A DNA stretch of 64,000 bases from the NCBI GenBank assembly GCA_026770025.1, contig JAMXDE010000015.1, positions 1,795,160-1,859,159 on the forward strand. Direction: 5' to 3'. This DNA is from Craspedostauros australis. Taxonomy: Eukaryota; Bacillariophyta; Bacillariophyceae; Mastogloiales; Achnanthaceae. Positions 1 through 64,000 of the stretch are shown here, piece by piece; the first letter of the stretch is position 1, and each line of letters opens with the position of its first letter. Position numbers and translations under genes: made by a program. The notes below the pieces were generated by a model. The model was given only the letters and a program-made list of their open reading frames with translations, was not told the origin of the DNA and made no database searches.

Positions 1-1663
1 CCGTGCAGCACCAGAGTGTGAAGGCGCTAAGAGCGACCCTCTCGGCCATCATAGTCCCAGCAACATCTATCGACATCCCCTGACACGAAATCGAGGATTG
101 CTTCCGGACATTCGCGCTGTTGGTCTCACGTAACTGCGAACCATCCCTTCACAAACAACAAATGTCATCATGATCGTGGCTTCTCTCACACAGCCGAGAC
201 TGCTCCCCAACAGCGCTCGATCCAACCTCGATTTCGCACTGCTCTGCGAACAATGAAGAATGTTTCCATGGGTGGCGCGAGCTCACCAGACACAAGAGCA
301 GAGGATGCGCACATCTCTTGGCACGCGAAAGAGAAGCACGATCGAAGGCTCCTCCCTGACAAAGGAGTTCAATGTTCCTCTCGGGGGTAGAGAGTACTCA
401 TACTCGTATCCGCAACAGTACTCATCCTCTGCTCCGCTCGACAGTATTTCAACCTCCATGTTGTGATCAGCGCCCCAACCAACGCCTGATGTGAAGCTTT
501 CGTGAGCTCTACGCTCGTGCGTGCAGCAGCCCGAAGGCAGGCGACGCCACCATAATGCCTTTTGTGAACCACACTGGTACCACGAGTTCCAGTACGCCCA
601 AAGGTTGACACATTGTTTGTGGCTGTGTGACACAATTGGTCTCCTGCAAAGGCGTTGGCATGCGGGCTGAACCATTCTTGACAATTCAAGACGACTTCGG
701 TCGGAGTATTCTTGCTCTTGTATTGTTCGCGTCGCTTGCATCTCCGTTTATCTGCAAACATGCTGCGTCCCCTGCATCTCGTCAATTCGCGCAAACAAGA
801 GTACACCTCCCAAGCGGACGAACGACCGGGATTGAGGCCACAGCGCTCCAAGCAATCGATCAGTTCGCATGCAGATGCACTTGCATGATGTGTTGCCCTG
901 CACGCTTCTCGCATACCGATACCCAGACATGCAAGGTGATCGGTAGGGTCGACGAAATCTCAGGCACATACGACCTTCAGCATGATACAAGTACCTATTA
1001 ACATCAATCGTGCTCCGCAAATAGCCCAAAGCATAGATACACATGTACCCGCACGGCAACAGTGCGAGGAATTCCTAGATACTCGTACCATACTATAGGT
1101 CGTAGATAATGATAGTTGCAGCGGAATGCATGCGCTGGAGCGCGGAATGAGGATGCGCGCATCCCCTATTTCGCCCGTTCTTCCTCCTTTGCTCTGAGAG
1201 TAGGAGCTACACATGCATGATGCTATCCATGCAAAATCGATCGCGTCATGCAATGCGATGGGGCTTGTTCCTATTCCAGCAAGACAGGACAGAACCGGGC
1301 AAGACAGTACAGCCCTACAAGGCTCAACAAGACGAGAGCAACCAATGCTCTTGTGCTCCACTCTTGGCACAGTTGACTGTTCTGCGTCGACGCCTGATTT
1401 GAGTGTAGGATTTGAGTTGAACAGCAGGACCTGTGTTGCCGATGTTGTCGTTCATGATGATTGTCACTTTGACTATGATGATGATGGCAACAACGACGGC
1501 GCCCATGATTTGAAGCTGGTGTAACACTTGCAGTCATTCATTTTACTTTACTTTGACACAGTTTATAATGCCATACTTCAATACTCCAGTATTCTCAGCA
1601 ATGAGATCATAAGAGTTGCCGTGCACACGGAATGGAATGCAAGACGAGCACTCCTGTATTGTG
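1..1663. other. non-coding flank, no gene seen
   Basis: Open frames here are short, overlap on both strands and have no recognisable domain or low-complexity signature. The stretch 408-1500 includes TACTCGTA motifs (401-408, 1080-1087). The 3' end of the minus-strand gene at 1664 abuts it, so its first few hundred bases upstream of 1664 probably hold that gene's 3' UTR. Confidence 0.6.
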
Positions 1664-4098
1664 TCACTGTTCGCCATCAACTCGCCCATTGGGACCGTCC
1701 CTTGTCTGTTGCCTGGGCTCTGTATTTGGAGATGGAATACCTGAGGCTGCGGACGCGTGCAAAGGCAATCCGAGCTGCAGTCTCAAAGCTTGGATGGCAC
1801 TCTCTCTTCCTTGCAAAATTCCCAGGTGTTGCTGGAGGCGCCGCCGTTGTTGTTGTTGCTGTTGCTGTTGAATATGGTGCTGCAACTGTTGCTGAAGCTG
1901 ATCTTCCTCACGTTGCCGTTGCCGTTGCTGCTGCTGCTGCTGCTGCCTTTGCTGTTCGAGTAACTGATGCTCCTGAACTGCCTGTAGTAGAGATGCTTGC
2001 ATGAGATTTGCGTGTTGTTGTTGCTGTTGTTGTTGTTGCTGCTGTTGCTGCTGATGACGACGATGAATAATTCGTTCCCTGTCAAGGAGTATTTGATGTT
2101 GCTGCTGTTGCTGCTGGCGCCGTCGCTGTTGTTGCTGGATCTGGAAGGCCTGCATCACAATCGATGGGTCAGACGACGACAGCAACGTTGCCATTGTGGC
2201 TGCATCAATCGAAGCGCCTGTGGATCGGTCGGATGAAATCGTCGTGTTGGAGTATGATGGAGGTTGCGCCGCGGACTGAGTCGCCGACACACTGTCTTGC
2301 GATGAAATGCTCGCCAATTGAATGGGGTGCGTGGCCCTTGGATGTGTTTGTGCGTGTTGCTGTTGCTGCTGACGTTGCTGTTTTCGCTCCATCTCGGATC
2401 GTTGCAATGCAGCAGCTACCGCCGAGCTATTGCTTTCCGAGTACCGTCCGCTGGCAGTCATGAGCAAGAGCCTTTCTTCGTCAGACAACCCATGAGCCAA
2501 ATTGGGCGGGAATGCATTACTGGTCGGCAAAAATGGGTTCAGCTGAGAAGGCAACCCCGACGACGTGGGCAAATGCGCCGGATCTGTTGCGTTTCCAACG
2601 CCCAGGAGCGCTCGGATCATCGGACTGGTTGTGGCATGTCCCTGCGCTGTCTGCGCACCATCCGTCGACAATGATCGCAACATCGACCTAGCCATCGACC
2701 CAACCACTCCTAGGTCTGCACTAGTGCTCGCTTCGTAAGCATTCGCATCAGCAAGGTTGGTGCTGTGATCGCTCCGTGTACCTCTCCGTGCATTGCTGGT
2801 GCCAAGAGCAGTGTGTTGCGGCGATTGCTTTCTGTCATCATACATGCGGTGATCAGCGCGGGCACCAGCTGTCTTCATTGTGCTGTATGCATTCGAGTGC
2901 TTTGGGTTCGGGCTTCCGGGTCGAGTTGGCAGGAGCGATGCGGGGAGGTCGAGCTGTGGAGGCAGGATGGCGTTGGCAGGAGTCGACACAAGCGAGGACT
3001 CCATCGCAGATAGTCTCTGCGCTTTGTTGCGAAAAGCATGAGCGACCTTTTCGCGCGCTGTGTCACTGTCCACTTCCTCCCACAAATCCATCCCCTCCGC
3101 AACTCTCTTCAAGAACCGGGCATTGTACTTGGTGCGAATGAGATTGACGACAGCTGATGCAATCACCGGTTTGTCATTGCGCGGGGCCTCCTTGTACTGG
3201 TGTCGGTATTGATTCACCAAGTTGTGCATGTTGATGTTGCCTGGATGGCTCTGGTACGGCTGAAGGAGAGCGAGGGCGTTGTTTGGAGGAGAGGAAATAC
3301 GAGCATCAGCAGATTGTTGCATGTGCATTTGCATTCTTGTTAGTGCATGATATGGATGAGTAGCAAGGAAGTGGCGATGGCAACTGTCGATGGCAACTGT
3401 CGATGGCAACTGTCGATGGTAATTTGCGCGGTCCATTCCCATCAAACCCCATTCATTTTCGTTCAGTTCCGTTCTGTTCATCCTGAGAAAGCTCCACCCT
3501 TGCTTATTTGCTTGCTTGCCGCAGCCATCAGACAACCGTCCGTGGTAGCGTCCCGTAGATCGGCGAGTGCACCTCCACGGATTCAAGCCTCCACTCTGAT
3601 GCTTACCTTACCACGCCCCAGGAGGACGTCGAAAACACCGGGCTGGGCAATGTGAAGGCTAGTTTGTGTTTCCTCCTGCATCTCCGCCTCCGCCTCTTGG
3701 TCTTCCTCGTTTTTCTTTCGCTTTTGGCTGGGCTGCTGAGATTCGTCGAGTCCTTTCGCAGTGCCCCGAGGTCGCTTAGAAATGACGCTGCCACCCACAT
3801 TAGTCGCGCTGGTGGATTTTACCTCGCCACTGTCATCCTCCAGCTGTTGACGGCGACATTGCGTTTCCTTGGATATCATCCTCGCCTTGGTCTTGGATTT
3901 GGTGCTGATCTTGGTCTTTGCCTTTGGTTTCGTCTTCGTTTTGGCTTTCGTCCTGGACTTGGCCCCAGCCTTCGCGCTTGGCTTCTTGTCCACCATGGGT
4001 GAGGTTTCCTGGTGCTCCATATTGCCACCATTGCCACTGTCGCTGCCGTCGTCATCATCGCTATCATGCTCGCCTTGTGCGATTCGAGAGTCCATCAT
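1664..4098 (-). CDS. DUF6824-domain poly-Q nuclear-type protein (two exons)
   Basis: Two exons, 4098-3607 and 3259-1664, give 695 residues. The donor reads AAG/GTAAGC and the acceptor CTTCAG/CCGTAC; both are phase 0. The splice was chosen because it restores DVLLGRGK-PYQSHPGN, which matches the intronless paralogue at 12593 (DVLLGRGR-PYQCHPGN). The conserved domain spans about residues 157-247 and ends in VAHAFRNKAQR. Before it lies an acidic, then Lys/Thr-rich disordered region (KTKTKPKAKTK). After it comes a long Ser/Gln-rich tail with several pure glutamine runs. This domain is known mainly from diatoms and its function is not established; the basic, disordered, poly-Q layout suggests a DNA- or chromatin-associated regulator (inference). 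ATG at 4098 is the first true ATG; a second follows at 4095. The intron is largely open in frame with exon 2, so an unspliced reading would mislead gene finders. Confidence 0.85.
3375..3419. repeat. 13-bp tandem repeat inside intron
   Basis: Three perfect copies of CGATGGCAACTGT plus a partial fourth (CGATGG). It lies within the intron of the poly-Q gene, between donor 3606 and acceptor 3260, on the far side from the branch region. It is a minisatellite and may vary in length between strains. Confidence 0.9.
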
Positions 4099-7000
4099 GG
4101 TTAGCAAAAGTTAGACCCTTCGTCTCGATGCGCGCGTGAGTCTTTCTGAACGAGTTCCGATCGTGTGTGAGTGTCGTGCTTTGCGATTGTGTGATGTGGG
4201 TTGCAGTCTGCGTTGTTGATGGGTTGTGATGGTTTCGGACGGCCACTATGTTCAGCATTGGTTGGCTCCTGCACGGTGCAACGAGTGTGGCACGAGGATG
4301 TGTGCAAATATGACCCACACCTGAGTTTGAGTTTTTGTGCTGTGTTGTCTTGGTGTGTCAGGCTACGAGGCAACCAGTACGAGGACGACCGTGTCAACGC
4401 GCACATCAACGGGTGTGTCCATGACCGCGTGGACGAAGTACGAGCCGCAAGTACGAAGCGCGAAACAAGCACAATGGCAGCGTTGGCACAACTTGCCTTC
4501 CCGCAATTTTGCTGGTGAGTTTCCTGTGGTCGCTGATTGATGGGGAACCAACGAGGAAATATCACGGGAGGCGAACAGTGTTCGTAGTCGTACTCGTGCT
4601 CGTGCTCACATCCGCTCCCTTGCACCAGTACCGTTCGATTGCCTCGCTGATTGAGGCATGCGGGGTGCCTTGTGTGCGCTCTGCGCTGTTCTACTGTCCG
4701 CTCTGTTCTATGTTGCTCGACTGGAATTGCGAACTACTCCACGAACAGAGAACGACAGCACGTGCGCGCACACACACGTACCACACACGCTCCTTGGTGC
4801 AACGGTTCCTCCCTCCTTGTTCTGGTCATCGGCGATTTCTGCACTTGGAAACGTTTGCAGAACGAAGGCGCTCCTCACGCGCTGTTGCCGGACCCGCGGG
4901 GCATGTCAAGACGTTTGCAAAAGGACACTAGTATGTCGTACGCAATGAACAATCCCATCAATGAATCGCCTGGTTAAATCTTGATTCGCGAACTTGATCA
5001 CAAATGAATAAACCAGATCGTGCATTGCACCTCGCGCCATTCGCCTTTTCTGTTTGTTAAGCGCAACACGAAGTCTCTCGCGAGCAATACGGGCGGACAA
5101 ATCCATCCTGCGCCACCAGATTTCTGGTTACCGGAACATCATGGACATCGTGCATCACTTGGGGGAGGATGTTGCTCAACCAAGTTGACAGCAACAGAAA
5201 AGCGGATGGCAAACGCTGAGGGAACACCACTCCGTGTGAGCAGAGGAATTGTACTTGCGGATGGGAGGTAATACATGATAGTGGAGCAGAGCACGCGTAG
5301 TATTACATTATAAAATAGATCAGTGAGTAGAGTTAGAAAAGTGAGCGTAGCTCGTGATGGAGGACATACCTGTAACACATGCAAAGGCATGCTCTATCCT
5401 CCTCTTCATTCTGCTCTTCCTGCATCTCGCTCCCTTTTTTCGTCTTGTTGTTTGAAGAATCTGGAACCGCTTCCAGCAACAAGAGATTGTCCTTCGGGTG
5501 CTCTGGATTTCGATGGTTGCGGAGCCCTTTTGTCTACGCCAACAACATCAAGTGATGACTAAACTAAACATCACAAACGGCGCCACGAAAATGCATTCGT
5601 GCAGAACGAGAGTGTGATGATCTGCACCTCTGATTCTGTCCCCCATGTCGACGCTGGCTTGAGGCTGAGGCCGATGCTCTTGTCAGTGTCATTCTCGCAG
5701 CGAGCACAAATCTTACACAGATGTCTTGCGCACGCGTGCCGAGAGGATGGCACAAACTTCAACCATGCCCTCGTCGTAATTTCATCCGTGTTATTGTCTT
5801 CTATCACAGAGGGCAGTGATAGTACTGGGATCGTCCGGGTATGACCGCCGGTACCGTGAGAAATCCATGTGCTCTCTCTCTCTCTCTCTCCTTCTGCCTC
5901 TCTGCCTCTCAGCAGCACACCATGATACTCCACTCCGATGGACACCAATGCCCGTGCATACCTGCTCAAACGGGGGGTTTTCACTTGTGCGCATCGTCCT
6001 CGTATCACGACGCCTCAACGTGCATCTTGAAAGTACAAAACGAGTGTCGAGGAAGTATCACGACCCCATCCACTCGGACACCAAGCGCACCCTTCTCCTC
6101 CCTTCACCCCTGTTGGTCGATTGGAATTCATCGGCTCGTCGTGCTCAGCATACAAGTATGCTGCATGCGCAGAGTGCACTCACGCTGAGAGTATTCTGGC
6201 GCGTAATACCCTCATGGAATCACGGGTTCAACGTCAATACACTTCTCGCAATCTACTCGCATGAACTCCAGCTCATACGAGCTCTTATATGTGATTCCTC
6301 TCGTCCGTCCATCTGCATGTGCGTTTACCATAGTAGGAGTGAAAACATGAAGTACAGAGGAAGCAGAGCAGATTAGATCAGAGTAGAGTCCTCTAACTCG
6401 TGGAGAGGACAGCGCCAGCCTCTGTTTCTGTTTTCTCTCCTCCTCCTCTGCGCGTATCCGTGCTATCAGTGCTCTCGTCTCCTTGTGAGGAGTCAGTCGA
6501 CGACCGACAAAGAGGTGTGTCTGCATTTGAACTTCCTTCGTCGCGAAAAGATCCAAGAGGCTTTACGCAACCACCCATCGCCTCCCACAGTTGCCGTGAT
6601 TGGGATCACAGAGAACTTGGCTCAGCTTGGTTTGGTTTCGCAAACATCGAAAAATGCAAGCGCTCCTCGCGAGGCGCTATCAATCCACCATCGACCGATG
6701 TTGATTTCATTGCGACCTCCATGGACATACAAGTCCTCGAACAGAGTACAATAGCGTAGTGTCTCTCTGTAGAGACAGACACGCACAGAGAGGGAGAGAG
6801 AGAGAGGGAGAGTAGAGCAGAGTAAGTTGAGCACGTATACTGGTGGAGCACATCACTGTTCCCGCATGAGCAGATCTACGAGAGTATTGACGATGAGAAT
6901 GTCATGGTGGAGGCGACATGGTGTGTGTGTAGGTACAGGAGAGGACTACTATTGGTGATGCCATTTCGCATCGTTCCCAGGGGCAAATCATTTGTGCTGA

Positions 7001-10000
7001 TTGGTACGATTGGGAGTATTCTATCCCATCCCTACTGTAGGTATGATACATGTATGGTATTGCATTATACTGCTCATCGCACAAACTCAGCCATTTGATT
7101 CCTATTGGCATTTGTGCGACTTCTCGCGGCGGCGTATTCACCAACAAAGGCCGCGCACGGATACTGATTGTTGTGTATTCTATTCGACATGTCACACAGC
7201 ACAGAGTGCCGCAGAATAGCACAGGATAACTCAGAGCGGAGTCGGGCCGTGTGAGCACAGCCATTGTCCTGTCTTGAGTGGGCAACCCAAGATTGAGTGG
7301 GGCGCGTGGAGGCAGAGCCCAGAATGGAGACATGGCAGAGAGCACGTGACAACATACCCCACGAAAAGAAGGAAAAGAGGGAACGTAGACTTGTGACGAC
7401 AGAGGTTGAAGGAAGCGGTGGGAGCACTGGTGTCAGCGAGAGGATTTATCGATTCGTATCAAGTGAGAAGTGCAGACTCTGCCGTGTGCTGTACTCGACT
7501 CGACTCTACTCAATTTGTGTATGCTCTGTCTCCAACCCCTATCCCCTCGAAGATTGTGGCGCTCGTGCATGGTGCGACCGTTGCAGTTGCCTCTCGGGAC
7601 GATCCCTAACTCACAGAATCTTGCCTTGCGGTTGGGAATACGAGTCGAGTGCAGGAGAGTGCAGTACTCTGCGAGTCAATCTGCCAGCAAGTTGAGGATG
7701 TTGTTGGAGACCACAGTGATCCAAACGGATCACGACACGAGAAATAGATATTTTACGAACGAAAAAGAGAGTCGAGAGAGCGAGACAGACAATCAATCTC
7801 TCAACTGTTGCGATCATTTCCTCGCACCTCTAGCTCTTCCCCATTTCTAGCTCGATTGCGATCTCTATTCCGGTTCCTGGTATGTTCGTTTCACGACCAC
7901 GAACAGAACTGAAACAAACGAACATCAACGAACAAATAGAGCTTGGAAACGAATACAGAGACAGACAAGGACTTTGGATGACATACATGTGCCCATCCAA
8001 ACATACGCAACAACATACACTCAGACGTACATACATGCATGCTAGGGGGAATACAGACAGACGCACAACGAAACGGGTCAGCAAACTGACATCCATCAAA
8101 TACAAACGTCCTTCCCTCCTGTAATCGAGAGGTGGTCGTGATTCCTCCCTAATCAGCCCACATCCACCAACGACCAAGCGTCTGCTTCGCACACGTGGTG
8201 CTAAGGTTTATGCCCAAGGGATCGAAAACGTTCCCAAACCAACGTCGTGGTGGCGCCGGAAATGTGGAAACTGTGTTTCTCTTGCTCACAGCGCTCCGGG
8301 TCGGGTTTGTCGTGCATGGTCGTGAGATGATGGACTCTTCTCCCGCTGCGGCGTTGGAGGGGAGCACAGTCGAGTGCGCACCACACCTGCGTACGTGCAA
8401 GGTTCGAGGGACTCCTATCTGCCAGGCACTTCGTGGCGGGCGATAGTCCCTCGCATTATTCCATTTAGAATAGCATAAAATCACAACATACATAATTGTA
8501 GGTCGTATGACAAACGAATGCTCTTAGTGTGGGGCTTCACTACTCTCACTCGCCCAAATGCGCCGGATGGGGCCAAGTTCTGGAGCTTCGTGCGGAGAGA
8601 TGCGACGAGGGAAAGTGGTGCGGCGCTGGAGTCTGAGCAGCGACGGCGGGCGCGAGATTTGGTCGCGCCAGGACAAACACAACTGGAATCAGTTGCGCAA
8701 TGTGCAAACTAAGTACGTGCATCTTGGCCAGTTCGGTGTGCTTCGATTCCGAACTGCACCGGTGACGTATTGTTCTGCGCTCTCTGGTGACGAGTACTCC
8801 AGATCGTGGGGTCGTATCGCGCGAGAGAAACAGAGGACAAAACGCGCAATTTCGTGGCATGACTTCGCCATCCTTCGTTATTCTTGTGGTGCCACCTTTG
8901 ATCTATTGGTACAAGGAACAGCGCGTCAATAACCGCCACAATCAAGTCGTTGCCGCTACCAGGAAGAACCTTGCACACGGCATTCGTGGGCGATTCTGCA
9001 ATCGTGCCTGGGCAGATTGCGAAAGGGTCAAGAGGCTATCCTTGGGGATCGCCAAGACGGAACGCTATTTGTGCACTGGCGAACGACGCCACCACAACCA
9101 CACACAACTGCATGTTCCGTCTTCATGCCGAATACCCCCTGCCCGCAATAGCCCGAGGATGCGCACAAGTCTTTTGTTCGTTGTTTGGGAGGTGGACGCA
9201 GCTGTTCGGCGCCAGGCGTCAATAACGAACCATGAAGGGAGGCACAGTTGGCTTGGGACTCTCCCTCTGTCTCCGCTACTGAGCATGGTGATATTTACGA
9301 CTGAGTGTATGAGCACCACGTCGGCTGTTCTCTGGTTTTCCTTCGCATCACTGGTGCGCACCATGCAAACACACGCGCCATAATACATACTTGGTGTCGT
9401 GGTAGGATGTGATCATCACCAAGATGCAAGTGCAAAGGGGGAACACTCCCATTAAATCGGATATTAGAGCAGAGTAGAGTTCAGTCGAGCACATTCATCA
9501 AGCCCGCATCGTGGTCGGTAGTTGATGGTGCATGATGCCTATTGTACATTCCTTGTTGGTTGGCGATTGTTTGTCGTTCATCGCTGATGGGCATTCCTGT
9601 AATGCTACACACGGACTCTCTCTCTCTGGAGAGTTCCAACGTTCCACGTGCTCATGATCACAAGCGCTCCTTTCTCATGTCATCTCATTCTCGGAGAAAC
9701 TGACTCTTTTGCAAACCGAGGGGAGATCAGAAACAGTACGACGAGTATGGGGAGCTGGAATGACGCTCCGCATTCAACGCCGACAACCCATCACGATTCC
9801 TTCGCTGCACATCTTGTCTTTGTTTCTGACGTGCCCACCAAACGGTTTCATGTGTTAACGGAAGCGCCTGTTCATAAGTAAGCCCCACTACTCTGTGCAG
9901 TGGCTATACATCGCAGCAAAGCGTATCGTAGTGGCACTCAACTTCTCGTTGGTCTCAAGCGGTTCCATGCAGAGGCGAACAGACAAATACGATAATTTGC

Positions 10001-12592
10001 CATCGTTACAATGGCTCATCAAGACCACCACTCCGCTGTCTCGTTCTGTTCTCCTCACACGCGCTCTCGCATTTGTTCGTTTTCGTATTTTCGCTTGGGT
10101 CGCTTCGAATGGCTCAAAATCATGGGCGCGTGACGCCAGCACCAAGGCCCAAGGAAGTCGAGAGCGCGACACTGATCGAAGCGAGGCTGCCAGTCTTGTG
10201 CGAGCCCTCCACGCTATCCTCGTTGATACAATAGGGTGCTCTGTAGTAATGTTTGTTTTGTTGAAAGTGTCGACGCTGACACAACACGACGCGACGAAAG
10301 AGCTTCAGCGTCACGTGGATGGACAACAGATGGTCAAGTGGCGCGTCGTGGAGCTTCCCGAGCTGGCAGGAACACTGACAAGGTCGCGTGCAGAGTACCA
10401 GCTAGAATCAACATTCTCATCTTCCTCCAACATCAAGCCGAGACCCCAACGATTCGCGTTGGCAAAGGTGAAGAGACGTGGGCTCAGGACTTCCCGGTCG
10501 TTAGCTCGTTCTTGGCCATGGTGATCTAGCACTCGCACAAGCTAAAAGCTAGAGTGCCGTACGTAGCTTGTACTTGCACGAGCAACCTGCATACGAATAT
10601 CCATGCTCTTGCAAACACTCGCAAGTATGGAGTACTCATAGAGACTCTGCCCTCCTGTGATCCTCTCTGCGAGGACTCTCGGCCAAGTCTGGAATGTGCT
10701 ACCACATGATAATACTCGGGTTCACAGTGATATTCAGTCTGCGCCGTGTGACGAGGGAACAGCTGTGGTCCGCAAATAACCGACGCCATCTCGTCGTTGT
10801 GCTCGCGGCGTACGAACAGGGAGAGGAGCCTGGTGACCTGGCGTGTCTGGAGCTGCCTTTGGCATGTGGTGGGCCTCGCCAATCGAAGTTGAGAAGTCGA
10901 GATCGCCATTGGTGTCCACCACCAACAAATGACAATCATCGCCATCATCATGATCATCGCCATGGTGCAAACCTGAATGAAAAGATAGGGACATGCCAGT
11001 ATCGGGGGTCGCGGCACCTCCCCCCGAGCTTGCTGCCGCAAGGATGTGCTACGGAGGTTCTTCCAATGCGCTTGTGTTGGCGTCATCGATTACCAATTCA
11101 ATCCAGTCATCCATCCGGTTCCCCGTCTGGCCAACATTTCACGCAGACCCAGAAGCAAACGATGCGAACAAGCGGGCAAGGGCATGTATTTTGTGCGCAT
11201 GGCAAAGCAAGACGATTGTGAGGTCCACGGAGTGAAGACGGCTTTGTCCAGAGTACTGCAAAGCATGATTGGCTAGAGTACTCTTCTCCTCAATAGTGGA
11301 ACACTTTTATGGTGTGGCCTGGTAGAATACGAGGACAGCGGAGCGCTGCCGCGGGTCTGCCAGTGTCACCCCGACAAACCGCAACAGAGTAATCCATTAC
11401 TTTGCTGTTTTATCATCCTTCACTGCGCCTGAGACAGTCGACGTTTGTGAGAAGGCGCTGGAGTGTGGAATACTCGTAATCCATGCATCGCACAGAGCAC
11501 TTGCAGGAGTATCGGTGCCGAAATCGTACCAATGCACTCCGAAGTTTGTCCCTTCCCCTCGCTTCGTATTGGATAAGGGAGGTAGATTCAGGATTACTTT
11601 TGCCAGGGTACGAGTAATCGTGAGAGCTATTATACGACAGTGCATGGTGCTGGGCTTACTCTTATCGTATCTTGGGCCAAAAGTAGCGCTTCCACGACGC
11701 GCACGGACACGAGAATGTGCCTACAAGCAGAGCCGAGGGAATTGGATGGTTCAGCAAGGGTATCAGTATTGATGAAGGGCCCCGCCATCGAGTGTGCATG
11801 TTACGAGTAAAGTATAGTACCAGAGAGAGCATGGCGGCTGGAATGGCGTCACATGCAACCACCTCACGACTATCCAGGGCACCACACGATGAGTAGCCCG
11901 GTATTATTCTCTTCCGAAGCTTAAGACTTTGTCGGTTCGTGTTTCCATGAAACTAGCACACATGCCCCCCTTTGGCAAAATGTCTTCGACGTGATGCGTT
12001 GTTTCTGATTCGAGGTTGCGGAATTTGTCGCCCGTAGCAGTTCGCCCCTGCCCTTATCGATGTTTGCGTTGAATTGTACCGAAACAACCAAGACAGGTTT
12101 TGTTCCTGTTTGCCCCCACGTCTTTCTGTACTCCGATGTCTCTTTCTGTCGCGGTCGTTCCCGGTAATCACGGTGCAACGCGCTGACTTCAATGCGTGTC
12201 ATTGCGATTGTTCACCAAAGGACACAGCCAAATGACACAAACACGAAGCAGCTGCGCGCAGTGACCATCGCGCCATTATTCGAACAATTGCTCGAACACC
12301 GACAACGCCACCACGCGAACATCGGAAACATTCGAAACCACCAAAACAAAGCACAACAAAGCACAACAACCAAAACAATACCAGTAACAGTAACAGCAAC
12401 AGTAACAGCCCTGACGACAACAACGACAGCAACATCCAGGAGGAGCATTCAAGGACAAACAGAAACGCTACGAAGGCGGTACAGGGCGTGAGAGTGGCGA
12501 AGGACGAAGGACGATCTGACTACAGAAACACACACCAGCCCGACCTTCCTGTCCACTTCCAATCGATCAGAGATCATCCCACAAGGTTTGAC
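4099..12592. other. 8.5-kb gene-poor interval between divergent paralogues
   Basis: No frame here shows a domain, a signal, sustained codon bias or a believable splice pattern. The longest open frames (9895-10524 plus, 4101-4625 minus) read as random composition. It holds CT/AG microsatellites at 5871-5891 and 6786-6812 and repeated TACTCGTA/TACGAGTA motifs at 11471, 11609 and 11802. The right end (about 12300-12592), rich in ACAA/CAGTAA, is the likely 5' leader of the gene at 12593. Non-coding RNA or regulatory DNA cannot be excluded. Confidence 0.5.
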
Positions 12593-14671
12593 ATGAGCGA
12601 GGATGAGTCCAAGCGCAAGAGCAAGCTCTCCAAGGATCATCGCAAACTGCCAGGGGTCTCGAGGCAAGCTCGAAAACAGAGCAACGCAGACGGCGATGCA
12701 AACAATGATGCCAAAGGAGTAGTCAAAGGAGGAGCCAAAGGAGTAGTCAAAGGAGGAGCCAAAGGAGGAGCCAAGATGACCAAAGCTCTGGCCAAAGTGA
12801 AAGCAAAAGCCCAGACCAAGGCCAAGGCCAAGGCCAACAGCAATATGAATATCAATGGCGACGGCGACGGCGATGGAGATGGCAGCAAGGTTCAGGAAAG
12901 GAACAAGAAGGCCAGGAAGCATCCTGGTAGTGGCGCGCCATCGCAAAGCAAGGCGAAGGTGAGAAGGAAGGAGAGGCACTTCAAGGCGGAGGAAATTGTC
13001 CAACGCATCCCGAAGGCTGCCGCAATGGACGTGCTGCTGGGGAGGGGCAGGCCGTACCAATGCCATCCTGGCAACCTTCGATTCCATGCCATCGTCGACG
13101 AGTACAGGGGGCAGTACGATACGGCATCACGGAGCCAAAAGTCGATCATCGCTAGCGCTGTCGTGAAGGCTGTGCGGGGACCTGGCAACGCACGCTTCTT
13201 GCGCAGGGCTGAGGGCACCTCGGAAGAGTGGATCGTCGTTTCTGATGCGATCGCGAAGGACAAGGTGGCCCATGCCTTTCGGAACAGAGCGCGCAAGGGA
13301 AATGAGCGCGTCTCGACCAGCTTCATCGAAATGACTCACCAGCAAGACGCAGGGCCATTCTTCGACCAACACCCGACATCGTCGCCCTTGTCGGCTTCGC
13401 TCCCAGCCTCCACCTCGCCAGGAGATCGAGCCTGCTGTTCCATTGTGCCAGCTCATATGCCAGCAGCTTTATCCATTGCCTCCGTTCGGATGGACCCAAT
13501 CCAAGCACAAACAGCCCCAGCCTCGGCCTCAGCGCCAACTGCAGCCATATCGACGACGTCATCACCGTACACGCGAGCATTCAAGACCGTCGGCAGAGGC
13601 ACCAACAGCCACAATGACAGCGCCAGCGCCGCCATCAATGGCATTCTCAGCACTAGCATAGCCGCCGACGCCAATGCCAGTGCTGCTGCCAGTGCTGCTG
13701 CCAATGACAGCTTAAATCTGCAGGCATCTTTGCAGCGTTCCCTCTTGTACGCAGGGGCTGGCTCACAACACACCGATTATCAACCAAGGAGCCATGTACA
13801 GTCCCATACGAGTCGAGCTACGCCAACGCAGCTGCCGGTGCACCAACCCCAGCATCCATCAGCGCCTCAGATGGGCTCTGGCCAACTCAGCGTGATGGCT
13901 CGGCTGCAGCAACTGGAGGAACTATCATCGTCGCTGTCCAACCTGCCATCATCGGCAGAGATCCAAACCATCATGCGTGAGCAGAGGTTGCAGAGAGCAC
14001 TCGCCTTGGCACAGGCCGAGCGGCACTTGCTGCGTGACCAGCTGGTGGAATCAGCCCTGCTACAGCAGCAACATCAGCAACAGCAACAGCAACAGCAACA
14101 ACTGCCCTTCCAGTCGATCAATCAGCAGCAGCAACAGCTTGGTCGTCACAGGGATCAGGCAAGTTTGGCAAGCTTGTCGTCCCTTCTTGCTGAAAGGAGG
14201 CAAAGATCCCAAACGCTCAACACGGCAAGCCTTGGGCTGCAGCCGTTGTTGAGCAACCTCTTTGCCAATGACGCACCTGAAATCGCAGCTGCTTCTTCCT
14301 TGGATGCCCAGCGGGATTCGAACCTCCGGCAACAACTTCTGTTGTCGAACACACTGGACATCATGAACAGAGCGGGCAACACGGGTGCCAGACAAGGCAC
14401 GATGACTGCAGCATCTCCAGTATCCACCCCGCTACCTGCTGACATGATCAATGCGGCGAGTATTGGCAGAAGCGCTGGAGTGCACGGGACCGATTTACTT
14501 GCCAGATGGGCCGGTTTGAAGCAGGAGGCTGAGAGCAGGCGACAGGGCCACCAGGACGGTTATGGCCATGGGGGTGGTAGCGGTGGTGGTGGCGGCGGTG
14601 GTGGCGGTGGCGGTGGCGGTGGCGGTGACGGGAGAGACAAGCAAGGAAGGAATAGCTCGAATCTTGGTTGA
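12593..14671 (+). CDS. DUF6824-domain poly-Q protein (intronless paralogue)
   Basis: A single open frame of 692 residues. The open frame extends upstream only through GTG codons, so the first ATG (MSEDESKRK) at 12593 is taken as start. The order is: acidic/basic leader; a Lys/Gly tandem repeat (VVKGGAKG units, 12709-12777); a Lys/Ala-rich stretch; an Asp/Gly run; the DVLLGRGRPYQCHPGN domain at residues 146-236 ending in VAHAFRNRAR; a Ser/Ala-rich linker; a glutamine run near residue 490-510; and a C-terminal run of more than 15 glycines. It is paralogous to the spliced gene at 1664-4098. The absence of an intron at the conserved GRG/PYQ position suggests either intron loss or origin by retroposition. 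A nuclear regulatory role is inferred from composition only. Confidence 0.88.
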   Translation: MSEDESKRKSKLSKDHRKLPGVSRQARKQSNADGDANNDAKGVVKGGAKGVVKGGAKGGAKMTKALAKVKAKAQTKAKAKANSNMNINGDGDGDGDGSKVQERNKKARKHPGSGAPSQSKAKVRRKERHFKAEEIVQRIPKAAAMDVLLGRGRPYQCHPGNLRFHAIVDEYRGQYDTASRSQKSIIASAVVKAVRGPGNARFLRRAEGTSEEWIVVSDAIAKDKVAHAFRNRARKGNERVSTSFIEMTHQQDAGPFFDQHPTSSPLSASLPASTSPGDRACCSIVPAHMPAALSIASVRMDPIQAQTAPASASAPTAAISTTSSPYTRAFKTVGRGTNSHNDSASAAINGILSTSIAADANASAAASAAANDSLNLQASLQRSLLYAGAGSQHTDYQPRSHVQSHTSRATPTQLPVHQPQHPSAPQMGSGQLSVMARLQQLEELSSSLSNLPSSAEIQTIMREQRLQRALALAQAERHLLRDQLVESALLQQQHQQQQQQQQQLPFQSINQQQQQLGRHRDQASLASLSSLLAERRQRSQTLNTASLGLQPLLSNLFANDAPEIAAASSLDAQRDSNLRQQLLLSNTLDIMNRAGNTGARQGTMTAASPVSTPLPADMINAASIGRSAGVHGTDLLARWAGLKQEAESRRQGHQDGYGHGGGSGGGGGGGGGGGGGGGDGRDKQGRNSSNLG

Positions 14672-17198
14672 CCAAACGGTGACAAAAGCATGGGCCTACA
14701 CAGCGTATCACACAAGTTCTCTGGGATTACGATCGTAAAGTAGTGAGTGTATTACCGCACTCGTATCGTTGCTCCCTAGAATAAGGTGCTGGCGTACGTT
14801 TATTTGAAGCATTGAGAAACAAGACGAGGACGGCAAAACACTGTTTCTCTCCTCATGGAGACAGCGCGAAGGAGACAGGTTTTTCGGCCGTCACTGGTAC
14901 AATTTGTCACTTCCTGCAACAACTGATACCCAAAGCTCGTGCTCGTACACTCTCGACACGTGGGAGTCCTCTCTTCCCCCGACCAAAGAACGCAAATGCA
15001 CCCCTGGATCAAAGGCCGGAGACGAAGGCTAACCATGATGAGACTTCGTTGATGATGAAACAAGATCACATCATCATGCGCTCTGCACCAGGCATGAGAT
15101 GTGCCGATGAGGCTTGCGAATACTTGTTTCTGCGCCACAGAGCGCGTTTCGAGTCTTCCATCCATAAATACTCTTGGTAGAGCACAATACTCGTACGATG
15201 GGGAGCGAGAATACGGTCAGCTCTGCCAATGCTCTAGGCACATGTTGGTGTTTGGTTGTTTGGGAGGGTAGAATACAATATTATAGAATACTATTCTATA
15301 ATATATACTATTATAGAATACAATGCAATATCATCCGATGCAATAAACTAGGGTATGCACATACGAGTGGTGAGTTGGCTGCGCCAGTGAAATGCCGAGG
15401 AGAGCACGAGGTGGGAAATTGGAGGCACGCCAAGGCATCAGCGTTCCCATGTAGGTACGAGTAGAGTACGTAGAGCACATGGGAACGGACGCCCTCTCTG
15501 TCTCACTCCCCTTTTCGTGGATTTGGAGCACCGCGGTTTCTGATCGCATTCATCCCCAACTACCGCAAGAGGAGGAAAACCTCTCCGTCGACCTCAACAA
15601 CACAAACAAGTCGGATTGGATCCAACCAGACAAGTCCAGTCTGTATTGTCGGCAGAGCCTCTCTATCCCTCCTTTGGCCTGCTCCGTTCGATGCGGGTCG
15701 CAAACATCGGATCGAGATTTTGCGCTGGCAGAAAAAAGCATGCGTTGTGCTCTGGCAAAACTGTCGCGTGTGGTCATTGTTCCATACTGGCGAGTGAAGA
15801 ATCACTCATTCCACGTTTCTGTTGACTCGCAACCTGACGACGCAGCCTCCCACCCTCCCACGTACGCAATTTGGGCTTCTCCACAACGCCAACATCTGCA
15901 TCGTGCGAATGGGCCATTTTGTCACAGATGTGACACAAGAAGGGCTCTGCCCGGAGAAGCGAAAACGGAACAACCATCATCTTGTTTTTTTTCGCTCTTT
16001 CCAACTTCTACTGGTTGATCGGGACACAAAATGTCTTGACGTTTATTGTGAAGGATAGTCTGGGCTTTGGACAGACAACAACAGACACGCCTTCGTTTTG
16101 TCGAACCGAATGAGCGGTTCCACGTTTATCAAACTTCTCTTCTGGTGGCGCCAAGGGTGCAGCGGTTGAGCCACGAAGTGGAACACATGAGCAAGGACAC
16201 ACTAACACTAACTGGTCTGTGTTTCGCAAACTCGGACCAAGTTCCGTGCACAAGCGCCGAGCATCTTTCTGCTAGTGTGGAGAGAGAGTGTGTGTGCACC
16301 TATCGTACAAACGCATCATTGGAGGTATCACGAACAAACTCCTTGCCCTTCACACTCTTCGAACAGCAACAGCAACAGCAACAGCATCTGTGACACCGGC
16401 AACGCCAAAAGCACCAGATGTTCCCAATAGATCGGTGCGAACGATCATGTTGTGAATACCATGGAGAAGCACGACCACATGCACCAAATCTCCTCATATT
16501 GATATTCTCAAGTGCTCACCCTTTTGTGGTGTCTTGGCTTCAACTATCACACAATAAGGAGGACTGCGTGTTCGTGTCTTCGCAGCCGATGTTCGCTTGT
16601 TGTCGAACAGCTTCATCAATGAAGGCGGCAACGGCGAAACAAGACTCTGTTCGCCGCGGTTTGGTTGCAGTCGTGGTGCCGCATGAAGCACAAATTGGTC
16701 GTATTACTCTGCCGTTTGGCGAATCATACCCGCTAATCGAAGTGTTCGCTCTCATCGGCAAACAGACAGACGTAAAATATGATGCCCTCATATCTATCCA
16801 TACAAGCAACGAGGACGCGGAGTCGCATGGTGGCAGATCATGCTTGCATCCAAGTGTGGATTCTCGTAGCTCAGAGGGTGGCAATCACCTAGCTGTAACT
16901 CTCTCCAGAGGGCACTTTGATTGTGAGCTCTCCAGCGCATGTATTGGCAGCGTTGCACAATCCTCGAGCGATGCGCAGTCCTGTGAATTCAGCGCAAAAT
17001 CATCCGCTATGACTCTGCTCATTCCCTTTTCTGCATACGTTCATTTCGGAGTGCGGGCTACTAATCGGTGTCCATTTTGTCTGCTTTATGTGCTCTTTTT
17101 CATTGAATTGCTTCAAACAGAGCTGTGTTACTCCGTGGATGTCCCTCCTTATTCAACGCGGAACATGTCCAAGTTCGAAGTCATGTTTTCTCCATGCT
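14672..17198. other. intergenic, no supported gene
   Basis: It contains the 3' region of the gene ending at 14671, an AT-rich inverted repeat near 15281, a CAGCAA run at 16367-16387, and one 276-codon open frame (16418-17248, +). That frame has no recognisable domain and overlaps the 3' end of the antisense mitochondrial-type gene, so it was not called. Confidence 0.5.
15281..15301. repeat. AT-rich perfect inverted repeat
   Basis: Arms TTATAGAATA and TATTCTATAA are exact reverse complements separated by a single C. The left arm recurs at 15310-15320 and a near copy (TATTATAGAATA) sits at 36124-36135. It could form a hairpin or cruciform; it may be a transposon-end remnant or a 3'-end structure. 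Confidence 0.8.
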
Positions 17199-18490
17199 TC
17201 AGTTGGAGACCTCAACAGTTTCCTCGTCCGGTGCCTCGCTCTGGATGACGTTGGCTGCCCAGTGATGGAGGATGGATCGTTGGTATTCGGCATCCGCGAG
17301 CCTTTGCTTTGGCGAGATGACATGCTTCATCTCGATGACGGCCTGACGCTTGGTGTGGCGCTTGGCCATCTTGCGATGGTGCGCCGCCACGAGGAATCGC
17401 TTCTGGCGGGCATGGATCTTCCGCACCAAGAACCAGCGTCTGCCCTGGCGTTTGAGGTTGCGCGTGCCGCGTTTGCCAGCGCGTTCCGGCAGCGTGGCGA
17501 AGGCCTCCGCGAGCAGCCTCTCTGTCTCCTCCTCGGAAAACCGAATGGCGGGGAACTTGGTGGTTCCGACATCGGCGCTGGCCATCTTCGTGGCGGCCTG
17601 CTCCTTCAGCAGACGCTTTCTGGATTGCTTGCCGCCACGCTTCTTTGCGCCAACGACCTTCGCGGTGGTGATCTGACCCGTTTGGAATCCCTCAACGGAG
17701 ATGGATTGCTGAAATTTGACCCATTGCTGGTGCTGGAGGAATGGCTGCTCGTCCTTGGCGGTTGAGCCCCCGTCTGGCGTGGCTTTAGAGCCGGTCTGTT
17801 AGATTTGCGTCAAGCACGTGTTGCGTTGATCGGCGTGAAGGAGAAGCGATATTGGATCCGCAATGGTCAGGAAATGGTGAACATCCAATCCAATTTCATG
17901 AGTGCATTTTGAACGTGAGAAAGTAGCGCATGGCACTGAAGCAACCGCATTCAAGGAACGCACAGCACCGACCTGTGCCAACCAATCCCGCACGCATGTT
18001 CCTCAAATCTATTGCTACGATGGCTGGATGCCTAGGCTGTCGGCACAATAATTGCAGATAGATGATGAGGATGAAGGATATCATACCGTATCGTATCGTA
18101 CCATATCATGTTGTACAACACATCACACACCACATTACATCACTTGCCACGTACTTTTGATTTGTTTGCCTTCTTCTTGCTTTTCGACGCGAATGACCTG
18201 CGACCTTGCATCTGCGGTTGCAGAAGCGCCGTGGCGAGATCGGTATGCAGGCTGCAAACGGCAGTCGGTGCTGATATCGTCTGAGTCTGGAGTGTGCACT
18301 GGTTGGTATCTGCAGCAGCAGCATATCTTGCCATTGTGAAAGGCTGGCTTGCCTTGGAGACAGCATGGAAGGTTCGCAATGTGCCTTGGCCCGCCGACCT
18401 TGCAGTAGTTGATGCGACAGCAGCCAGCGGTCTGGATCCGACGCTGAGCTGGGACAGCGCTGATGTGAGGAGAGTCGTTCTCGACAACAT
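17199..18490 (-). CDS. basic protein with probable mitochondrial presequence
   Basis: Two exons, 18490-18155 and 17795-17199, give 310 residues. The donor is AAA/GTACGT and the acceptor CTAACAG/ACC; both are phase 0 and the reading frame stays open across the join. Exon 1 starts at a Kozak-like CCGCCATGT and encodes a Ser/Thr/Arg/Ala-rich, acid-free leader (MLSRTTLLTSALSQL) typical of mitochondrial import. It ends in a lysine cluster (SKSKKKANKSK). Exon 2 carries WVKFQQSISVEGF, a basic segment KKRGGKQSRKRLLK, FSEEETERLLAEAF and a second basic block (GTRNLKRQGRRWFLVRKIHA, RKMAKRHTKRQA). Size, charge and targeting would suit a mitoribosomal or RNA-associated protein, but no named family was recognised. 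The exon-2 open frame alone would give a misleading 128-residue product starting at 17585. Confidence 0.75.
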
Positions 18491-19136
18491 GGCGGGATGT
18501 TGCTCTGGTGTTTTTCTCGATTGCGGCGCTCTGCGTGTGTGAGTATGTATGTGTGCGTGTACCCGTGATTGGTCTCCTCGATGATCACTTCGGCAATCAA
18601 TCACTCCGATTTCAGGCAACGATGGATCCGTCAGCGTTGATAAGATCCTTCACTGTTGGAGAGCGTCGTAAAAACAGTTCTGCGAGTATCGTCACTGAGG
18701 CAGTGTACGTGGAGAGCACAGGACTGCGCCAACATCCACATCCATCATCGCAAAGGCGCCGCAAAGACGCCTCATCTCGCCACCATTGTCAACATCGTCG
18801 ACATCGTCGACATCGTGTGTTTGGTGTCGCAAACCAATCGATCAAACGGGAACTGCGACAAAGGACAGACGAAGAACGGAAATCGACCACTTCGACTAAG
18901 TAGTTTCCCAAAAATAGAATCATGTCCCAGCGTTTCGGATCACGAGCTATTCTTGGAGCTATTATATGTATTAATACTCATCCAGCGCTTCGTCCATTTA
19001 GTGTAGCGCATCGTATTCTTCTATGTCCTCTCTTCTCCTCTGCACTCGATGATATGATATGCGAATTTACATCGCGCAACAACTCGTGCTGTACTTACTG
19101 CATGTTAGTACACACGCTGGCCGCCCTCCACATGCC
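18491..19136. other. intergenic between two minus-strand genes
   Basis: It holds the 5' leader of the gene starting at 18490 and the 3' region of the gene ending at 19137. No domain-bearing frame was seen. A short GTCGACATC repeat lies at 18786-18815. Confidence 0.5.
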
Positions 19137-20306
19137 CTACGTCAGAATACCCGCTTCGCGCTGCCGCAGCTCATGCACCAGCATCTGGATGCAAAGCAAA
19201 CGAGCCTCGAGTCCGTAATGCGGTTTCAGATCACCTGTGATACGGCTGCCTTCAAAGCTGCGTGGATAGATCGCCGTGCCCCAATCCAGGAACGTCATGT
19301 TCAATGTGCGGTTCTGCTTCAGCGTCTCCACCATGCGCCGCGCGTCCGCGTTGAGATCGTACGTCAAGTCCTTGTACACGTCGCGCTCGTCGTATCCGCT
19401 GGATCTCCATACCACGGTGCGATTGCGATCCGGCAGCGCCTGCACCCAATCCATCGCATTCTGCAAACGTTTCGTGACGTTGCCATCTTTGCGATTCCGC
19501 ATGCAATCCCCGGTCCGGACGGCTTCCCAAATGCCCACGCCGATGATGATCAGCGTGTAGTTGTTGGATATGGCCCGGTCGTTGCCGAAGTCGACATTGA
19601 CGAGCCTGGGCAGATCGTTGAGACAGTTGGATTCCCCAAAGTCGTAGCGCATCATGGCGCTGTCCTCCTCCGCCGGCGATGCCCGAATGTGGCGACAATG
19701 AAAGGCACGCTCTTCTTCGGGATGCTTCCAAAACTGATGCAGGATCGACGTGGCGTTGGGATCCTCGTCGGGAAAGACGAAATCGCGGTACTTGCACAAT
19801 TCGTAGGGTCCGCGATGCTTGTTGATGTTGATGCGATGCGCGGCGTCCAGTTCATAGTGGTGGATATCCCCGGCCGTGTGCGGCGCGTCGAGGAGGTGGA
19901 ACAGAGTGCCGTAGAGGCGGCGCGCGGTGGAGTCGCCGATGATCAAGGTGTGGTGCTTCGAGAATGTTTGTTGTATCTGCTGCAGGCTGTAGGTTGGTAT
20001 GCCCTCGGGTGGGATCCAGTGCTTGCCGAACCATTGGTACGCTGTTCTGTTGATGTGCTTCTGCTGGTTGGCGGCCTCGATCGCTTCTCGGCTTGCGGCG
20101 CTGTTGGATGATGACGATGATGACGATGTGGTTGTCATGAGAGATTCCGGGATCCTTTGAATGATGGAGTTGTCCGCCAGCATCGTCAACACTGCAAGCG
20201 CCATCATGATTCCGAGGCCGATTTTCGTGCCTGATCCGGTGGATGATGTTTTCGTTGCTGCAGTCGCTGCGGACGGAGCTGTCATCGTTGGTTTGTCGGA
20301 GGACAT
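19137..20306 (-). CDS. type II membrane GDS / PC-esterase-like protein
   Basis: 389 residues from ATG 20306. A short Ser/Thr/Ala-rich N-terminus is followed by one hydrophobic segment (about residues 29-44, GLGIMMALAVLTMLA) and then a lumenal domain with several N-glycosylation sequons. Catalytic-type blocks are visible: LIIGDSTARR (GDS at 124-126, nucleophile Ser), GVGIWE at 256-261, and a C-terminal D-x-x-x-H (D359, H363 in GDLKPHYG) followed by EARLLCIQMLVHEL. This arrangement is that of the GDSL/SGNH PC-esterase group (the trichome-birefringence-like/NXPE/Cas1 type), which transfer or remove acetyl groups on glycans in the Golgi. Substrate is unknown; a role in cell-wall or secreted glycan modification is inferred. 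An in-frame upstream ATG at 20507 would add 67 residues; that segment looks like leader. Confidence 0.75.
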   Translation of the reverse strand: MSSDKPTMTAPSAATAATKTSSTGSGTKIGLGIMMALAVLTMLADNSIIQRIPESLMTTTSSSSSSSNSAASREAIEAANQQKHINRTAYQWFGKHWIPPEGIPTYSLQQIQQTFSKHHTLIIGDSTARRLYGTLFHLLDAPHTAGDIHHYELDAAHRININKHRGPYELCKYRDFVFPDEDPNATSILHQFWKHPEEERAFHCRHIRASPAEEDSAMMRYDFGESNCLNDLPRLVNVDFGNDRAISNNYTLIIIGVGIWEAVRTGDCMRNRKDGNVTKRLQNAMDWVQALPDRNRTVVWRSSGYDERDVYKDLTYDLNADARRMVETLKQNRTLNMTFLDWGTAIYPRSFEGSRITGDLKPHYGLEARLLCIQMLVHELRQREAGILT

Positions 20307-21307
20307 CTCACGAGTAGTCGGATAGGTTGGGAATGTACACGTATGGTCTGCATGTGCCAGTATGGATATGCATCCGAGTAGAGTAGAGTAGACAAGAGGA
20401 GAATGATGGGAGACCAGTGGTGGACAAACGGAGAGCGAAGAGTCGAGGAGCAAGAACGTTGTTGCGGATTGCGGGTCCAACGACAAGCATGGCAGCGAGG
20501 GTGTCATTCGTTTGTTGGTGTGTTGCGTTGGGTTGCGCCATGTTTTGTTCTACTTCATTTCGAATCCCGGCAAAGCCGTCTGAGGCGCAATCGAGTCTTG
20601 AATGACCATGATTCACAAACTGCTGCAGTCGGATTGTTCCAAGTGACACTCGCGGTCATTGCGAAACTGCGGCGAAGCGCGATTGGGTGTGTCTGAAGTC
20701 ATTTCAGTTCAGCGCAACACGACACAACACGGATTTTGTTGGTGCCATGGTTGTGAGTGGGATGGCGCTGCCCGTCTTGTTCTTGTCGATGTTGTGTGTC
20801 GCGGCAGGTGCGAGGCAGAGATCGGAAGCAGTTTTTTTGGATCTGTGAGTGATTGGTCGGACAGGGAAGACAAAGGCAAAGATGCACCTGCAGACAAAGC
20901 AAGACCAAGAGGGACCACCGCATCAATAGTCGTACGAGGCGAGCACAAGAGAGGGGAAGAGGCAGGACAAGGAGACAAGGGCCGCTTGATCCACTCTGCT
21001 TCCTCAATCATTCATTCATTTATTTGTTTATAGTCCATTTGTTTATTAAATTGTTTATTCATTCGGTCGATCAAGCCATCAAACAAGAAAGGAGGCAAGC
21101 AAGCAAGAAAGGCAAGCAAGAAAGGAAGCAAGCAAGAAAGGAAAGAGGAGGGAAGGAAGCAACTCATCCGCCTCGTCCTGGTTCGCCATACCCGCAGCTC
21201 GTGCAGATAGTCATACCTGAGGGCGCTCCCAATTTGGCAACAGAATAGTAGGTCGCAACCCAGTTGAACAACCGCGAACCACGCCGAGAGAGCGCAAGCG
21301 ACCCAAC
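20307..21307. promoter_or_regulatory. shared upstream region of divergent genes
   Basis: This 1-kb interval separates the minus-strand esterase-like gene from the plus-strand STAND ATPase, so both promoters must lie here. It contains a GAGTAGAGTAGAGTAG run (20376-20392), an AT-rich TTTATTTGTTTA-type segment (21010-21062) and a purine repeat (21081-21160). No TATA box could be assigned with confidence. Confidence 0.45.
21081..21160. repeat. purine tandem repeat (AAGCAAGCAAGAAAGG-like)
   Basis: Imperfect tandem units of AAGCAAG and AAAGG fill about 80 bp, ending roughly 150 bp before the ATG at 21308. It lies in the probable 5' leader or core promoter of the STAND ATPase gene. Confidence 0.85.
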
Positions 21308-24300
21308 ATGAGCGCTCAGCAGTACAGCCACAACCATGGCCAGCACCACAACCATGGCCATGAACAGGAAAGACGCAACTACGGAAGCCCGGCGAGACCT
21401 CTGACACCCTCCAAGTTCTCCGCAGGCAACCAGCCACCAGAAACGGCCCCCGCAAGCCAGAGCTTCGCCATGAGCGGCAGGAACAGCAACAGCACCGGCA
21501 ACATGAACTACAGGGATGGCAGGAATGGCAGGGATGGCAGGAACATGGCAAGAGACACCGCCAGCTCCAGAATGAACTCCAGAATGCACAACGTATCGTA
21601 CTCGCCCAAGCCGGCTGCCTCAAGGAGGGTCAATGCGTCGGCGATGATGAGCCCTGCATCCACCAAGGGTCGCTTCATGTCCTCCGCTGGCTTGATCTTG
21701 CAGCAGTTCGAGCAGCAGGATCAGCAGGACCTGTCTCGTTCGCCTCGCACCCACACACAGGAGTCTTCCACCGTGGGCAGGTCCAACATGGGTCTGCAGT
21801 CTCATGTGCAGTCGAGGCCACCGTCACTCAGCGCAGCGCTGCATGCACCACCGACTCTATCGCCCACCACGACACCTTTGGCACCCATGATGACTGCCAC
21901 CTTGTCGCCAGGACTGGCAGCAGCACCACTCACAACACCCGCGCCTGTCTCACCGTACGCCGCAGACCAGGTTGTGCACCAGGCCGAATACAACGATTCC
22001 TTCCACTTCAACCAGCCCCACCCGCCCGGCCCAAATGCCAACGCCAACAACAGACGCTACGCCAGCGGCGGCGGAGCCAGCAGCGCATCGACCATCAGCA
22101 CGCTCAGCCTCGATTCGTTGGACACCTCCATCCGATCCAACGGCACGCCCGACTACCACCCACCGCAAGCATTCCTCATGATACCGGGCAACCCGGCCAC
22201 CACCACTGTGATCGAGGAGGTCCCGACCAACTCCGCTAAGCATGCAGCATCTCGCCACAATGCCGCCAGCGCCTCGTCCGTCACCTGCGACGCCAAACCC
22301 ATGCACGCCCGACACAACGAAACCAACTCCATCCACTCCGCACCACCGACCGTCAAGCGTGCGCCGGGAACAAGCGCCGCGCCCAAGGCCGGCCTCCAGA
22401 AGTTCGATCACCGCCTGCGCACCATGAAGGCCGGCAGCACCACCATGTCCAACAACTTCGTCGCGAGGGAGAAGCAGTTCCGCATCATCGGCAACGCCAT
22501 GACGCAGATATTCAAGGCGCATGCCAAGTCCTCGGCCGTTCCCACCGAACCAACCACCAGGACTCCCATGCCGACGGCGCCGGTAGAACCATTCCGAAGG
22601 CGCCACAGCATGAAGCAGCAACAAAGACCCTTCGTGGGACGCACCAAGTCCAACGACGAGGACATCCTGCGCGCCATGATGGACACGGGCGGGGCGGCGC
22701 CCGTCACCTCCACCGTCATGCAGAATGCCGCGCGTCCGCAACCGCGCAGCTGGGTCGTCATGTCGGGACCGACGGGCTGCGGCAAATCAACCCTCCTCTC
22801 GCACGTCGTCAAGTACCAGAAGCATCAGCAGCAGCTGCATGGATTCTTCGTGCACATATCCTTATCCCTGCATCACAAGGACCAGCCGCTTGCCACGATC
22901 CATCTATTCGTCTTGGAACTGTGCCAGCAGATACTAAACCTGCCCAAGACCAGCAAGCTGCGACCGCAGCAGGATCAGACGGATCCCAGACGCTTTCAGG
23001 ATCTGCAGCATGATCTGCAGTCGAGTTTGGGCATCATGGAGCGCACCGTCCTGTCCAAGATCCTGCCCAAGCATATGTACGATGCCATCTTCGCCCGCGC
23101 CAATGCCAACGGCAAGAATTCGGCCTCGTCCACCAATCCACGTGGCAATGCATACAGCAACAACGCCACCACCGCCAGCAACAACAACAAGAAGAAGAAC
23201 AACGGCGCAGGCAATGCAAACGGCATGCGAAACACCATGCCGGAAGGCTCGTCCTCGCTCGCCGAATGGAGGTACCAGTTCCAGAATGCGCTCATCCAAT
23301 TCCTCTTCGTCGTCTCCACGTACTGTCCAGTCATTTGGATCAGCGAGAACCTGCAGTACTCCGATGCGCCCAGCATCGACCTCATGATGACCATGATCCA
23401 GAACACCACGTTGCCACATCTGGGAATCATCACGTGCCATTGCACCAGCGTCACCCAATCGCCCATCCTGCGCAACATGTACCAGAAGCTGGATCAGTCC
23501 AAACGCACGCGATCCATCCGCCTCGTCTTCGTCGAGATGGACAACATCTCGCAGGATCAGACCCACGAATGGCTCGACACCTTCATGGGCACGACGTCCT
23601 CCACGCAGATCTCAGAGCTGGCGGAATACCTACACGAAATGACCAACGGCAATTTCTACTTCCTCGAACAGTACCTGCGCGCCCTGCTACAAATGGAAAT
23701 GATGCACTACCAGACGGACACCAAGGATTACATGCTGCAGGACAACGTCCCCTCCATTCGCAGATTGTTGCGCAAACGCATGAAGCACGCGCAGCAGGCA
23801 CCGTCCATTCTAGATTTTTGCAAGTACCAGCTCTCCGGCACCATCTTCACGAGCCCCACAGCCGCGACGCTGCTGTCATTGCGTTCCTCGACCACCAATT
23901 CCATCAAGAGCATGGCCAAGCACGTCCTGTCCCTCATCGCATGCCTCGGGACATTCACCATCTCCCATTCCATGATCCAGCTCATCCTCAACGGTTTCTG
24001 CGGACACAGGACCGCCGCGGCGCAGAATGAACATGAGGCCTTCTTTCAGCAGTACTTTGAAATCTCACCATCGTTGCTGGCCGATTCCACGAAGCTCAAC
24101 GCCATCATGAAGATATGCCAGGAGGAGGGATGGATGACGGAGCTATCCAGCGCGCAGGGCAACAACCTCTACAACGTCGTCTCCACGGCAACATCCAACG
24201 CGCACCACGTCGACCGGTACTACCAATTCACGCACGAAACGATCCAGGAGGCGGCAGCCAAATTGATCTCCGAAAGCAAGTTGTCCGAGCTGCAATTCCG

Positions 24301-26587
24301 CATGGGCGATATCATGTTCCAGGAATACGGATCCACCAACCCGAACCTCGTCTTCCTCATCACCAACCTCATGAACATTCGCTTGGACATGCTGCCTCGC
24401 AACGACACGGCCAAGCGCTACGCCGTATCTCAGCTCAATCACGTGGTAGGTCAGCGCGCCATCACGTCCTGCTGCTCCTTCCTCGCCGCGGCGGAGCATT
24501 ACAAGATCGCGATTCGGTTGCTGCCCAACGAGATGGACGCCTCGGCTTATGCACCATCGTCCGCGACAGATGACCCACTGGCGAACGTTGACATCAAGCA
24601 GGTCAGTTGCCAGTACTACTCCAACGCGGCCGAATGCGCACAGTGCAACCAGAATTACGAACAGATGCGGTTGTACTGCGGGACCGTGATGGGCATGATC
24701 ACCAATACACCCAGCAGCAAGCGCACAACATTGCTGCTGGACCACATCCGCGTGTATCATACCTTCATGGATTCGATATTGCAGCAGCTATCCAACATCG
24801 ATCCCAGCTTCATGGCGGAGAATGCCGCGAATACCAAGACGATGACGGTCAATGGGGTGCACAACATCAACATGACCAGCGCACCCGCATCCAAATCCGT
24901 CATCAACACGCACACCAACACGTCCGTATCCACCACCATGAATCCGTTGAACGCGACCACCACCAGCGCCAACGGCGAAGTGTACAACGTCATTGACATG
25001 GGCATCGAGATTTTGTCGCAGCTGGGGGTTTCCTTCCAAAAAGGCAACCTCAATCGCACAGTGCGCGGAATCCTCAACACCAAAATCTCCGTCGAGCGCA
25101 TTTCGCCGGAACTCATGGAAACGCTGCAGTACGTTCGGGCCGACGAGGATCCGGTGCAGCAGGCCGTCATGAAAACCCTCGACAAGGTCATACTGGCATC
25201 GTACTACATGAAACCAGAATTCATGCCGAATGTCATCACCCGCAGCGTGCGTCGGACGTTGCAGTCCGGTATCACGAACGACTCGCCGCCAGCGTTCGCC
25301 TTGCTGGGGTTGCTGCTGACCTACTTCACGGGGGATTTCTCGATGGGAACAATGTACGCGGAGAACGCCGTGGGGATGATCCAGCGTGGGAAAGGGGTCG
25401 GCGGTGACAGCAGCGACGTCGTTGGCGGTCCAGCCGTTGCGCGACGACGATCCTCGTTCACCGTTTCGTCAACCAAGGATGGTGCCGCAGCGTCTCTGCA
25501 ACAGCGACGGTCGGAGCCACCGCTCGAGTACAACCGGAAGAGCAACGACGAGGACGCGTACTTCCATTTCACGACGGAATGCCGCACGATGTACATATGC
25601 TACGGCATGGTTCTGAATTGGACACGGCCGTGGGAGACCTGCCGCGAGCCATTGCTTGATGCGTACCACGTCGGCATGGCGAGCGGCGACGTCGAATCGG
25701 CGATGTGGTGCATGTACTACTACCTGGATTCGAGTTGGAACACGGGGTCCTCGTTGATTGCACTGGATAGGGACTTCTCGACCTACACGAAGGTGTGCCA
25801 AGATACGAACCAGTCGCTGCAGTACATGTGCCTGGCCATGAACTGGCAGGTGGTGCTGAACCTGAGCGGCATGTCATCCTCCAACCGTCGCACCGTGCTC
25901 ACGGGAGACGCGTTCGACGAGCGCGTGATCCTGCGTCAGCTGCAACAACGCTCCGTGAATGGTGGCGGCGGCAATTCGGGGAATGTTGTGGGTTCTGCCT
26001 CTGGCAGCATCTCCCTTCTCCAGATGATTCTGTATCGATACAAGCTGTACGCGGCGCTATACTTTGGGGAGTGGGATGTCGCTTTCAGCATAGGCTCCAG
26101 CATCATGGATGATTACTGCAAAAAGCTGCCTGGTCAGAGCGGGTGCATCTTCGTCACGTACATCAGCGGTCTGGCGGCGTTCGCGGCGTCCAAATTCAAA
26201 AGCAAGGACAAGAAATACAAGCGCCACGGGCGCAAGTGCCGCGACAGGTTGAAGGCGTGGGCGGACAAGGGGAACCCGAATTGCGTCCACTACGTGGCAA
26301 TGCTGGATGGAGAACAAGAAGCATCACGCGGTATGCTGGATACCGCCAGCAAGTTCTTCGAAAGCGCCATCCGATTGGCAGGTCGGCGTGGCATCCCGCA
26401 GGACCAAGCCATCGCCCATGAGCGTCTGGCGGAAGCGTGGCTGTATCATGGGGATTCGGACAATGCCAAGTACCATTTCCTGGAAGCGTTGCGGCTGTAC
26501 GGCGAATGGGGCGCAGCTCGCAAGGAAGAGCTGCTGCGAGAACGTTGCCGCAAAGTGTGGAAGACGGAGGAAACATTTAATCCGTAA
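21308..26587 (+). CDS. large STAND-type P-loop ATPase (COG3899-like)
   Basis: Intronless, 1759 residues, ATG in context CCAACATGA. The first 480 residues are Ser/Asn/Pro-rich and disordered. A P-loop NTPase domain follows: Walker A GPTGCGKST at 487-495, a helical segment, and a Walker-B-like strand VIWISENLQYSD at 675-686. An Asn/Lys low-complexity insert lies between these two motifs (about residues 595-640). A conserved block SIDLMMTMIQ follows Walker B. The C-terminal thousand residues are alpha-helical with TPR-like character (for example the region around YRYKLYAALYFGEWDVAF and the terminal ALRLYGEWGA). The layout matches predicted ATPases of the AAA_16/COG3899 type, used as signalling switches and often fused to kinases or cyclases; here no kinase or cyclase is fused. 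The usual D-D-L-Q-W-A-D Walker B is E-N-L-Q-Y-S-D. Codon use is C-rich and uniform, implying an active gene. Confidence 0.85.
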   Translation: MSAQQYSHNHGQHHNHGHEQERRNYGSPARPLTPSKFSAGNQPPETAPASQSFAMSGRNSNSTGNMNYRDGRNGRDGRNMARDTASSRMNSRMHNVSYSPKPAASRRVNASAMMSPASTKGRFMSSAGLILQQFEQQDQQDLSRSPRTHTQESSTVGRSNMGLQSHVQSRPPSLSAALHAPPTLSPTTTPLAPMMTATLSPGLAAAPLTTPAPVSPYAADQVVHQAEYNDSFHFNQPHPPGPNANANNRRYASGGGASSASTISTLSLDSLDTSIRSNGTPDYHPPQAFLMIPGNPATTTVIEEVPTNSAKHAASRHNAASASSVTCDAKPMHARHNETNSIHSAPPTVKRAPGTSAAPKAGLQKFDHRLRTMKAGSTTMSNNFVAREKQFRIIGNAMTQIFKAHAKSSAVPTEPTTRTPMPTAPVEPFRRRHSMKQQQRPFVGRTKSNDEDILRAMMDTGGAAPVTSTVMQNAARPQPRSWVVMSGPTGCGKSTLLSHVVKYQKHQQQLHGFFVHISLSLHHKDQPLATIHLFVLELCQQILNLPKTSKLRPQQDQTDPRRFQDLQHDLQSSLGIMERTVLSKILPKHMYDAIFARANANGKNSASSTNPRGNAYSNNATTASNNNKKKNNGAGNANGMRNTMPEGSSSLAEWRYQFQNALIQFLFVVSTYCPVIWISENLQYSDAPSIDLMMTMIQNTTLPHLGIITCHCTSVTQSPILRNMYQKLDQSKRTRSIRLVFVEMDNISQDQTHEWLDTFMGTTSSTQISELAEYLHEMTNGNFYFLEQYLRALLQMEMMHYQTDTKDYMLQDNVPSIRRLLRKRMKHAQQAPSILDFCKYQLSGTIFTSPTAATLLSLRSSTTNSIKSMAKHVLSLIACLGTFTISHSMIQLILNGFCGHRTAAAQNEHEAFFQQYFEISPSLLADSTKLNAIMKICQEEGWMTELSSAQGNNLYNVVSTATSNAHHVDRYYQFTHETIQEAAAKLISESKLSELQFRMGDIMFQEYGSTNPNLVFLITNLMNIRLDMLPRNDTAKRYAVSQLNHVVGQRAITSCCSFLAAAEHYKIAIRLLPNEMDASAYAPSSATDDPLANVDIKQVSCQYYSNAAECAQCNQNYEQMRLYCGTVMGMITNTPSSKRTTLLLDHIRVYHTFMDSILQQLSNIDPSFMAENAANTKTMTVNGVHNINMTSAPASKSVINTHTNTSVSTTMNPLNATTTSANGEVYNVIDMGIEILSQLGVSFQKGNLNRTVRGILNTKISVERISPELMETLQYVRADEDPVQQAVMKTLDKVILASYYMKPEFMPNVITRSVRRTLQSGITNDSPPAFALLGLLLTYFTGDFSMGTMYAENAVGMIQRGKGVGGDSSDVVGGPAVARRRSSFTVSSTKDGAAASLQQRRSEPPLEYNRKSNDEDAYFHFTTECRTMYICYGMVLNWTRPWETCREPLLDAYHVGMASGDVESAMWCMYYYLDSSWNTGSSLIALDRDFSTYTKVCQDTNQSLQYMCLAMNWQVVLNLSGMSSSNRRTVLTGDAFDERVILRQLQQRSVNGGGGNSGNVVGSASGSISLLQMILYRYKLYAALYFGEWDVAFSIGSSIMDDYCKKLPGQSGCIFVTYISGLAAFAASKFKSKDKKYKRHGRKCRDRLKAWADKGNPNCVHYVAMLDGEQEASRGMLDTASKFFESAIRLAGRRGIPQDQAIAHERLAEAWLYHGDSDNAKYHFLEALRLYGEWGAARKEELLRERCRKVWKTEETFNP

Positions 26588-26799
26588 GCTGTCAATTTTT
26601 GTTGTTGTTTCGTCGCGGAACACATGTACACACGAGTACCTGTACGAATATGATGCATGTTTGCTGTTGCTACATGTTATGTTGTTACGCGGTCAAGTTG
26701 TTTCTTTGGAAGCATTTGCGCTTATCCTATTATTGAATAGTGCTGTGGTTCATGTTCAGCTGGTTGAATTGTACTCGTATTGCAACGCAGACGCTGTGC

Positions 26800-27411
26800 C
26801 TACGCCAGCAGAATGGATTGCAAACGCTTGGATCGGGTCATGCGCCTCCACTTCTTTGGCGAGTTGGAGTGATGGTACCACTTGGAAGTGCGCCTCGACT
26901 TCTTCGACACGCTCTTCATGCGCGGTGTTGACTTGGGCGTTGTTGCGCCAATTGCGCTTGTTGCGGAAGATGTGGAGGCTGTCTCCACGGTGCTGACGGA
27001 TGCGTCGGTGGCGTCATCGTTGTTGCAGATGTTGTTATTCGTTTCTGGTGATGTGTCTGTCGATGCGTCTGTTGATGCAGTGATCACATCCATATTTGCA
27101 CCATGCTCCTTGTGGGTTTCAACATCCATTCCGCCAAAGTCGAACTCCAGCTTGCGTGGCGTTGGCATGGAGCGTGCCGAAGCTTGAGGTCCAACTTGTG
27201 CTTTTGCCGCCGATCCGTTGCGGAGATCCTCGATTTCCTTGATGAGCTTTTGCTTTTGCATCTTGGCTTGAGACACCAAGACAGTCCAGCAACGATGCTG
27301 CCGTTCAAGAGAACGAGTTTCCCGTTCCATCCAGTTCATGTTGGATTGCATGGATTTGGCCAACGTGGTGAGGTTGGCGAGGTGAAGAGAGGTGTGAGTT
27401 GTAATATCCAT
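26800..27411 (-). CDS. coiled-coil protein with basic C-terminal signature
   Basis: 203 residues from ATG 27411 (MDITTHTSLHLANL). A heptad-like segment (about residues 14-65, including NWMERETRSLERQ and AKMQKQKLIKEIEDLRN) predicts a coiled coil. A Thr/Ser/Asp-rich acidic middle follows, then a strongly basic end: KSVSKKSRRTSKW and the terminal PKKWRRMTRSKRLQSILLA. The same terminal motif ends the protein at 36224-36754, so the two are paralogues. No known family was recognised. Basic tail plus coiled coil would fit a nucleic-acid or membrane-surface binding protein (inference). Upstream open codons to 27672 lack an ATG and were excluded. Confidence 0.7.
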   Translation of the reverse strand: MDITTHTSLHLANLTTLAKSMQSNMNWMERETRSLERQHRCWTVLVSQAKMQKQKLIKEIEDLRNGSAAKAQVGPQASARSMPTPRKLEFDFGGMDVETHKEHGANMDVITASTDASTDTSPETNNNICNNDDATDASVSTVETASTSSATSAIGATTPKSTPRMKSVSKKSRRTSKWYHHSNSPKKWRRMTRSKRLQSILLA

Positions 27412-27668
27412 GGTGATAGTATTGTTGATGTAAAGGTAGGTACGTGGGGAGGACTCGTGAGTGTATGAGATGTTGGTTTGTTTGTGGTTTCGTTGATCGT
27501 TGTTTGATTTTGTGAGCTCAACACGAAGAGGAGCCAAAAACACGCCAACAGGTTCACGAGTTTTCGCTCTCGTTGTTGTTTTCATGGTTGTGTTTGGTCG
27601 GTGACAAGTTTGGATCGGTAGGAAGAAAACTTGATGCCATTGTGGATGGATTTGGTCCGCCGAGTCGT

Positions 27669-27872
27669 TCAAGTTCTTTGTCGATATATTTTAGTCGTAC
27701 CAGTCAACTGACCATACGTGATTTCAAGCAATTTTGACGCTACACGCATAAGACTAGGTAGCTCCAAACCCATCGTCACGCACTGGCCTGCCATCCTTGC
27801 GGTCACATCGACGCTCGGCCTCCTTGCTGCCCCGAACGGTGATGTGGGCGATTCTGGGGCGTTTGCGTTCAT
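27669..27872 (-). CDS. small hypothetical protein or first exon
   Basis: 67 residues from ATG 27872 (MNANAPESPTSPFGAARRPS, then DVTARMAGQCVTMGLELPSL). The composition is protein-like but no domain is recognised. The codons at KLLEIT/YGQ read CAC/GTATGG, a possible splice donor, so this may be an exon whose partner was not found. It lies between the coiled-coil gene and an LRR-tail fragment. Confidence 0.3.
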   Translation of the reverse strand: MNANAPESPTSPFGAARRPSVDVTARMAGQCVTMGLELPSLMRVASKLLEITYGQLTGTTKIYRQRT

Positions 27873-27991
27873 GGTGCAAGTTCTTTGGGTGGTGGGGATG
27901 AGGAGCTCTGTCTCCAATGGACCACGAGCGTGTGTGGCATGAGTAGGTACGGTGTATATACTTGAAAGTTGGTTTATGGTCAGGTTGTCGA

Positions 27992-28185
27992 TCATTCAAA
28001 CTCCGTTCTCGGCCCGCAAGTCTCGGTGTCCGCATCCCATGTACAAGATGCCCGGCACAGCGTCTCGTTCACCGTCGCATCTTCCGTAGAGCTCGAGCTG
28101 CCTGTTTCCAAGCACTTGTCGTATGATGGCGCGAATCTGGAATCGCCACACCACACGCATTCTCCATAGAAGCAGGTCTCGGCCC
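27992..28185 (-). pseudogene. solo Cys-rich tail of LRR membrane protein
   Basis: About 64 codons match the C-terminus of the complete LRR protein at 28627: YGECVWCGDSRFA, DKCLETGS, SCTWDADTETCGPRT and the last residues EFE (DFE in the complete gene), with a stop at 27992. One cysteine is changed (SYDKC instead of SCDKC). There are no leucine-rich repeats upstream; instead a plus-strand VOC fragment begins at the breakpoint. It is a partial duplicate without its ectodomain and is unlikely to be functional. Confidence 0.75.
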
Positions 28186-28425
28186 CGAGTCCGCGATCTG
28201 GAGCTTGCGGCGGAGTTCTACTCCAACGTAATGGGATGGGATGCGTCAAGGACCACAGCCTGGTCGTTTCCGATGATGAACTTCCGATGCCTCGCACTGC
28301 AGCGGTATCAACCACAGAGCAGTTCTGTGTATGAGACGGAGAGGAGTCTCGGAGTCATCGTCGTGCCGTGGGCGGCGCAACAGACGATGTTCTTTGGGGA
28401 TCTATCCAACAGTACGAGCTAGTCT
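28183..28425 (+). pseudogene. broken VOC/glyoxalase fragment
   Basis: The segment VRDLELAAEFYSNVMGWD matches the beta-alpha start of the intact VOC gene at 33205 (VHDLNLAKDFYGNVLGCVEG). Later QTMFFGDLSNS matches WTMFFKDPSGN before a stop. The metal-ligand His positions and most of the central sheet are missing or unrecognisable. It abuts the solo LRR tail, marking a rearrangement junction near 28185. Confidence 0.65.
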
Positions 28426-28626
28426 GGAGGAATGACAGGACGGACCTCCTGGATCTGGATCGCGCTTTGACCTTGTACTTGCTGGACTGCATGGCTTTGG
28501 GCACGTGGTTGACGGCAGGCGGCAATGATGGAAAACAACTAATCGAAGGATGCTCTCGGACGATACTCATCTCATGCAAAAGTATTCTACGAACTAGAAT
28601 GCCTTTCTCCTTGGTGCAGCCGATGA

Positions 28627-31223
28627 TCATTCAAAGTCCGTCCTTGGTCCGCACGTCTCCATCTCCGCGTCCCACGCGCAGGATGCCCCACACAGCTCCG
28701 CGCCCATCGTTGCATTTGCCACCTCGCCAGGGCTGCCCGTCTCCAGACACTTGTCGCACGATGATGCAAATCTCGAATCGCCACACCAAACGCATTCTCC
28801 ATAGTGACATGGATCAGGCCTGGACTCCCAAGATGAGATGCAATCCCCTCCTCCTTGAAAGCAGCAGTTGGTGCAGCAGGAACATGCCACTCGTGCGGCA
28901 TCTTCTCCATCATCTCTGCAATCAGCGTCAAGCTCGTCTATCAGAGGTTGGTCGCTTCGGCAAAAGATGGGATCCAGGTTTCCAATCAAGTCGGAACCCT
29001 CGAGCCACACCTCTTCAAGTTTCTTCATGTTGGCAAACTGCGTCGGCACCGCACCCTGCAGCAACGACTCGCTAAGATGCAGATACCGCATGTTCAGCAG
29101 TTGGGCCATCTCCACGGGTAGTGTTCCACCCACCTGGGAATCAATCAGCGATATGCGTCCCAACGTCGACACTTGCCCAATTTCCGTCGGGATGGAACCG
29201 CCGATGTCCGTGCCATACACATAGAGGAGCTCAAGCTTCGGAGCGTAGCCGATTTCGGAGGGGATAGTTCCGGAGAACTTGGTATCTCCGACATCAAACT
29301 CGAGCAATTCTGGCAGGCTCCCGATAAAGGTGGAGATTGTGCCCTCCAAGAACGGATTGACTTCGACCCAGATAATTTGCATGTTGTAGAAACAATACGT
29401 TTCCATTGGGTACGTCCCAACGAGGGCAAAGTGGTTCAACAAGAGCCTCTGAACGGTCCCATCTGTCTCGTTGCAGAAGATTCCTGCCTCGTCTGCGTCA
29501 TTCCAGTCACAAATGGATGTGTTTTGTGTCAAGAAATTGAGCTGAGTCGATGGCCAGTTTGGGCCCTCGGTGGCAAAGTAGAACACCACTGCCGCATACC
29601 GTTCGATCAAGTGTCGGAGACTGACGTCGTTCGCGTTTAGTATATCACCAACGCTCAGCTCTGTCGAGTTGTCACCAGCAACCAATCCGGTGGGAATGTT
29701 GTACTGCACCTCATCGATATCGTAGGAAGTGGAGAGCCACTCCATGGCCTTGTACTGTGGAGTGCCAGTATCCTCGAATGCTTCACGCTTTGTGAAAGTC
29801 GGTGCGCGGTCCAAGATGGGGAGGAGTCTGTCGACATACAGATCCACAATCGGCGCTGTTGGGGAGCCAGTCGTCGGACTTCCATTGGACGAGTCATCCT
29901 GTGAACGGACCAACACGATGGCCACAATCACAACGACGATGGCCACGAGGCATACTGCACCAAGTCCGCTGTACAGCATCCGCTTGGATTGTTGTGTCGA
30001 TGGTCCTCCTTCAGCCCCTTTCGCCGTTAGCGATGATGCTGTTTTCATCGTCGCGTCAAGCATGTCCGCAGAAGATTCAGTCGGCACTTCCGCGACGGCG
30101 ACGGCTGACACAGCGCCGGAGACCCGTTCCTGCACCCGTTCCTGGATTTCTAGTTCCATACGCTCATCGAACTGTTGTTGCATCTCCTCTCTGACGCGGT
30201 CGGCGATTTCATCATCGGTTGCCGCCAACGTCGCCGCGATTGGGACGGTCGGCACGCTGGCAAGGTTGTCAGGATTGTCGACTGCTGTTACGTCATCACG
30301 CATGATGTCTCCAGCTCCGCGGTCACCTCCGTGCAGTCCACTGCCGCTCTCAAAGGCACCTGGAAGGGTGATCCGTTGGCTATGGCGGTTCAACGGTGGA
30401 GGTGCTGGCATGACGGACCCATCAATCGTTGACCCGCTGCTCGTCCTCTGGAGAGTGCCACCCTCGGCATAAAGTCGAGGTAGGCGTGTTGGAGACGCTT
30501 TTGATTGTTGTGCCTTCTGGGAGGGACTCGTTTCGGTAGGGACGGTGTGATCCACACTGGACAACTTGGATTGTTGGGAGGTGACGTTCGATCGGAGCTG
30601 CGGCTGCTTCTTTGGATGATCCTTCGGAGGCTTGCCAGAAATACCCGTAGATTTGTCTGCATGAGGAGGTTGGTGAGGAAGGGGTTCTGTGCGATTTGAG
30701 AGGAGCAGGCAGCTCTCCGTTCATCAATCTGGCCGTGAGCAGGCTGCGAAGATTCATCTGCTTGGATGATTCTAAGCACCACTTCCATCTGGCCCGCTCT
30801 TTCCACAGAATGGTGCGCATCTCTTCGTGCCACTTCATTGCTCATGGCTGGGTGATCGGTCAATTTTGCGGGCCTGTTGCACAAGGGACTCTGCACATGA
30901 AACTTATGGGTACCCATATTTGTCGTTGGCGAGAAACCATACGCCAGGAATGGGCATGCCATCAAATAGAACCTTCACGAATGAGACGCAACGAATGACG
31001 CCGCAGGGTGCAACTCACCTGCTGTATCGCTCGCAGATGAATGATCGTCTTTATCCATCTCGATGCCTGTCCCGACCGGAGTTCCCACTGTCACTCTCAC
31101 TGACGCTTGCAATGGCGTCGTCGTGTCGGCAGCACGAGTACCCTGGCGGTCATCATCGTGGTTCGGCTCTTGCGCTGGCTCGGAAGGCGAGGGTGCTGGT
31201 GACGGTGGCTGCTCGTCGTCCAT
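28627..31223 (-). CDS. LRR membrane protein, cytoplasmic N-term, Cys-rich tail
   Basis: Exons 31223-31019 and 30686-28627 give 754 residues. The donor is GCAG/GTGAGT (phase 1) and the acceptor CGCACAG/AACCCC; the join keeps the frame and supplies the ATG (MDDEQPPSPAPSPSEP) that the second exon lacks. The N-terminal 300 residues are Pro/Ser/Thr/Asp-rich and presumably cytosolic. One transmembrane helix follows at about 307-328 (GLGAVCLVAIVVVIVAIVLV). Then come an N-terminal LRR cap (FYFATEGPNWPST, SICDWNDADEAGIFCNE) and about five plant-type LRRs (for example TKFSGTIPSEIGYAPKLELL, GGSIPTEIGQVSTLG). The tail holds cysteine clusters (CSCCTNCC, GECVWCGDSRF, CGASCAWD). Related diatom proteins are thought to be surface receptors or adhesion proteins; there is no kinase domain. 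Two degenerate relatives flank it. Confidence 0.82.
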
Positions 31224-33204
31224 GATGCGCGTGGTTGCAATGGCAGAGAGAGGAAGATGTGTGTCCACCTGGTTGGAACTTGGGGAAAAAGAGGCGGGGT
31301 GATCCTTGTCTGGCTCTTCCTTCGTCTCTTTTGTGGCACGTGTGTGGTCGCTTTGTCGCCTTCGTTGCTTCTGCGTGATCCCCTTGCTCCGTTCTCTCCA
31401 CAAAGCCGCTGGCTGATGGCGACGAGGGTGCTCGTGCGTCCCAGCGCAGGTCTGCGGGAGGGATGTGGCGGACGTGGCTGATGATTACGAGCAAGGGTGG
31501 TTTGGACCTATTTTGTTGGCGCGCCGGTGTCTTTTGTGACTGAAAGAGGCTAAAAACTCTGCCAAGGAACTCCAAAACCACCGCGCTGGCATAGCCGCTT
31601 TCGTTGACGAATCATAGTCTTCCGCGTGGCATTCGGAGCGGAGGCGAGCACAAAGAACAAGCAAGACATCGAAAGAACGCGAACATCTCTCCAGTCAACG
31701 AAGAGGAAATGTCAATGGATGACGTTGTTCGTCACGAAAAATGATATCTGGCCATGACTGGCGCGTGCGTCTTTTTGTCAACATCTTCCGCGGACTGCGC
31801 GTAGTGCGTGTGGAGTCAATCAGTCAGGCATCCATGGAGTGTCACGATGCTTCCTAGCAATGTGTTCCACTCATGGATTATCTACCTCCACATGTTCCGG
31901 ACTACTCTAAGAGGACTGCACATGAATCATCCCATCCCACTGCATTGGCTCCCGTACGTCAGCGCATCCATCAGTACTATGGTGTGTTTGGCGTCATGAA
32001 ATGCATCCTCGGGCCAAGAAGATTCGAGGGCTGGAAGTTGGAGATGACCCCGTTTGGTGTCTGTCGTGGGATGGACTGGTCTCGGCAGTCGGTGCGTATT
32101 AATACTCCGCGCACGGCAACCTGGATTTCTGGGAGGCACGATGGACCTCATCCTCGGGTGGTGCGTGGGAGGCTTGTCCGGAGTGGGTCTATCCACCGAC
32201 CTGAGCGAAGACTCTGCCCTTTGGTCTGCAAGAGGAATCTCGCCATCTCCATCTTCCAGTTCGTGGGTGGCCTGCGAAGAGTCTTCCGGAGCCATGGTCC
32301 AGAGAATGTCTTCATCCAGCATTGCTCTTTCCTTGGGCTGATGGGTTTCGATGGATTCATGATACGCCAACTTTGCTGGCGGTTCACATCAGAAGCATCT
32401 GGTTGATGGTCGGTGGAGTGATGCGGTGGCAGCAAATGACGCGACGATGGATGGCCCAGCACCATCGCCGTCGCCGCCAGGCACCGGGGACTGCGAGACT
32501 GTGTCCGCAGCAACTCCGATTCCGATCAGAGTCGCCACTGGCACCGTCATCAGTCTCGTAGTACTGGTGGCATCTTGGCGCTCATCGCCTGTGCCGATCC
32601 TGGAAGGCGACTCCGGTGACTCCGGTGGCTGTTGTTCGATCGTGATTCGTACTGCGGGTAGCTTGCATTGTGGTATGGTAATTGTACGTATGCTTCAGAC
32701 GGTGGAGAGTCCAAGTAATGGCAGAGCGTCGCAATGAAGAGCTGTGGATTTCTCCATACGCAAGACTGTGCGTATGACACGAGCACAAGTACGAGATGCT
32801 TGTGAGTTCTCTCCTTCGCTCATCCTCGTGTGTTGTCTTCTGTTGGCCGACAACAACAACGACAACAAATGGATTGATCTGAAGTGAATGCTCTGCGAAA
32901 AGATGAGTCTCGTGGAGTCGAGGAGATCGGCAATGACCAGAAAAGGTTGTCCACCATCCAATGCCAATCACCATGTTCAAGATGACGTCATTCTGTACAA
33001 CGCGAACGCCGACAAGGCGATCAGCCACTTTGGGGCCATCACTGGTACCATCACTGGGTATCATCCATCCAACAGCACCATGCAACCTCGCTCTTGTGTG
33101 GATCACCTCTGGTTCATCAACTGTATCACGCAGATTCATCTCGATTTATCCTGATTCCTCTCTCTCTCTCTCTCTCTCCCTCTCTCTTGTCATCGACCAA
33201 CAAC
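31224..33204. other. intergenic with possible LRR-protein remnants
   Basis: It holds the upstream region of the LRR gene at 31223 and of the VOC gene at 33205. On the minus strand, 32150-32370 encodes an acidic stretch (MLDEDILWTMAPEDSSQATH) resembling the cytosolic exon of an LRR membrane protein, but no transmembrane or LRR segment follows. The 32900-33130 segment is open on both strands without a recognisable domain. No complete gene is supported. Confidence 0.4.
33157..33187. repeat. CT microsatellite just upstream of VOC start
   Basis: A nearly pure (TC)n tract ends 17 bp before the ATG at 33205. Being pyrimidine on the sense strand and so close to the start, it is probably in the 5' UTR or core promoter (inference). 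Confidence 0.9.
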
Positions 33205-33984
33205 ATGATGCGCATCGCACCAGTGTTTGCCACTCTGGCTCCACTCACCGTCGTGTCCGCGACGGTTGGATCCACTGCCGGTTCGATTTCTGGACTTGCT
33301 GCTGCCATCAATGACTCAACGCAGTCGTCATCATTGGCATCCGCAGCAGCGGCCGCATCCTTCACACGCGGTCTTTCCACCCACGCTCCGCTTCTGCTGA
33401 CGAAACAAACAGCGACAGCTACAAGGTCGACGTTGTCATCCTCAGAGCGGTCACTTCAGAAGGCCCTCCTTTCCACACGAGGTGGAAGCGATGAACCCGC
33501 AACGGCAGAAGGACAGCAGCAGTACGAAACCTTGGCGTCGCCTGCCCCCGGATCGCCATTCCACTACGCATTTCCCGTCCACGATCTGAACCTCGCCAAG
33601 GACTTCTACGGTAACGTTCTGGGATGCGTCGAGGGCCGCAGCTCGGAGAAGTGGCAGGACTACAGCCTGCACGGGCATCAAATTGTGGCGCACTGGGTCG
33701 GCAGCGACTACAGGTGCAAGGACTACTACAACCCGGTCGATGGTGACGAGGTCCCCGTGCCTCATACCGGATTGGCGCTGACCGTGGAACAGTTCCACGA
33801 TCTGGCGGATCGACTGAAGCAGGCCGGCATCGAATTCATCATCGAGCCGCACCTGCGCTTCCAAGGGATGCCGGGTGAGCAGTGGACGATGTTCTTCAAG
33901 GATCCATCTGGAAACAACCTGGAGTTCAAGGCCATGACGAAGCTCGAGAACCTCTTCGCGAAGTACAACGTTGTTGACAAGTGA
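33205..33984 (+). CDS. VOC superfamily (glyoxalase/dioxygenase-like) protein
   Basis: 259 residues from ATG 33205 (a second ATG is adjacent); the frame is open upstream without ATG. The first 20-25 residues form a signal peptide (MMRIAPVFATLAPLTVVSAT), and a Ser/Ala/Thr-rich region to about residue 105 looks like a transit peptide, suggesting import to the plastid or another complex organelle. The catalytic-type domain covers 115-245: FHYAFPVHDLNLAKDFYGNV, GRSSEKWQDYSLHGHQIVAH, NPVDGDEVPVPHTGLAL, and WTMFFKDPSGNNLEFKAM. Candidate metal ligands are His120/His164 and Glu240. This is the VOC subgroup common in bacteria and algae; its substrate is unknown. Length is normal for a single VOC domain plus targeting leader. 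A broken relative lies at 28183-28425. Confidence 0.9.
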   Translation: MMRIAPVFATLAPLTVVSATVGSTAGSISGLAAAINDSTQSSSLASAAAAASFTRGLSTHAPLLLTKQTATATRSTLSSSERSLQKALLSTRGGSDEPATAEGQQQYETLASPAPGSPFHYAFPVHDLNLAKDFYGNVLGCVEGRSSEKWQDYSLHGHQIVAHWVGSDYRCKDYYNPVDGDEVPVPHTGLALTVEQFHDLADRLKQAGIEFIIEPHLRFQGMPGEQWTMFFKDPSGNNLEFKAMTKLENLFAKYNVVDK

Positions 33985-34503
33985 TTTTGATGTCCGATGA
34001 TTGATGGCCGCTCTGCTATTATACTGGGGCAGACAGATATGGACATCTCTCTCTCTCTCTCTCTCCTTCTCTCCATCCGTTTGATTTGAGAACGCAATTG
34101 GTTGTCATTGCGCTGCGTTGTGCTGCACTCGGGTGCGTCGTGAGCATCGTGGTCCTGGTAGAAAGGGCAGAGCTGCCGACCAACACACTGAACATCAGAG
34201 CGAAAGAATGAGCATGAGCGTGGTCGTCGAAGCGAGACGTCTGCTGTGAGAGATTGTGAGATACCTTGCACATGCATACTCATAGATCTGCCGCGCCGTC
34301 TCAAATACAGAAACTGCTTGCACTAACCATCCCCAAAGAAAGCAATCCATTCGTAGAGCATCATGCCACACCATGCTATTTGATTCTCATAGCTCGTTGG
34401 AGCATTATGTCGTTTGCCCGCTCTTCTCGTGCTGTCATCGCGCAAGCATAGATACACCTATATATCCACGCATGCATGCACACGCATGTGGCCGCTGATG
34501 AGT
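33985..34503. other. intergenic with CT tract
   Basis: 3' region of the VOC gene; (CT)n at 34046-34065. No gene seen. Confidence 0.5.
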
Positions 34504-35607
34504 TTAGAAACCACGCGGGATTCGCACATCTGCAATACGTCTCGCCATCCAATGCGCAAGCTGTCCGGAAGAGCTTCGGGTCAGAGTCACATCTACGAGA
34601 CCATCCCAATCAACCGTCTCCTGGCACTTGTCGCACGAAGGTGCGTATCTCAAGTCGGCGCGCCAGACGCATTCTCCGAAATCGCACGGATCGTATCTGA
34701 AGAAAAAGCAGACGCCGTGCGATCCTCTGCAATGGTGCAGCAACTGAAGCAACAGGAGCGCGCTACTGGTGATGCAACTTCTTCGTTGTCACCACCGTCA
34801 GCCGCAAAGCACGGGACCCGACCCAGACTTCAAGAAATCGGCACACGAGGGGATCCTTGGATGCAGCTGGGATTGTGAGCACAGGTGCCGGATTGGTCGC
34901 AGCGGTGGCAATCACGATGCTGTCATGCACGATGGTGTCACTTTCGCTATCACTGCTGCAAATGTGCATGCCTTCCTAAATGGCACATGGACGAGCTGCG
35001 CGGTGATTGCCGCAGCTTATGGATTAATGGCCTGGCATGCGGGGTTGGTCTGCCGTGGAATCATTTGCAATTGTTTCGAGTGCGTCGGTTGTCGCCGAAG
35101 ATCCGCCACGAGATGCCGTGGCTGATTGAATTGGACATGATTCCTGTAAAACATCTCTCTGCGCTTGAGCCTTGTGGTCCATTTCTGTAAGCGTGTATGG
35201 TTCGAAGGTCGGCAGTGGTTGCCGTCGGGCCTGCGCCAAATGGTCTTTGTGAGGCTCCAGCATAGCAGGCGCGAAGGGATGTGGCGCCGCGACGGTCCAT
35301 GGACCTGCTTCTCCAAGAGGTCCGGGTGCTCCAATCACTGCTCCCCTGTTGATGGAGTGTAGCGCTGGTCATCGGTATCTGGTTGTTTTGCTGGCTCCAA
35401 AGGTGCTGATGATGATTTCGGTGGCCGCTTTTCGGCCTTGGCGAGAGCAGATCGGTTGGTGCAGGGGGACGTATGGTACGCAGAAGGAGGAGAGCACTTC
35501 AAAGTGAGGAAAGGGTGAGGAAAGGGTGAGGAGTGTATGTGTGTCAACGTCGACTTCTCTCCCTCCTTGCAACGCTGTGTTGGCGCTGGCTTGTCCCATG
35601 CCAGCAA
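34504..35607 (-). pseudogene. collapsed LRR membrane protein gene
   Basis: Reading 5' to 3' on the minus strand: a cytosolic-type Pro/Ser/Lys segment (SALAKAEKRPPKSSSAPLEP), another N-terminal-like frame (MIGAPGPLGEAGPWTVAAPH, 35338-35024), a frame DSESDTIVHDSIVIATAATN (34950), and finally the Cys-rich tail FGECVWRADLRYAPSCDKCQ near 34690. These pieces lie in different frames. The transmembrane helix and all LRRs are absent, and the tail has lost cysteines (GECVWRAD instead of GECVWCGD). It is a deletion derivative of a gene like that at 28627-31223. Confidence 0.6.
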
Positions 35608-36223
35608 CCCTCGTTTCTCCCTCGCATTGATGCGCGTACTCTACGACTATGAATCGCAACCGTCTCCGAAAAAGATCATTCGGCGAGAAAGCATCGATGA
35701 GGCGTGTGTCGGCGTTGGGAAACACTTTCAAGGATACGATGAGAATACAATTACAACGCTCCAGGTTGTTCATCCTTACTGGCGCGAGTTGCGTCAAACG
35801 TTACTGATACGAGTACGCCACGACGTGACACCACACAGCTAACCAACCCCCATTGCTTCGTTGCGGATTCTCCGTGACCTTTGCAGTGGTACTGGTACGG
35901 TGCTGCGCATCGTTCCAGCGTTTCCAGCTGCTCTTTCAGCCATGACGATTTCACAACAACGATACAGACAGCCAGTCGCGTAGCTTGTGAGTCTCAAGAG
36001 CATGGTGGACCATTCCCTCTCTCTCTCTCTCTCTTTCCGGGGAGAGAGGACTTGTACGAAGACGGAATGGATGTGACTATCACAATTTCGTCAATTTATT
36101 TCATGTTATCTGTCGAGTGGAAGTATTATAGAATATATTAGAAGCTTTCATGGTTCCCAGAGTGCTGCGCACCATCGTTGCTACTCATTTATCTGCGGCT
36201 AAATGTTGAAGCGATTGCTGTAA
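35608..36223. other. intergenic, no gene seen
   Basis: Contains TACGAGTA at 35808, a (CT)n tract at 36017-36034 and the AT-rich element TATTATAGAATATATTAG near 36124. The 3' end of the coiled-coil gene lies at its right edge. Confidence 0.5.
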
Positions 36224-36754
36224 TTACGCCAGCAGAATGGATTGCAATCGCTTGGATCGGATCATGCGTCGCCACTTCTTGGGAGGTGATGATGAGTGTC
36301 TGCGCTTGGAGAAGGATTGTTTTCCTGACTTCTTCTCCTTCTTCTGTTTGCGTGGCGTTCCTTTTGCAGCACGGGGAAGTTGATTTGAGTGGGATGAAGC
36401 GGTACTTGAATGTGTGATGATGGATTCATCATCGCTGATTGGCTGCGCACAATCGTCAACGCAGGACGTTTGGAGTCTGCTATTGATGTGCGCGACAGCA
36501 ATTGGCGCTGTGATTTGTTGATGCTGCTTGCGTTGCAGCTGCTGAGTCATCATCTTCGCTTCCTTCTCTATCTCCAGAGCCTCGATTTCAGCGTTGAGGC
36601 TGTTGTATTGGCTCTTCAATGATGTGATCTTGTTGCGAAGATCATCGTTCGTCGTGTTCATGGAATGGGCGCGCGCTTGGATGGCGTTGGCGGCGAGCTT
36701 GGCGTTTTGAATGTCAGCGAAAAGACTGTTGAAGTGGTGGTTGGTGGATGTCAT
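36224..36754 (-). CDS. coiled-coil protein with basic C-terminal signature (paralogue)
   Basis: 176 residues from ATG 36754 (MTSTNHHFNSLFADIQNAKL). A coiled coil covers about residues 10-75 (for example NKITSLKSQYNSLNAEIEAL). After a Gln/Ser-rich acidic middle the protein ends in a Lys/Arg-rich region (GTPRKQKKEKKSGKQSFSKR) and PKKWRRMIRSKRLQSILLA. The last 19 residues are identical, except one, to the end of the protein at 26800-27411, while the rest has diverged. This indicates that the terminal motif is the constrained part. The upstream open frame to 36970 contains a Gln/His run but no ATG and was left out. Confidence 0.7.
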   Translation of the reverse strand: MTSTNHHFNSLFADIQNAKLAANAIQARAHSMNTTNDDLRNKITSLKSQYNSLNAEIEALEIEKEAKMMTQQLQRKQHQQITAPIAVAHINSRLQTSCVDDCAQPISDDESIITHSSTASSHSNQLPRAAKGTPRKQKKEKKSGKQSFSKRRHSSSPPKKWRRMIRSKRLQSILLA

Positions 36755-37755
36755 GGTTGCTTGGATAACTGCAGAGGAGATTTGATGCAGAGCAGTGTGG
36801 TGTGGGTGTGTTGGTTGCTGTTGCTTTTGTTGCTGTTGGATTCGTGTTTTGGTTGATCTTGTTGTGATTTTGTGAGGAAGACGAGGAAGGGAGAGTGTGT
36901 GTTGTTTGTGTGGATTCTTGTTTTGCAACGCAATCCAAAATTTGATGCCGACAAAACTGATGCCAACCACGCATGGCTATGACATCGAGTGTAGATAATT
37001 GATTGAGTGAGGGCAGGTGGAGTTGGCTCATCGACTTGATACGACCTAGAATAGTATATGATCCACATGGCCAACGTACGTATAAGAGCAATCGCAAGCA
37101 CGATCGTTTCCAATGGACACGCTTGATGGTCACATCGTGGAAACACGATGGACACAGCACTTGCGTGGAAGAGCGAATGAGACTTTGATGTTGTCACGGT
37201 GTGATTTCCCACGGCGCAACATCTCCGAAGACGGAGTCGTTCGCTTGTTCGTGGAGAGTGGACTGCTGCGCGCAATGTGGTGGAAGCAACGTGACACGAT
37301 CCGACCGTCTGCGCAACGAGTGGGAAAGAATCGTATGGCCTGCAACCACGTACGATTGCACACGATGCACTTTTGCGTTTACCTCCTCCTCGTATTGCAG
37401 TCTTCGGTGCTCCAAGTATCGTGGACAGCGCAATGGGAGTTGTGATGTGGTTATCCACGATATATCGCCTTGGCCGTGAGCGCAATTGGCGGAGATCCCA
37501 CAGGGTGCGCAAACGATCAAGGCTGTGAGTGTGCTCATCAACACAATACGGCTCCATGATCGACACACAGGATGGTGAAACGGAGGATTCCACGCACAAG
37601 CTCGCGTGATCACACAAACACACAATCTCAGAATCGATACTTCTACAACGTCCAATCGCAAGAGCCTTGAAGCCTACTCTACCTGCTCTGCCGCAGTACT
37701 CCCAACACCATTGGCGGCTTCCATACCACAGCCATTCTCAACAACATACAACAGG
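36755..37755. other. upstream region between coiled-coil gene and array
   Basis: Divergent promoter space for the minus-strand coiled-coil gene and the first plus-strand LRR-like gene. The last 100 bp (37640-37755) is homologous to the leaders of the other array copies (ACAACAT...AGGATGA). Long antisense frames (36751-37623) have no domain. Confidence 0.45.
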
Positions 37756-39174
37756 ATGAGCCGCAACACGGATGCCATCGCCAACACCAATACCAACAGC
37801 GATCATGATCCAGACTTCAAGACTTTCTGGAAACAGCTTCATCAGAAATGGTGGGTTGCGAAGACCGTATTCACTCCACAGTGCCCACCAGCAGAGCAGA
37901 TCGAGTGCTACAATGTCACACCCAAGCGGATGGAATACTGGGACATGACCATCGAAGCGGGATTCGCCTTTGCTGACTTGAAATCGATGGTGAAGCGGCA
38001 CAAGAACGTTGCTTTATCACCTCATGTTCTACTAAGCGGTTCGTTTCGCAATGGATGCGGGCAGATGCGCATTGGATCCCTGAATCTGAAATTCGGCACC
38101 ATTGGCCAATTCAGAGAAGAAGACAAGCAAGCGATTCGCTTCGTACTTCGATTGGCTGCCGAACATCCACTCAAATCTTCATCCTTGCAATACATCCACT
38201 TGCCTCAATGCTTCGTGGAGATGAAGCAGCTCCATGATATCCCTCTTGTGACACACCGTGTGGAGTTGGATTCATGTGATCTTGTTGATTGCGACAAGCT
38301 CATGTTCAACATCTCCCAACACTCCAAATACGTTGAGTTTAGTTTCTGCAAGCTCGCCAATGGGGGCGCCGATTTGTGCAGATGGCTGTCTCCAAGCAAT
38401 TGCAGCGTCACCGAAGTATCCTTTGTATGCACCCGAGTCACTTGCGATGGCTTGGCAAAGCTATTCCAATCAAACAAGCGCATCAACAAGCTCGACATGA
38501 TGTTCTGTCGGGACTACGACGGACAATACATCGACCAGATGATCAAACTCCTTTCAGATGCATCACATCTGAAGAAGCTAAAGGTTTCCAATGTTTGGAT
38601 CGGGTCATCGCGACAAGAGCAGATGGCAAGGTTCGACACTTTGGTATCGCTTCTGGGAAACAAGGGCTTGTCATCTCTCACATACTGGGACTTCTTGAAT
38701 CCCGACATGTTTGAGGTTCCGCCTGAGATCTCGGCACAAATGGAAGCACTTCAGCAAGCCTTGGAGGAGACCACCCAACTCACTTATCTCGACATTTATC
38801 CACGCCTGCCTGACGAACATGCCCAATGGCACAATGCACTTGTTCAACGTATCTTCCGGCGAAATCATTGCAACACGGTGAGAGCGGTGCTGGGTTCCCT
38901 TCCGACATGGTCGCGGCCGCTTGCCCTGTTTGGGAAGATGCTGATGAGAACAAGCAAACGTCGGGGCACAATGAGTACAATGGATCCCATGAGCGAGACT
39001 TTCCATCTTCTGCTGCAGGGCAGTGACACGTTGAAACAGGCGTGGGATGACAAGAGAGCGGATCAGCTCGTCCAAGGTGACGGTGCTTCTGCCCGCTACG
39101 TGGAAAAGAAAGGCACATTGATGATTGATGCGATCCTGCATTGCCTTGGAGTACGCTGGTCGTCGAGTAATTAG
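37756..39174 (+). CDS. array LRR-like protein, copy 1 (full length)
   Basis: 472 residues from ATG 37756 (MSRNTDAIANTNTN). No signal peptide or transmembrane segment, so probably cytosolic or nuclear. It has a conserved N-terminal block (DHDPDFKTFWKQLH, VTPKRMEYWDM), a helical segment (EEDKQAIRFVLRLAAEH) and then about eight irregular repeats with strand-turn-helix periodicity (SCDLVDCDKLMFNIS, SKYVEFSFCKLANGGADLCR, CSVTEVSFVCTRVTCDGLAK, INKLDMMFC, SHLKKLKVSNVW, LSSLTYWDFLNPDM, TQLTYLDIYPRLP). These suggest an RNI-like leucine-rich repeat fold. The C-terminus (LHCLGVRWSSSN) is complete, as in copy 5. It converges on a monooxygenase pseudogene 167 bp away. Function is unknown; the RNI-like fold implies ligand or protein binding. 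Confidence 0.8.
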   Translation: MSRNTDAIANTNTNSDHDPDFKTFWKQLHQKWWVAKTVFTPQCPPAEQIECYNVTPKRMEYWDMTIEAGFAFADLKSMVKRHKNVALSPHVLLSGSFRNGCGQMRIGSLNLKFGTIGQFREEDKQAIRFVLRLAAEHPLKSSSLQYIHLPQCFVEMKQLHDIPLVTHRVELDSCDLVDCDKLMFNISQHSKYVEFSFCKLANGGADLCRWLSPSNCSVTEVSFVCTRVTCDGLAKLFQSNKRINKLDMMFCRDYDGQYIDQMIKLLSDASHLKKLKVSNVWIGSSRQEQMARFDTLVSLLGNKGLSSLTYWDFLNPDMFEVPPEISAQMEALQQALEETTQLTYLDIYPRLPDEHAQWHNALVQRIFRRNHCNTVRAVLGSLPTWSRPLALFGKMLMRTSKRRGTMSTMDPMSETFHLLLQGSDTLKQAWDDKRADQLVQGDGASARYVEKKGTLMIDAILHCLGVRWSSSN

Positions 39175-39340
39175 AACAGCGCATGACGACAGTATTGGTA
39201 CTCTGGTGCATGTGAGTGTGTTGTTGTACGAGTAGGATGGAACAAGGGAGATGGTTGGTTGAGTGACTGTGATTGCGTGCTGTGGTTGGTGAGAAGTAAG
39301 GGAATGTATATTAACAACAAGCGAAAGACGTTCACAGAAC

Positions 39341-40809
39341 CTATCTGCACCACATCACGATTTCACATCGCGATTTCACACCGCCCCACACATTCCTCAC
39401 ATCCTCGGCACTGCGGCATCTAGAAAGATCTTCTTCGTAACCCCTGTCTTGTCCATGGTGAAGACAAACCGCATCTACGTCTTTGCAAGTGCTTCCGTTA
39501 CGGTTGCAGTTGCAGTCGCGATTGCGGTTCCCGTTGCGGTTGCCGTTGGTGGCCACCATCGCCTTGGTCCATCGCGCAAAGGGATTGTGGAAGTAGATCC
39601 CGAACTCGAAGAATCGATCGGCATTGTCGATGAGTCGATTGATGATGGGCCTTGTGGTGTGCGTGGGGGTCTTGGCATCGTCGATCTGCTGTCGCATCTG
39701 TTGCTGGATGTGTTTGGCCTCGGATGATGCCTTCCAAGCGACGTTCTCATCATCCTTTCTGACGGCGGGCTTGGAGAAGGGCAAGGCGTTGCGAAAGATG
39801 ATGAAGCAGCATTGGGTGGTGCCGCGCTTGATACCGCTGAGGTAGTTGCCAGTGAGGCAGTAGGCGCTGTTGCCAAAGTGTTGCTGCAGGATGGAATCAT
39901 GTGCCATTTTGTTCATTCCGTTGTCGCTACTGCTGCCACTGTTGCTGTCCTCTTTGGCGACATCCTGGATGACGTACCGGATGCGGATGCCAGAGTTCAC
40001 AGCTGGCGAATTGCGTTGGTTGTCTGATGACGACCGCGCATCGCCGTTGATGTACTGCTTGACGACGCTGTTGACATCATCACAGCCCTCCACCATATCG
40101 TACGGCCCTTCCCTCATCCCGTCCTGTAATGTGAGATGGATGGCATCTCGCGCCTTCGGCTTTTTGACATTCCACATTCATCACCTTGCCAAGATGCACG
40201 GGCGTCGTCTTCAGCTCCTCCAGCAGCACCTCCTGCAAGGCTCCTCGCATGACGGAGCATGGTGCGCCATGACTTCACCGCCCTCCTGGATCAGCGCTTT
40301 CGTCGTGTCGCCGCCCGCATCCATAATCATCTGTCTGAGATTGAAGTGCAGCAGTTGGAACTCCTCGTTGGATGAGATCCAGTTCGTGGTCTTGGATCGC
40401 ACAGTCATCAACAGCAGCGCGGCATCGGCCATCGCACACTGCAGGGACGGATAGATCTGCTTGAGCACCGCCATGCCACTGTTAAGCTGCACGCCCGCAC
40501 CTGCGACGACGTCCAATTCTGGTCTTGCATCGAAGCATGTCACATCAATGTTGTGTGCATCGTTGCCGTTGTTGTTTTCGAAGGCATGCGCCAAGGAGAG
40601 ATCGGCGATGTCACCACCGATGATTGCGATCTTCCGTATTGGTTGGCGATTCTCATTCCCATTCCCATTCTCATTGCTTCTGCTGTTTCGCTTCTGCGTT
40701 GGAGTGAGGATGACGGGGACGACGGGGATGACAGTGAGGTCGTTGCCACCAACATGCACGCAATGTAGATGGCAGCAATCATCCTCTTTTGATGCATCAA
40801 CGATGCCAT
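39341..40809 (-). pseudogene. FAD monooxygenase, array copy 1 (broken)
   Basis: The intended product is a secreted or ER-routed flavoprotein. ATG 40809 opens a signal peptide (MASLMHQKRMIAAIYIACML), but the dinucleotide-binding block IAIIGGDIADLSLAHAF lies in another frame. It also has Asp in place of two of the glycines of GxGxxG. ARPELDVVAGAGVQLNSG and the mid-domain (LQDGMREG, NSVVKQYINGD) follow, with a frame change near 40200. The second FAD motif GDAAHAM is absent: the sequence jumps from GSTCKDVD to the C-terminal part (cf. TMDKMGVVKK in copy 3). Three independent lesions mean no active enzyme. The family is FAD_binding_3-type (salicylate hydroxylase/zeaxanthin epoxidase-like) aromatic or terpenoid hydroxylases. 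Confidence 0.8.
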
Positions 40810-41786
40810 TGCTGCCGTTGCTGTGATTCTTCTGGTTGTGGCTGTCTCTGTGGTTGGGCGATCAATGAGTGAGGAACCAAATCAACCAGCCGGCATCGTT
40901 CGAAGTCTCTCTCTCGAAGCAGAGAGAGAGAGAGAGAGAGAGTATCGTACTTTGTGGATAGACACTTGATGGCAACAGTGATCATCATGTGAGCGTTGCG
41001 GTTGTGACGATCCGCATCGGGATTCTGTAGCGATGTCGGCAGCACCATCCACCATGACCATCGTCATCGCCGCAGGGTTCGCAATGATTGAGTGAGACGA
41101 GACGAGTCCTGGATACGTTTGTTGTCGATTGAAACACGAGTGGTGTCACCATCGCCATCGTCATCGTCATCGTCATCATCCTCTTGGCGAAACGTGAGAA
41201 TCGCCTCCGATGTCCACCGAAGAAGTCGTCATGGTGGATTCCTCGCATCGTGGACTCGTCACATTGCGCATCTGCCCATTGTCGTCGTTCGATGACATCC
41301 AACTGCTGAAGAACTGTATCGATCGGAGTAGTATCGTGATTGACTCCCCCAAGACCATCACAGAGGGATGTACTCATATTCCAAAAACTATGGTATCACA
41401 TGAAGAAGCACAACTGCACAGCGTGGCCAAGTTGGGCACCATCGAAAGTCGTATCGTGTGAGCGAGCGAGCCAGCTTCGGATCATGATGTGGCTGTCCAC
41501 GGTCGTACCCTGCCATACCATACCACGTCACGCAACGCCATACACCGTGGTGGAACTGCGCAAGTCCATGCAGGCGTGTTGATTGATGGTAGATCCCTTC
41601 GTGATGAATGCACAGGATCATGAAATGGAAGACAGCAAACTCGAGCAGATGAGCTCACAATCGCCATCCAAGCGCAACTGATTTGGGACCACATACTCTT
41701 CCTGCTGCATCTACTCTTCTCGTTCGATTGTGCCACCAACAGCAACAATCGGCATCAGCCGTATCAACAGTGACGACAAGAAAACG
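40810..41786. other. array spacer A
   Basis: Divergent upstream region between enzyme copy 1 and LRR copy 2. It contains a CT/AG inverted repeat (40914-40942), CATCGT-rich microsatellite (41150-41190), and a mini-ORF beginning MVSHEEAQLHSVAKLG (41390-41461), which is conserved in the other spacers. The leader just before ATG 41787 is ACAAGAAAACG. Confidence 0.7.
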
Positions 41787-43181
41787 ATGAAGCGCAACAT
41801 GGATGATGTCGCCAACACCAATGCCAGCACCAACCATGATCCAGACTTCAAGACTTTCTGGAAACGACTCCATGGAAAAGAGCTGTCACCGAAGACCGTA
41901 TTCACCCGGCAGTGCTCACCAGCAGAGCAGATCGACTGCTACAGCGTCACACCCAAGCGAATGGAACACTGGGACATGGCCATCGAAGCAGGATACACTT
42001 ATGATGACTTGGAATCGACGGTGACGCGGCACAAGAACGTTGCCGCATCACCTCATGTTCTACTGAACGCTTTGTTGCACCAGGGCCGCGAGCAGATGTA
42101 CATTGGATCCGTGGCTCTGGAATTCGGCACCATTGACCAATTCGGAGAAGAAGACAAGCAAGTGATTCGCTTCGTAATTCGATTGGCTACCCAACAGTCA
42201 TTCAAATATTCATTCGGCGGAGACATCGACTTGACTCAATACTTCGTGGAGATGAAGCAGCTCCATGATATTCCTCTTGTGACACATTGTGTGGAGTTGG
42301 ATTCATGTGATCTTGTTGATTGCGACAAGCTCATGTTCAACATCTCCCATAACTCGAAATACGTTGAGTTTGAATGCTGTAAGCTCGCCAATGGGGGCGC
42401 TGATTTGTGCAGATGGTTGTCTCCAAACAACTGCGGCATCACCAAAGTATCCTTTTACAGCACCCGTATCACTTGTGATAGCTTGGCAAAGCTACTCCAG
42501 TCAAACAAGCGCATCAACAAGCTCAACATCAGTTTCTGTCGGGTCCACAACGACCAACAATTCTCCTCACAACAAGAAATCGATCAGATCATCCAACTCC
42601 TTTCAAATACATCGCACCTGAAGGAGCTTTGGGTTTTCGGTATTTGGGAAGGGTCATCGCGACAAGAGCAGATGATGATATTCGACCCTTTGATATCGCT
42701 TCTGGGGAACAAGAACTTGTCATCTCTCACATACGAGATCGGTGGGAAGCCCAGCATGTTCGAGATTCCGCCCAAGATCCTCTCGGCACAAATGGAAGCA
42801 CTTCAGCAAGCCTTGGAGCAGACTACCCAACTCACCTATCTCGACATTTCTCCAATCCTGCCTGACAAACATGTCCATTGGTACAATGCACTTGTTAAAC
42901 GTATCTTCCGGCGAAATCATCGCAACAAGGTGAGAGCAGTGCTGGGTTCCCTTCCGACATGGTCGCGACCACTGGCCCTGTTTGGGGAGATGCTGACGAG
43001 AACAAGAAAACGTCGGGGTAGAATGAATGCAAAGGGTAGAATGAATCGCAGGAGCGAGACTTTCCATCTTCTGTTGCAGGGCAGTGACACGTTGAAACAG
43101 GCGTGGGATGACAAGAGAGCGGATCAGCTCGTCCGAGTTGATGATGCTTCTGCTTGTTGTGTGGAAAAGAAAGGCACATAG
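41787..43181 (+). CDS. array LRR-like protein, copy 2 (lacks last 18 residues)
   Basis: 464 residues from ATG 41787 (MKRNMDDVANTNAS); the frame upstream is opened only by a GTG. It differs from copy 1 in defined patches, such as NALLHQGREQMYIGSVALEF, TQQSFKYSFGGDIDLTQYF and RVHNDQQFSSQQEID. Flanking blocks such as NKRINKL and FVEMKQLHDIPLVTH are unchanged. A TAG replaces a Leu codon after VEKKGT; the remaining conserved end (AILHCLGVRWSSSN) still follows in frame to about 43235. The lost segment is short and the protein could remain functional. Confidence 0.75.
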   Translation: MKRNMDDVANTNASTNHDPDFKTFWKRLHGKELSPKTVFTRQCSPAEQIDCYSVTPKRMEHWDMAIEAGYTYDDLESTVTRHKNVAASPHVLLNALLHQGREQMYIGSVALEFGTIDQFGEEDKQVIRFVIRLATQQSFKYSFGGDIDLTQYFVEMKQLHDIPLVTHCVELDSCDLVDCDKLMFNISHNSKYVEFECCKLANGGADLCRWLSPNNCGITKVSFYSTRITCDSLAKLLQSNKRINKLNISFCRVHNDQQFSSQQEIDQIIQLLSNTSHLKELWVFGIWEGSSRQEQMMIFDPLISLLGNKNLSSLTYEIGGKPSMFEIPPKILSAQMEALQQALEQTTQLTYLDISPILPDKHVHWYNALVKRIFRRNHRNKVRAVLGSLPTWSRPLALFGEMLTRTRKRRGRMNAKGRMNRRSETFHLLLQGSDTLKQAWDDKRADQLVRVDDASACCVEKKGT

Positions 43182-43420
43182 ATGGTTCATGCGATCCTGC
43201 ATTGCCTTGGAGTACGCTGGTCGTCGAGTAATTAGAACAGCGCATGAAGACAGCATTGATACTCTGGTGCGTGTATGTGTGTTGTTGTACGAGTGAGATG
43301 GAACAAGGGAGATGGTTGGGTGATTGTGATTGCGTGCGGTAATTGGCGAGTAGAATGGAATGTCTAGATTATATGAGTATGGCTGGTCCATCAACAGCAA
43401 GCGAAAGCTGTCCACAGAAC

Positions 43421-44945
43421 CTATCTGCATCACATCGCGATTTCACACTGCTCCATACATTCTCATATCCTCGGAACAGCAGTATCCAGAACGGTCTTCT
43501 TCGCAACGCCCGTCTTGTCCATGGTGAAGACAAACCGCATCTACGTCTTTGCAAGTGCTTCCATTACGGTTGCAGTTGCAGCTGCAGTTGCAGTCGCCGT
43601 TGCGGTTGCCGGTGGTGCCCATCATCACCTTGGTCCATCGCGCAAAGGGATTGTGGAGGTAGATCCCCAACTCGAAGAAACGATTGGCCTTGTCCATGAG
43701 TCGATCGATGATGGGCCTGATGGTGTGCATGAAGATCTTGGCATCATCGATCTGCTGTCACATCTGTTGCTGGATGTGCTCGCCCTCGGGTCATGCCTTC
43801 CAAGAGACATTCTTGTCATCCTTTCTGGCGGTGGGCTTGGAGAAGGGGAAGTGTTGCGGAAGATGATGAAGCAGCCTCCGGTGGTGCCGCGCTTGGTACC
43901 GTTGCCGTAGTTGACGTTGTCATAGTTGCCGTTGTCGCAGTTGCTGGTGAGGCAGTAGGCGCCGTTGCCAAAGTGTTGCTGCGGGACGGGATCATGTGTA
44001 GTTGTGTTCATTCCGTTGTCGCTGCCACTGTTGCTGTCGCTGTCCTCTTTGGCGACATCCTGGATGGCGTACCGGATGCGGATGCCAGAGTACACAGCTG
44101 GCGAATTGCGTTGATTGTCTGATGGCGACCGCGTATCGCCGTTGATGTACTGCTTGACGACGCTGTTGGCACCATCACAGCCCACCACTATATCGTACCA
44201 GTACGGCCCTTCCCTCGTTCCATCTTCAAGCGCAAGATGGATGGCATCTCGCTTCTCCATCTTTTCATATTCCACATTCATCACTTGCTTTGCCAAGATG
44301 CACGGGCGTCACCTCCACCTCCTCAAGCAGCGCCTCCTGCAACGCTCCTCGCATGACGGAGGACGGTACGCCATGACCGCGCCTTCCTCCTGGATCAGCG
44401 CTTTCGTCGTGTCGCCGCCCGCATCCATGATCATCTGTCTGATATTGAAGTGCAGCAGTTGGAACTCCTCGTTGAATGAGATCCAGTTGGTGGTCTTGGA
44501 TCGCACGGTCATCAATGGCAGCGCGGCATCGGCCACCGCATGCTGCAGGGACGGATAGATCTGCTTCAGCACTGCCATGCCGCTGTTGAGCTGCACACCC
44601 GCACCTGCGACGACGTCCAATTCTGGTCTCGCATCGAAGCATGTCACATTGAAGCATGTCACATCAATGTTGTGTGCATCGTTGCCGTTGTTGTTCTGGA
44701 AGGCATGTGACAAAGAGTGACCGGCGATGCCACCACCGATGACTGCGACCTTCCGTATTGGTTGGTGATTCCCATTTCCGTTGCTTCTGCTGCTTCGCTT
44801 CTGCTGCTTCGCTTCTGCGTTGGAGTGAGGATGACGGGGATGATGATGACAGTGAGGTCGTTGCCACCACCATGCACACGATGCAGATGGCACCAATCAT
44901 CCTCTTTTGATGCATCAACCACGTTGTTGCTGCCAATGCTGCCAT
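43421..44945 (-). pseudogene. FAD monooxygenase, array copy 2 (broken)
   Basis: This copy keeps the best first FAD motif (VAVIGGGIAGHSLSHAF) and the signal peptide (MAALAATTWLMHQKRMIGAI), but these lie in different frames. Frames also change around 44300: QEALLEEVEVTPVHLGKA reads in one frame and MNVEYEKMEKRDAIHLALED in the next. DIVVGCDGANSVVKQYINGD, the mid-domain DG motif, is intact. As in copy 1, the segment with GDAAHAM is deleted at the same breakpoint, so the deletion predates the duplication of these two units. A 15-bp local duplication adds CFNVTCFDARPE. Confidence 0.8.
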
Positions 44946-46005
44946 TGCTGTGATTCTTCTGGTTGCGGCTGTCTCTGTGGTTGGGCGATCAATGAGTGAG
45001 GAACCAAGTCAACCAGCCGGCATCGTTCGAAGTCTCTCTCCAGAAACAGAGAGAGAGAGAGAGAGTATTGGCATGCTCTGTGAATAGATACTTGATGGCA
45101 ACGGTGATCATCAGCGAGTGTTGCGGTTGTGACGATCTGTCTCAGTCTTCTGCAGCGATGTCTGCAGAAGCACCACCGTGGCCATCGTCATCGTCATCGT
45201 CATCGTCATCGCCACAGAATGAATCCTCTCGCACACGCTCTGTGTTGATCGGAAGACCGATGGTTGATTCATTCGCCACAGAGAGTTCGCAATGATTGGG
45301 TGAAGCGAGACGAGTCCTGGATACGTTTGTTGTCGATTGAAACACGAGTGGTGTCATCCTCATCGTCATCACCCTCTCGACGAAACACGAGAAACCCCTC
45401 TGATTTCCACGGAAGAAATCATCGTGGAGGATTCTTCGCATCGTGGATTCCTCACATCGTGGATCCGCTCACCGCAGTCTTTCGATGACATCCAACTGCC
45501 GAAGAACCGTATCGATCGGAGTATGTGTAGCATCGTGGTTGACTCGCCCAAGACCATCACAGAGGGATGTGCCTACTCATATTACACAAACAATGGTATC
45601 ACATGAAGAGGCACAACTGCACAGCGTGGACAAGTTGGGCACCATCGAAGGTCGTATCGTGCAAGCGAGCGAGCTAGCCTGCTTCGGATCATGATGTGGC
45701 TGTCCACAGTCGTATCATACCACACCATACGCAGTGGTGGAACTGCGCAAGTCCATGCAGGCGTGTTGGCTGACGACACGTTGCTTCGTGATGAATGCAC
45801 AGGATCATGGAATGGAGGACAGCAATCTTGAGCAGATGAGCTCACAATCGCCATCCAAGCGCAACTGATTTGGGACCACATACCTACTCTACATACTCTG
45901 CCTGCTCTGTCAGCTCTACTCATACGATTGTGCCACAATCAACAATAATCAGCACCAATCGGCATCAGCCGTAACAACTGCGACGACAGTGACAACAAGA
46001 AACGG
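44946..46005. other. array spacer B
   Basis: Homologous to spacer A. CT/AG inverted repeat at 45031-45065, CATCGT microsatellite 45183-45213, and the conserved 33-codon mini-ORF MVSHEEAQLHSVDKLG... at 45593-45694. The leader before ATG 46006 is CAAGAAACGG. Confidence 0.7.
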
Positions 46006-47343
46006 ATGAACTGCACCATGGATGATGTCGCCAACACCAACCATGACCCTCACTTCGAGGCATTCTGGAAACAGCTTTATGGACAACAATTGCCACAGAC
46101 GACCATCGTCGTTACGGATGGCAACTACGACATGCAAGTCAACTGCTGCGACATCACACCCAAACGGATGGAACACTGGGACATGGCCATCGAAGCAGGA
46201 TTCACCTTCGCTGACTTGAAATCGATGGTGGAGCGGCACAAGATCGTTATTTTATCACCTGATGTTCTACTGAGCGATTCGTGGCTCCAGAGCTGCGGGC
46301 GGATGCGCATTGGATCCCTGAAACTGGAATTCGGCACCATTGACCAATTCGGAGAAGACAAGCAAGCGATTCGATTCGTACTTCGATTGGTTGCCGAACA
46401 TCCACTCAAAGTTCCATTCGACAGAGGAATCCAATTGAATAAGTCCTTCGTGGAGATGAAGCAGCTCCACGATATTCCTCTTGTGCCACATTGTGTGTGT
46501 TTGGATTCATGTGATCTTGTTGATTGCGACAAGCTCATGCTCAACATCTCCCAAAACTCTAAACACGTTGTATTCAGTGACTGCAAGCTCGCCGATGGGG
46601 GCACTGATTTGTGCAGGTGGCTGTCTCCAAACAATTGCAGAGTCACCACAGCAACATTTTTATCCACCCGTATCACTTGCGATAGCTTGGCAAAGCTATT
46701 CCAGTCAAACAAGCGCATCAACAAGCTCGGCATCAATTTCTGTGGGGACTACAGCGCCCAACAAATGTGCTCACGACAAGAAATCGACCAGATCATCAAT
46801 TTCCTTTCAAATGCATCACACCTGAAGAAGCTCACGATTTCTGGTATTTGGAACGGGTTATCGCGACAAGAACAAGAGACATGGTTCGACACTTTGATAT
46901 CACTCCTGGGAAACAAGAGCTTGTCATCTCTCACATACTTGGAGTTCTGGAATCCCGACATGTCTGAGGTTCCCCCAGAGACCCTCTCGGCACAAATGGA
47001 AGCACTTCAGCATGCCTTGGGGGAGACTACCCAACTCACCTACCTCGACATTCGACCACGCCCGCCTGACGAACATGCCCATTCATACAATGCGCTTGTT
47101 GAACATAGCTTGCGGCGAAATCATCGCAACAAGGTGAGAGCAGTGCTGTGTTCCCTTCCAACATGGTCGCGGCCGCTGGCCCTGTTTGGGAAGATGCTGA
47201 TGACAAGAATCCGACGTTGGGGTCCAATGGGTTCCACGAACGAGACTTTCCATCTTCTGTTGCAGGGCAGTGAGATGTTGAAACAGGCGCGGGATGACAA
47301 GAGAGCGGATTGGTTCGTCCGAGTTGATGATGCTTCTGCTTGA
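46006..47343 (+). CDS. array LRR-like protein, copy 3 (truncated C-terminus)
   Basis: 445 residues from ATG 46006 (MNCTMDDVANTNHDP). Residues about 15-45 are the most divergent of all copies (GQQLPQTTIVVTDGNYDMQV), and the acidic EED is reduced to ED. Variable patches include SDSWLQSCGRMRIGSLKLEF and GDYSAQQMCSRQEID. TGA at 47341 ends the frame after VRVDDASA; a second in-frame stop (TAG after KKGT) follows before the conserved end near 47421, so about 26 residues are lost. The remaining repeats are intact and ORF retention over 1.3 kb is notable. Confidence 0.72.
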   Translation: MNCTMDDVANTNHDPHFEAFWKQLYGQQLPQTTIVVTDGNYDMQVNCCDITPKRMEHWDMAIEAGFTFADLKSMVERHKIVILSPDVLLSDSWLQSCGRMRIGSLKLEFGTIDQFGEDKQAIRFVLRLVAEHPLKVPFDRGIQLNKSFVEMKQLHDIPLVPHCVCLDSCDLVDCDKLMLNISQNSKHVVFSDCKLADGGTDLCRWLSPNNCRVTTATFLSTRITCDSLAKLFQSNKRINKLGINFCGDYSAQQMCSRQEIDQIINFLSNASHLKKLTISGIWNGLSRQEQETWFDTLISLLGNKSLSSLTYLEFWNPDMSEVPPETLSAQMEALQHALGETTQLTYLDIRPRPPDEHAHSYNALVEHSLRRNHRNKVRAVLCSLPTWSRPLALFGKMLMTRIRRWGPMGSTNETFHLLLQGSEMLKQARDDKRADWFVRVDDASA

Positions 47344-47587
47344 AGTGCGGAAAAGAAAGGCACATAGATGTTTGATGCGATCCTGGATGGCCTTGGAGTA
47401 CTCTGGTCGTCAAGTAATTAGAACAGCGCATGAAGACAGTATTGATACTCTGGTGAATGTGTATGTGTGTTGTCGTCCGAGCAGGATGGAACAAGGGAGA
47501 TGGTTGGTTGAGTGATTGCGATTGCGTGCGGTAATTGGTGAGAAGTATGGAATGTCTAATAACAGAATGTGAAAGCGTCCGCGGAAC

Positions 47588-48527
47588 CTATCTGCACCAC
47601 ATCATGATTTCACGCCGCTCCATACATTCTCGTACCCTCGGAATGGCAGCATCCAGAAAGATCTTCTTCACAACGCCCATCTTGTCCATGGTGAAGAACA
47701 ACACATCCCGGAACTTGGCCAATGGCCCCAACGAGGCCTCCAGGTACTCCAGCAGACCAGCCTTGAGCGTGATGCCCATGATGCCTGTGGTGGTGGACCA
47801 TCGCTTGTCTTTGTAATCTGTCTGCAGGATCTCTTCGAGGCTGTTCCAACCATTGGCTGGTCCATCGTACTGCATATTGTATTGACGAATGGCGTTGACC
47901 AGGTAGTAGGCGTCTTGGATGGTCTCATTGGCGCCCTGTCCCAGGAACGGTGACATGGCGTGCGCCGCATCACCGCAGACAGTAAGGATGGCGACCTTGT
48001 CTGCGCTGGTGCTTCCATTGCAGCCACGGTTGCGATTTCCGGTGGTGGCCATCATCGCCTTCGTACATCGCGCAAAGGGATTGTGGAAGTAGATCCCCAA
48101 CTCGAAGAATCGATCGGCATTGTCGATGAGTCGATCGATGATGGGCCTTGTGATGTGCGTGCGGATCTTGGCACCATCGATCTGCTGTCACATCTGTTGC
48201 TGGATGCGCTCGGCCTCGGATGATGCCTCCCAAGCGACGTTGTTGTCGTTGGTGTCGGTATTGCTGTTGTTCTCGAAACCATGCGCCAAGAAGAGACCGG
48301 CGATGCCACCGTCGATCACGGCAATCTTCCATATTGGTTGGTGGTTCCCACTCCCACTCCCATTGCTGCTTCTGCTACTGCTTCGCTTCTGCGTTGGAGT
48401 GAGGATGACGGGGATGGTGAAGCAGTGAGTCCGTTGCCACCAACATGCACGCAATGTAGATGGCACCAATCATCCTCTATTGATGCATCAACCACGTCGT
48501 TGGTGTCATTGCTGCCAATGCTGCCGT
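47588..48527 (-). pseudogene. FAD monooxygenase, array copy 3 (internal deletion)
   Basis: The start codon equivalent is ACG and a TAG interrupts the signal peptide (HQ*RM). The first FAD motif is IAVIDGGIAGLFLAHGF (first Gly changed). An internal deletion then joins AHGFENN to VAWEASSEAERIQQQM, removing the whole substrate-binding middle. In contrast, the C-terminal half is the best preserved of all copies: GIYFHNPFARCTKAMM, ILTVCGDAAHAMSPFLGQGA, EYLEASLGPLAKF and the end MERREIMMWCR. This copy identifies the family by the GDAAHAM-PFLGQGA second FAD motif. Confidence 0.82.
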
Positions 48528-49459
48528 TGCTGTGATTCTTCTGGTTGTGGCTGTCTCTGTGGTTGGGCGATCAATGAGTGAGGAACCAAGTCAACCAGCC
48601 GGCATCGTTCGAAGTCTCTCCCCAGAAACAGAGAGAGAGCGTTGGTAGGTATCGTACTCTGTGGATAGACACTTGATGGCAACGGTGATCATCATGTGAC
48701 CGTTGTGGTTGTGACGATCTGTGTCAGTATTCTGCAGCGATGTCTGCAACAGGAGCACCACCATGGCCATCGTCATCGCCACAGAGTTCGCAATGATTGA
48801 GTGAGGCGAGATGAGTCCTGGATACGTTTGTTGTCGATTGAAACACGAATGGTGTCATCCTCATCATCGCCATCGTCACCCTCTCAACGAAACACGAGAA
48901 ACGCCTCTGATGTCCGCCAAAGAAGTCGTGGTGGATTCGTCACATCGTGGATCTACCCATTGCGGTCGTTCGATAACATCCAACTGCCGAAGCACATACT
49001 ACTATTAGTATGCATTCGTATGGCACAATGGTTGACTCCCCCAAGACCATCACGGAGGGATGTGCTATACTCATGTTGCACGACCTATGGTATCACATGA
49101 AGAGGCGAAACTGTACAGCGTGGCCAAGTTGGGCAGGATCGAAGATCGTATCGTGCGAGCGAGCTAGCTAGCTTCGGGTTGTGATGTGGCTGTCCACGGT
49201 CGTATCACACCACACCACACCATACCAGACACAGTGGTGGAACTGCGCAAGTCCATGCAGGCATGTTGACTGACGACACTTGGCTTCGTGATGAATGCAC
49301 AGGATCATGAAATGGAGGACAGCAAACTTGAGCAAATGAGCTCACAATCGCCATCCAAGCGCAACTGATTTGGGACAACATACTCTGTCTGCTCTGCTGT
49401 TGTGCAACCAACACTATCGACAGCCCCCACCATAAACAGCATCGACAACATACAGCAGG
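48528..49459. other. array spacer C
   Basis: Homologous to the other spacers but shorter; the mini-ORF copy (49087-49167, MVSHEEAKLYSVAKLGRIED) ends after 26 codons. The CT/AG inverted repeat is reduced (48616-48640). The leader before ATG 49460 reads ACATACAGCAGG. Confidence 0.7.
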
Positions 49460-50949
49460 ATGAGCTGCAACACGGATGCCATCGCCAACACCAATACCAA
49501 CACCAACCATGATCCGGACTTCAAGACTTTCTGGAAGCAACTCCATCAAAAAGAGCTGCCACCGAAGACCGTGTTCACTCCACAGTGCACACCAGCAGAG
49601 CAGACCGACTGCTACAGTGTCACACCCAAGCGGATGGAATACTGGGACATGGCCGTCGAAGCAGGATACACTTATGATGACTTGGAATCGATGCGGCGGC
49701 ACAAGCACATTGCTTTATCACCTCATGTTCTACTGACTTGTTTGTCTCACCAGTGCTGCGGGCGGATGCGCATTCTATACCCGTTTCTGGAATTCGGCAC
49801 CATTGACCAATTCAGAGAAGAAGACAAGCAAGCGATTCGCTTCGTAATTCGATTGGCTGCTCACCATCCACCCGAATCTCCATTCGACCAACGCATCCGC
49901 TTGCATCGATGCTTCGTGGAGATGAAGCAGCTCCACGATATCCCTCTTGTGACACATCGTGTGGATTTGTGCTCATGTGATCTTGTTGATTGTGACAAGC
50001 TCATGTTCAACATCTCCCAAAACTCCAAACACGTTGAGTTTAGTTTCTGTAAGCTCGCCAATGGGGGTGCCGATTTGTGCAGATGGCTGTCTCCAAACAA
50101 TTGCAGCATCACCGAAGTATCCTTCTCAAAAACCACTATCACTTGCGATGGCATGGCCAAGCTATTCCAGTCAAACAAGCGCATCAACAAGCTCAACATC
50201 GATTTCGGTCTGGTCCGCATCCCCCGACGAATCTACTCACAACAAGAAATCGACCAGATCATCAAACTCCTTTCCGATGCATCACACCTGAAGAAGCTAA
50301 AGGTTTTCAATCTTTGGAACGGGTCATCGCGACAAGAGCAGATTAGGATGTTCGACACTCCGATATTGCTTCTGGGAAACAAGAGCTTGTCATATCTCAG
50401 ATACCGGGACTTCCTGAATCCCTGCGTGTTTGAGGTTCCGCCCGAGACACTCTCGGCACAAATGGAAGCACTTCAGCAAGCCTTGGAGCAGACTACCCAA
50501 CTCACCTATCTCGACATTCGACCAGGCCCGCCCGGCAAACATGCCCGTGTGTACGATGCACTTGTTCCACGTATCTTCCGGTGAAATTATCGCAACAAGA
50601 TGAGATCAATGTTGCGTTCCCTTCCGACATGGTCGCGGCCACAGGCCCTGTTTGGGGAGATGCTGATGAGAACAAACAAACGTTGGGGTCCAATGGGTTC
50701 CACGAACGAGACTTTTCACATTCTGCTACAGTGCAGTGACATGTTGAAACAGACATGGGACGATCGTCATGCCGATGAGCAACGACAGAAGAAATAGCGC
50801 CGCAGCGATAAGGTCATGGGCCTTCAATGAAATCGGCAGCCAACTGGCCACACTCGTGAAAGCGACGGAGCTTCTGATTGGTGTTTACAAAGCAAAGAAA
50901 GGTGTGTCGATGATTGATGCGATGCTGTATCACCTTAAACAACTGTAAG
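49460..50949 (+). pseudogene. array LRR-like gene, copy 4 (nonsense, disrupted end)
   Basis: ATG 49460 (MSCNTDAIANTNTNTN) opens 374 codons up to a TGA that replaces the Arg codon after RIFR (50582). The same frame continues with conserved sequence (SLPTWSRPQALFGEMLMRTN, NETFHILLQCSDMLKQTWDD) to 50797. There the end is scrambled, and the terminal motif (AKKGVSMIDAMLYHL) reappears in another frame at about 50890-50949 after a 90-bp insertion. Variable patches: TCLSHQCCGRMRILYPFLEF, GLVRIPRRIYSQQEID. A truncated 374-residue protein covering most repeats is still possible. Confidence 0.7.
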
Positions 50950-51236
50950 ACAACTGCTCTCATCCAAATCCACTGACTGCAAGCGAATCGAGTGTGAGTA
51001 TGTAGCACTCATGCCCATGCCCGTGCGCGTTGCTGCCAAGACCACAATAGTGATGCATCCGCAACGACGAGAAACCACACAGCGTCAACACCAAACAAAG
51101 CAAAGAGAGTCACGATGATACTATAATATGATTCTACTATTTGGGATACTCTATCTCCGACGATCGGCATGCTTGACTTGCGGTCAACGAAAGTCAGAGG
51201 CGTCGGCAGCGAGAGTCGCAAAACAAAACCGATGTT
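50950..51236. other. intergenic between convergent genes
   Basis: 3' regions of LRR copy 4 and of the acidic tail-anchored gene; AT-rich around 51115-51145. No gene seen. Confidence 0.5.
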
Positions 51237-52846
51237 TCAGCCCGCCAGCACGACGCCTGCTGCGATGCCACCAACGATGATGAGGACAGCCACGATGACG
51301 ACGGGGACCATGTTGGTGCTTTTGTTCGGTGCTGGTTCCTGCAACGTCGGCTTTGTGGTGGTGGTGGCCGTCTGCGCCTCAATGTCGACAGAATGCATGC
51401 TTGTGATGTTGCCGGTGTCCTGCTCGGCCACGTTCTTCGGATCGAGATGCTGGCTGGATCCCTTGGAGGGTCCGATGGATTCTTTTCGCGTGAGCTGCGT
51501 GACTGGTGGATCTTGATTGATGGTTTGCGCCGGAGCAGTTGTGGGCATCATGGGAGTGATGGATATTTCGATGGAGTTGGTGCGCGAGACGAGCTGGGTG
51601 GGCATGTCCTCATTGGTGTCGTTGGTCTCGTTGAGGAGGATGGCGGAATGAGTGGATTGGCTTTTGTCCAAAACCACCCGGCTGAAGCGGAACTGCCGCT
51701 CATGAGGCGGTTGGCGGATGTGGAGATGTAGGTAGACGTTGGGTCTTTGGTGGAAGCTGGATCCTCACCATCCATGTCCGTGTCCATGTCCACATTGCTG
51801 TGGTTGGATTCCTTGGAAAGGGGGTTGGTGGAGTCCTGGTTGCCATGGTTGCTGTTGGATGAATTGGAGGTGGTGGCCGTGCGCTGGGTGCCGTCGTTTT
51901 TGGCGGAGACCATGGAGGAGAAGATCCCGGAGTCCCCATTGGAATGGGCACCGAATTCGCCTGGCTTGCGTTTGTTGACAGTTCTGGTGGACGGTCGCTC
52001 CGTCTCGTCGCCCTCCTCGCCTTCGACGACTGGCTCCAGTCCACCTTCCTGGCGGATGGAGGACATCCTCTTGGCGGCGGAGAAGCCGAAGGACGAGCCC
52101 CCGTTGGAGGAGGCGTTGGGGCTGCCTCTGGCCAGCTGGGGCGTCCTGGACGGCGCGGTGCTGGTGTTGGGAGATGTTCCGATCGCGCGTGGGCGCTGGT
52201 CGGATGTGGAACGGAATTCGTCACGAAAGGAGTCATCTCGCATGGAGTCGTCCTCGTCTGTGAACTCATCGAAGCCTCCATCGGTCATCTTGTCGCCCGC
52301 CTCCTCATCGGAACACTGGCTCTCGATGTTGTCATCGTCATCTTCGATGATGTGGATGTTGTCATCTATCTGCTGCGTGTTGGCGGCGGCACCCGCGCTG
52401 ACGTTGTGACTCTGGCTGTGGCTGTGGCTGCGACTGCGACTGTTGGCGTCGGCACCTTCATCGTCGTCGCTGTTGTCGCTGTCAATGTCGTCATCCAGGC
52501 CTTCATCCAGGCCTTCGTCGAAGGGCTCCTCGTCGCTGTCCACCACCCTCCTCGCACTGATGGAGTCCACCATGTCGGCGTCGAAGTCCTGCTGCGAGTG
52601 CATGGAGAACTCTGCCTCATTGTCATCGCCGTACACGGTCTGCTGCTTGCCGCCCAGGTCGTCCATGTACTTGGAGGTGTAGGCGGAGGCGTAGCCGGTG
52701 GGCGATGATGCTGCCGATGACGACATGGGGCTTGGTGATGGTGCAGAGTTGCGGCCGTACTGGTGACCGATCTTTCGTTCAATGCCGGACGTGGAGAAGG
52801 ACGACCGTGAAGCCTTGCTGGTGAACGGGAGTCTGTTGTCTTCCAT
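51237..52846 (-). CDS. acidic Ser-rich protein with C-terminal membrane anchor
   Basis: Starts at ATG 52846 (MEDNRLPFTSKASRS). A Ser-rich head is followed by a highly acidic region (DSDEEPFDEGLDEGLDDDID, DEFTDEDDSMRDD), a His/Ser repeat (SRSHSHSQSH) and a Ser/Asn/Thr-rich region. The frame changes between about 51690 and 51770: the first frame runs to 51548 as Pro/Ser noise, whereas the second gives VVLDKSQSTHSAILLNETND and ends in a hydrophobic anchor (MVPVVIVAVLIIVGGIAAGV) with stop at 51237. No convincing intron in the right phase was found, so either a small unusual intron, a sequencing error or a real frameshift separates the halves. A tail-anchored cytosolic protein is inferred. It interrupts the LRR/monooxygenase array and looks intact otherwise. 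Family not recognised. Confidence 0.6.
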
Positions 52847-53287
52847 CGATTTGTGTTGTCTTCTGTTGTCTTGTGTTGTATTGGGTTGGGTTGGGTTGGG
52901 TTGTTTTGGGAATGATCCGCTCTGTTGCTTCGTTCAATCCTCCAATCGTTCGTTCAATCGTTCAATCGTTCAATCGCACAATGATCGATGCTCAATATTG
53001 AATGGATGGCCTGTTGCGACTAACGTGATTGCTGATGGCGCAGTATCCAGTATCCAATGTCCAATGTCCAACGTCCAGTGGTGGATCTACTCTCTCTCTC
53101 TCTCTCTCTCTTTCCCTCTCTCCAGTGATTCTTGAGGCAACGGGCTGATGCGATGCGATACAACACTGTGGTTGATGTTGATGATGGTGTCGCCGTTGCG
53201 ATTGTTGCGCCTGTCAGAGGAAATGGCCATCGGTGGTTCTCAATCCACAACGGAAGAAAAGTGTCGGGGATGGTGATGACAGTGAGT
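52847..53287. repeat. microsatellite-rich upstream region
   Basis: 5' region of the tail-anchored gene. It holds (TTGGG)4 at 52881-52900, repeated CGTTCAAT at 52931-52976, repeated ATCCA/ATGTCCA at 53044-53080, and a (CT)n tract at 53090-53120. The dense cluster of different simple repeats sits exactly between the inserted gene and the resumed array sequence. Confidence 0.75.
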
Positions 53288-53375
53288 TCGTTGCCACCAC
53301 CATGCACGCAATGCAGATGGCACCAATCATCATCTTTTGATGCATCAACCACGTTGTTGCTGCCAATGCTGCCGT
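53288..53375 (-). pseudogene. FAD monooxygenase remnant (signal peptide only)
   Basis: Matches the signal-peptide region of the other enzyme copies (WLMHQKMMIGAICIACMVVA), with ACG at the start position as in copy 3. Homology ends near 53288, and the FAD domain is absent; the following minus-strand sequence is unrelated. This marks where the array unit was cut by the 51.2-53.3 kb segment. Confidence 0.7.
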
Positions 53376-54386
53376 TGCTGTGATTCTTCTGGTTGTGGCT
53401 GTCTCTGTGGTTGGGCGATCAATCAGTGAGGAACCAAGTCAACCAGCTGGCATCGTTCGAAGTCTCTCCCCAGAAACAGAGAGAGAGAGAGAGAGCGAGA
53501 GTATTGGCATGCTCTGTGAATATATACTTGATGGCAACGGTGATCATTATGTGACCGTTGTGGTTGTGACGATCTGTATCAGTATTCTGCAGCGATGTCT
53601 GTAGCAGCAGCACCACCATGGCCATCGTCATCGCCACAGAGTTCGCAATGATTGAGTGAGGCGAGATGAGTCCTGGATACGTTTGTTGTGAATTGAAACA
53701 TGAGTGGTGTCACCATCGTCGTCATCGTCATCGCCACAAAACACGAGAAAACGCCTCTGACGTCCACCGAAGAAGTCATCGTGGATTCTTCACATCGTGG
53801 ATCAGCCCATCGGAGTCGTTCGATAACATCCAACTCCCGAAGAACTGTATCGATTGGAGTATAATACAATAGTATCGTGGTTGACTCCCCCAAGACCATC
53901 ACAGAGGGATGTGTCTATTCATTTTACACAAACAATGGTATCACATGAAGAGGCGCAACTGCACAGCGTGGACAAGTTGGGCACCATCGAAGGTCGTATC
54001 GTGCGAGCGAGCGAGCTAGTCAGCTTCGGATCATGATGTAGCTGTCCACGGTCGTATCATACCATACCATACCATGCCATACCATCGCATAGCATGTCAT
54101 ACACCGTGAGGAACTGCGCAAGTCCACGCAGGCGTGTTGACTGACGACACGTTGCTTCGTGATCAATGTACAGGATCATGGAATGGAGGACAGCAATCTT
54201 GAGCAGATGAACTCACAATCGCCATCCAAGCGCAACTGATTTGGGACCACATACTCTGCCTGCTCTATCAGCTCTACTCGTACGATTGTACCACCAACAG
54301 CAACGACCACCAACAGCAACAATCATCATCAGTAGCAATCAGCAACGATCAGCAACGACAACAACGACAGAAACGACAAGAAGAGG
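53376..54386. other. array spacer D
   Basis: Homologous to spacers A-C. CT/AG inverted repeat 53462-53500, conserved mini-ORF 53935-54036 (33 codons, same protein start as in spacer B), and an expanded (CCATA)n run at 54055-54100. CAACAGCAA/CGACAACAA repeats form the leader before ATG 54387. Confidence 0.7.
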
Positions 54387-55850
54387 ATGAACCGCAACAT
54401 GGATGCTGTCGCCAACACCAATACCAACATCAACCATGATCCAGACTTCAAGACTTTCTGGAAACAACTCCATCGAAACAAGCTACCACCGAAGACCGTG
54501 TTCAATGTGCAGAGTCATCCAAGACAGCAGATTGACTGCTACAGTGTCACACCCAAGCGGACGGAATACTGGGACATGGCCATCGAAGCAGGATTCACCT
54601 TTTCTGACTTGAAATCGATGAAGCGGCGGCACAAGCACATTGCTTTATCACCTCATGTTCTACTGAGCAATTGGTGGTACTGGGGCTGCAGGCGGATGCG
54701 CATTCGATCCCTGTATCTGAACTTCGGCAGGGATGGCCAATTGGGAGAAGAAGACAAGCAAGCGATTCGCTTCGTGCTTCGATTGGCTGCCGAACACCCA
54801 CTCAAATCTTCATTCGACGAATGCATCGAATTGGACAAGTCCTTCGTGGAGATGAAGCAGCTCCACGAGATCCCTCTTGTGTCACATTGTGTGCATTTGT
54901 GCTCATGTGATCTTGTTGATTGCGACAAGCTCATGTTCAACATCTCCCAAAACTCCAAATATGTTATGTTTAGTAACTGTAAGCTCGCCAATGGGGGCGC
55001 TGATTTGTGCAGATGGCTGTCTCCAAACAATTGCAGTATCACTGAAGTATCCTTCGTATGCACCCGCGTCACTTGTGATACCTTGGCAAAGCTATTCCAG
55101 TCAAACAAGCGCATCAACAAGCTCCAAATCAGTATTTGTCGGGACAACAGCACCCAACACATCCACTCACAAGAAATCGACCGGATCATCCACCTCCTTT
55201 CAGATGCATCACACCTGAAGGAGCTTGGTGTTTCTGGTGTTTGTATTGGGTCATCGGAGCCAGAGCAGATGACATGGTTCGACGCATTGATATCGCTCCT
55301 GGGAAACAAGAGCTTGTCTTCTCTCCAATACAGTCGCTTTTGGAATCCTGGCATGTCTGAAGCTCCACCCGAGACCCTCTCGGCACAGATGGAAGCACTT
55401 CAGCAAGCCTTGGAGCAGACTACCCAACTCACCTATCTCTACATTTCTCCACGCCCGTCTGGCAAACATGCCCATTCATACAATGCGCTTGTTGAACATA
55501 GCTTGCGGCGAAATCATCGCAACAAGGTGAGAGCAGTGCTGTGTTCCCTTCCGACATGGTCGCGGCCACTGGCCCTGTTTGGAGAGATGTTGATGAGAAC
55601 AAGCAAATGTGGGGATACAATGGATGCAATGGTTACAATGGCTCTAATGGGCGCAATGGATCCCATGAGCGAGACTTTCAACGTTCTGTTACAGGGCAGT
55701 GAGACGTTGAAACAGGCATGGGATGACAAGAGAGCGGATCGGCTCGTCCGAGTTGATGATGCTTCTGCTTGTTGTGTGAAAACGAAAGGCACATCGATGA
55801 TTGGCGCGATCCTGCATTGCCTTGGAGTACTCTGGTCGTCGAGTAATTAG
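54387..55850 (+). CDS. array LRR-like protein, copy 5 (full length)
   Basis: 487 residues from ATG 54387 (MNRNMDAVANTNTN); with copy 1 it is one of two complete members and ends in LHCLGVLWSSSN. It is longer than copy 1 because of a Met/Asp/Ala insert (TMDAMVTMALMGAMDPM) in the loop before SETFNVLLQ. That loop also varies in length in other copies. Variable patches: SNWWYWGCRRMRIRSLYLNF, GRDGQLG and RDNSTQHIHSQEID. Invariant blocks: SCDLVDCDKLMFNIS, ANGGADLCRWLSPNNC, LFQSNKRINKL, SLPTWSRPLALFGEM. No signal peptide or membrane span. It converges on enzyme copy 4, whose stop lies 186 bp away. Confidence 0.82.
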   Translation: MNRNMDAVANTNTNINHDPDFKTFWKQLHRNKLPPKTVFNVQSHPRQQIDCYSVTPKRTEYWDMAIEAGFTFSDLKSMKRRHKHIALSPHVLLSNWWYWGCRRMRIRSLYLNFGRDGQLGEEDKQAIRFVLRLAAEHPLKSSFDECIELDKSFVEMKQLHEIPLVSHCVHLCSCDLVDCDKLMFNISQNSKYVMFSNCKLANGGADLCRWLSPNNCSITEVSFVCTRVTCDTLAKLFQSNKRINKLQISICRDNSTQHIHSQEIDRIIHLLSDASHLKELGVSGVCIGSSEPEQMTWFDALISLLGNKSLSSLQYSRFWNPGMSEAPPETLSAQMEALQQALEQTTQLTYLYISPRPSGKHAHSYNALVEHSLRRNHRNKVRAVLCSLPTWSRPLALFGEMLMRTSKCGDTMDAMVTMALMGAMDPMSETFNVLLQGSETLKQAWDDKRADRLVRVDDASACCVKTKGTSMIGAILHCLGVLWSSSN

Positions 55851-56035
55851 AACAGCGCATGAAGACAGCATTGATACTGTGGTGCGTGTGAGTGTGTTGT
55901 TGTACGAGTAGGATGGAACAAGGGAGATGGTTGGGTGATTGTGATTGCGTGCTGCGGTTGATGAGAAGTATGGAATGTCTAGATTGTATGAGTATGGCTG
56001 GTCCATCAACAGCAAGCGAAAGCTGTCCACAGAAC

Positions 56036-57705
56036 CTATCTGCATCACATCGCGATTTCACACCGCTCCATACATTCTCATATCCTCGGAACAGCAGTAT
56101 CCAGAACGGTCTTCTTCGCAACGCCCGTCTTGTCCATGATGAAGAAGGACACATCCCGGAACGTGACCAACGGTCCTCACGAGGCCTCCAGGTACCCCAG
56201 CAGACCAACCTTGGCCATGATGCCCGTGATGTCCATGATGTCCATGATGCCTGTGGTGGTAGGCCATCGCTTGCCCTTGTATTCTGTCTTCAGGATGTCT
56301 TCGAGTCTGTCCCCACCATTGGCTTGTTCATCGTGCTGCATGGTAGGCTGCTGAATGGCGTTGGCCAGACAGTAGGCGTCTTGGATGGCCCGATTGGTGC
56401 CCTGTCCAAGGAACAGAGGCATGGCGTGTGCCGCATCACCACAGACAGTCAGGATGGCGGCCCTATCCGCATCTACGCCTTTGCAAGTGCTTCCATTGCA
56501 GTTGCCGTTGCAGCTGCAGTTGCAGTCGCCGTTGCGGTTGCCAGTGGTGCCCATCATCACCTTGGTCCATCGCGCAAAGGGATTGTGGAAGTAGATCCCC
56601 AACTCGAAGAAACGATCGGCATTGTCGATGAGTCGATCGGTGATAGGCCTTGTGGTGTGCGTGGGGATCTTGGCATCATCGATCTGCTGTCACATCTGTT
56701 GCTGGATGCGCTCGCCCTCGGATCATGCCTTCCAAGGGACGCTCTCGTCATCCTTGCTGGCGGTGGGCTGGGAGAAGGGGAAGGTGCTGCGGAAGATGAT
56801 GAAGCGGCCTCTGGTAGTGTCACGCTTGATGCCGCTGTTGTAGTTGCCGTTGTCATAGTTGCCATTGTCGCAGTTGCTGGTGAGGCAGTAGGCGCCGTTG
56901 CCAAAGTGTTGCTGCAGGATGGAATCTTGTTCCATTGTGTTCATTCGGTCGCCGCTGCTGCTGCTACTACTACTACTGCTAATCCCGCTGTTATGCTCGC
57001 TGTCCTCTTTGGCGACATCCTGGATGGCGTACCGGATGCGGATGCCAGAGTGCACAGTCGCCGAACCTGCGTTGTTGCCTGCTGAAGACAGCACATTTCC
57101 ATCACCATTGTCATCACCATCACCGCTACCGTTGCCACCACCAGCGCCGTTGATGTACTACTTGACGGCACTATCGACACCATTCCAGCCCTCGACCATA
57201 TCGTACCAGTACGGGCCCTTCCCTCGTTCCATCTTCAAAACGCGAGATGGATGGAATCTCGCTCCTCCGTCTTTTGACATGCCACATCCACCACCTGCTT
57301 GCTGAGATGCACGGGCGCCACCTCCAGCTCCTCCAATGGCGTTTCCTGCAGCTCCTCCTGCAGCGCCTCCTGTAAGGCTCCCCGCAGGATGGAGGTTGGT
57401 ACGCCATGACTTCGCCATCATCCTGGATCAGCGCCTTCGTCGTGGCGTCACTCCGCATCCATGATCATCTGTCTGAGATTGAAGTGCAGCAGCTGGAGCT
57501 TCCCCTTGGATGAGATCCAGCTGGTGGTCTTGGATCGCACAGTCGTCAACAGCAGCGCGACATCGGCCACCGCGCGCTCTTTGCTGCACGCTACAGTGAC
57601 GGATAGATCTGCTTCAGCACTGCCATGCCGCCGTTAAGCTGAGCGCCCGCACCTGCGATGACGTCCAATTCTGATCTGGCATCGAAGCATTTCACATCAA
57701 TGATG
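56036..57705 (-). pseudogene. FAD monooxygenase, array copy 4 (N-term missing)
   Basis: The conserved sequence begins only at IDVKCFDARSELDVIAGAGA near 57705, so signal peptide and GxGxxG are absent. A stop follows LKQIYPSL, frames shift near 57580, 57450 and 57160, and a stop interrupts VK*YINGAGG. The second FAD motif is present but altered: ILTVCGDAAHAMPLFLGQGT. A DIMDITGIM expansion lies near 56230, and the end is frameshifted. It joins directly to an HI0933-like flavoprotein pseudogene on the same strand. Confidence 0.75.
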
Positions 57706-57707
57706 TG

Positions 57708-58694
57708 CACACAATGATGTGTGCAATGTTGTCTGCAGTGCTATTGTCATTGTCGTCATCAATGTCGCCGTCTCTCTCGTACTAATGTGGTCCAACGACA
57801 AAGGCCAACGATTCGTTTTGCTTGAATGGTCTCGGTCGTTTCTGTCCTGCGATCTGACCTTCAACGTCAGCCGCACAAATGGCATGGTGCATTCATTGGA
57901 TTACAACGAGTCGATGATATCCAATATGGCAGTCATCTCATTCTCTGCATTCAGCACCAACGGACAGCCACAAGCGATGGGTTCCACGATGCTGTGTCCC
58001 AGACTGCAAGCCAACTGCAAGCCGTTGTGAGAGCTGCTGGTGGCAAGCACCACTGCATTTGCTCGGATCGAATCGTGCGGATCGTCTCCAGCGTGAAGGA
58101 TGAAATCGCCATCATCGAGTGGATCCATTGCGGTCACTATCCAATTTGTGAGTACCTGGAATGTAGTGGATGTGTCACTATCCTCCACATCCTCGGTGCT
58201 GCCATCGGTATTGTCGGCACTGGTGTTCAGTCTTTCGGTCAACGCGTCACCCAGAGGTTGCGTCGATGCGCCAAAGGAGGAATCTGGATCAGCCCCGCAT
58301 GTTGTCATGACAAGGACGATGGTCACGCCATCTTGCGTTGGTGTCTCCAACACCACATCAGGCACATGTCCCGCCAACCATTGCTGCTGCTGTCGTGGCT
58401 TCCATGTCTTCGCCAACAACCCCACAAGCTCCTGTCGACCACGTCGGAATCCTTCCTTGACTACTTCCGAAACCTTCCTCAGAGGGGTCTCAAGACATCA
58501 TGCCTTAATCTTGGTTGGATCTCAGATTGCGAAGGATCGCTTCAGTTGACTCCAACAAAGCGATCCGTGTGCCTGTGGAGGTTGATGTGTTGCGCAAACG
58601 CTGCAATGGCAGCAAGCGTCCTGGTTGTGCCACCACCGATGATCGCGGGATCCACATGTTGCTGGGAGAGGGGTGTTGGTTGCGCCATTGTCAT
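57708..58694 (-). pseudogene. HI0933-like (aminoacetone oxidase-type) flavoprotein, decayed
   Basis: Minus-strand pieces follow the order of the HI0933-like flavoprotein family: PAIIGGGTTRTLAAIAAFAQ (FAD site, from ATG 58694), TPLRKVSEVVKEGFRRGRQE (the family GGGRCN block is missing), LVGLLAKTWKPRQQQQWLAG, VVLETPTQDG, ANAVVLATSSSHNGLQLACS with LGHSIVEPI, and MPFVRLTLKVRSQ near 57880. They lie in at least three frames with stops between. Family members oxidise aminoketones or have unknown substrates. The gene is dead here; its left edge abuts the truncated monooxygenase copy 4 at about 57705. Confidence 0.65.
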
Positions 58695-59062
58695 TGTTGC
58701 GGTTGCGGCTGTTGGCCTTGGCGTTGGAGTGTTGGACAATGTCTCTGCAGACGGGTGGCCGAACACCAGGAAGGGGAGAAGTGGCAGCAGTTCTGAAGAA
58801 ATGGAATACCATGATGGTAGAGTATGGTACCGTAGTCCGATTGTCTGATGGTCTATTATTGCATACAGTCCTCAAAGGCATAATCGCACATGACCAGTGG
58901 TGAGATGGCTGGGCGCTCTCACTGTTGCTGTCGGTATTGGCCTTGGATTCTTCTCCTGGACGCACGAATGTTCCATCTCCACTCTCCATGCATTCCAGAC
59001 CACTGGCCTGACAGTCGAGCTCGAAGACGGCTGCCACGCCGGTCTTGTCTGTGGCGTCAATA

Positions 59063-59656
59063 TCATGCGTTGGCTCGTCGCCATTGGCAGTATTCTGGCC
59101 ATCGCCATATCCGTCGATGGCAATGGTCTTGAGCTTGAGCTGCTGAGGCGAAGTTGGCAAAGGGCTCCGTGCCCATCCGGATGATGCAGATGGATCCGTC
59201 GGTGCGATCGACGATGAGGACAGTTTCATTCATGCCTGGTTGGCTGAGAGCGGAGACGAAGATCTTCTGGCTGTCGTCACTTGCGACTTGCGGATCCAAC
59301 GAGAATCCACGCACCTGGCAGCTGGCGTACTTCCGGTTCTGCCGCTCCTGGTCTGACACCTGCTGCAGTCGTTCGTGCAGAACCGTCGAGAAGGAATGAG
59401 AGAAGCGCGACTAGTCCACCACGGGGAACATCTGGCTGTCGTCTTGGTCCATGCCTCCAGCATTGGGACTGGTGCTACTGCTGCTGCTGCTGTTACGACT
59501 GCTGCTGCTGCTGCTGTTACGACTACTGCTATCATGTTCATCGTTCTTGTTCGTGTGGTCGTCGAAAAGACGGGAGGCCGAAGATCGAGAGAGAGCGTGG
59601 AAAAGCGGTGGTTTGGAGAGGTCGTGTTCTGTTCCAATGATACTTGTATCGTCCAT
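59063..59656 (-). pseudogene. unidentified ORF interrupted by one TAG
   Basis: ATG 59656 (MDDTSIIGTEHDLSKPP) opens a Ser/Asn-rich frame. A TAG at about 59409 follows QDDSQMFPVVD, and the same frame then continues with protein-like sequence: SRFSHSFSTVLHERLQQVSD, GFSLDPQVASDDSQKIFVSA, GMNETVLIVDRTDGSICIIR, to 59063. The single in-frame stop suggests recent inactivation, read-through, or an intron not recognised. No family was identified. Confidence 0.45.
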
Positions 59657-60067
59657 GCCTTGTTTGTGTTGTTGAGTGATTCATTCCGTTGCTCTTCACA
59701 AGGGTGAATCACATCTTGGTCGATGAAGCCGAGGCCAATAAATCTGAAGGTTCGCCATTTCAGAACGTGAGTTTGATGCGCTTGTTGTGTCTTGGAGTTC
59801 TCAAAAGTCAGTCCGGAGAGAACTCTCCAACAGAACGATGATGCTTTCTTGGTGTCAAACGTTCTCGCAAGTGCCTCCAAAGTGCCACTGTTCTTTTGTT
59901 CGATCCAACACACCAACTGTTCCGACGAACGTGTCTGTGTTGCCGCATCACAGAAAAAGTGATTTCTTTGGCGATTGATTCGTTCAAAGGCGAGGCCCAC
60001 CAAATTCAGCGGTTTGTTCTGGTTGTGGATCTTGTTGAGTTGGTAACACTTGGTTGGAATTTGGCGG

Positions 60068-60580
60068 ATGCCGACCGACAACACACAAATTACCACGAGT
60101 GAGGAAACCATTTCCTCGCACAACCAACACATCCAACACATCCAACACAACCAACGTGCGAGTAGCATCGTGAACATCGATGCACCCGATGATGAGGCCA
60201 TGGTCGATCTCCGTGGAGGCACCTCCTCCATCAAACACTTCGTCTCGCGCCCATTGCACTATGCTCACACCGTCATGGCCCATCCAACCAACGAGGGCGA
60301 CGAACACCTCCAAGACGATCAGCAGCAGCCGCACCAGCAGCAGCCGAAGCATCATGGATCGCAACACACACATGACACCCGACGTCTACTCCGGGAAAGG
60401 CATCACCTGCGGACTCCGCCTACGGCTTCGATGGAGGATGCAGGCTCGTTGGCAACACCTCCTGCTGCCAACCACGCAAGCCTTCACACCAGCGGCTACG
60501 ACAAGAACAACTGCAGGAGTCATCAACCTCCGCCACCACCATCAACTTCCAACCACACAGGAACCGCTCATCGATCGTGA
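60068..60580 (+). CDS. hypothetical Gln/His-rich protein or broken N-terminus
   Basis: 170 codons from ATG 60068 (MPTDNTQITTSEETIS). Early part is protein-like (SSIVNIDAPDDEAMVDLRGG, TSSIKHFVSRPLHYAH), then Gln/His/Pro-rich low complexity. A second frame (MDRNTHMTPDVYSGKGITCG, near 60355) looks equally coding, so a frameshift is likely. It may be the front part of the STAND pseudogene downstream. Confidence 0.3.
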   Translation: MPTDNTQITTSEETISSHNQHIQHIQHNQRASSIVNIDAPDDEAMVDLRGGTSSIKHFVSRPLHYAHTVMAHPTNEGDEHLQDDQQQPHQQQPKHHGSQHTHDTRRLLRERHHLRTPPTASMEDAGSLATPPAANHASLHTSGYDKNNCRSHQPPPPPSTSNHTGTAHRS

Positions 60581-60680
60581 GGATTAGGAGTAGATCCCGT
60601 CGAAATTACCGACGCACGACCTCCCCCACATGCCCACCTCCGCTTTTCAGAAGCCAAACCGTCGGCTTCGCAGCACAAGC

Positions 60681-60713
<33 letters not shown>
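60681..60713. repeat. GAT trinucleotide microsatellite
   Basis: Eleven consecutive GAT units. A CAGCAA-type run lies 300 bp further on (60992-61028). Confidence 0.95.
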
Positions 60714-61057
60714 CGTGACGAGGAGGATGAAGAGGAGGAGGATCCAACCCATGCGACAAACTGCTGCTGCTTCCGTCATTGAGCACGATGCCAATCATGT
60801 CCAATGATCTTGCCCAGCCCAACTTTTCACCCAGCAAGTGCAATTGATGGTGAGTGCGATGGGAAATGCTGTGCGGGATGACCATGACGACAAGGACACA
60901 CAATCTGATGAGCATTGGCTCACACGAATGATGTTGTCCGAATCGGATTGATGAAAGTCGGCTTGTCCCAAAGTCCCAAAACAACAGCAACCCGCAACGG
61001 CAGCAACAGCAACAGCAACAGCAACAGCCAACACTACGGTCGAAATCTGCAGAGACT

Positions 61058-61849
61058 GTGCTCCCAACAACAGCACAGATCCCTACATCCTTAGCAGCCT
61101 GCTGCCGAACGTCATCATCTGGAAGTTGCCCTTCTCCACAAATGGTGAATCAGGTGCATCCACGTGTCCAAAAACGCAACGACGCTCTCCACATACGAAT
61201 CAAGGAGTCTCACATCCTTTTCGGCGCAGCTACTACACGGATGCCTCATCGTCACACTTTGATGATGAGTCGGATCACAACAACAGTCGCACGCAGCTAC
61301 TGCAAATGGTATACGAAACAGGTGACGAACAATCTGAGCTCGTCATTCAAGAAGTCAAACGGAATACTCAAGCGCAACCCTGAGGCAATTGAACCTGATG
61401 ATGAGTGGTCCTTTCTGTCATCGCCACTGGAGGGACCAGCCAGACAGCAGCCTCAACCACGCGCCCCGCCGATCCAGTTTCATGGCCGAGTCAAAAAGCT
61501 CTGCAGACTGAAGCAGGCCTACCTGTGATCCAAGAACCGCTGTGAGATTGTCATTGGTGTTGCAGGCGTCGGCAAGACTGCCATCTGCCAGTACTTCTTC
61601 GACAATGTGCACGACGCCACGCTGATCTTTGGATATGCCAAGTTTGAATCGCCGATCGGAACGTCACCCGACATCCATCCATACGGACCCATCTGGACTG
61701 CCTTCGCCTCCCTCCTGCGTCAGGTCACGCAACGGAATGCATCCTGGATCCAACAGCATTTGCCGCAGGCTGCTGAGGCTCTCAACATCATTCTTGCACA
61801 AACGCGCTTGCTTCATTTTCGTGGACACAATAACATAGAAATAATGTAG
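61058..61849 (+). pseudogene. STAND/AAA_16 ATPase fragment with internal TGA
   Basis: A single frame reads PPIQFHGRVKKLCRLKQAYL, then TGA (61526-61528), then SKNRCEIVIGVAGVGKTAIC with an intact Walker A (GVAGVGKT), GYAKFESPIGTSPDIHPYGP and IWTAFASLLRQVTQ, and stops at 61849. The G-R-x-x-E/K-L ... Walker A spacing is that of COG3899-like ATPases. There is no Walker B or helical C-terminus. Upstream, IIWKLPFSTNGES lies in another frame (61110-61380). It is a truncated, decayed relative of the kind of protein encoded at 21308, though the sequences are not close. Confidence 0.6.
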
Positions 61850-63359
61850 AACAGTTGTAGCACATACTAAGTACGAAGTCAGTGTTATTCAATCATTGCA
61901 CTATTACTATTTACTATCGTTTTCCGTTGGCCTCATGGCTTTGTTGTTTGTGTCCCTGATTTGGCACTAGTCGGCTTAGCGGCGACGGTTTGTTGCTTCT
62001 GGGCCAGCAGCACTTGCCGCTGTCGTGGGCGTCCTTGTCGTGGGCGTCCTTGTTGTCGGCGTGCATGGCTTAGCCATCTTCGTGGCTGCCGCACGCGGAA
62101 TCAATGAAGGGGTCCTCGGAGGCAAAGAAGTCTTCGACACGTTCCTCGATTTCGGTCGGCGGTACGTCGACGAACATTTCTCGTCCCATTCCAAATCTGT
62201 TCGACACAAGTGGGCCCCATTCGAAGGCTACAAGCTCACTTCAGAGCGCTCCACTTCACCCTGCTCGTTACCACTGGCGTTCCTGTACATTGTTGAGGCC
62301 ACTGCCGGACTTGACGAAGCACCTGCTGTTGATCTTGAGAAAGGGCGTTGCGCAGGGCGTTGCGCAGGGCGCGGAAGGGATTGTTGTGATGTTTGACCAA
62401 TATCATGAGCACAGAAAAGTCTCGTCGCACGATGATGACCTCTCTTTCCCCAGTTACGGGGGTTTCTCTTGACCTTCTTTGCTGACTTCTTGAAACATGT
62501 CAACAATCTCTTCTTCTCCTCTTGCGTGAAGAGCGTTTCAAGGGTTTGGATTACCTGGGCAAGGAAGTCCTTCAGTAGGTCAAGGCTCCACCCAACTGCC
62601 TCGCAGCTTACAAGCGAGATCCCAAAGTGCCTGAATGCGTCTTTTTTCTTCGTCTGTGAAAGTCACCATGGTTGACGTTGTTGTTCAGGTGTGGTGCCTG
62701 TGCTGATGGGTATTGCTCCTTCAGATCAATCGTTCGGTTGGTGTGGAAGAGGTGTGTGTTGAAGATTTGTTGCGAAGTTGCTCCATTTATGAAGAGGCAA
62801 ATGGAGGACGAGGAGAACAAGGAAAGAACTTGCACCGTGCCGCGTTGTATCGCGTTGTCTTTGGCGCAAAGTCGGAGAGGAGCTCGACGTGAGTGTGCAT
62901 GTTGTGCACTCCGTGCTTTGACGCCGCAGTTCAATGCTCCTTCTAACGGTATTCCTCACATCCCAAAGCCATGGCAGTTGACTTTGAGCAAGATGCGCAC
63001 GAACTTGCGACGTGCAGAAAGCGTGGGGTCCACGATCGATATCAACCGCTTGTGATCCAGGTTTGTCTTTTTGAAATCATTGGCCTGTTGTTCATGGGCG
63101 TGTTGGCCACCGTGTTGGTGTGCGTGTTGACCACAACAAGGAAGATACCAACGCCAAAAATCAGTCACTTGGATCCACGTACGCCTTTTGCGATGGTTTG
63201 GACACTTTTAGTCCATTGAATCAAACGCCGTGTCTCTCTCTCTGATGGATTCGTTGATTGATTTTTCGGTGACATCCAAAACGCCGGAAACGTGCCGTGT
63301 TTCTGTGCATGTTGTGTTACTCCAATCGGCAAAGTTCCAGCCTCCACGTACACATCACA
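61850..63359. other. intergenic with weak coding traces
   Basis: On the minus strand 62090-62250 reads RFGMGREMFVDVPPTEIEER and EDFFASEDPFIDSACGS before a stop. 62250-62670 reads FTDEEKRRIQALWDLACKLR, then a frame with VIIVRRDFSVLMILVKHHNN. All have stops and frame changes; they look like an unidentified decayed gene. Nothing is supported from 62700 to 63359. Confidence 0.35.
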
Positions 63360-63871
63360 TCACTCGAAGCGCCGAATAACTGTATCGATCGGAGTAGTAT
63401 CGCGGTTGACTCCCCCAAGACCATCACAGAGAGATGTACTATACTCATGTTGCACGAATCTATGGTATCACATGAAGAGGCACAACTGCACAGCGTGGAC
63501 AAGTTGGGGCACCATCGAAGGTCGTATCGTGCGAGCGAGGCGAGCGAGCTAGCCAGCTTCGGATCATGATGTGGCTGTCCACGGTCGTATCACACCACAC
63601 CATACCATACCATACCATACACCATGGTGGAACTGCGCAAGTCCATGCAGGCATGTTGACTGGACGACACGTTGCTTCGTGATGAATGCACAGGATCATG
63701 AAATGGAGGACAGCAAACTTGATCAGATGACCTCACAATCGCCATCCAAGCGCAACTGATTTGGGACCACATACTCTACCAGCACTACTCGTACGAGTGT
63801 ACCGCCAATATCAACAATCACCAGCAGCACGGACAACAGCGACGACAGCAACGACAGCGAACAAGAAAAGG
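63360..63871. other. array spacer E (left-truncated)
   Basis: Homology to the other spacers starts near 63364 (CTGTATCGATCGGAGTAGTA). The mini-ORF (63462-63569) has a one-base insertion (TTGGGGCACC) that changes its second half. A (CCATA)n run lies at 63600-63623, TACTCGTA at 63786, and CAACAGCGACGACAGCAACG forms the leader of copy 6. Confidence 0.7.
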
Positions 63872-64000
63872 ATGAACCGCAACATGGATGATGTCGCCAA
63901 CACCAATACCAACAGCGATCATGATCCAGACTTCAAGACTTTCTGGAAACAGCTCCATGGCAAAGAGCTGTCACCGACGACAGTGTTCACGTCACATTCC
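63872..64000 (+). CDS. array LRR-like protein, copy 6 (5' end only)
   Basis: ATG 63872 opens MNRNMDDVANTNTNSDHDPD and FKTFWKQLHGKELSPTTVFT before the window ends. It matches the N-terminal block of the other copies and shows that the array continues to the right. Integrity of the rest cannot be judged. Confidence 0.8.
   Translation, partial: MNRNMDDVANTNTNSDHDPDFKTFWKQLHGKELSPTTVFTSHS

What the first reader, a model, noticed from the sequence alone, without database searches (positions are those of the whole stretch)
37756..64000. Convergent LRR/monooxygenase array with one-sided decay
Six copies of a plus-strand LRR-like gene alternate with minus-strand FAD monooxygenase copies and a conserved spacer. 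All enzyme copies are dead by different lesions, while the LRR reading frames stay open over 1.1-1.46 kb in five of five copies that can be judged. Neutral decay should hit both partners equally. The contrast suggests that selection, or gene conversion, maintains the LRR gene alone, perhaps as a lineage-specific recognition family that once worked beside a secreted oxidase.
Basis: partly seen in the sequence, partly recalled or inferred. Interest (0 to 1): 0.75.

Follow-up and report, generated by a model that had tools for sequence, protein, structure and literature searches.

The report
Diatom hypervariable leucine-rich-repeat gene arrays
A photosynthetic diatom carries a large tandem family of leucine-rich-repeat proteins whose presumed binding surface is under strong selection to differ between copies, while the neighbouring enzyme gene has mostly been left to decay, which points to a repertoire of recognition proteins in a single-celled alga.

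Summary
Five LRR genes (+) and one cut by the contig end alternate with five broken FAD-monooxygenase relics (-). The genome is a diatom's; a search listed 88 LRR matches on 17 contigs (capped, two pairs are contig overlap). One-sided decay is real: 6 frame lesions in 16,337 LRR codons (38 copies) against 112 in 9,939 enzyme codons (30 copies; shared lesions counted per copy). One intact enzyme copy survives on contig C18.

The main result goes further. Whole-gene LRR dN/dS is unremarkable (0.81) but two-sided. At the outward residues of nine predicted LRR strands pN is 0.44, against 0.06 at the buried residues between them, while four-fold divergence differs little (0.165, 0.125; 0.133 elsewhere). 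ML omega there is 2.9; omega=1 fits 28 log units worse. All 38 analysed copies have different 27-residue surface signatures. This is diversifying selection on the probable ligand face, with recombination, the enzyme being mostly a passenger. Best reading: a germline repertoire of intracellular recognition LRR proteins. Ligand, expression and signalling partner are unknown.

The parts
37753..39174 (+). LRR gene copy 1, open; no lesion
41787..43181 (+). LRR gene copy 2, open to ref 471 (short C-tail)
46003..47343 (+). LRR gene copy 3, open to ref 463 (short C-tail)
49457..50584 (+). LRR gene copy 4, truncated by a stop at ref 376; homology continues to about 50776
54384..55850 (+). LRR gene copy 5, full length; reference copy of the alignments and of the structure model
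63869..64000 (+). LRR gene copy 6, first 44 codons only; cut by the end of contig C13, continues on C35
39400..40878 (-). FAD monooxygenase relic 1 (4 frameshifts, 3 deletions in the C half); ends approximate
43466..45005 (-). monooxygenase relic 2 (4 frameshifts, 2 stops, homology ends at ref 494); ends approximate
47633..48587 (-). monooxygenase relic 3 (2 frameshifts, 2 stops, 205 and 63 codons deleted); ends approximate
53265..53435 (-). monooxygenase relic 4, N-terminal stub only (ref 1-60); ends approximate
56081..57740 (-). monooxygenase relic 5 (N-terminus missing, 5 frameshifts, 4 stops); ends approximate
41337..41687 (+). conserved block upstream of LRR copy 2 (alignment columns about -450 to -100; bins of 50 at 84-90% mean pairwise identity in 37 copies apart from 73% at -251..-300); place approximate; same block upstream of copies 3, 4 and 5; copy 1 has another upstream type

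Best explanation
This is a birth-and-death family of single-frame, probably cytosolic LRR proteins in a photosynthetic diatom. A unit (LRR gene, facing monooxygenase, conserved upstream block) was multiplied in tandem and spread over many contigs. Selection keeps the LRR scaffold and frame while driving the outward residues of the LRR beta-strands apart, so that each copy presents a different surface; recombination between copies reshuffles the differences. The monooxygenase is mostly a hitch-hiker, often already dead when its unit was copied. Shown here: arrays, frame conservation, enzyme decay, codon-by-codon excess of amino-acid change over the neutral yardstick, recombination. Inferred: that the LRR face binds something variable (parasite, virus, bacterial or mating-partner molecules) and that the family works as a germline recognition repertoire.
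For: 88 LRR matches listed (88 of 122 candidates scored), 64 of 88 with no stop in the matched stretch. Lesions 0.37 per 1000 LRR codons (38 copies, ref 1-440) against 11.3 per 1000 enzyme codons (30 copies, ref 76-550), with equal synonymous divergence (dS 0.232 and 0.244). Predicted strands at 110-114, 148-151, 169-173, 193-197, 221-225, 246-250, 280-284, 313-317, 351-354 coincide with V/L-x-L motifs; Foldseek's PDB matches include NLRP1, NLRC4, FBXL17 and TIR1. 27 outward sites: pN 0.441; buried strand sites 0.063; rest of ref 1-400 0.143. For 21 sites of seven repeats, 0 of 100000 random sets and 0 of 20000 shifted sets reach the observed pN. Outward pN exceeds pS of the other sites in 701 of 703 pairs. 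Four-fold divergence 0.165 outward, 0.125 buried, 0.133 elsewhere. ML omega 2.90 against 1.09 for each of the other two partitions; omega fixed at 1 loses 27.9 log units at the best of six kappas tried. The same contrast appears in the window's five copies, in seven from other C13 arrays and in eight on other contigs. In the enzyme 9 of 573 sites have pN above twice mean pS, against 57 of 400 in the LRR gene. Recombination signal: 0 of 300 shuffles as low.
Against: No expression, population or ligand data. The structure model is weak (mean pLDDT 54; 10-residue means 79-88 in residues 171-250, 51-89 in 251-380, mostly under 50 in 1-120 and after 380), and Foldseek TM-scores are low (0.14-0.38 by query length). 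The outward positions were named from the LRR motif after I had seen the variability map; the strand prediction came afterwards. Not every outward site varies: ref 114 is invariant and 356 has three residues. Recombination breaks the single-tree assumption behind the ML test. Counting pS at outward codons is itself raised (0.33): their own pN/pS is 1.35 over all copies (1.2-2.1 by subset; 1.56 for the 21 sites) and about 1.0-1.1 in the 14 closest pairs. The four-fold yardstick counts only pairs sharing the first two codon bases, which favours recent common ancestry. No signalling domain was found. Only 38 distinct copies were analysed. LRR and enzyme copies counted are not strictly the same units.
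Confidence: 0.72

Rival explanations
1. The LRR family diversifies for sexual or self/non-self recognition rather than defence: each copy or haplotype carries a recognition specificity.
For: Two transmembrane LRR genes are mating-type-biased in the diatom Pseudo-nitzschia multistriata and are hypothesised to be pheromone receptors or adhesion molecules (PMC6261938, passages); two LRR receptor-like genes among those regulated during sex there have Ka:Ks above 1 (PMC5485032, passages).
Against: Copy 5 shows no strong signal- or membrane-like stretch (best 15-residue hydropathy mean 1.66, near the C-terminus), and dozens of copies are more than a two-mating-type system needs (inference).
Confidence: 0.2
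2. Outward sites are simply free of constraint (neutral), so the pattern is relaxed selection on exposed residues rather than positive selection.
For: Counting pN/pS within the outward codons is 1.35-1.56 over all copies and about 1.0-1.1 in the 14 closest pairs.
Against: Neutral drift should not exceed the neutral rate, yet outward pN is 0.44 against four-fold divergence of 0.13-0.165; outward pN exceeds the other sites' pS in 701 of 703 pairs; ML omega 2.9. The enzyme shows few such sites (9 of 573).
Confidence: 0.08
3. A targeted mutator acts on the strand codons (hypermutation or template-directed diversification).
For: Outward sites have up to 13 different residues in 38 copies and a flatter change spectrum than the rest, with more A-C and A-T changes.
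Against: Four-fold sites in and around the strands diverge much like the rest of the gene (0.165, 0.125, 0.129, 0.133); the excess alternates codon by codon with buried residues, as selection would do.
Confidence: 0.03
4. Gene conversion alone keeps the frames open, without selection on the LRR product.
For: Recombination among copies is detected; recent tandem copies with identical scores exist on C9.
Against: Conversion would be expected to act on both partners of the unit; the enzyme has 30 times the lesion density, and conversion homogenises instead of diversifying surface codons.
Confidence: 0.04
5. LRR protein and monooxygenase are a real functional pair, and the enzyme is supplied in trans from a few intact copies.
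For: One open full-length enzyme frame with a FAD_binding_3 match sits among the C18 arrays; its dN/dS against the other copies is lower (0.38) than that among the others (0.55).
Against: 1 of 30 copies examined is lesion-free; no coupling between the two genes was found beyond their order.
Confidence: 0.12

Closest known systems
ROCO LRR genes of brown algae (PMC11378527; Zambounis et al. 2012 seen only as a cited reference)
   Same: Stramenopile LRR family; [quoted passage not shown]
   Different: There LRR motifs are separate shuffled exons of proteins with ROC-COR domains; here each copy is one open frame and three copies scanned have no ROC-COR match.
Plant NBS-LRR (NLR) resistance gene clusters
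   Same: Diversifying selection on the LRR beta-sheet (as stated in a passage of PMC11378527); tandem clusters with intergenic exchange (recalled, and as in abstracts listed).
   Different: No NB-ARC, TIR or coiled-coil domain match in the three copies scanned.
LRR proteins among tandem duplicates of the diatom Seminavis robusta (PMC7335047)
   Same: Diatom; LRR proteins are named first among its tandem duplicates (passages).
   Different: No surface-residue selection is described in the passages seen; homology to the present family could not be tested.
LRR gene expansions in Tetrahymena (PMC6564038)
   Same: Species-specific, fast-diverging LRR families in a single-celled eukaryote (passages).
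   Different: Built from 90-bp exons; the present genes are single frames.
Lamprey variable lymphocyte receptors (recalled)
   Same: Hypervariable residues on LRR strands over a fixed scaffold.
   Different: VLRs are assembled somatically and secreted or anchored; here diversity is in the germline copies and the protein looks cytosolic.

Membership tests
LRR (RI-like) solenoid proteins | Repeated V/L-x-L strand plus helix units | tested here: met
   Nine predicted strands at motif positions, mostly separated by helices; Foldseek matches to NLRP1, NLRC4, FBXL17 and TIR1 (low TM-scores). Pfam LRR model only at E 0.081, below cut-off, in one of three copies.
NLR (NB-LRR) receptors | NB-ARC or NACHT domain in the same protein | tested here: not met
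   No such match up to E 1 in three window copies.
ROCO proteins | ROC-COR domains | tested here: not met
   No match up to E 1 in three window copies.
LRR receptor kinases / receptor-like proteins | Signal peptide or transmembrane segment, kinase | tested here: not met
   No kinase match in three copies; no strongly hydrophobic segment in copy 5 (simple hydropathy only).
F-box LRR (FBXL) proteins | F-box at the N-terminus | tested here: inconclusive
   No Pfam F-box match in three copies; residues 1-109 are modelled with pLDDT under 50, so a diverged F-box cannot be excluded.
Recognition families under diversifying selection | Excess amino-acid change at ligand-face sites over the neutral rate | tested here: met
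   weaker if pS of the same codons is used as yardstick
Recognition families under diversifying selection | Binding of a variable non-self or partner ligand | not testable with these tools
   No expression, interaction or phenotype data.
Class A flavoprotein monooxygenases (enzyme) | FAD_binding_3 domain with the N-terminal GGGIAG and the GDAAHA motif (motifs recalled) | tested here: met
   C18 copy: PF01494 E 1.5e-12; motifs read; PDB matches to salicylate hydroxylase and kynurenine monooxygenase.

The most novel reading that the evidence does not exclude
A free-living diatom maintains an NLR-scale germline repertoire (more than 80 copies) of stand-alone, intracellular LRR receptors whose ligand faces are driven apart by an arms race: a diversified immune-receptor-like system in a unicellular alga, without a recognisable NB-ARC, ROC or kinase domain.
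Probability: 0.4. Interest if true: 0.85.

Novelty: new variant of a known kind. Interest (0 to 1): 0.66.

Why it matters
How single-celled algae recognise viruses, bacteria, parasites or mates is largely open. A family in which every analysed copy has a different LRR face, with scaffold and frame conserved, gives concrete candidate receptors and names the residues to test. It also shows how a whole-gene dN/dS near 1 can hide strong diversifying selection, and how an enzyme gene can be carried along dead by selection on its neighbour.

Tried and rejected
Introns as the cause of the enzyme's 'lesions': rejected, because the C18 copy is one open frame across the same sites. Assembly error as the cause of lesions: clear only for the end of contig C35, which overlaps the window and is full of small gaps (169 gap openings in a 25.2-kb alignment). 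Rows dropped: of 52 LRR rows, ten were partial by my range rule (two of them the 7-frameshift copy at C35:666529/667055 in that bad end) and one (C35:670602, 20 frameshifts, same end) was skipped; the remaining 41 hold three contig-overlap duplicates, leaving 38. In the codon alignments the C35 versions stand for three window LRR copies (identical there) and for two window enzyme relics (over 98.5% identical); in the lesion count they were replaced by the C13 versions. Enzyme rows under 150 codons, and C35:669113 (17 frameshifts), were left out. A prokaryotic or viral source of the LRR family: one scan each of viral contigs and genome contigs found no relative, but each scan used only two short N-terminal peptide patterns and neither collection is meant to hold diatoms, so this is weak. 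Rfam: nothing at gathering thresholds. Sequence search of PDB with the LRR alignment: nothing below E 0.28. A weak Pfam hit to SipB in copy 5 (17.5 bits, cut-off 31) was set aside. A coding exon in the conserved upstream block: no clear codon periodicity; a short upstream reading frame recurs but varies in length. Print: no report of hypervariable LRR surfaces in diatoms in the searches (one search listed 20 of 2,762 papers); I saw listings and the passages named, no whole paper.
Full report
What the window is. The window is the end of contig C13 (C13:1795160-1859159 of a contig of 1859159 bases) of a 74.8-Mb genome in 90 contigs. It is a photosynthetic diatom: 88 matches (exon pieces included) to the silicon transporter family and 61 to light-harvesting proteins. 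The species is not known to me. The window's right part overlaps the end of contig C35 in inverted orientation (window 34784-63999 against C35:645943-675000; 98.96% over the main 25.2 kb, differences mostly small gaps), so the two contigs probably meet here and the array runs on into C35. C35's own end looks unpolished, and C13 was trusted.

The arrays. Five LRR genes and the start of a sixth lie on the + strand, five monooxygenase relics on the - strand; the first five LRR copies are 3.5-4.9 kb apart, the sixth 9.5 kb further. A search of the whole genome with copy 5 listed 88 matches on 17 contigs; 88 of 122 candidates were scored, so this is a lower bound on matches, while at least two rows are the same gene seen on both C13 and C35. 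64 of 88 rows have no stop in the matched stretch. Three rows on C9 repeat at a 4488-base period with identical scores. On the contigs whose length I saw most arrays are not at a contig end.

The enzyme. The relics belong to class A FAD monooxygenases. An uninterrupted 573-codon frame exists at C18:752800-754518, with PF01494 at E 1.5e-12 and PDB relatives such as salicylate hydroxylase and kynurenine 3-monooxygenase. Of the 108 matches listed for it (76 of 242 candidates scored) it alone spans the whole query without a stop. With this copy as reference, a frameshift-aware alignment of the 30 distinct copies of at least 150 codons that I could fetch gives 112 lesions in 9,939 codons (ref 76-550), shared lesions counted in each copy, and one lesion-free copy. 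Recurrent lesions (stop 397 in 19 copies, +2 shift at 207 in 12, +1 shift at 189 in 9, stop 386 in 9) and a shared deletion of about ref 105 to 378 suggest that much of the spread happened after the enzyme was dead, or that lesions spread by conversion. dN/dS among all copies is 0.53, and 0.55 without C18, so part of the divergence dates from when they were constrained.

The LRR gene. Of 52 LRR rows in the stretches fetched, 41 are full or nearly so, three of them contig-overlap duplicates; 38 were analysed. Six frame lesions lie before ref 440 in 16,337 codons, in five copies; the two in the C40 copy cancel out. A recurrent stop at ref 446 or 471 shortens the C-tail in many copies. Neutral substitution alone would leave 1.3 of 38 copies without a stop; 36 of 38 have none. 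Synonymous divergence is the same as in the enzyme (dS 0.232 against 0.244), so age does not explain the contrast.

Structure. AlphaFold2 on the five window copies gives a low-confidence model (mean pLDDT 54), but its secondary structure is an LRR-like series, with strands at 110-114, 148-151, 169-173, 193-197, 221-225, 246-250, 280-284, 313-317 and 351-354, and a short one at 86-88 that I did not use. Foldseek's PDB matches include NLRP1, NLRC4, FBXL17 and TIR1 (E 3e-4 to 1.5e-3; best of all, a mouse cytoplasmic-lattice chain, 3.2e-5), with low TM-scores. Pfam finds no domain above cut-off in three copies. Hydropathy of copy 5 shows no strong signal or membrane segment.

Selection. Whole-gene pairwise dN/dS is 0.81 (703 pairs). 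Site by site, change is concentrated in the outward positions x of V/L-x-L-x-x. I named these positions from the motif after seeing the variability map; the strand prediction came later and agrees. For 21 such sites in seven repeats pN is 0.472 against 0.132 for the rest of ref 160-364; none of 100,000 random site sets and none of 20,000 sets with shifted register reach it. For all nine repeats (27 sites) pN is 0.441, buried strand sites 0.063, the rest of ref 1-400 0.143. Four-fold degenerate sites, a neutral yardstick, diverge by 0.165 (outward), 0.125 (buried), 0.129 (flank) and 0.133 (elsewhere). So amino-acid change at the outward sites runs about three times above the neutral yardstick and alternates with conserved codons, which speaks against a local mutation hot spot. 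ML omega is 2.90 for the 27 codons and 1.09 for both other partitions; fixing omega at 1 costs 27.9 log units at the best of six kappas. The enzyme's omega by the same model is 0.69 over 16 copies. The contrast appears in the window's five copies alone (0.458 against 0.051 buried), in seven copies from other C13 arrays (0.370 against 0.058) and in eight copies on other contigs (0.385 against 0.073). All 38 copies have different 27-residue signatures; pairwise differences run from 1 to 24 with a median of 19.

Results against. Counting pS is also raised at outward codons (0.33), so their own pN/pS is 1.35 over all copies (1.2-2.1 by subset; 1.56 for the 21 sites), and about 1.0-1.1 in the 14 closest pairs. 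Part of this is probably the counting method at codons with several changes; the four-fold test avoids that, but it counts only pairs sharing the first two bases, which favours recently shared codons. Not all outward sites vary (ref 114 invariant, 356 three residues). Recombination is present (incompatibility of neighbouring sites 0.318 against 0.343 in shuffles, 0 of 300 as low), so the ML figure should be read as a size, not a strict test. Regions outside the strands also vary (ref 41-50, 95-104, 250-260), and I have no model for them.

Spread and regulation. Upstream, 50-base bins from -101 to -450 are 84-90% identical on average over 37 copies except one at 73%, falling to 46-67% beyond -750. 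That is about or above the identity of the LRR gene itself (83%), consistent with a kept promoter. A short upstream reading frame recurs in most copies.

Reading. The LRR product is what selection sees; the enzyme is mostly a passenger. The closest precedent seen is the brown-algal ROCO family, where positively selected LRR sites also lie on the concave face (passages of PMC11378527), but there the LRRs are shuffled exons joined to ROC-COR. LRR tandem duplicates are known in the diatom Seminavis robusta (passages of PMC7335047), and secreted LRR proteins in Nitzschia putrida (passages of PMC9054022). I found no report of hypervariable LRR surfaces in diatoms in the searches. A recognition repertoire is my best inference for function; ligand and signalling route remain unknown.

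Noticed in passing
window 34784-63999 and C35:645943-675000: The ends of contigs C13 and C35 overlap in inverted orientation; C35's end carries many small gaps and looks unpolished, so gene copies there appear falsely broken, and copies in the overlap can be counted twice in genome searches.
   Followed up: yes
whole genome: 88 matches to the silicon transporter family, 28 of them nearly full length without a stop: a large family, recalling the expansion described for Nitzschia putrida (passages), although this diatom has 61 light-harvesting matches.
   Followed up: no
about 100-250 bases upstream of LRR starts, e.g. window 41600-41690: A short upstream reading frame (typically ending ...MEDSKLEQMSSQSPSKRN or ...QMSS) recurs in most of 37 copies; possible translational control.
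   Followed up: partly
window 51548-52933 (-): A 461-aa acidic, low-complexity frame without Pfam match sits where relic 4's C-terminal part should be, between LRR copies 4 and 5.
   Followed up: no
window 21221-26587 (+): 1788-aa frame with NPHP3_N/AAA_16-like P-loop and weak TPR matches; perhaps a STAND-type ATPase.
   Followed up: no
window 28627-30720 (-): 697-aa protein with weak LRR matches and, by eye, a membrane-spanning stretch, unlike the array family.
   Followed up: no
window 1664-3607 (-) and 12236-14671 (+): Two DUF6824 proteins with glutamine-rich stretches.
   Followed up: no
C9:1674129, 1678617, 1683105: Three LRR units at an exact 4488-base period with identical scores and the same enzyme piece open over ref 228-572: a very recent tandem expansion, or an assembly repeat.
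   Followed up: no
L027 (C39:567835-570110): An LRR copy interrupted by a 177-codon insertion plus 2 bases; the insert was not identified.
   Followed up: no
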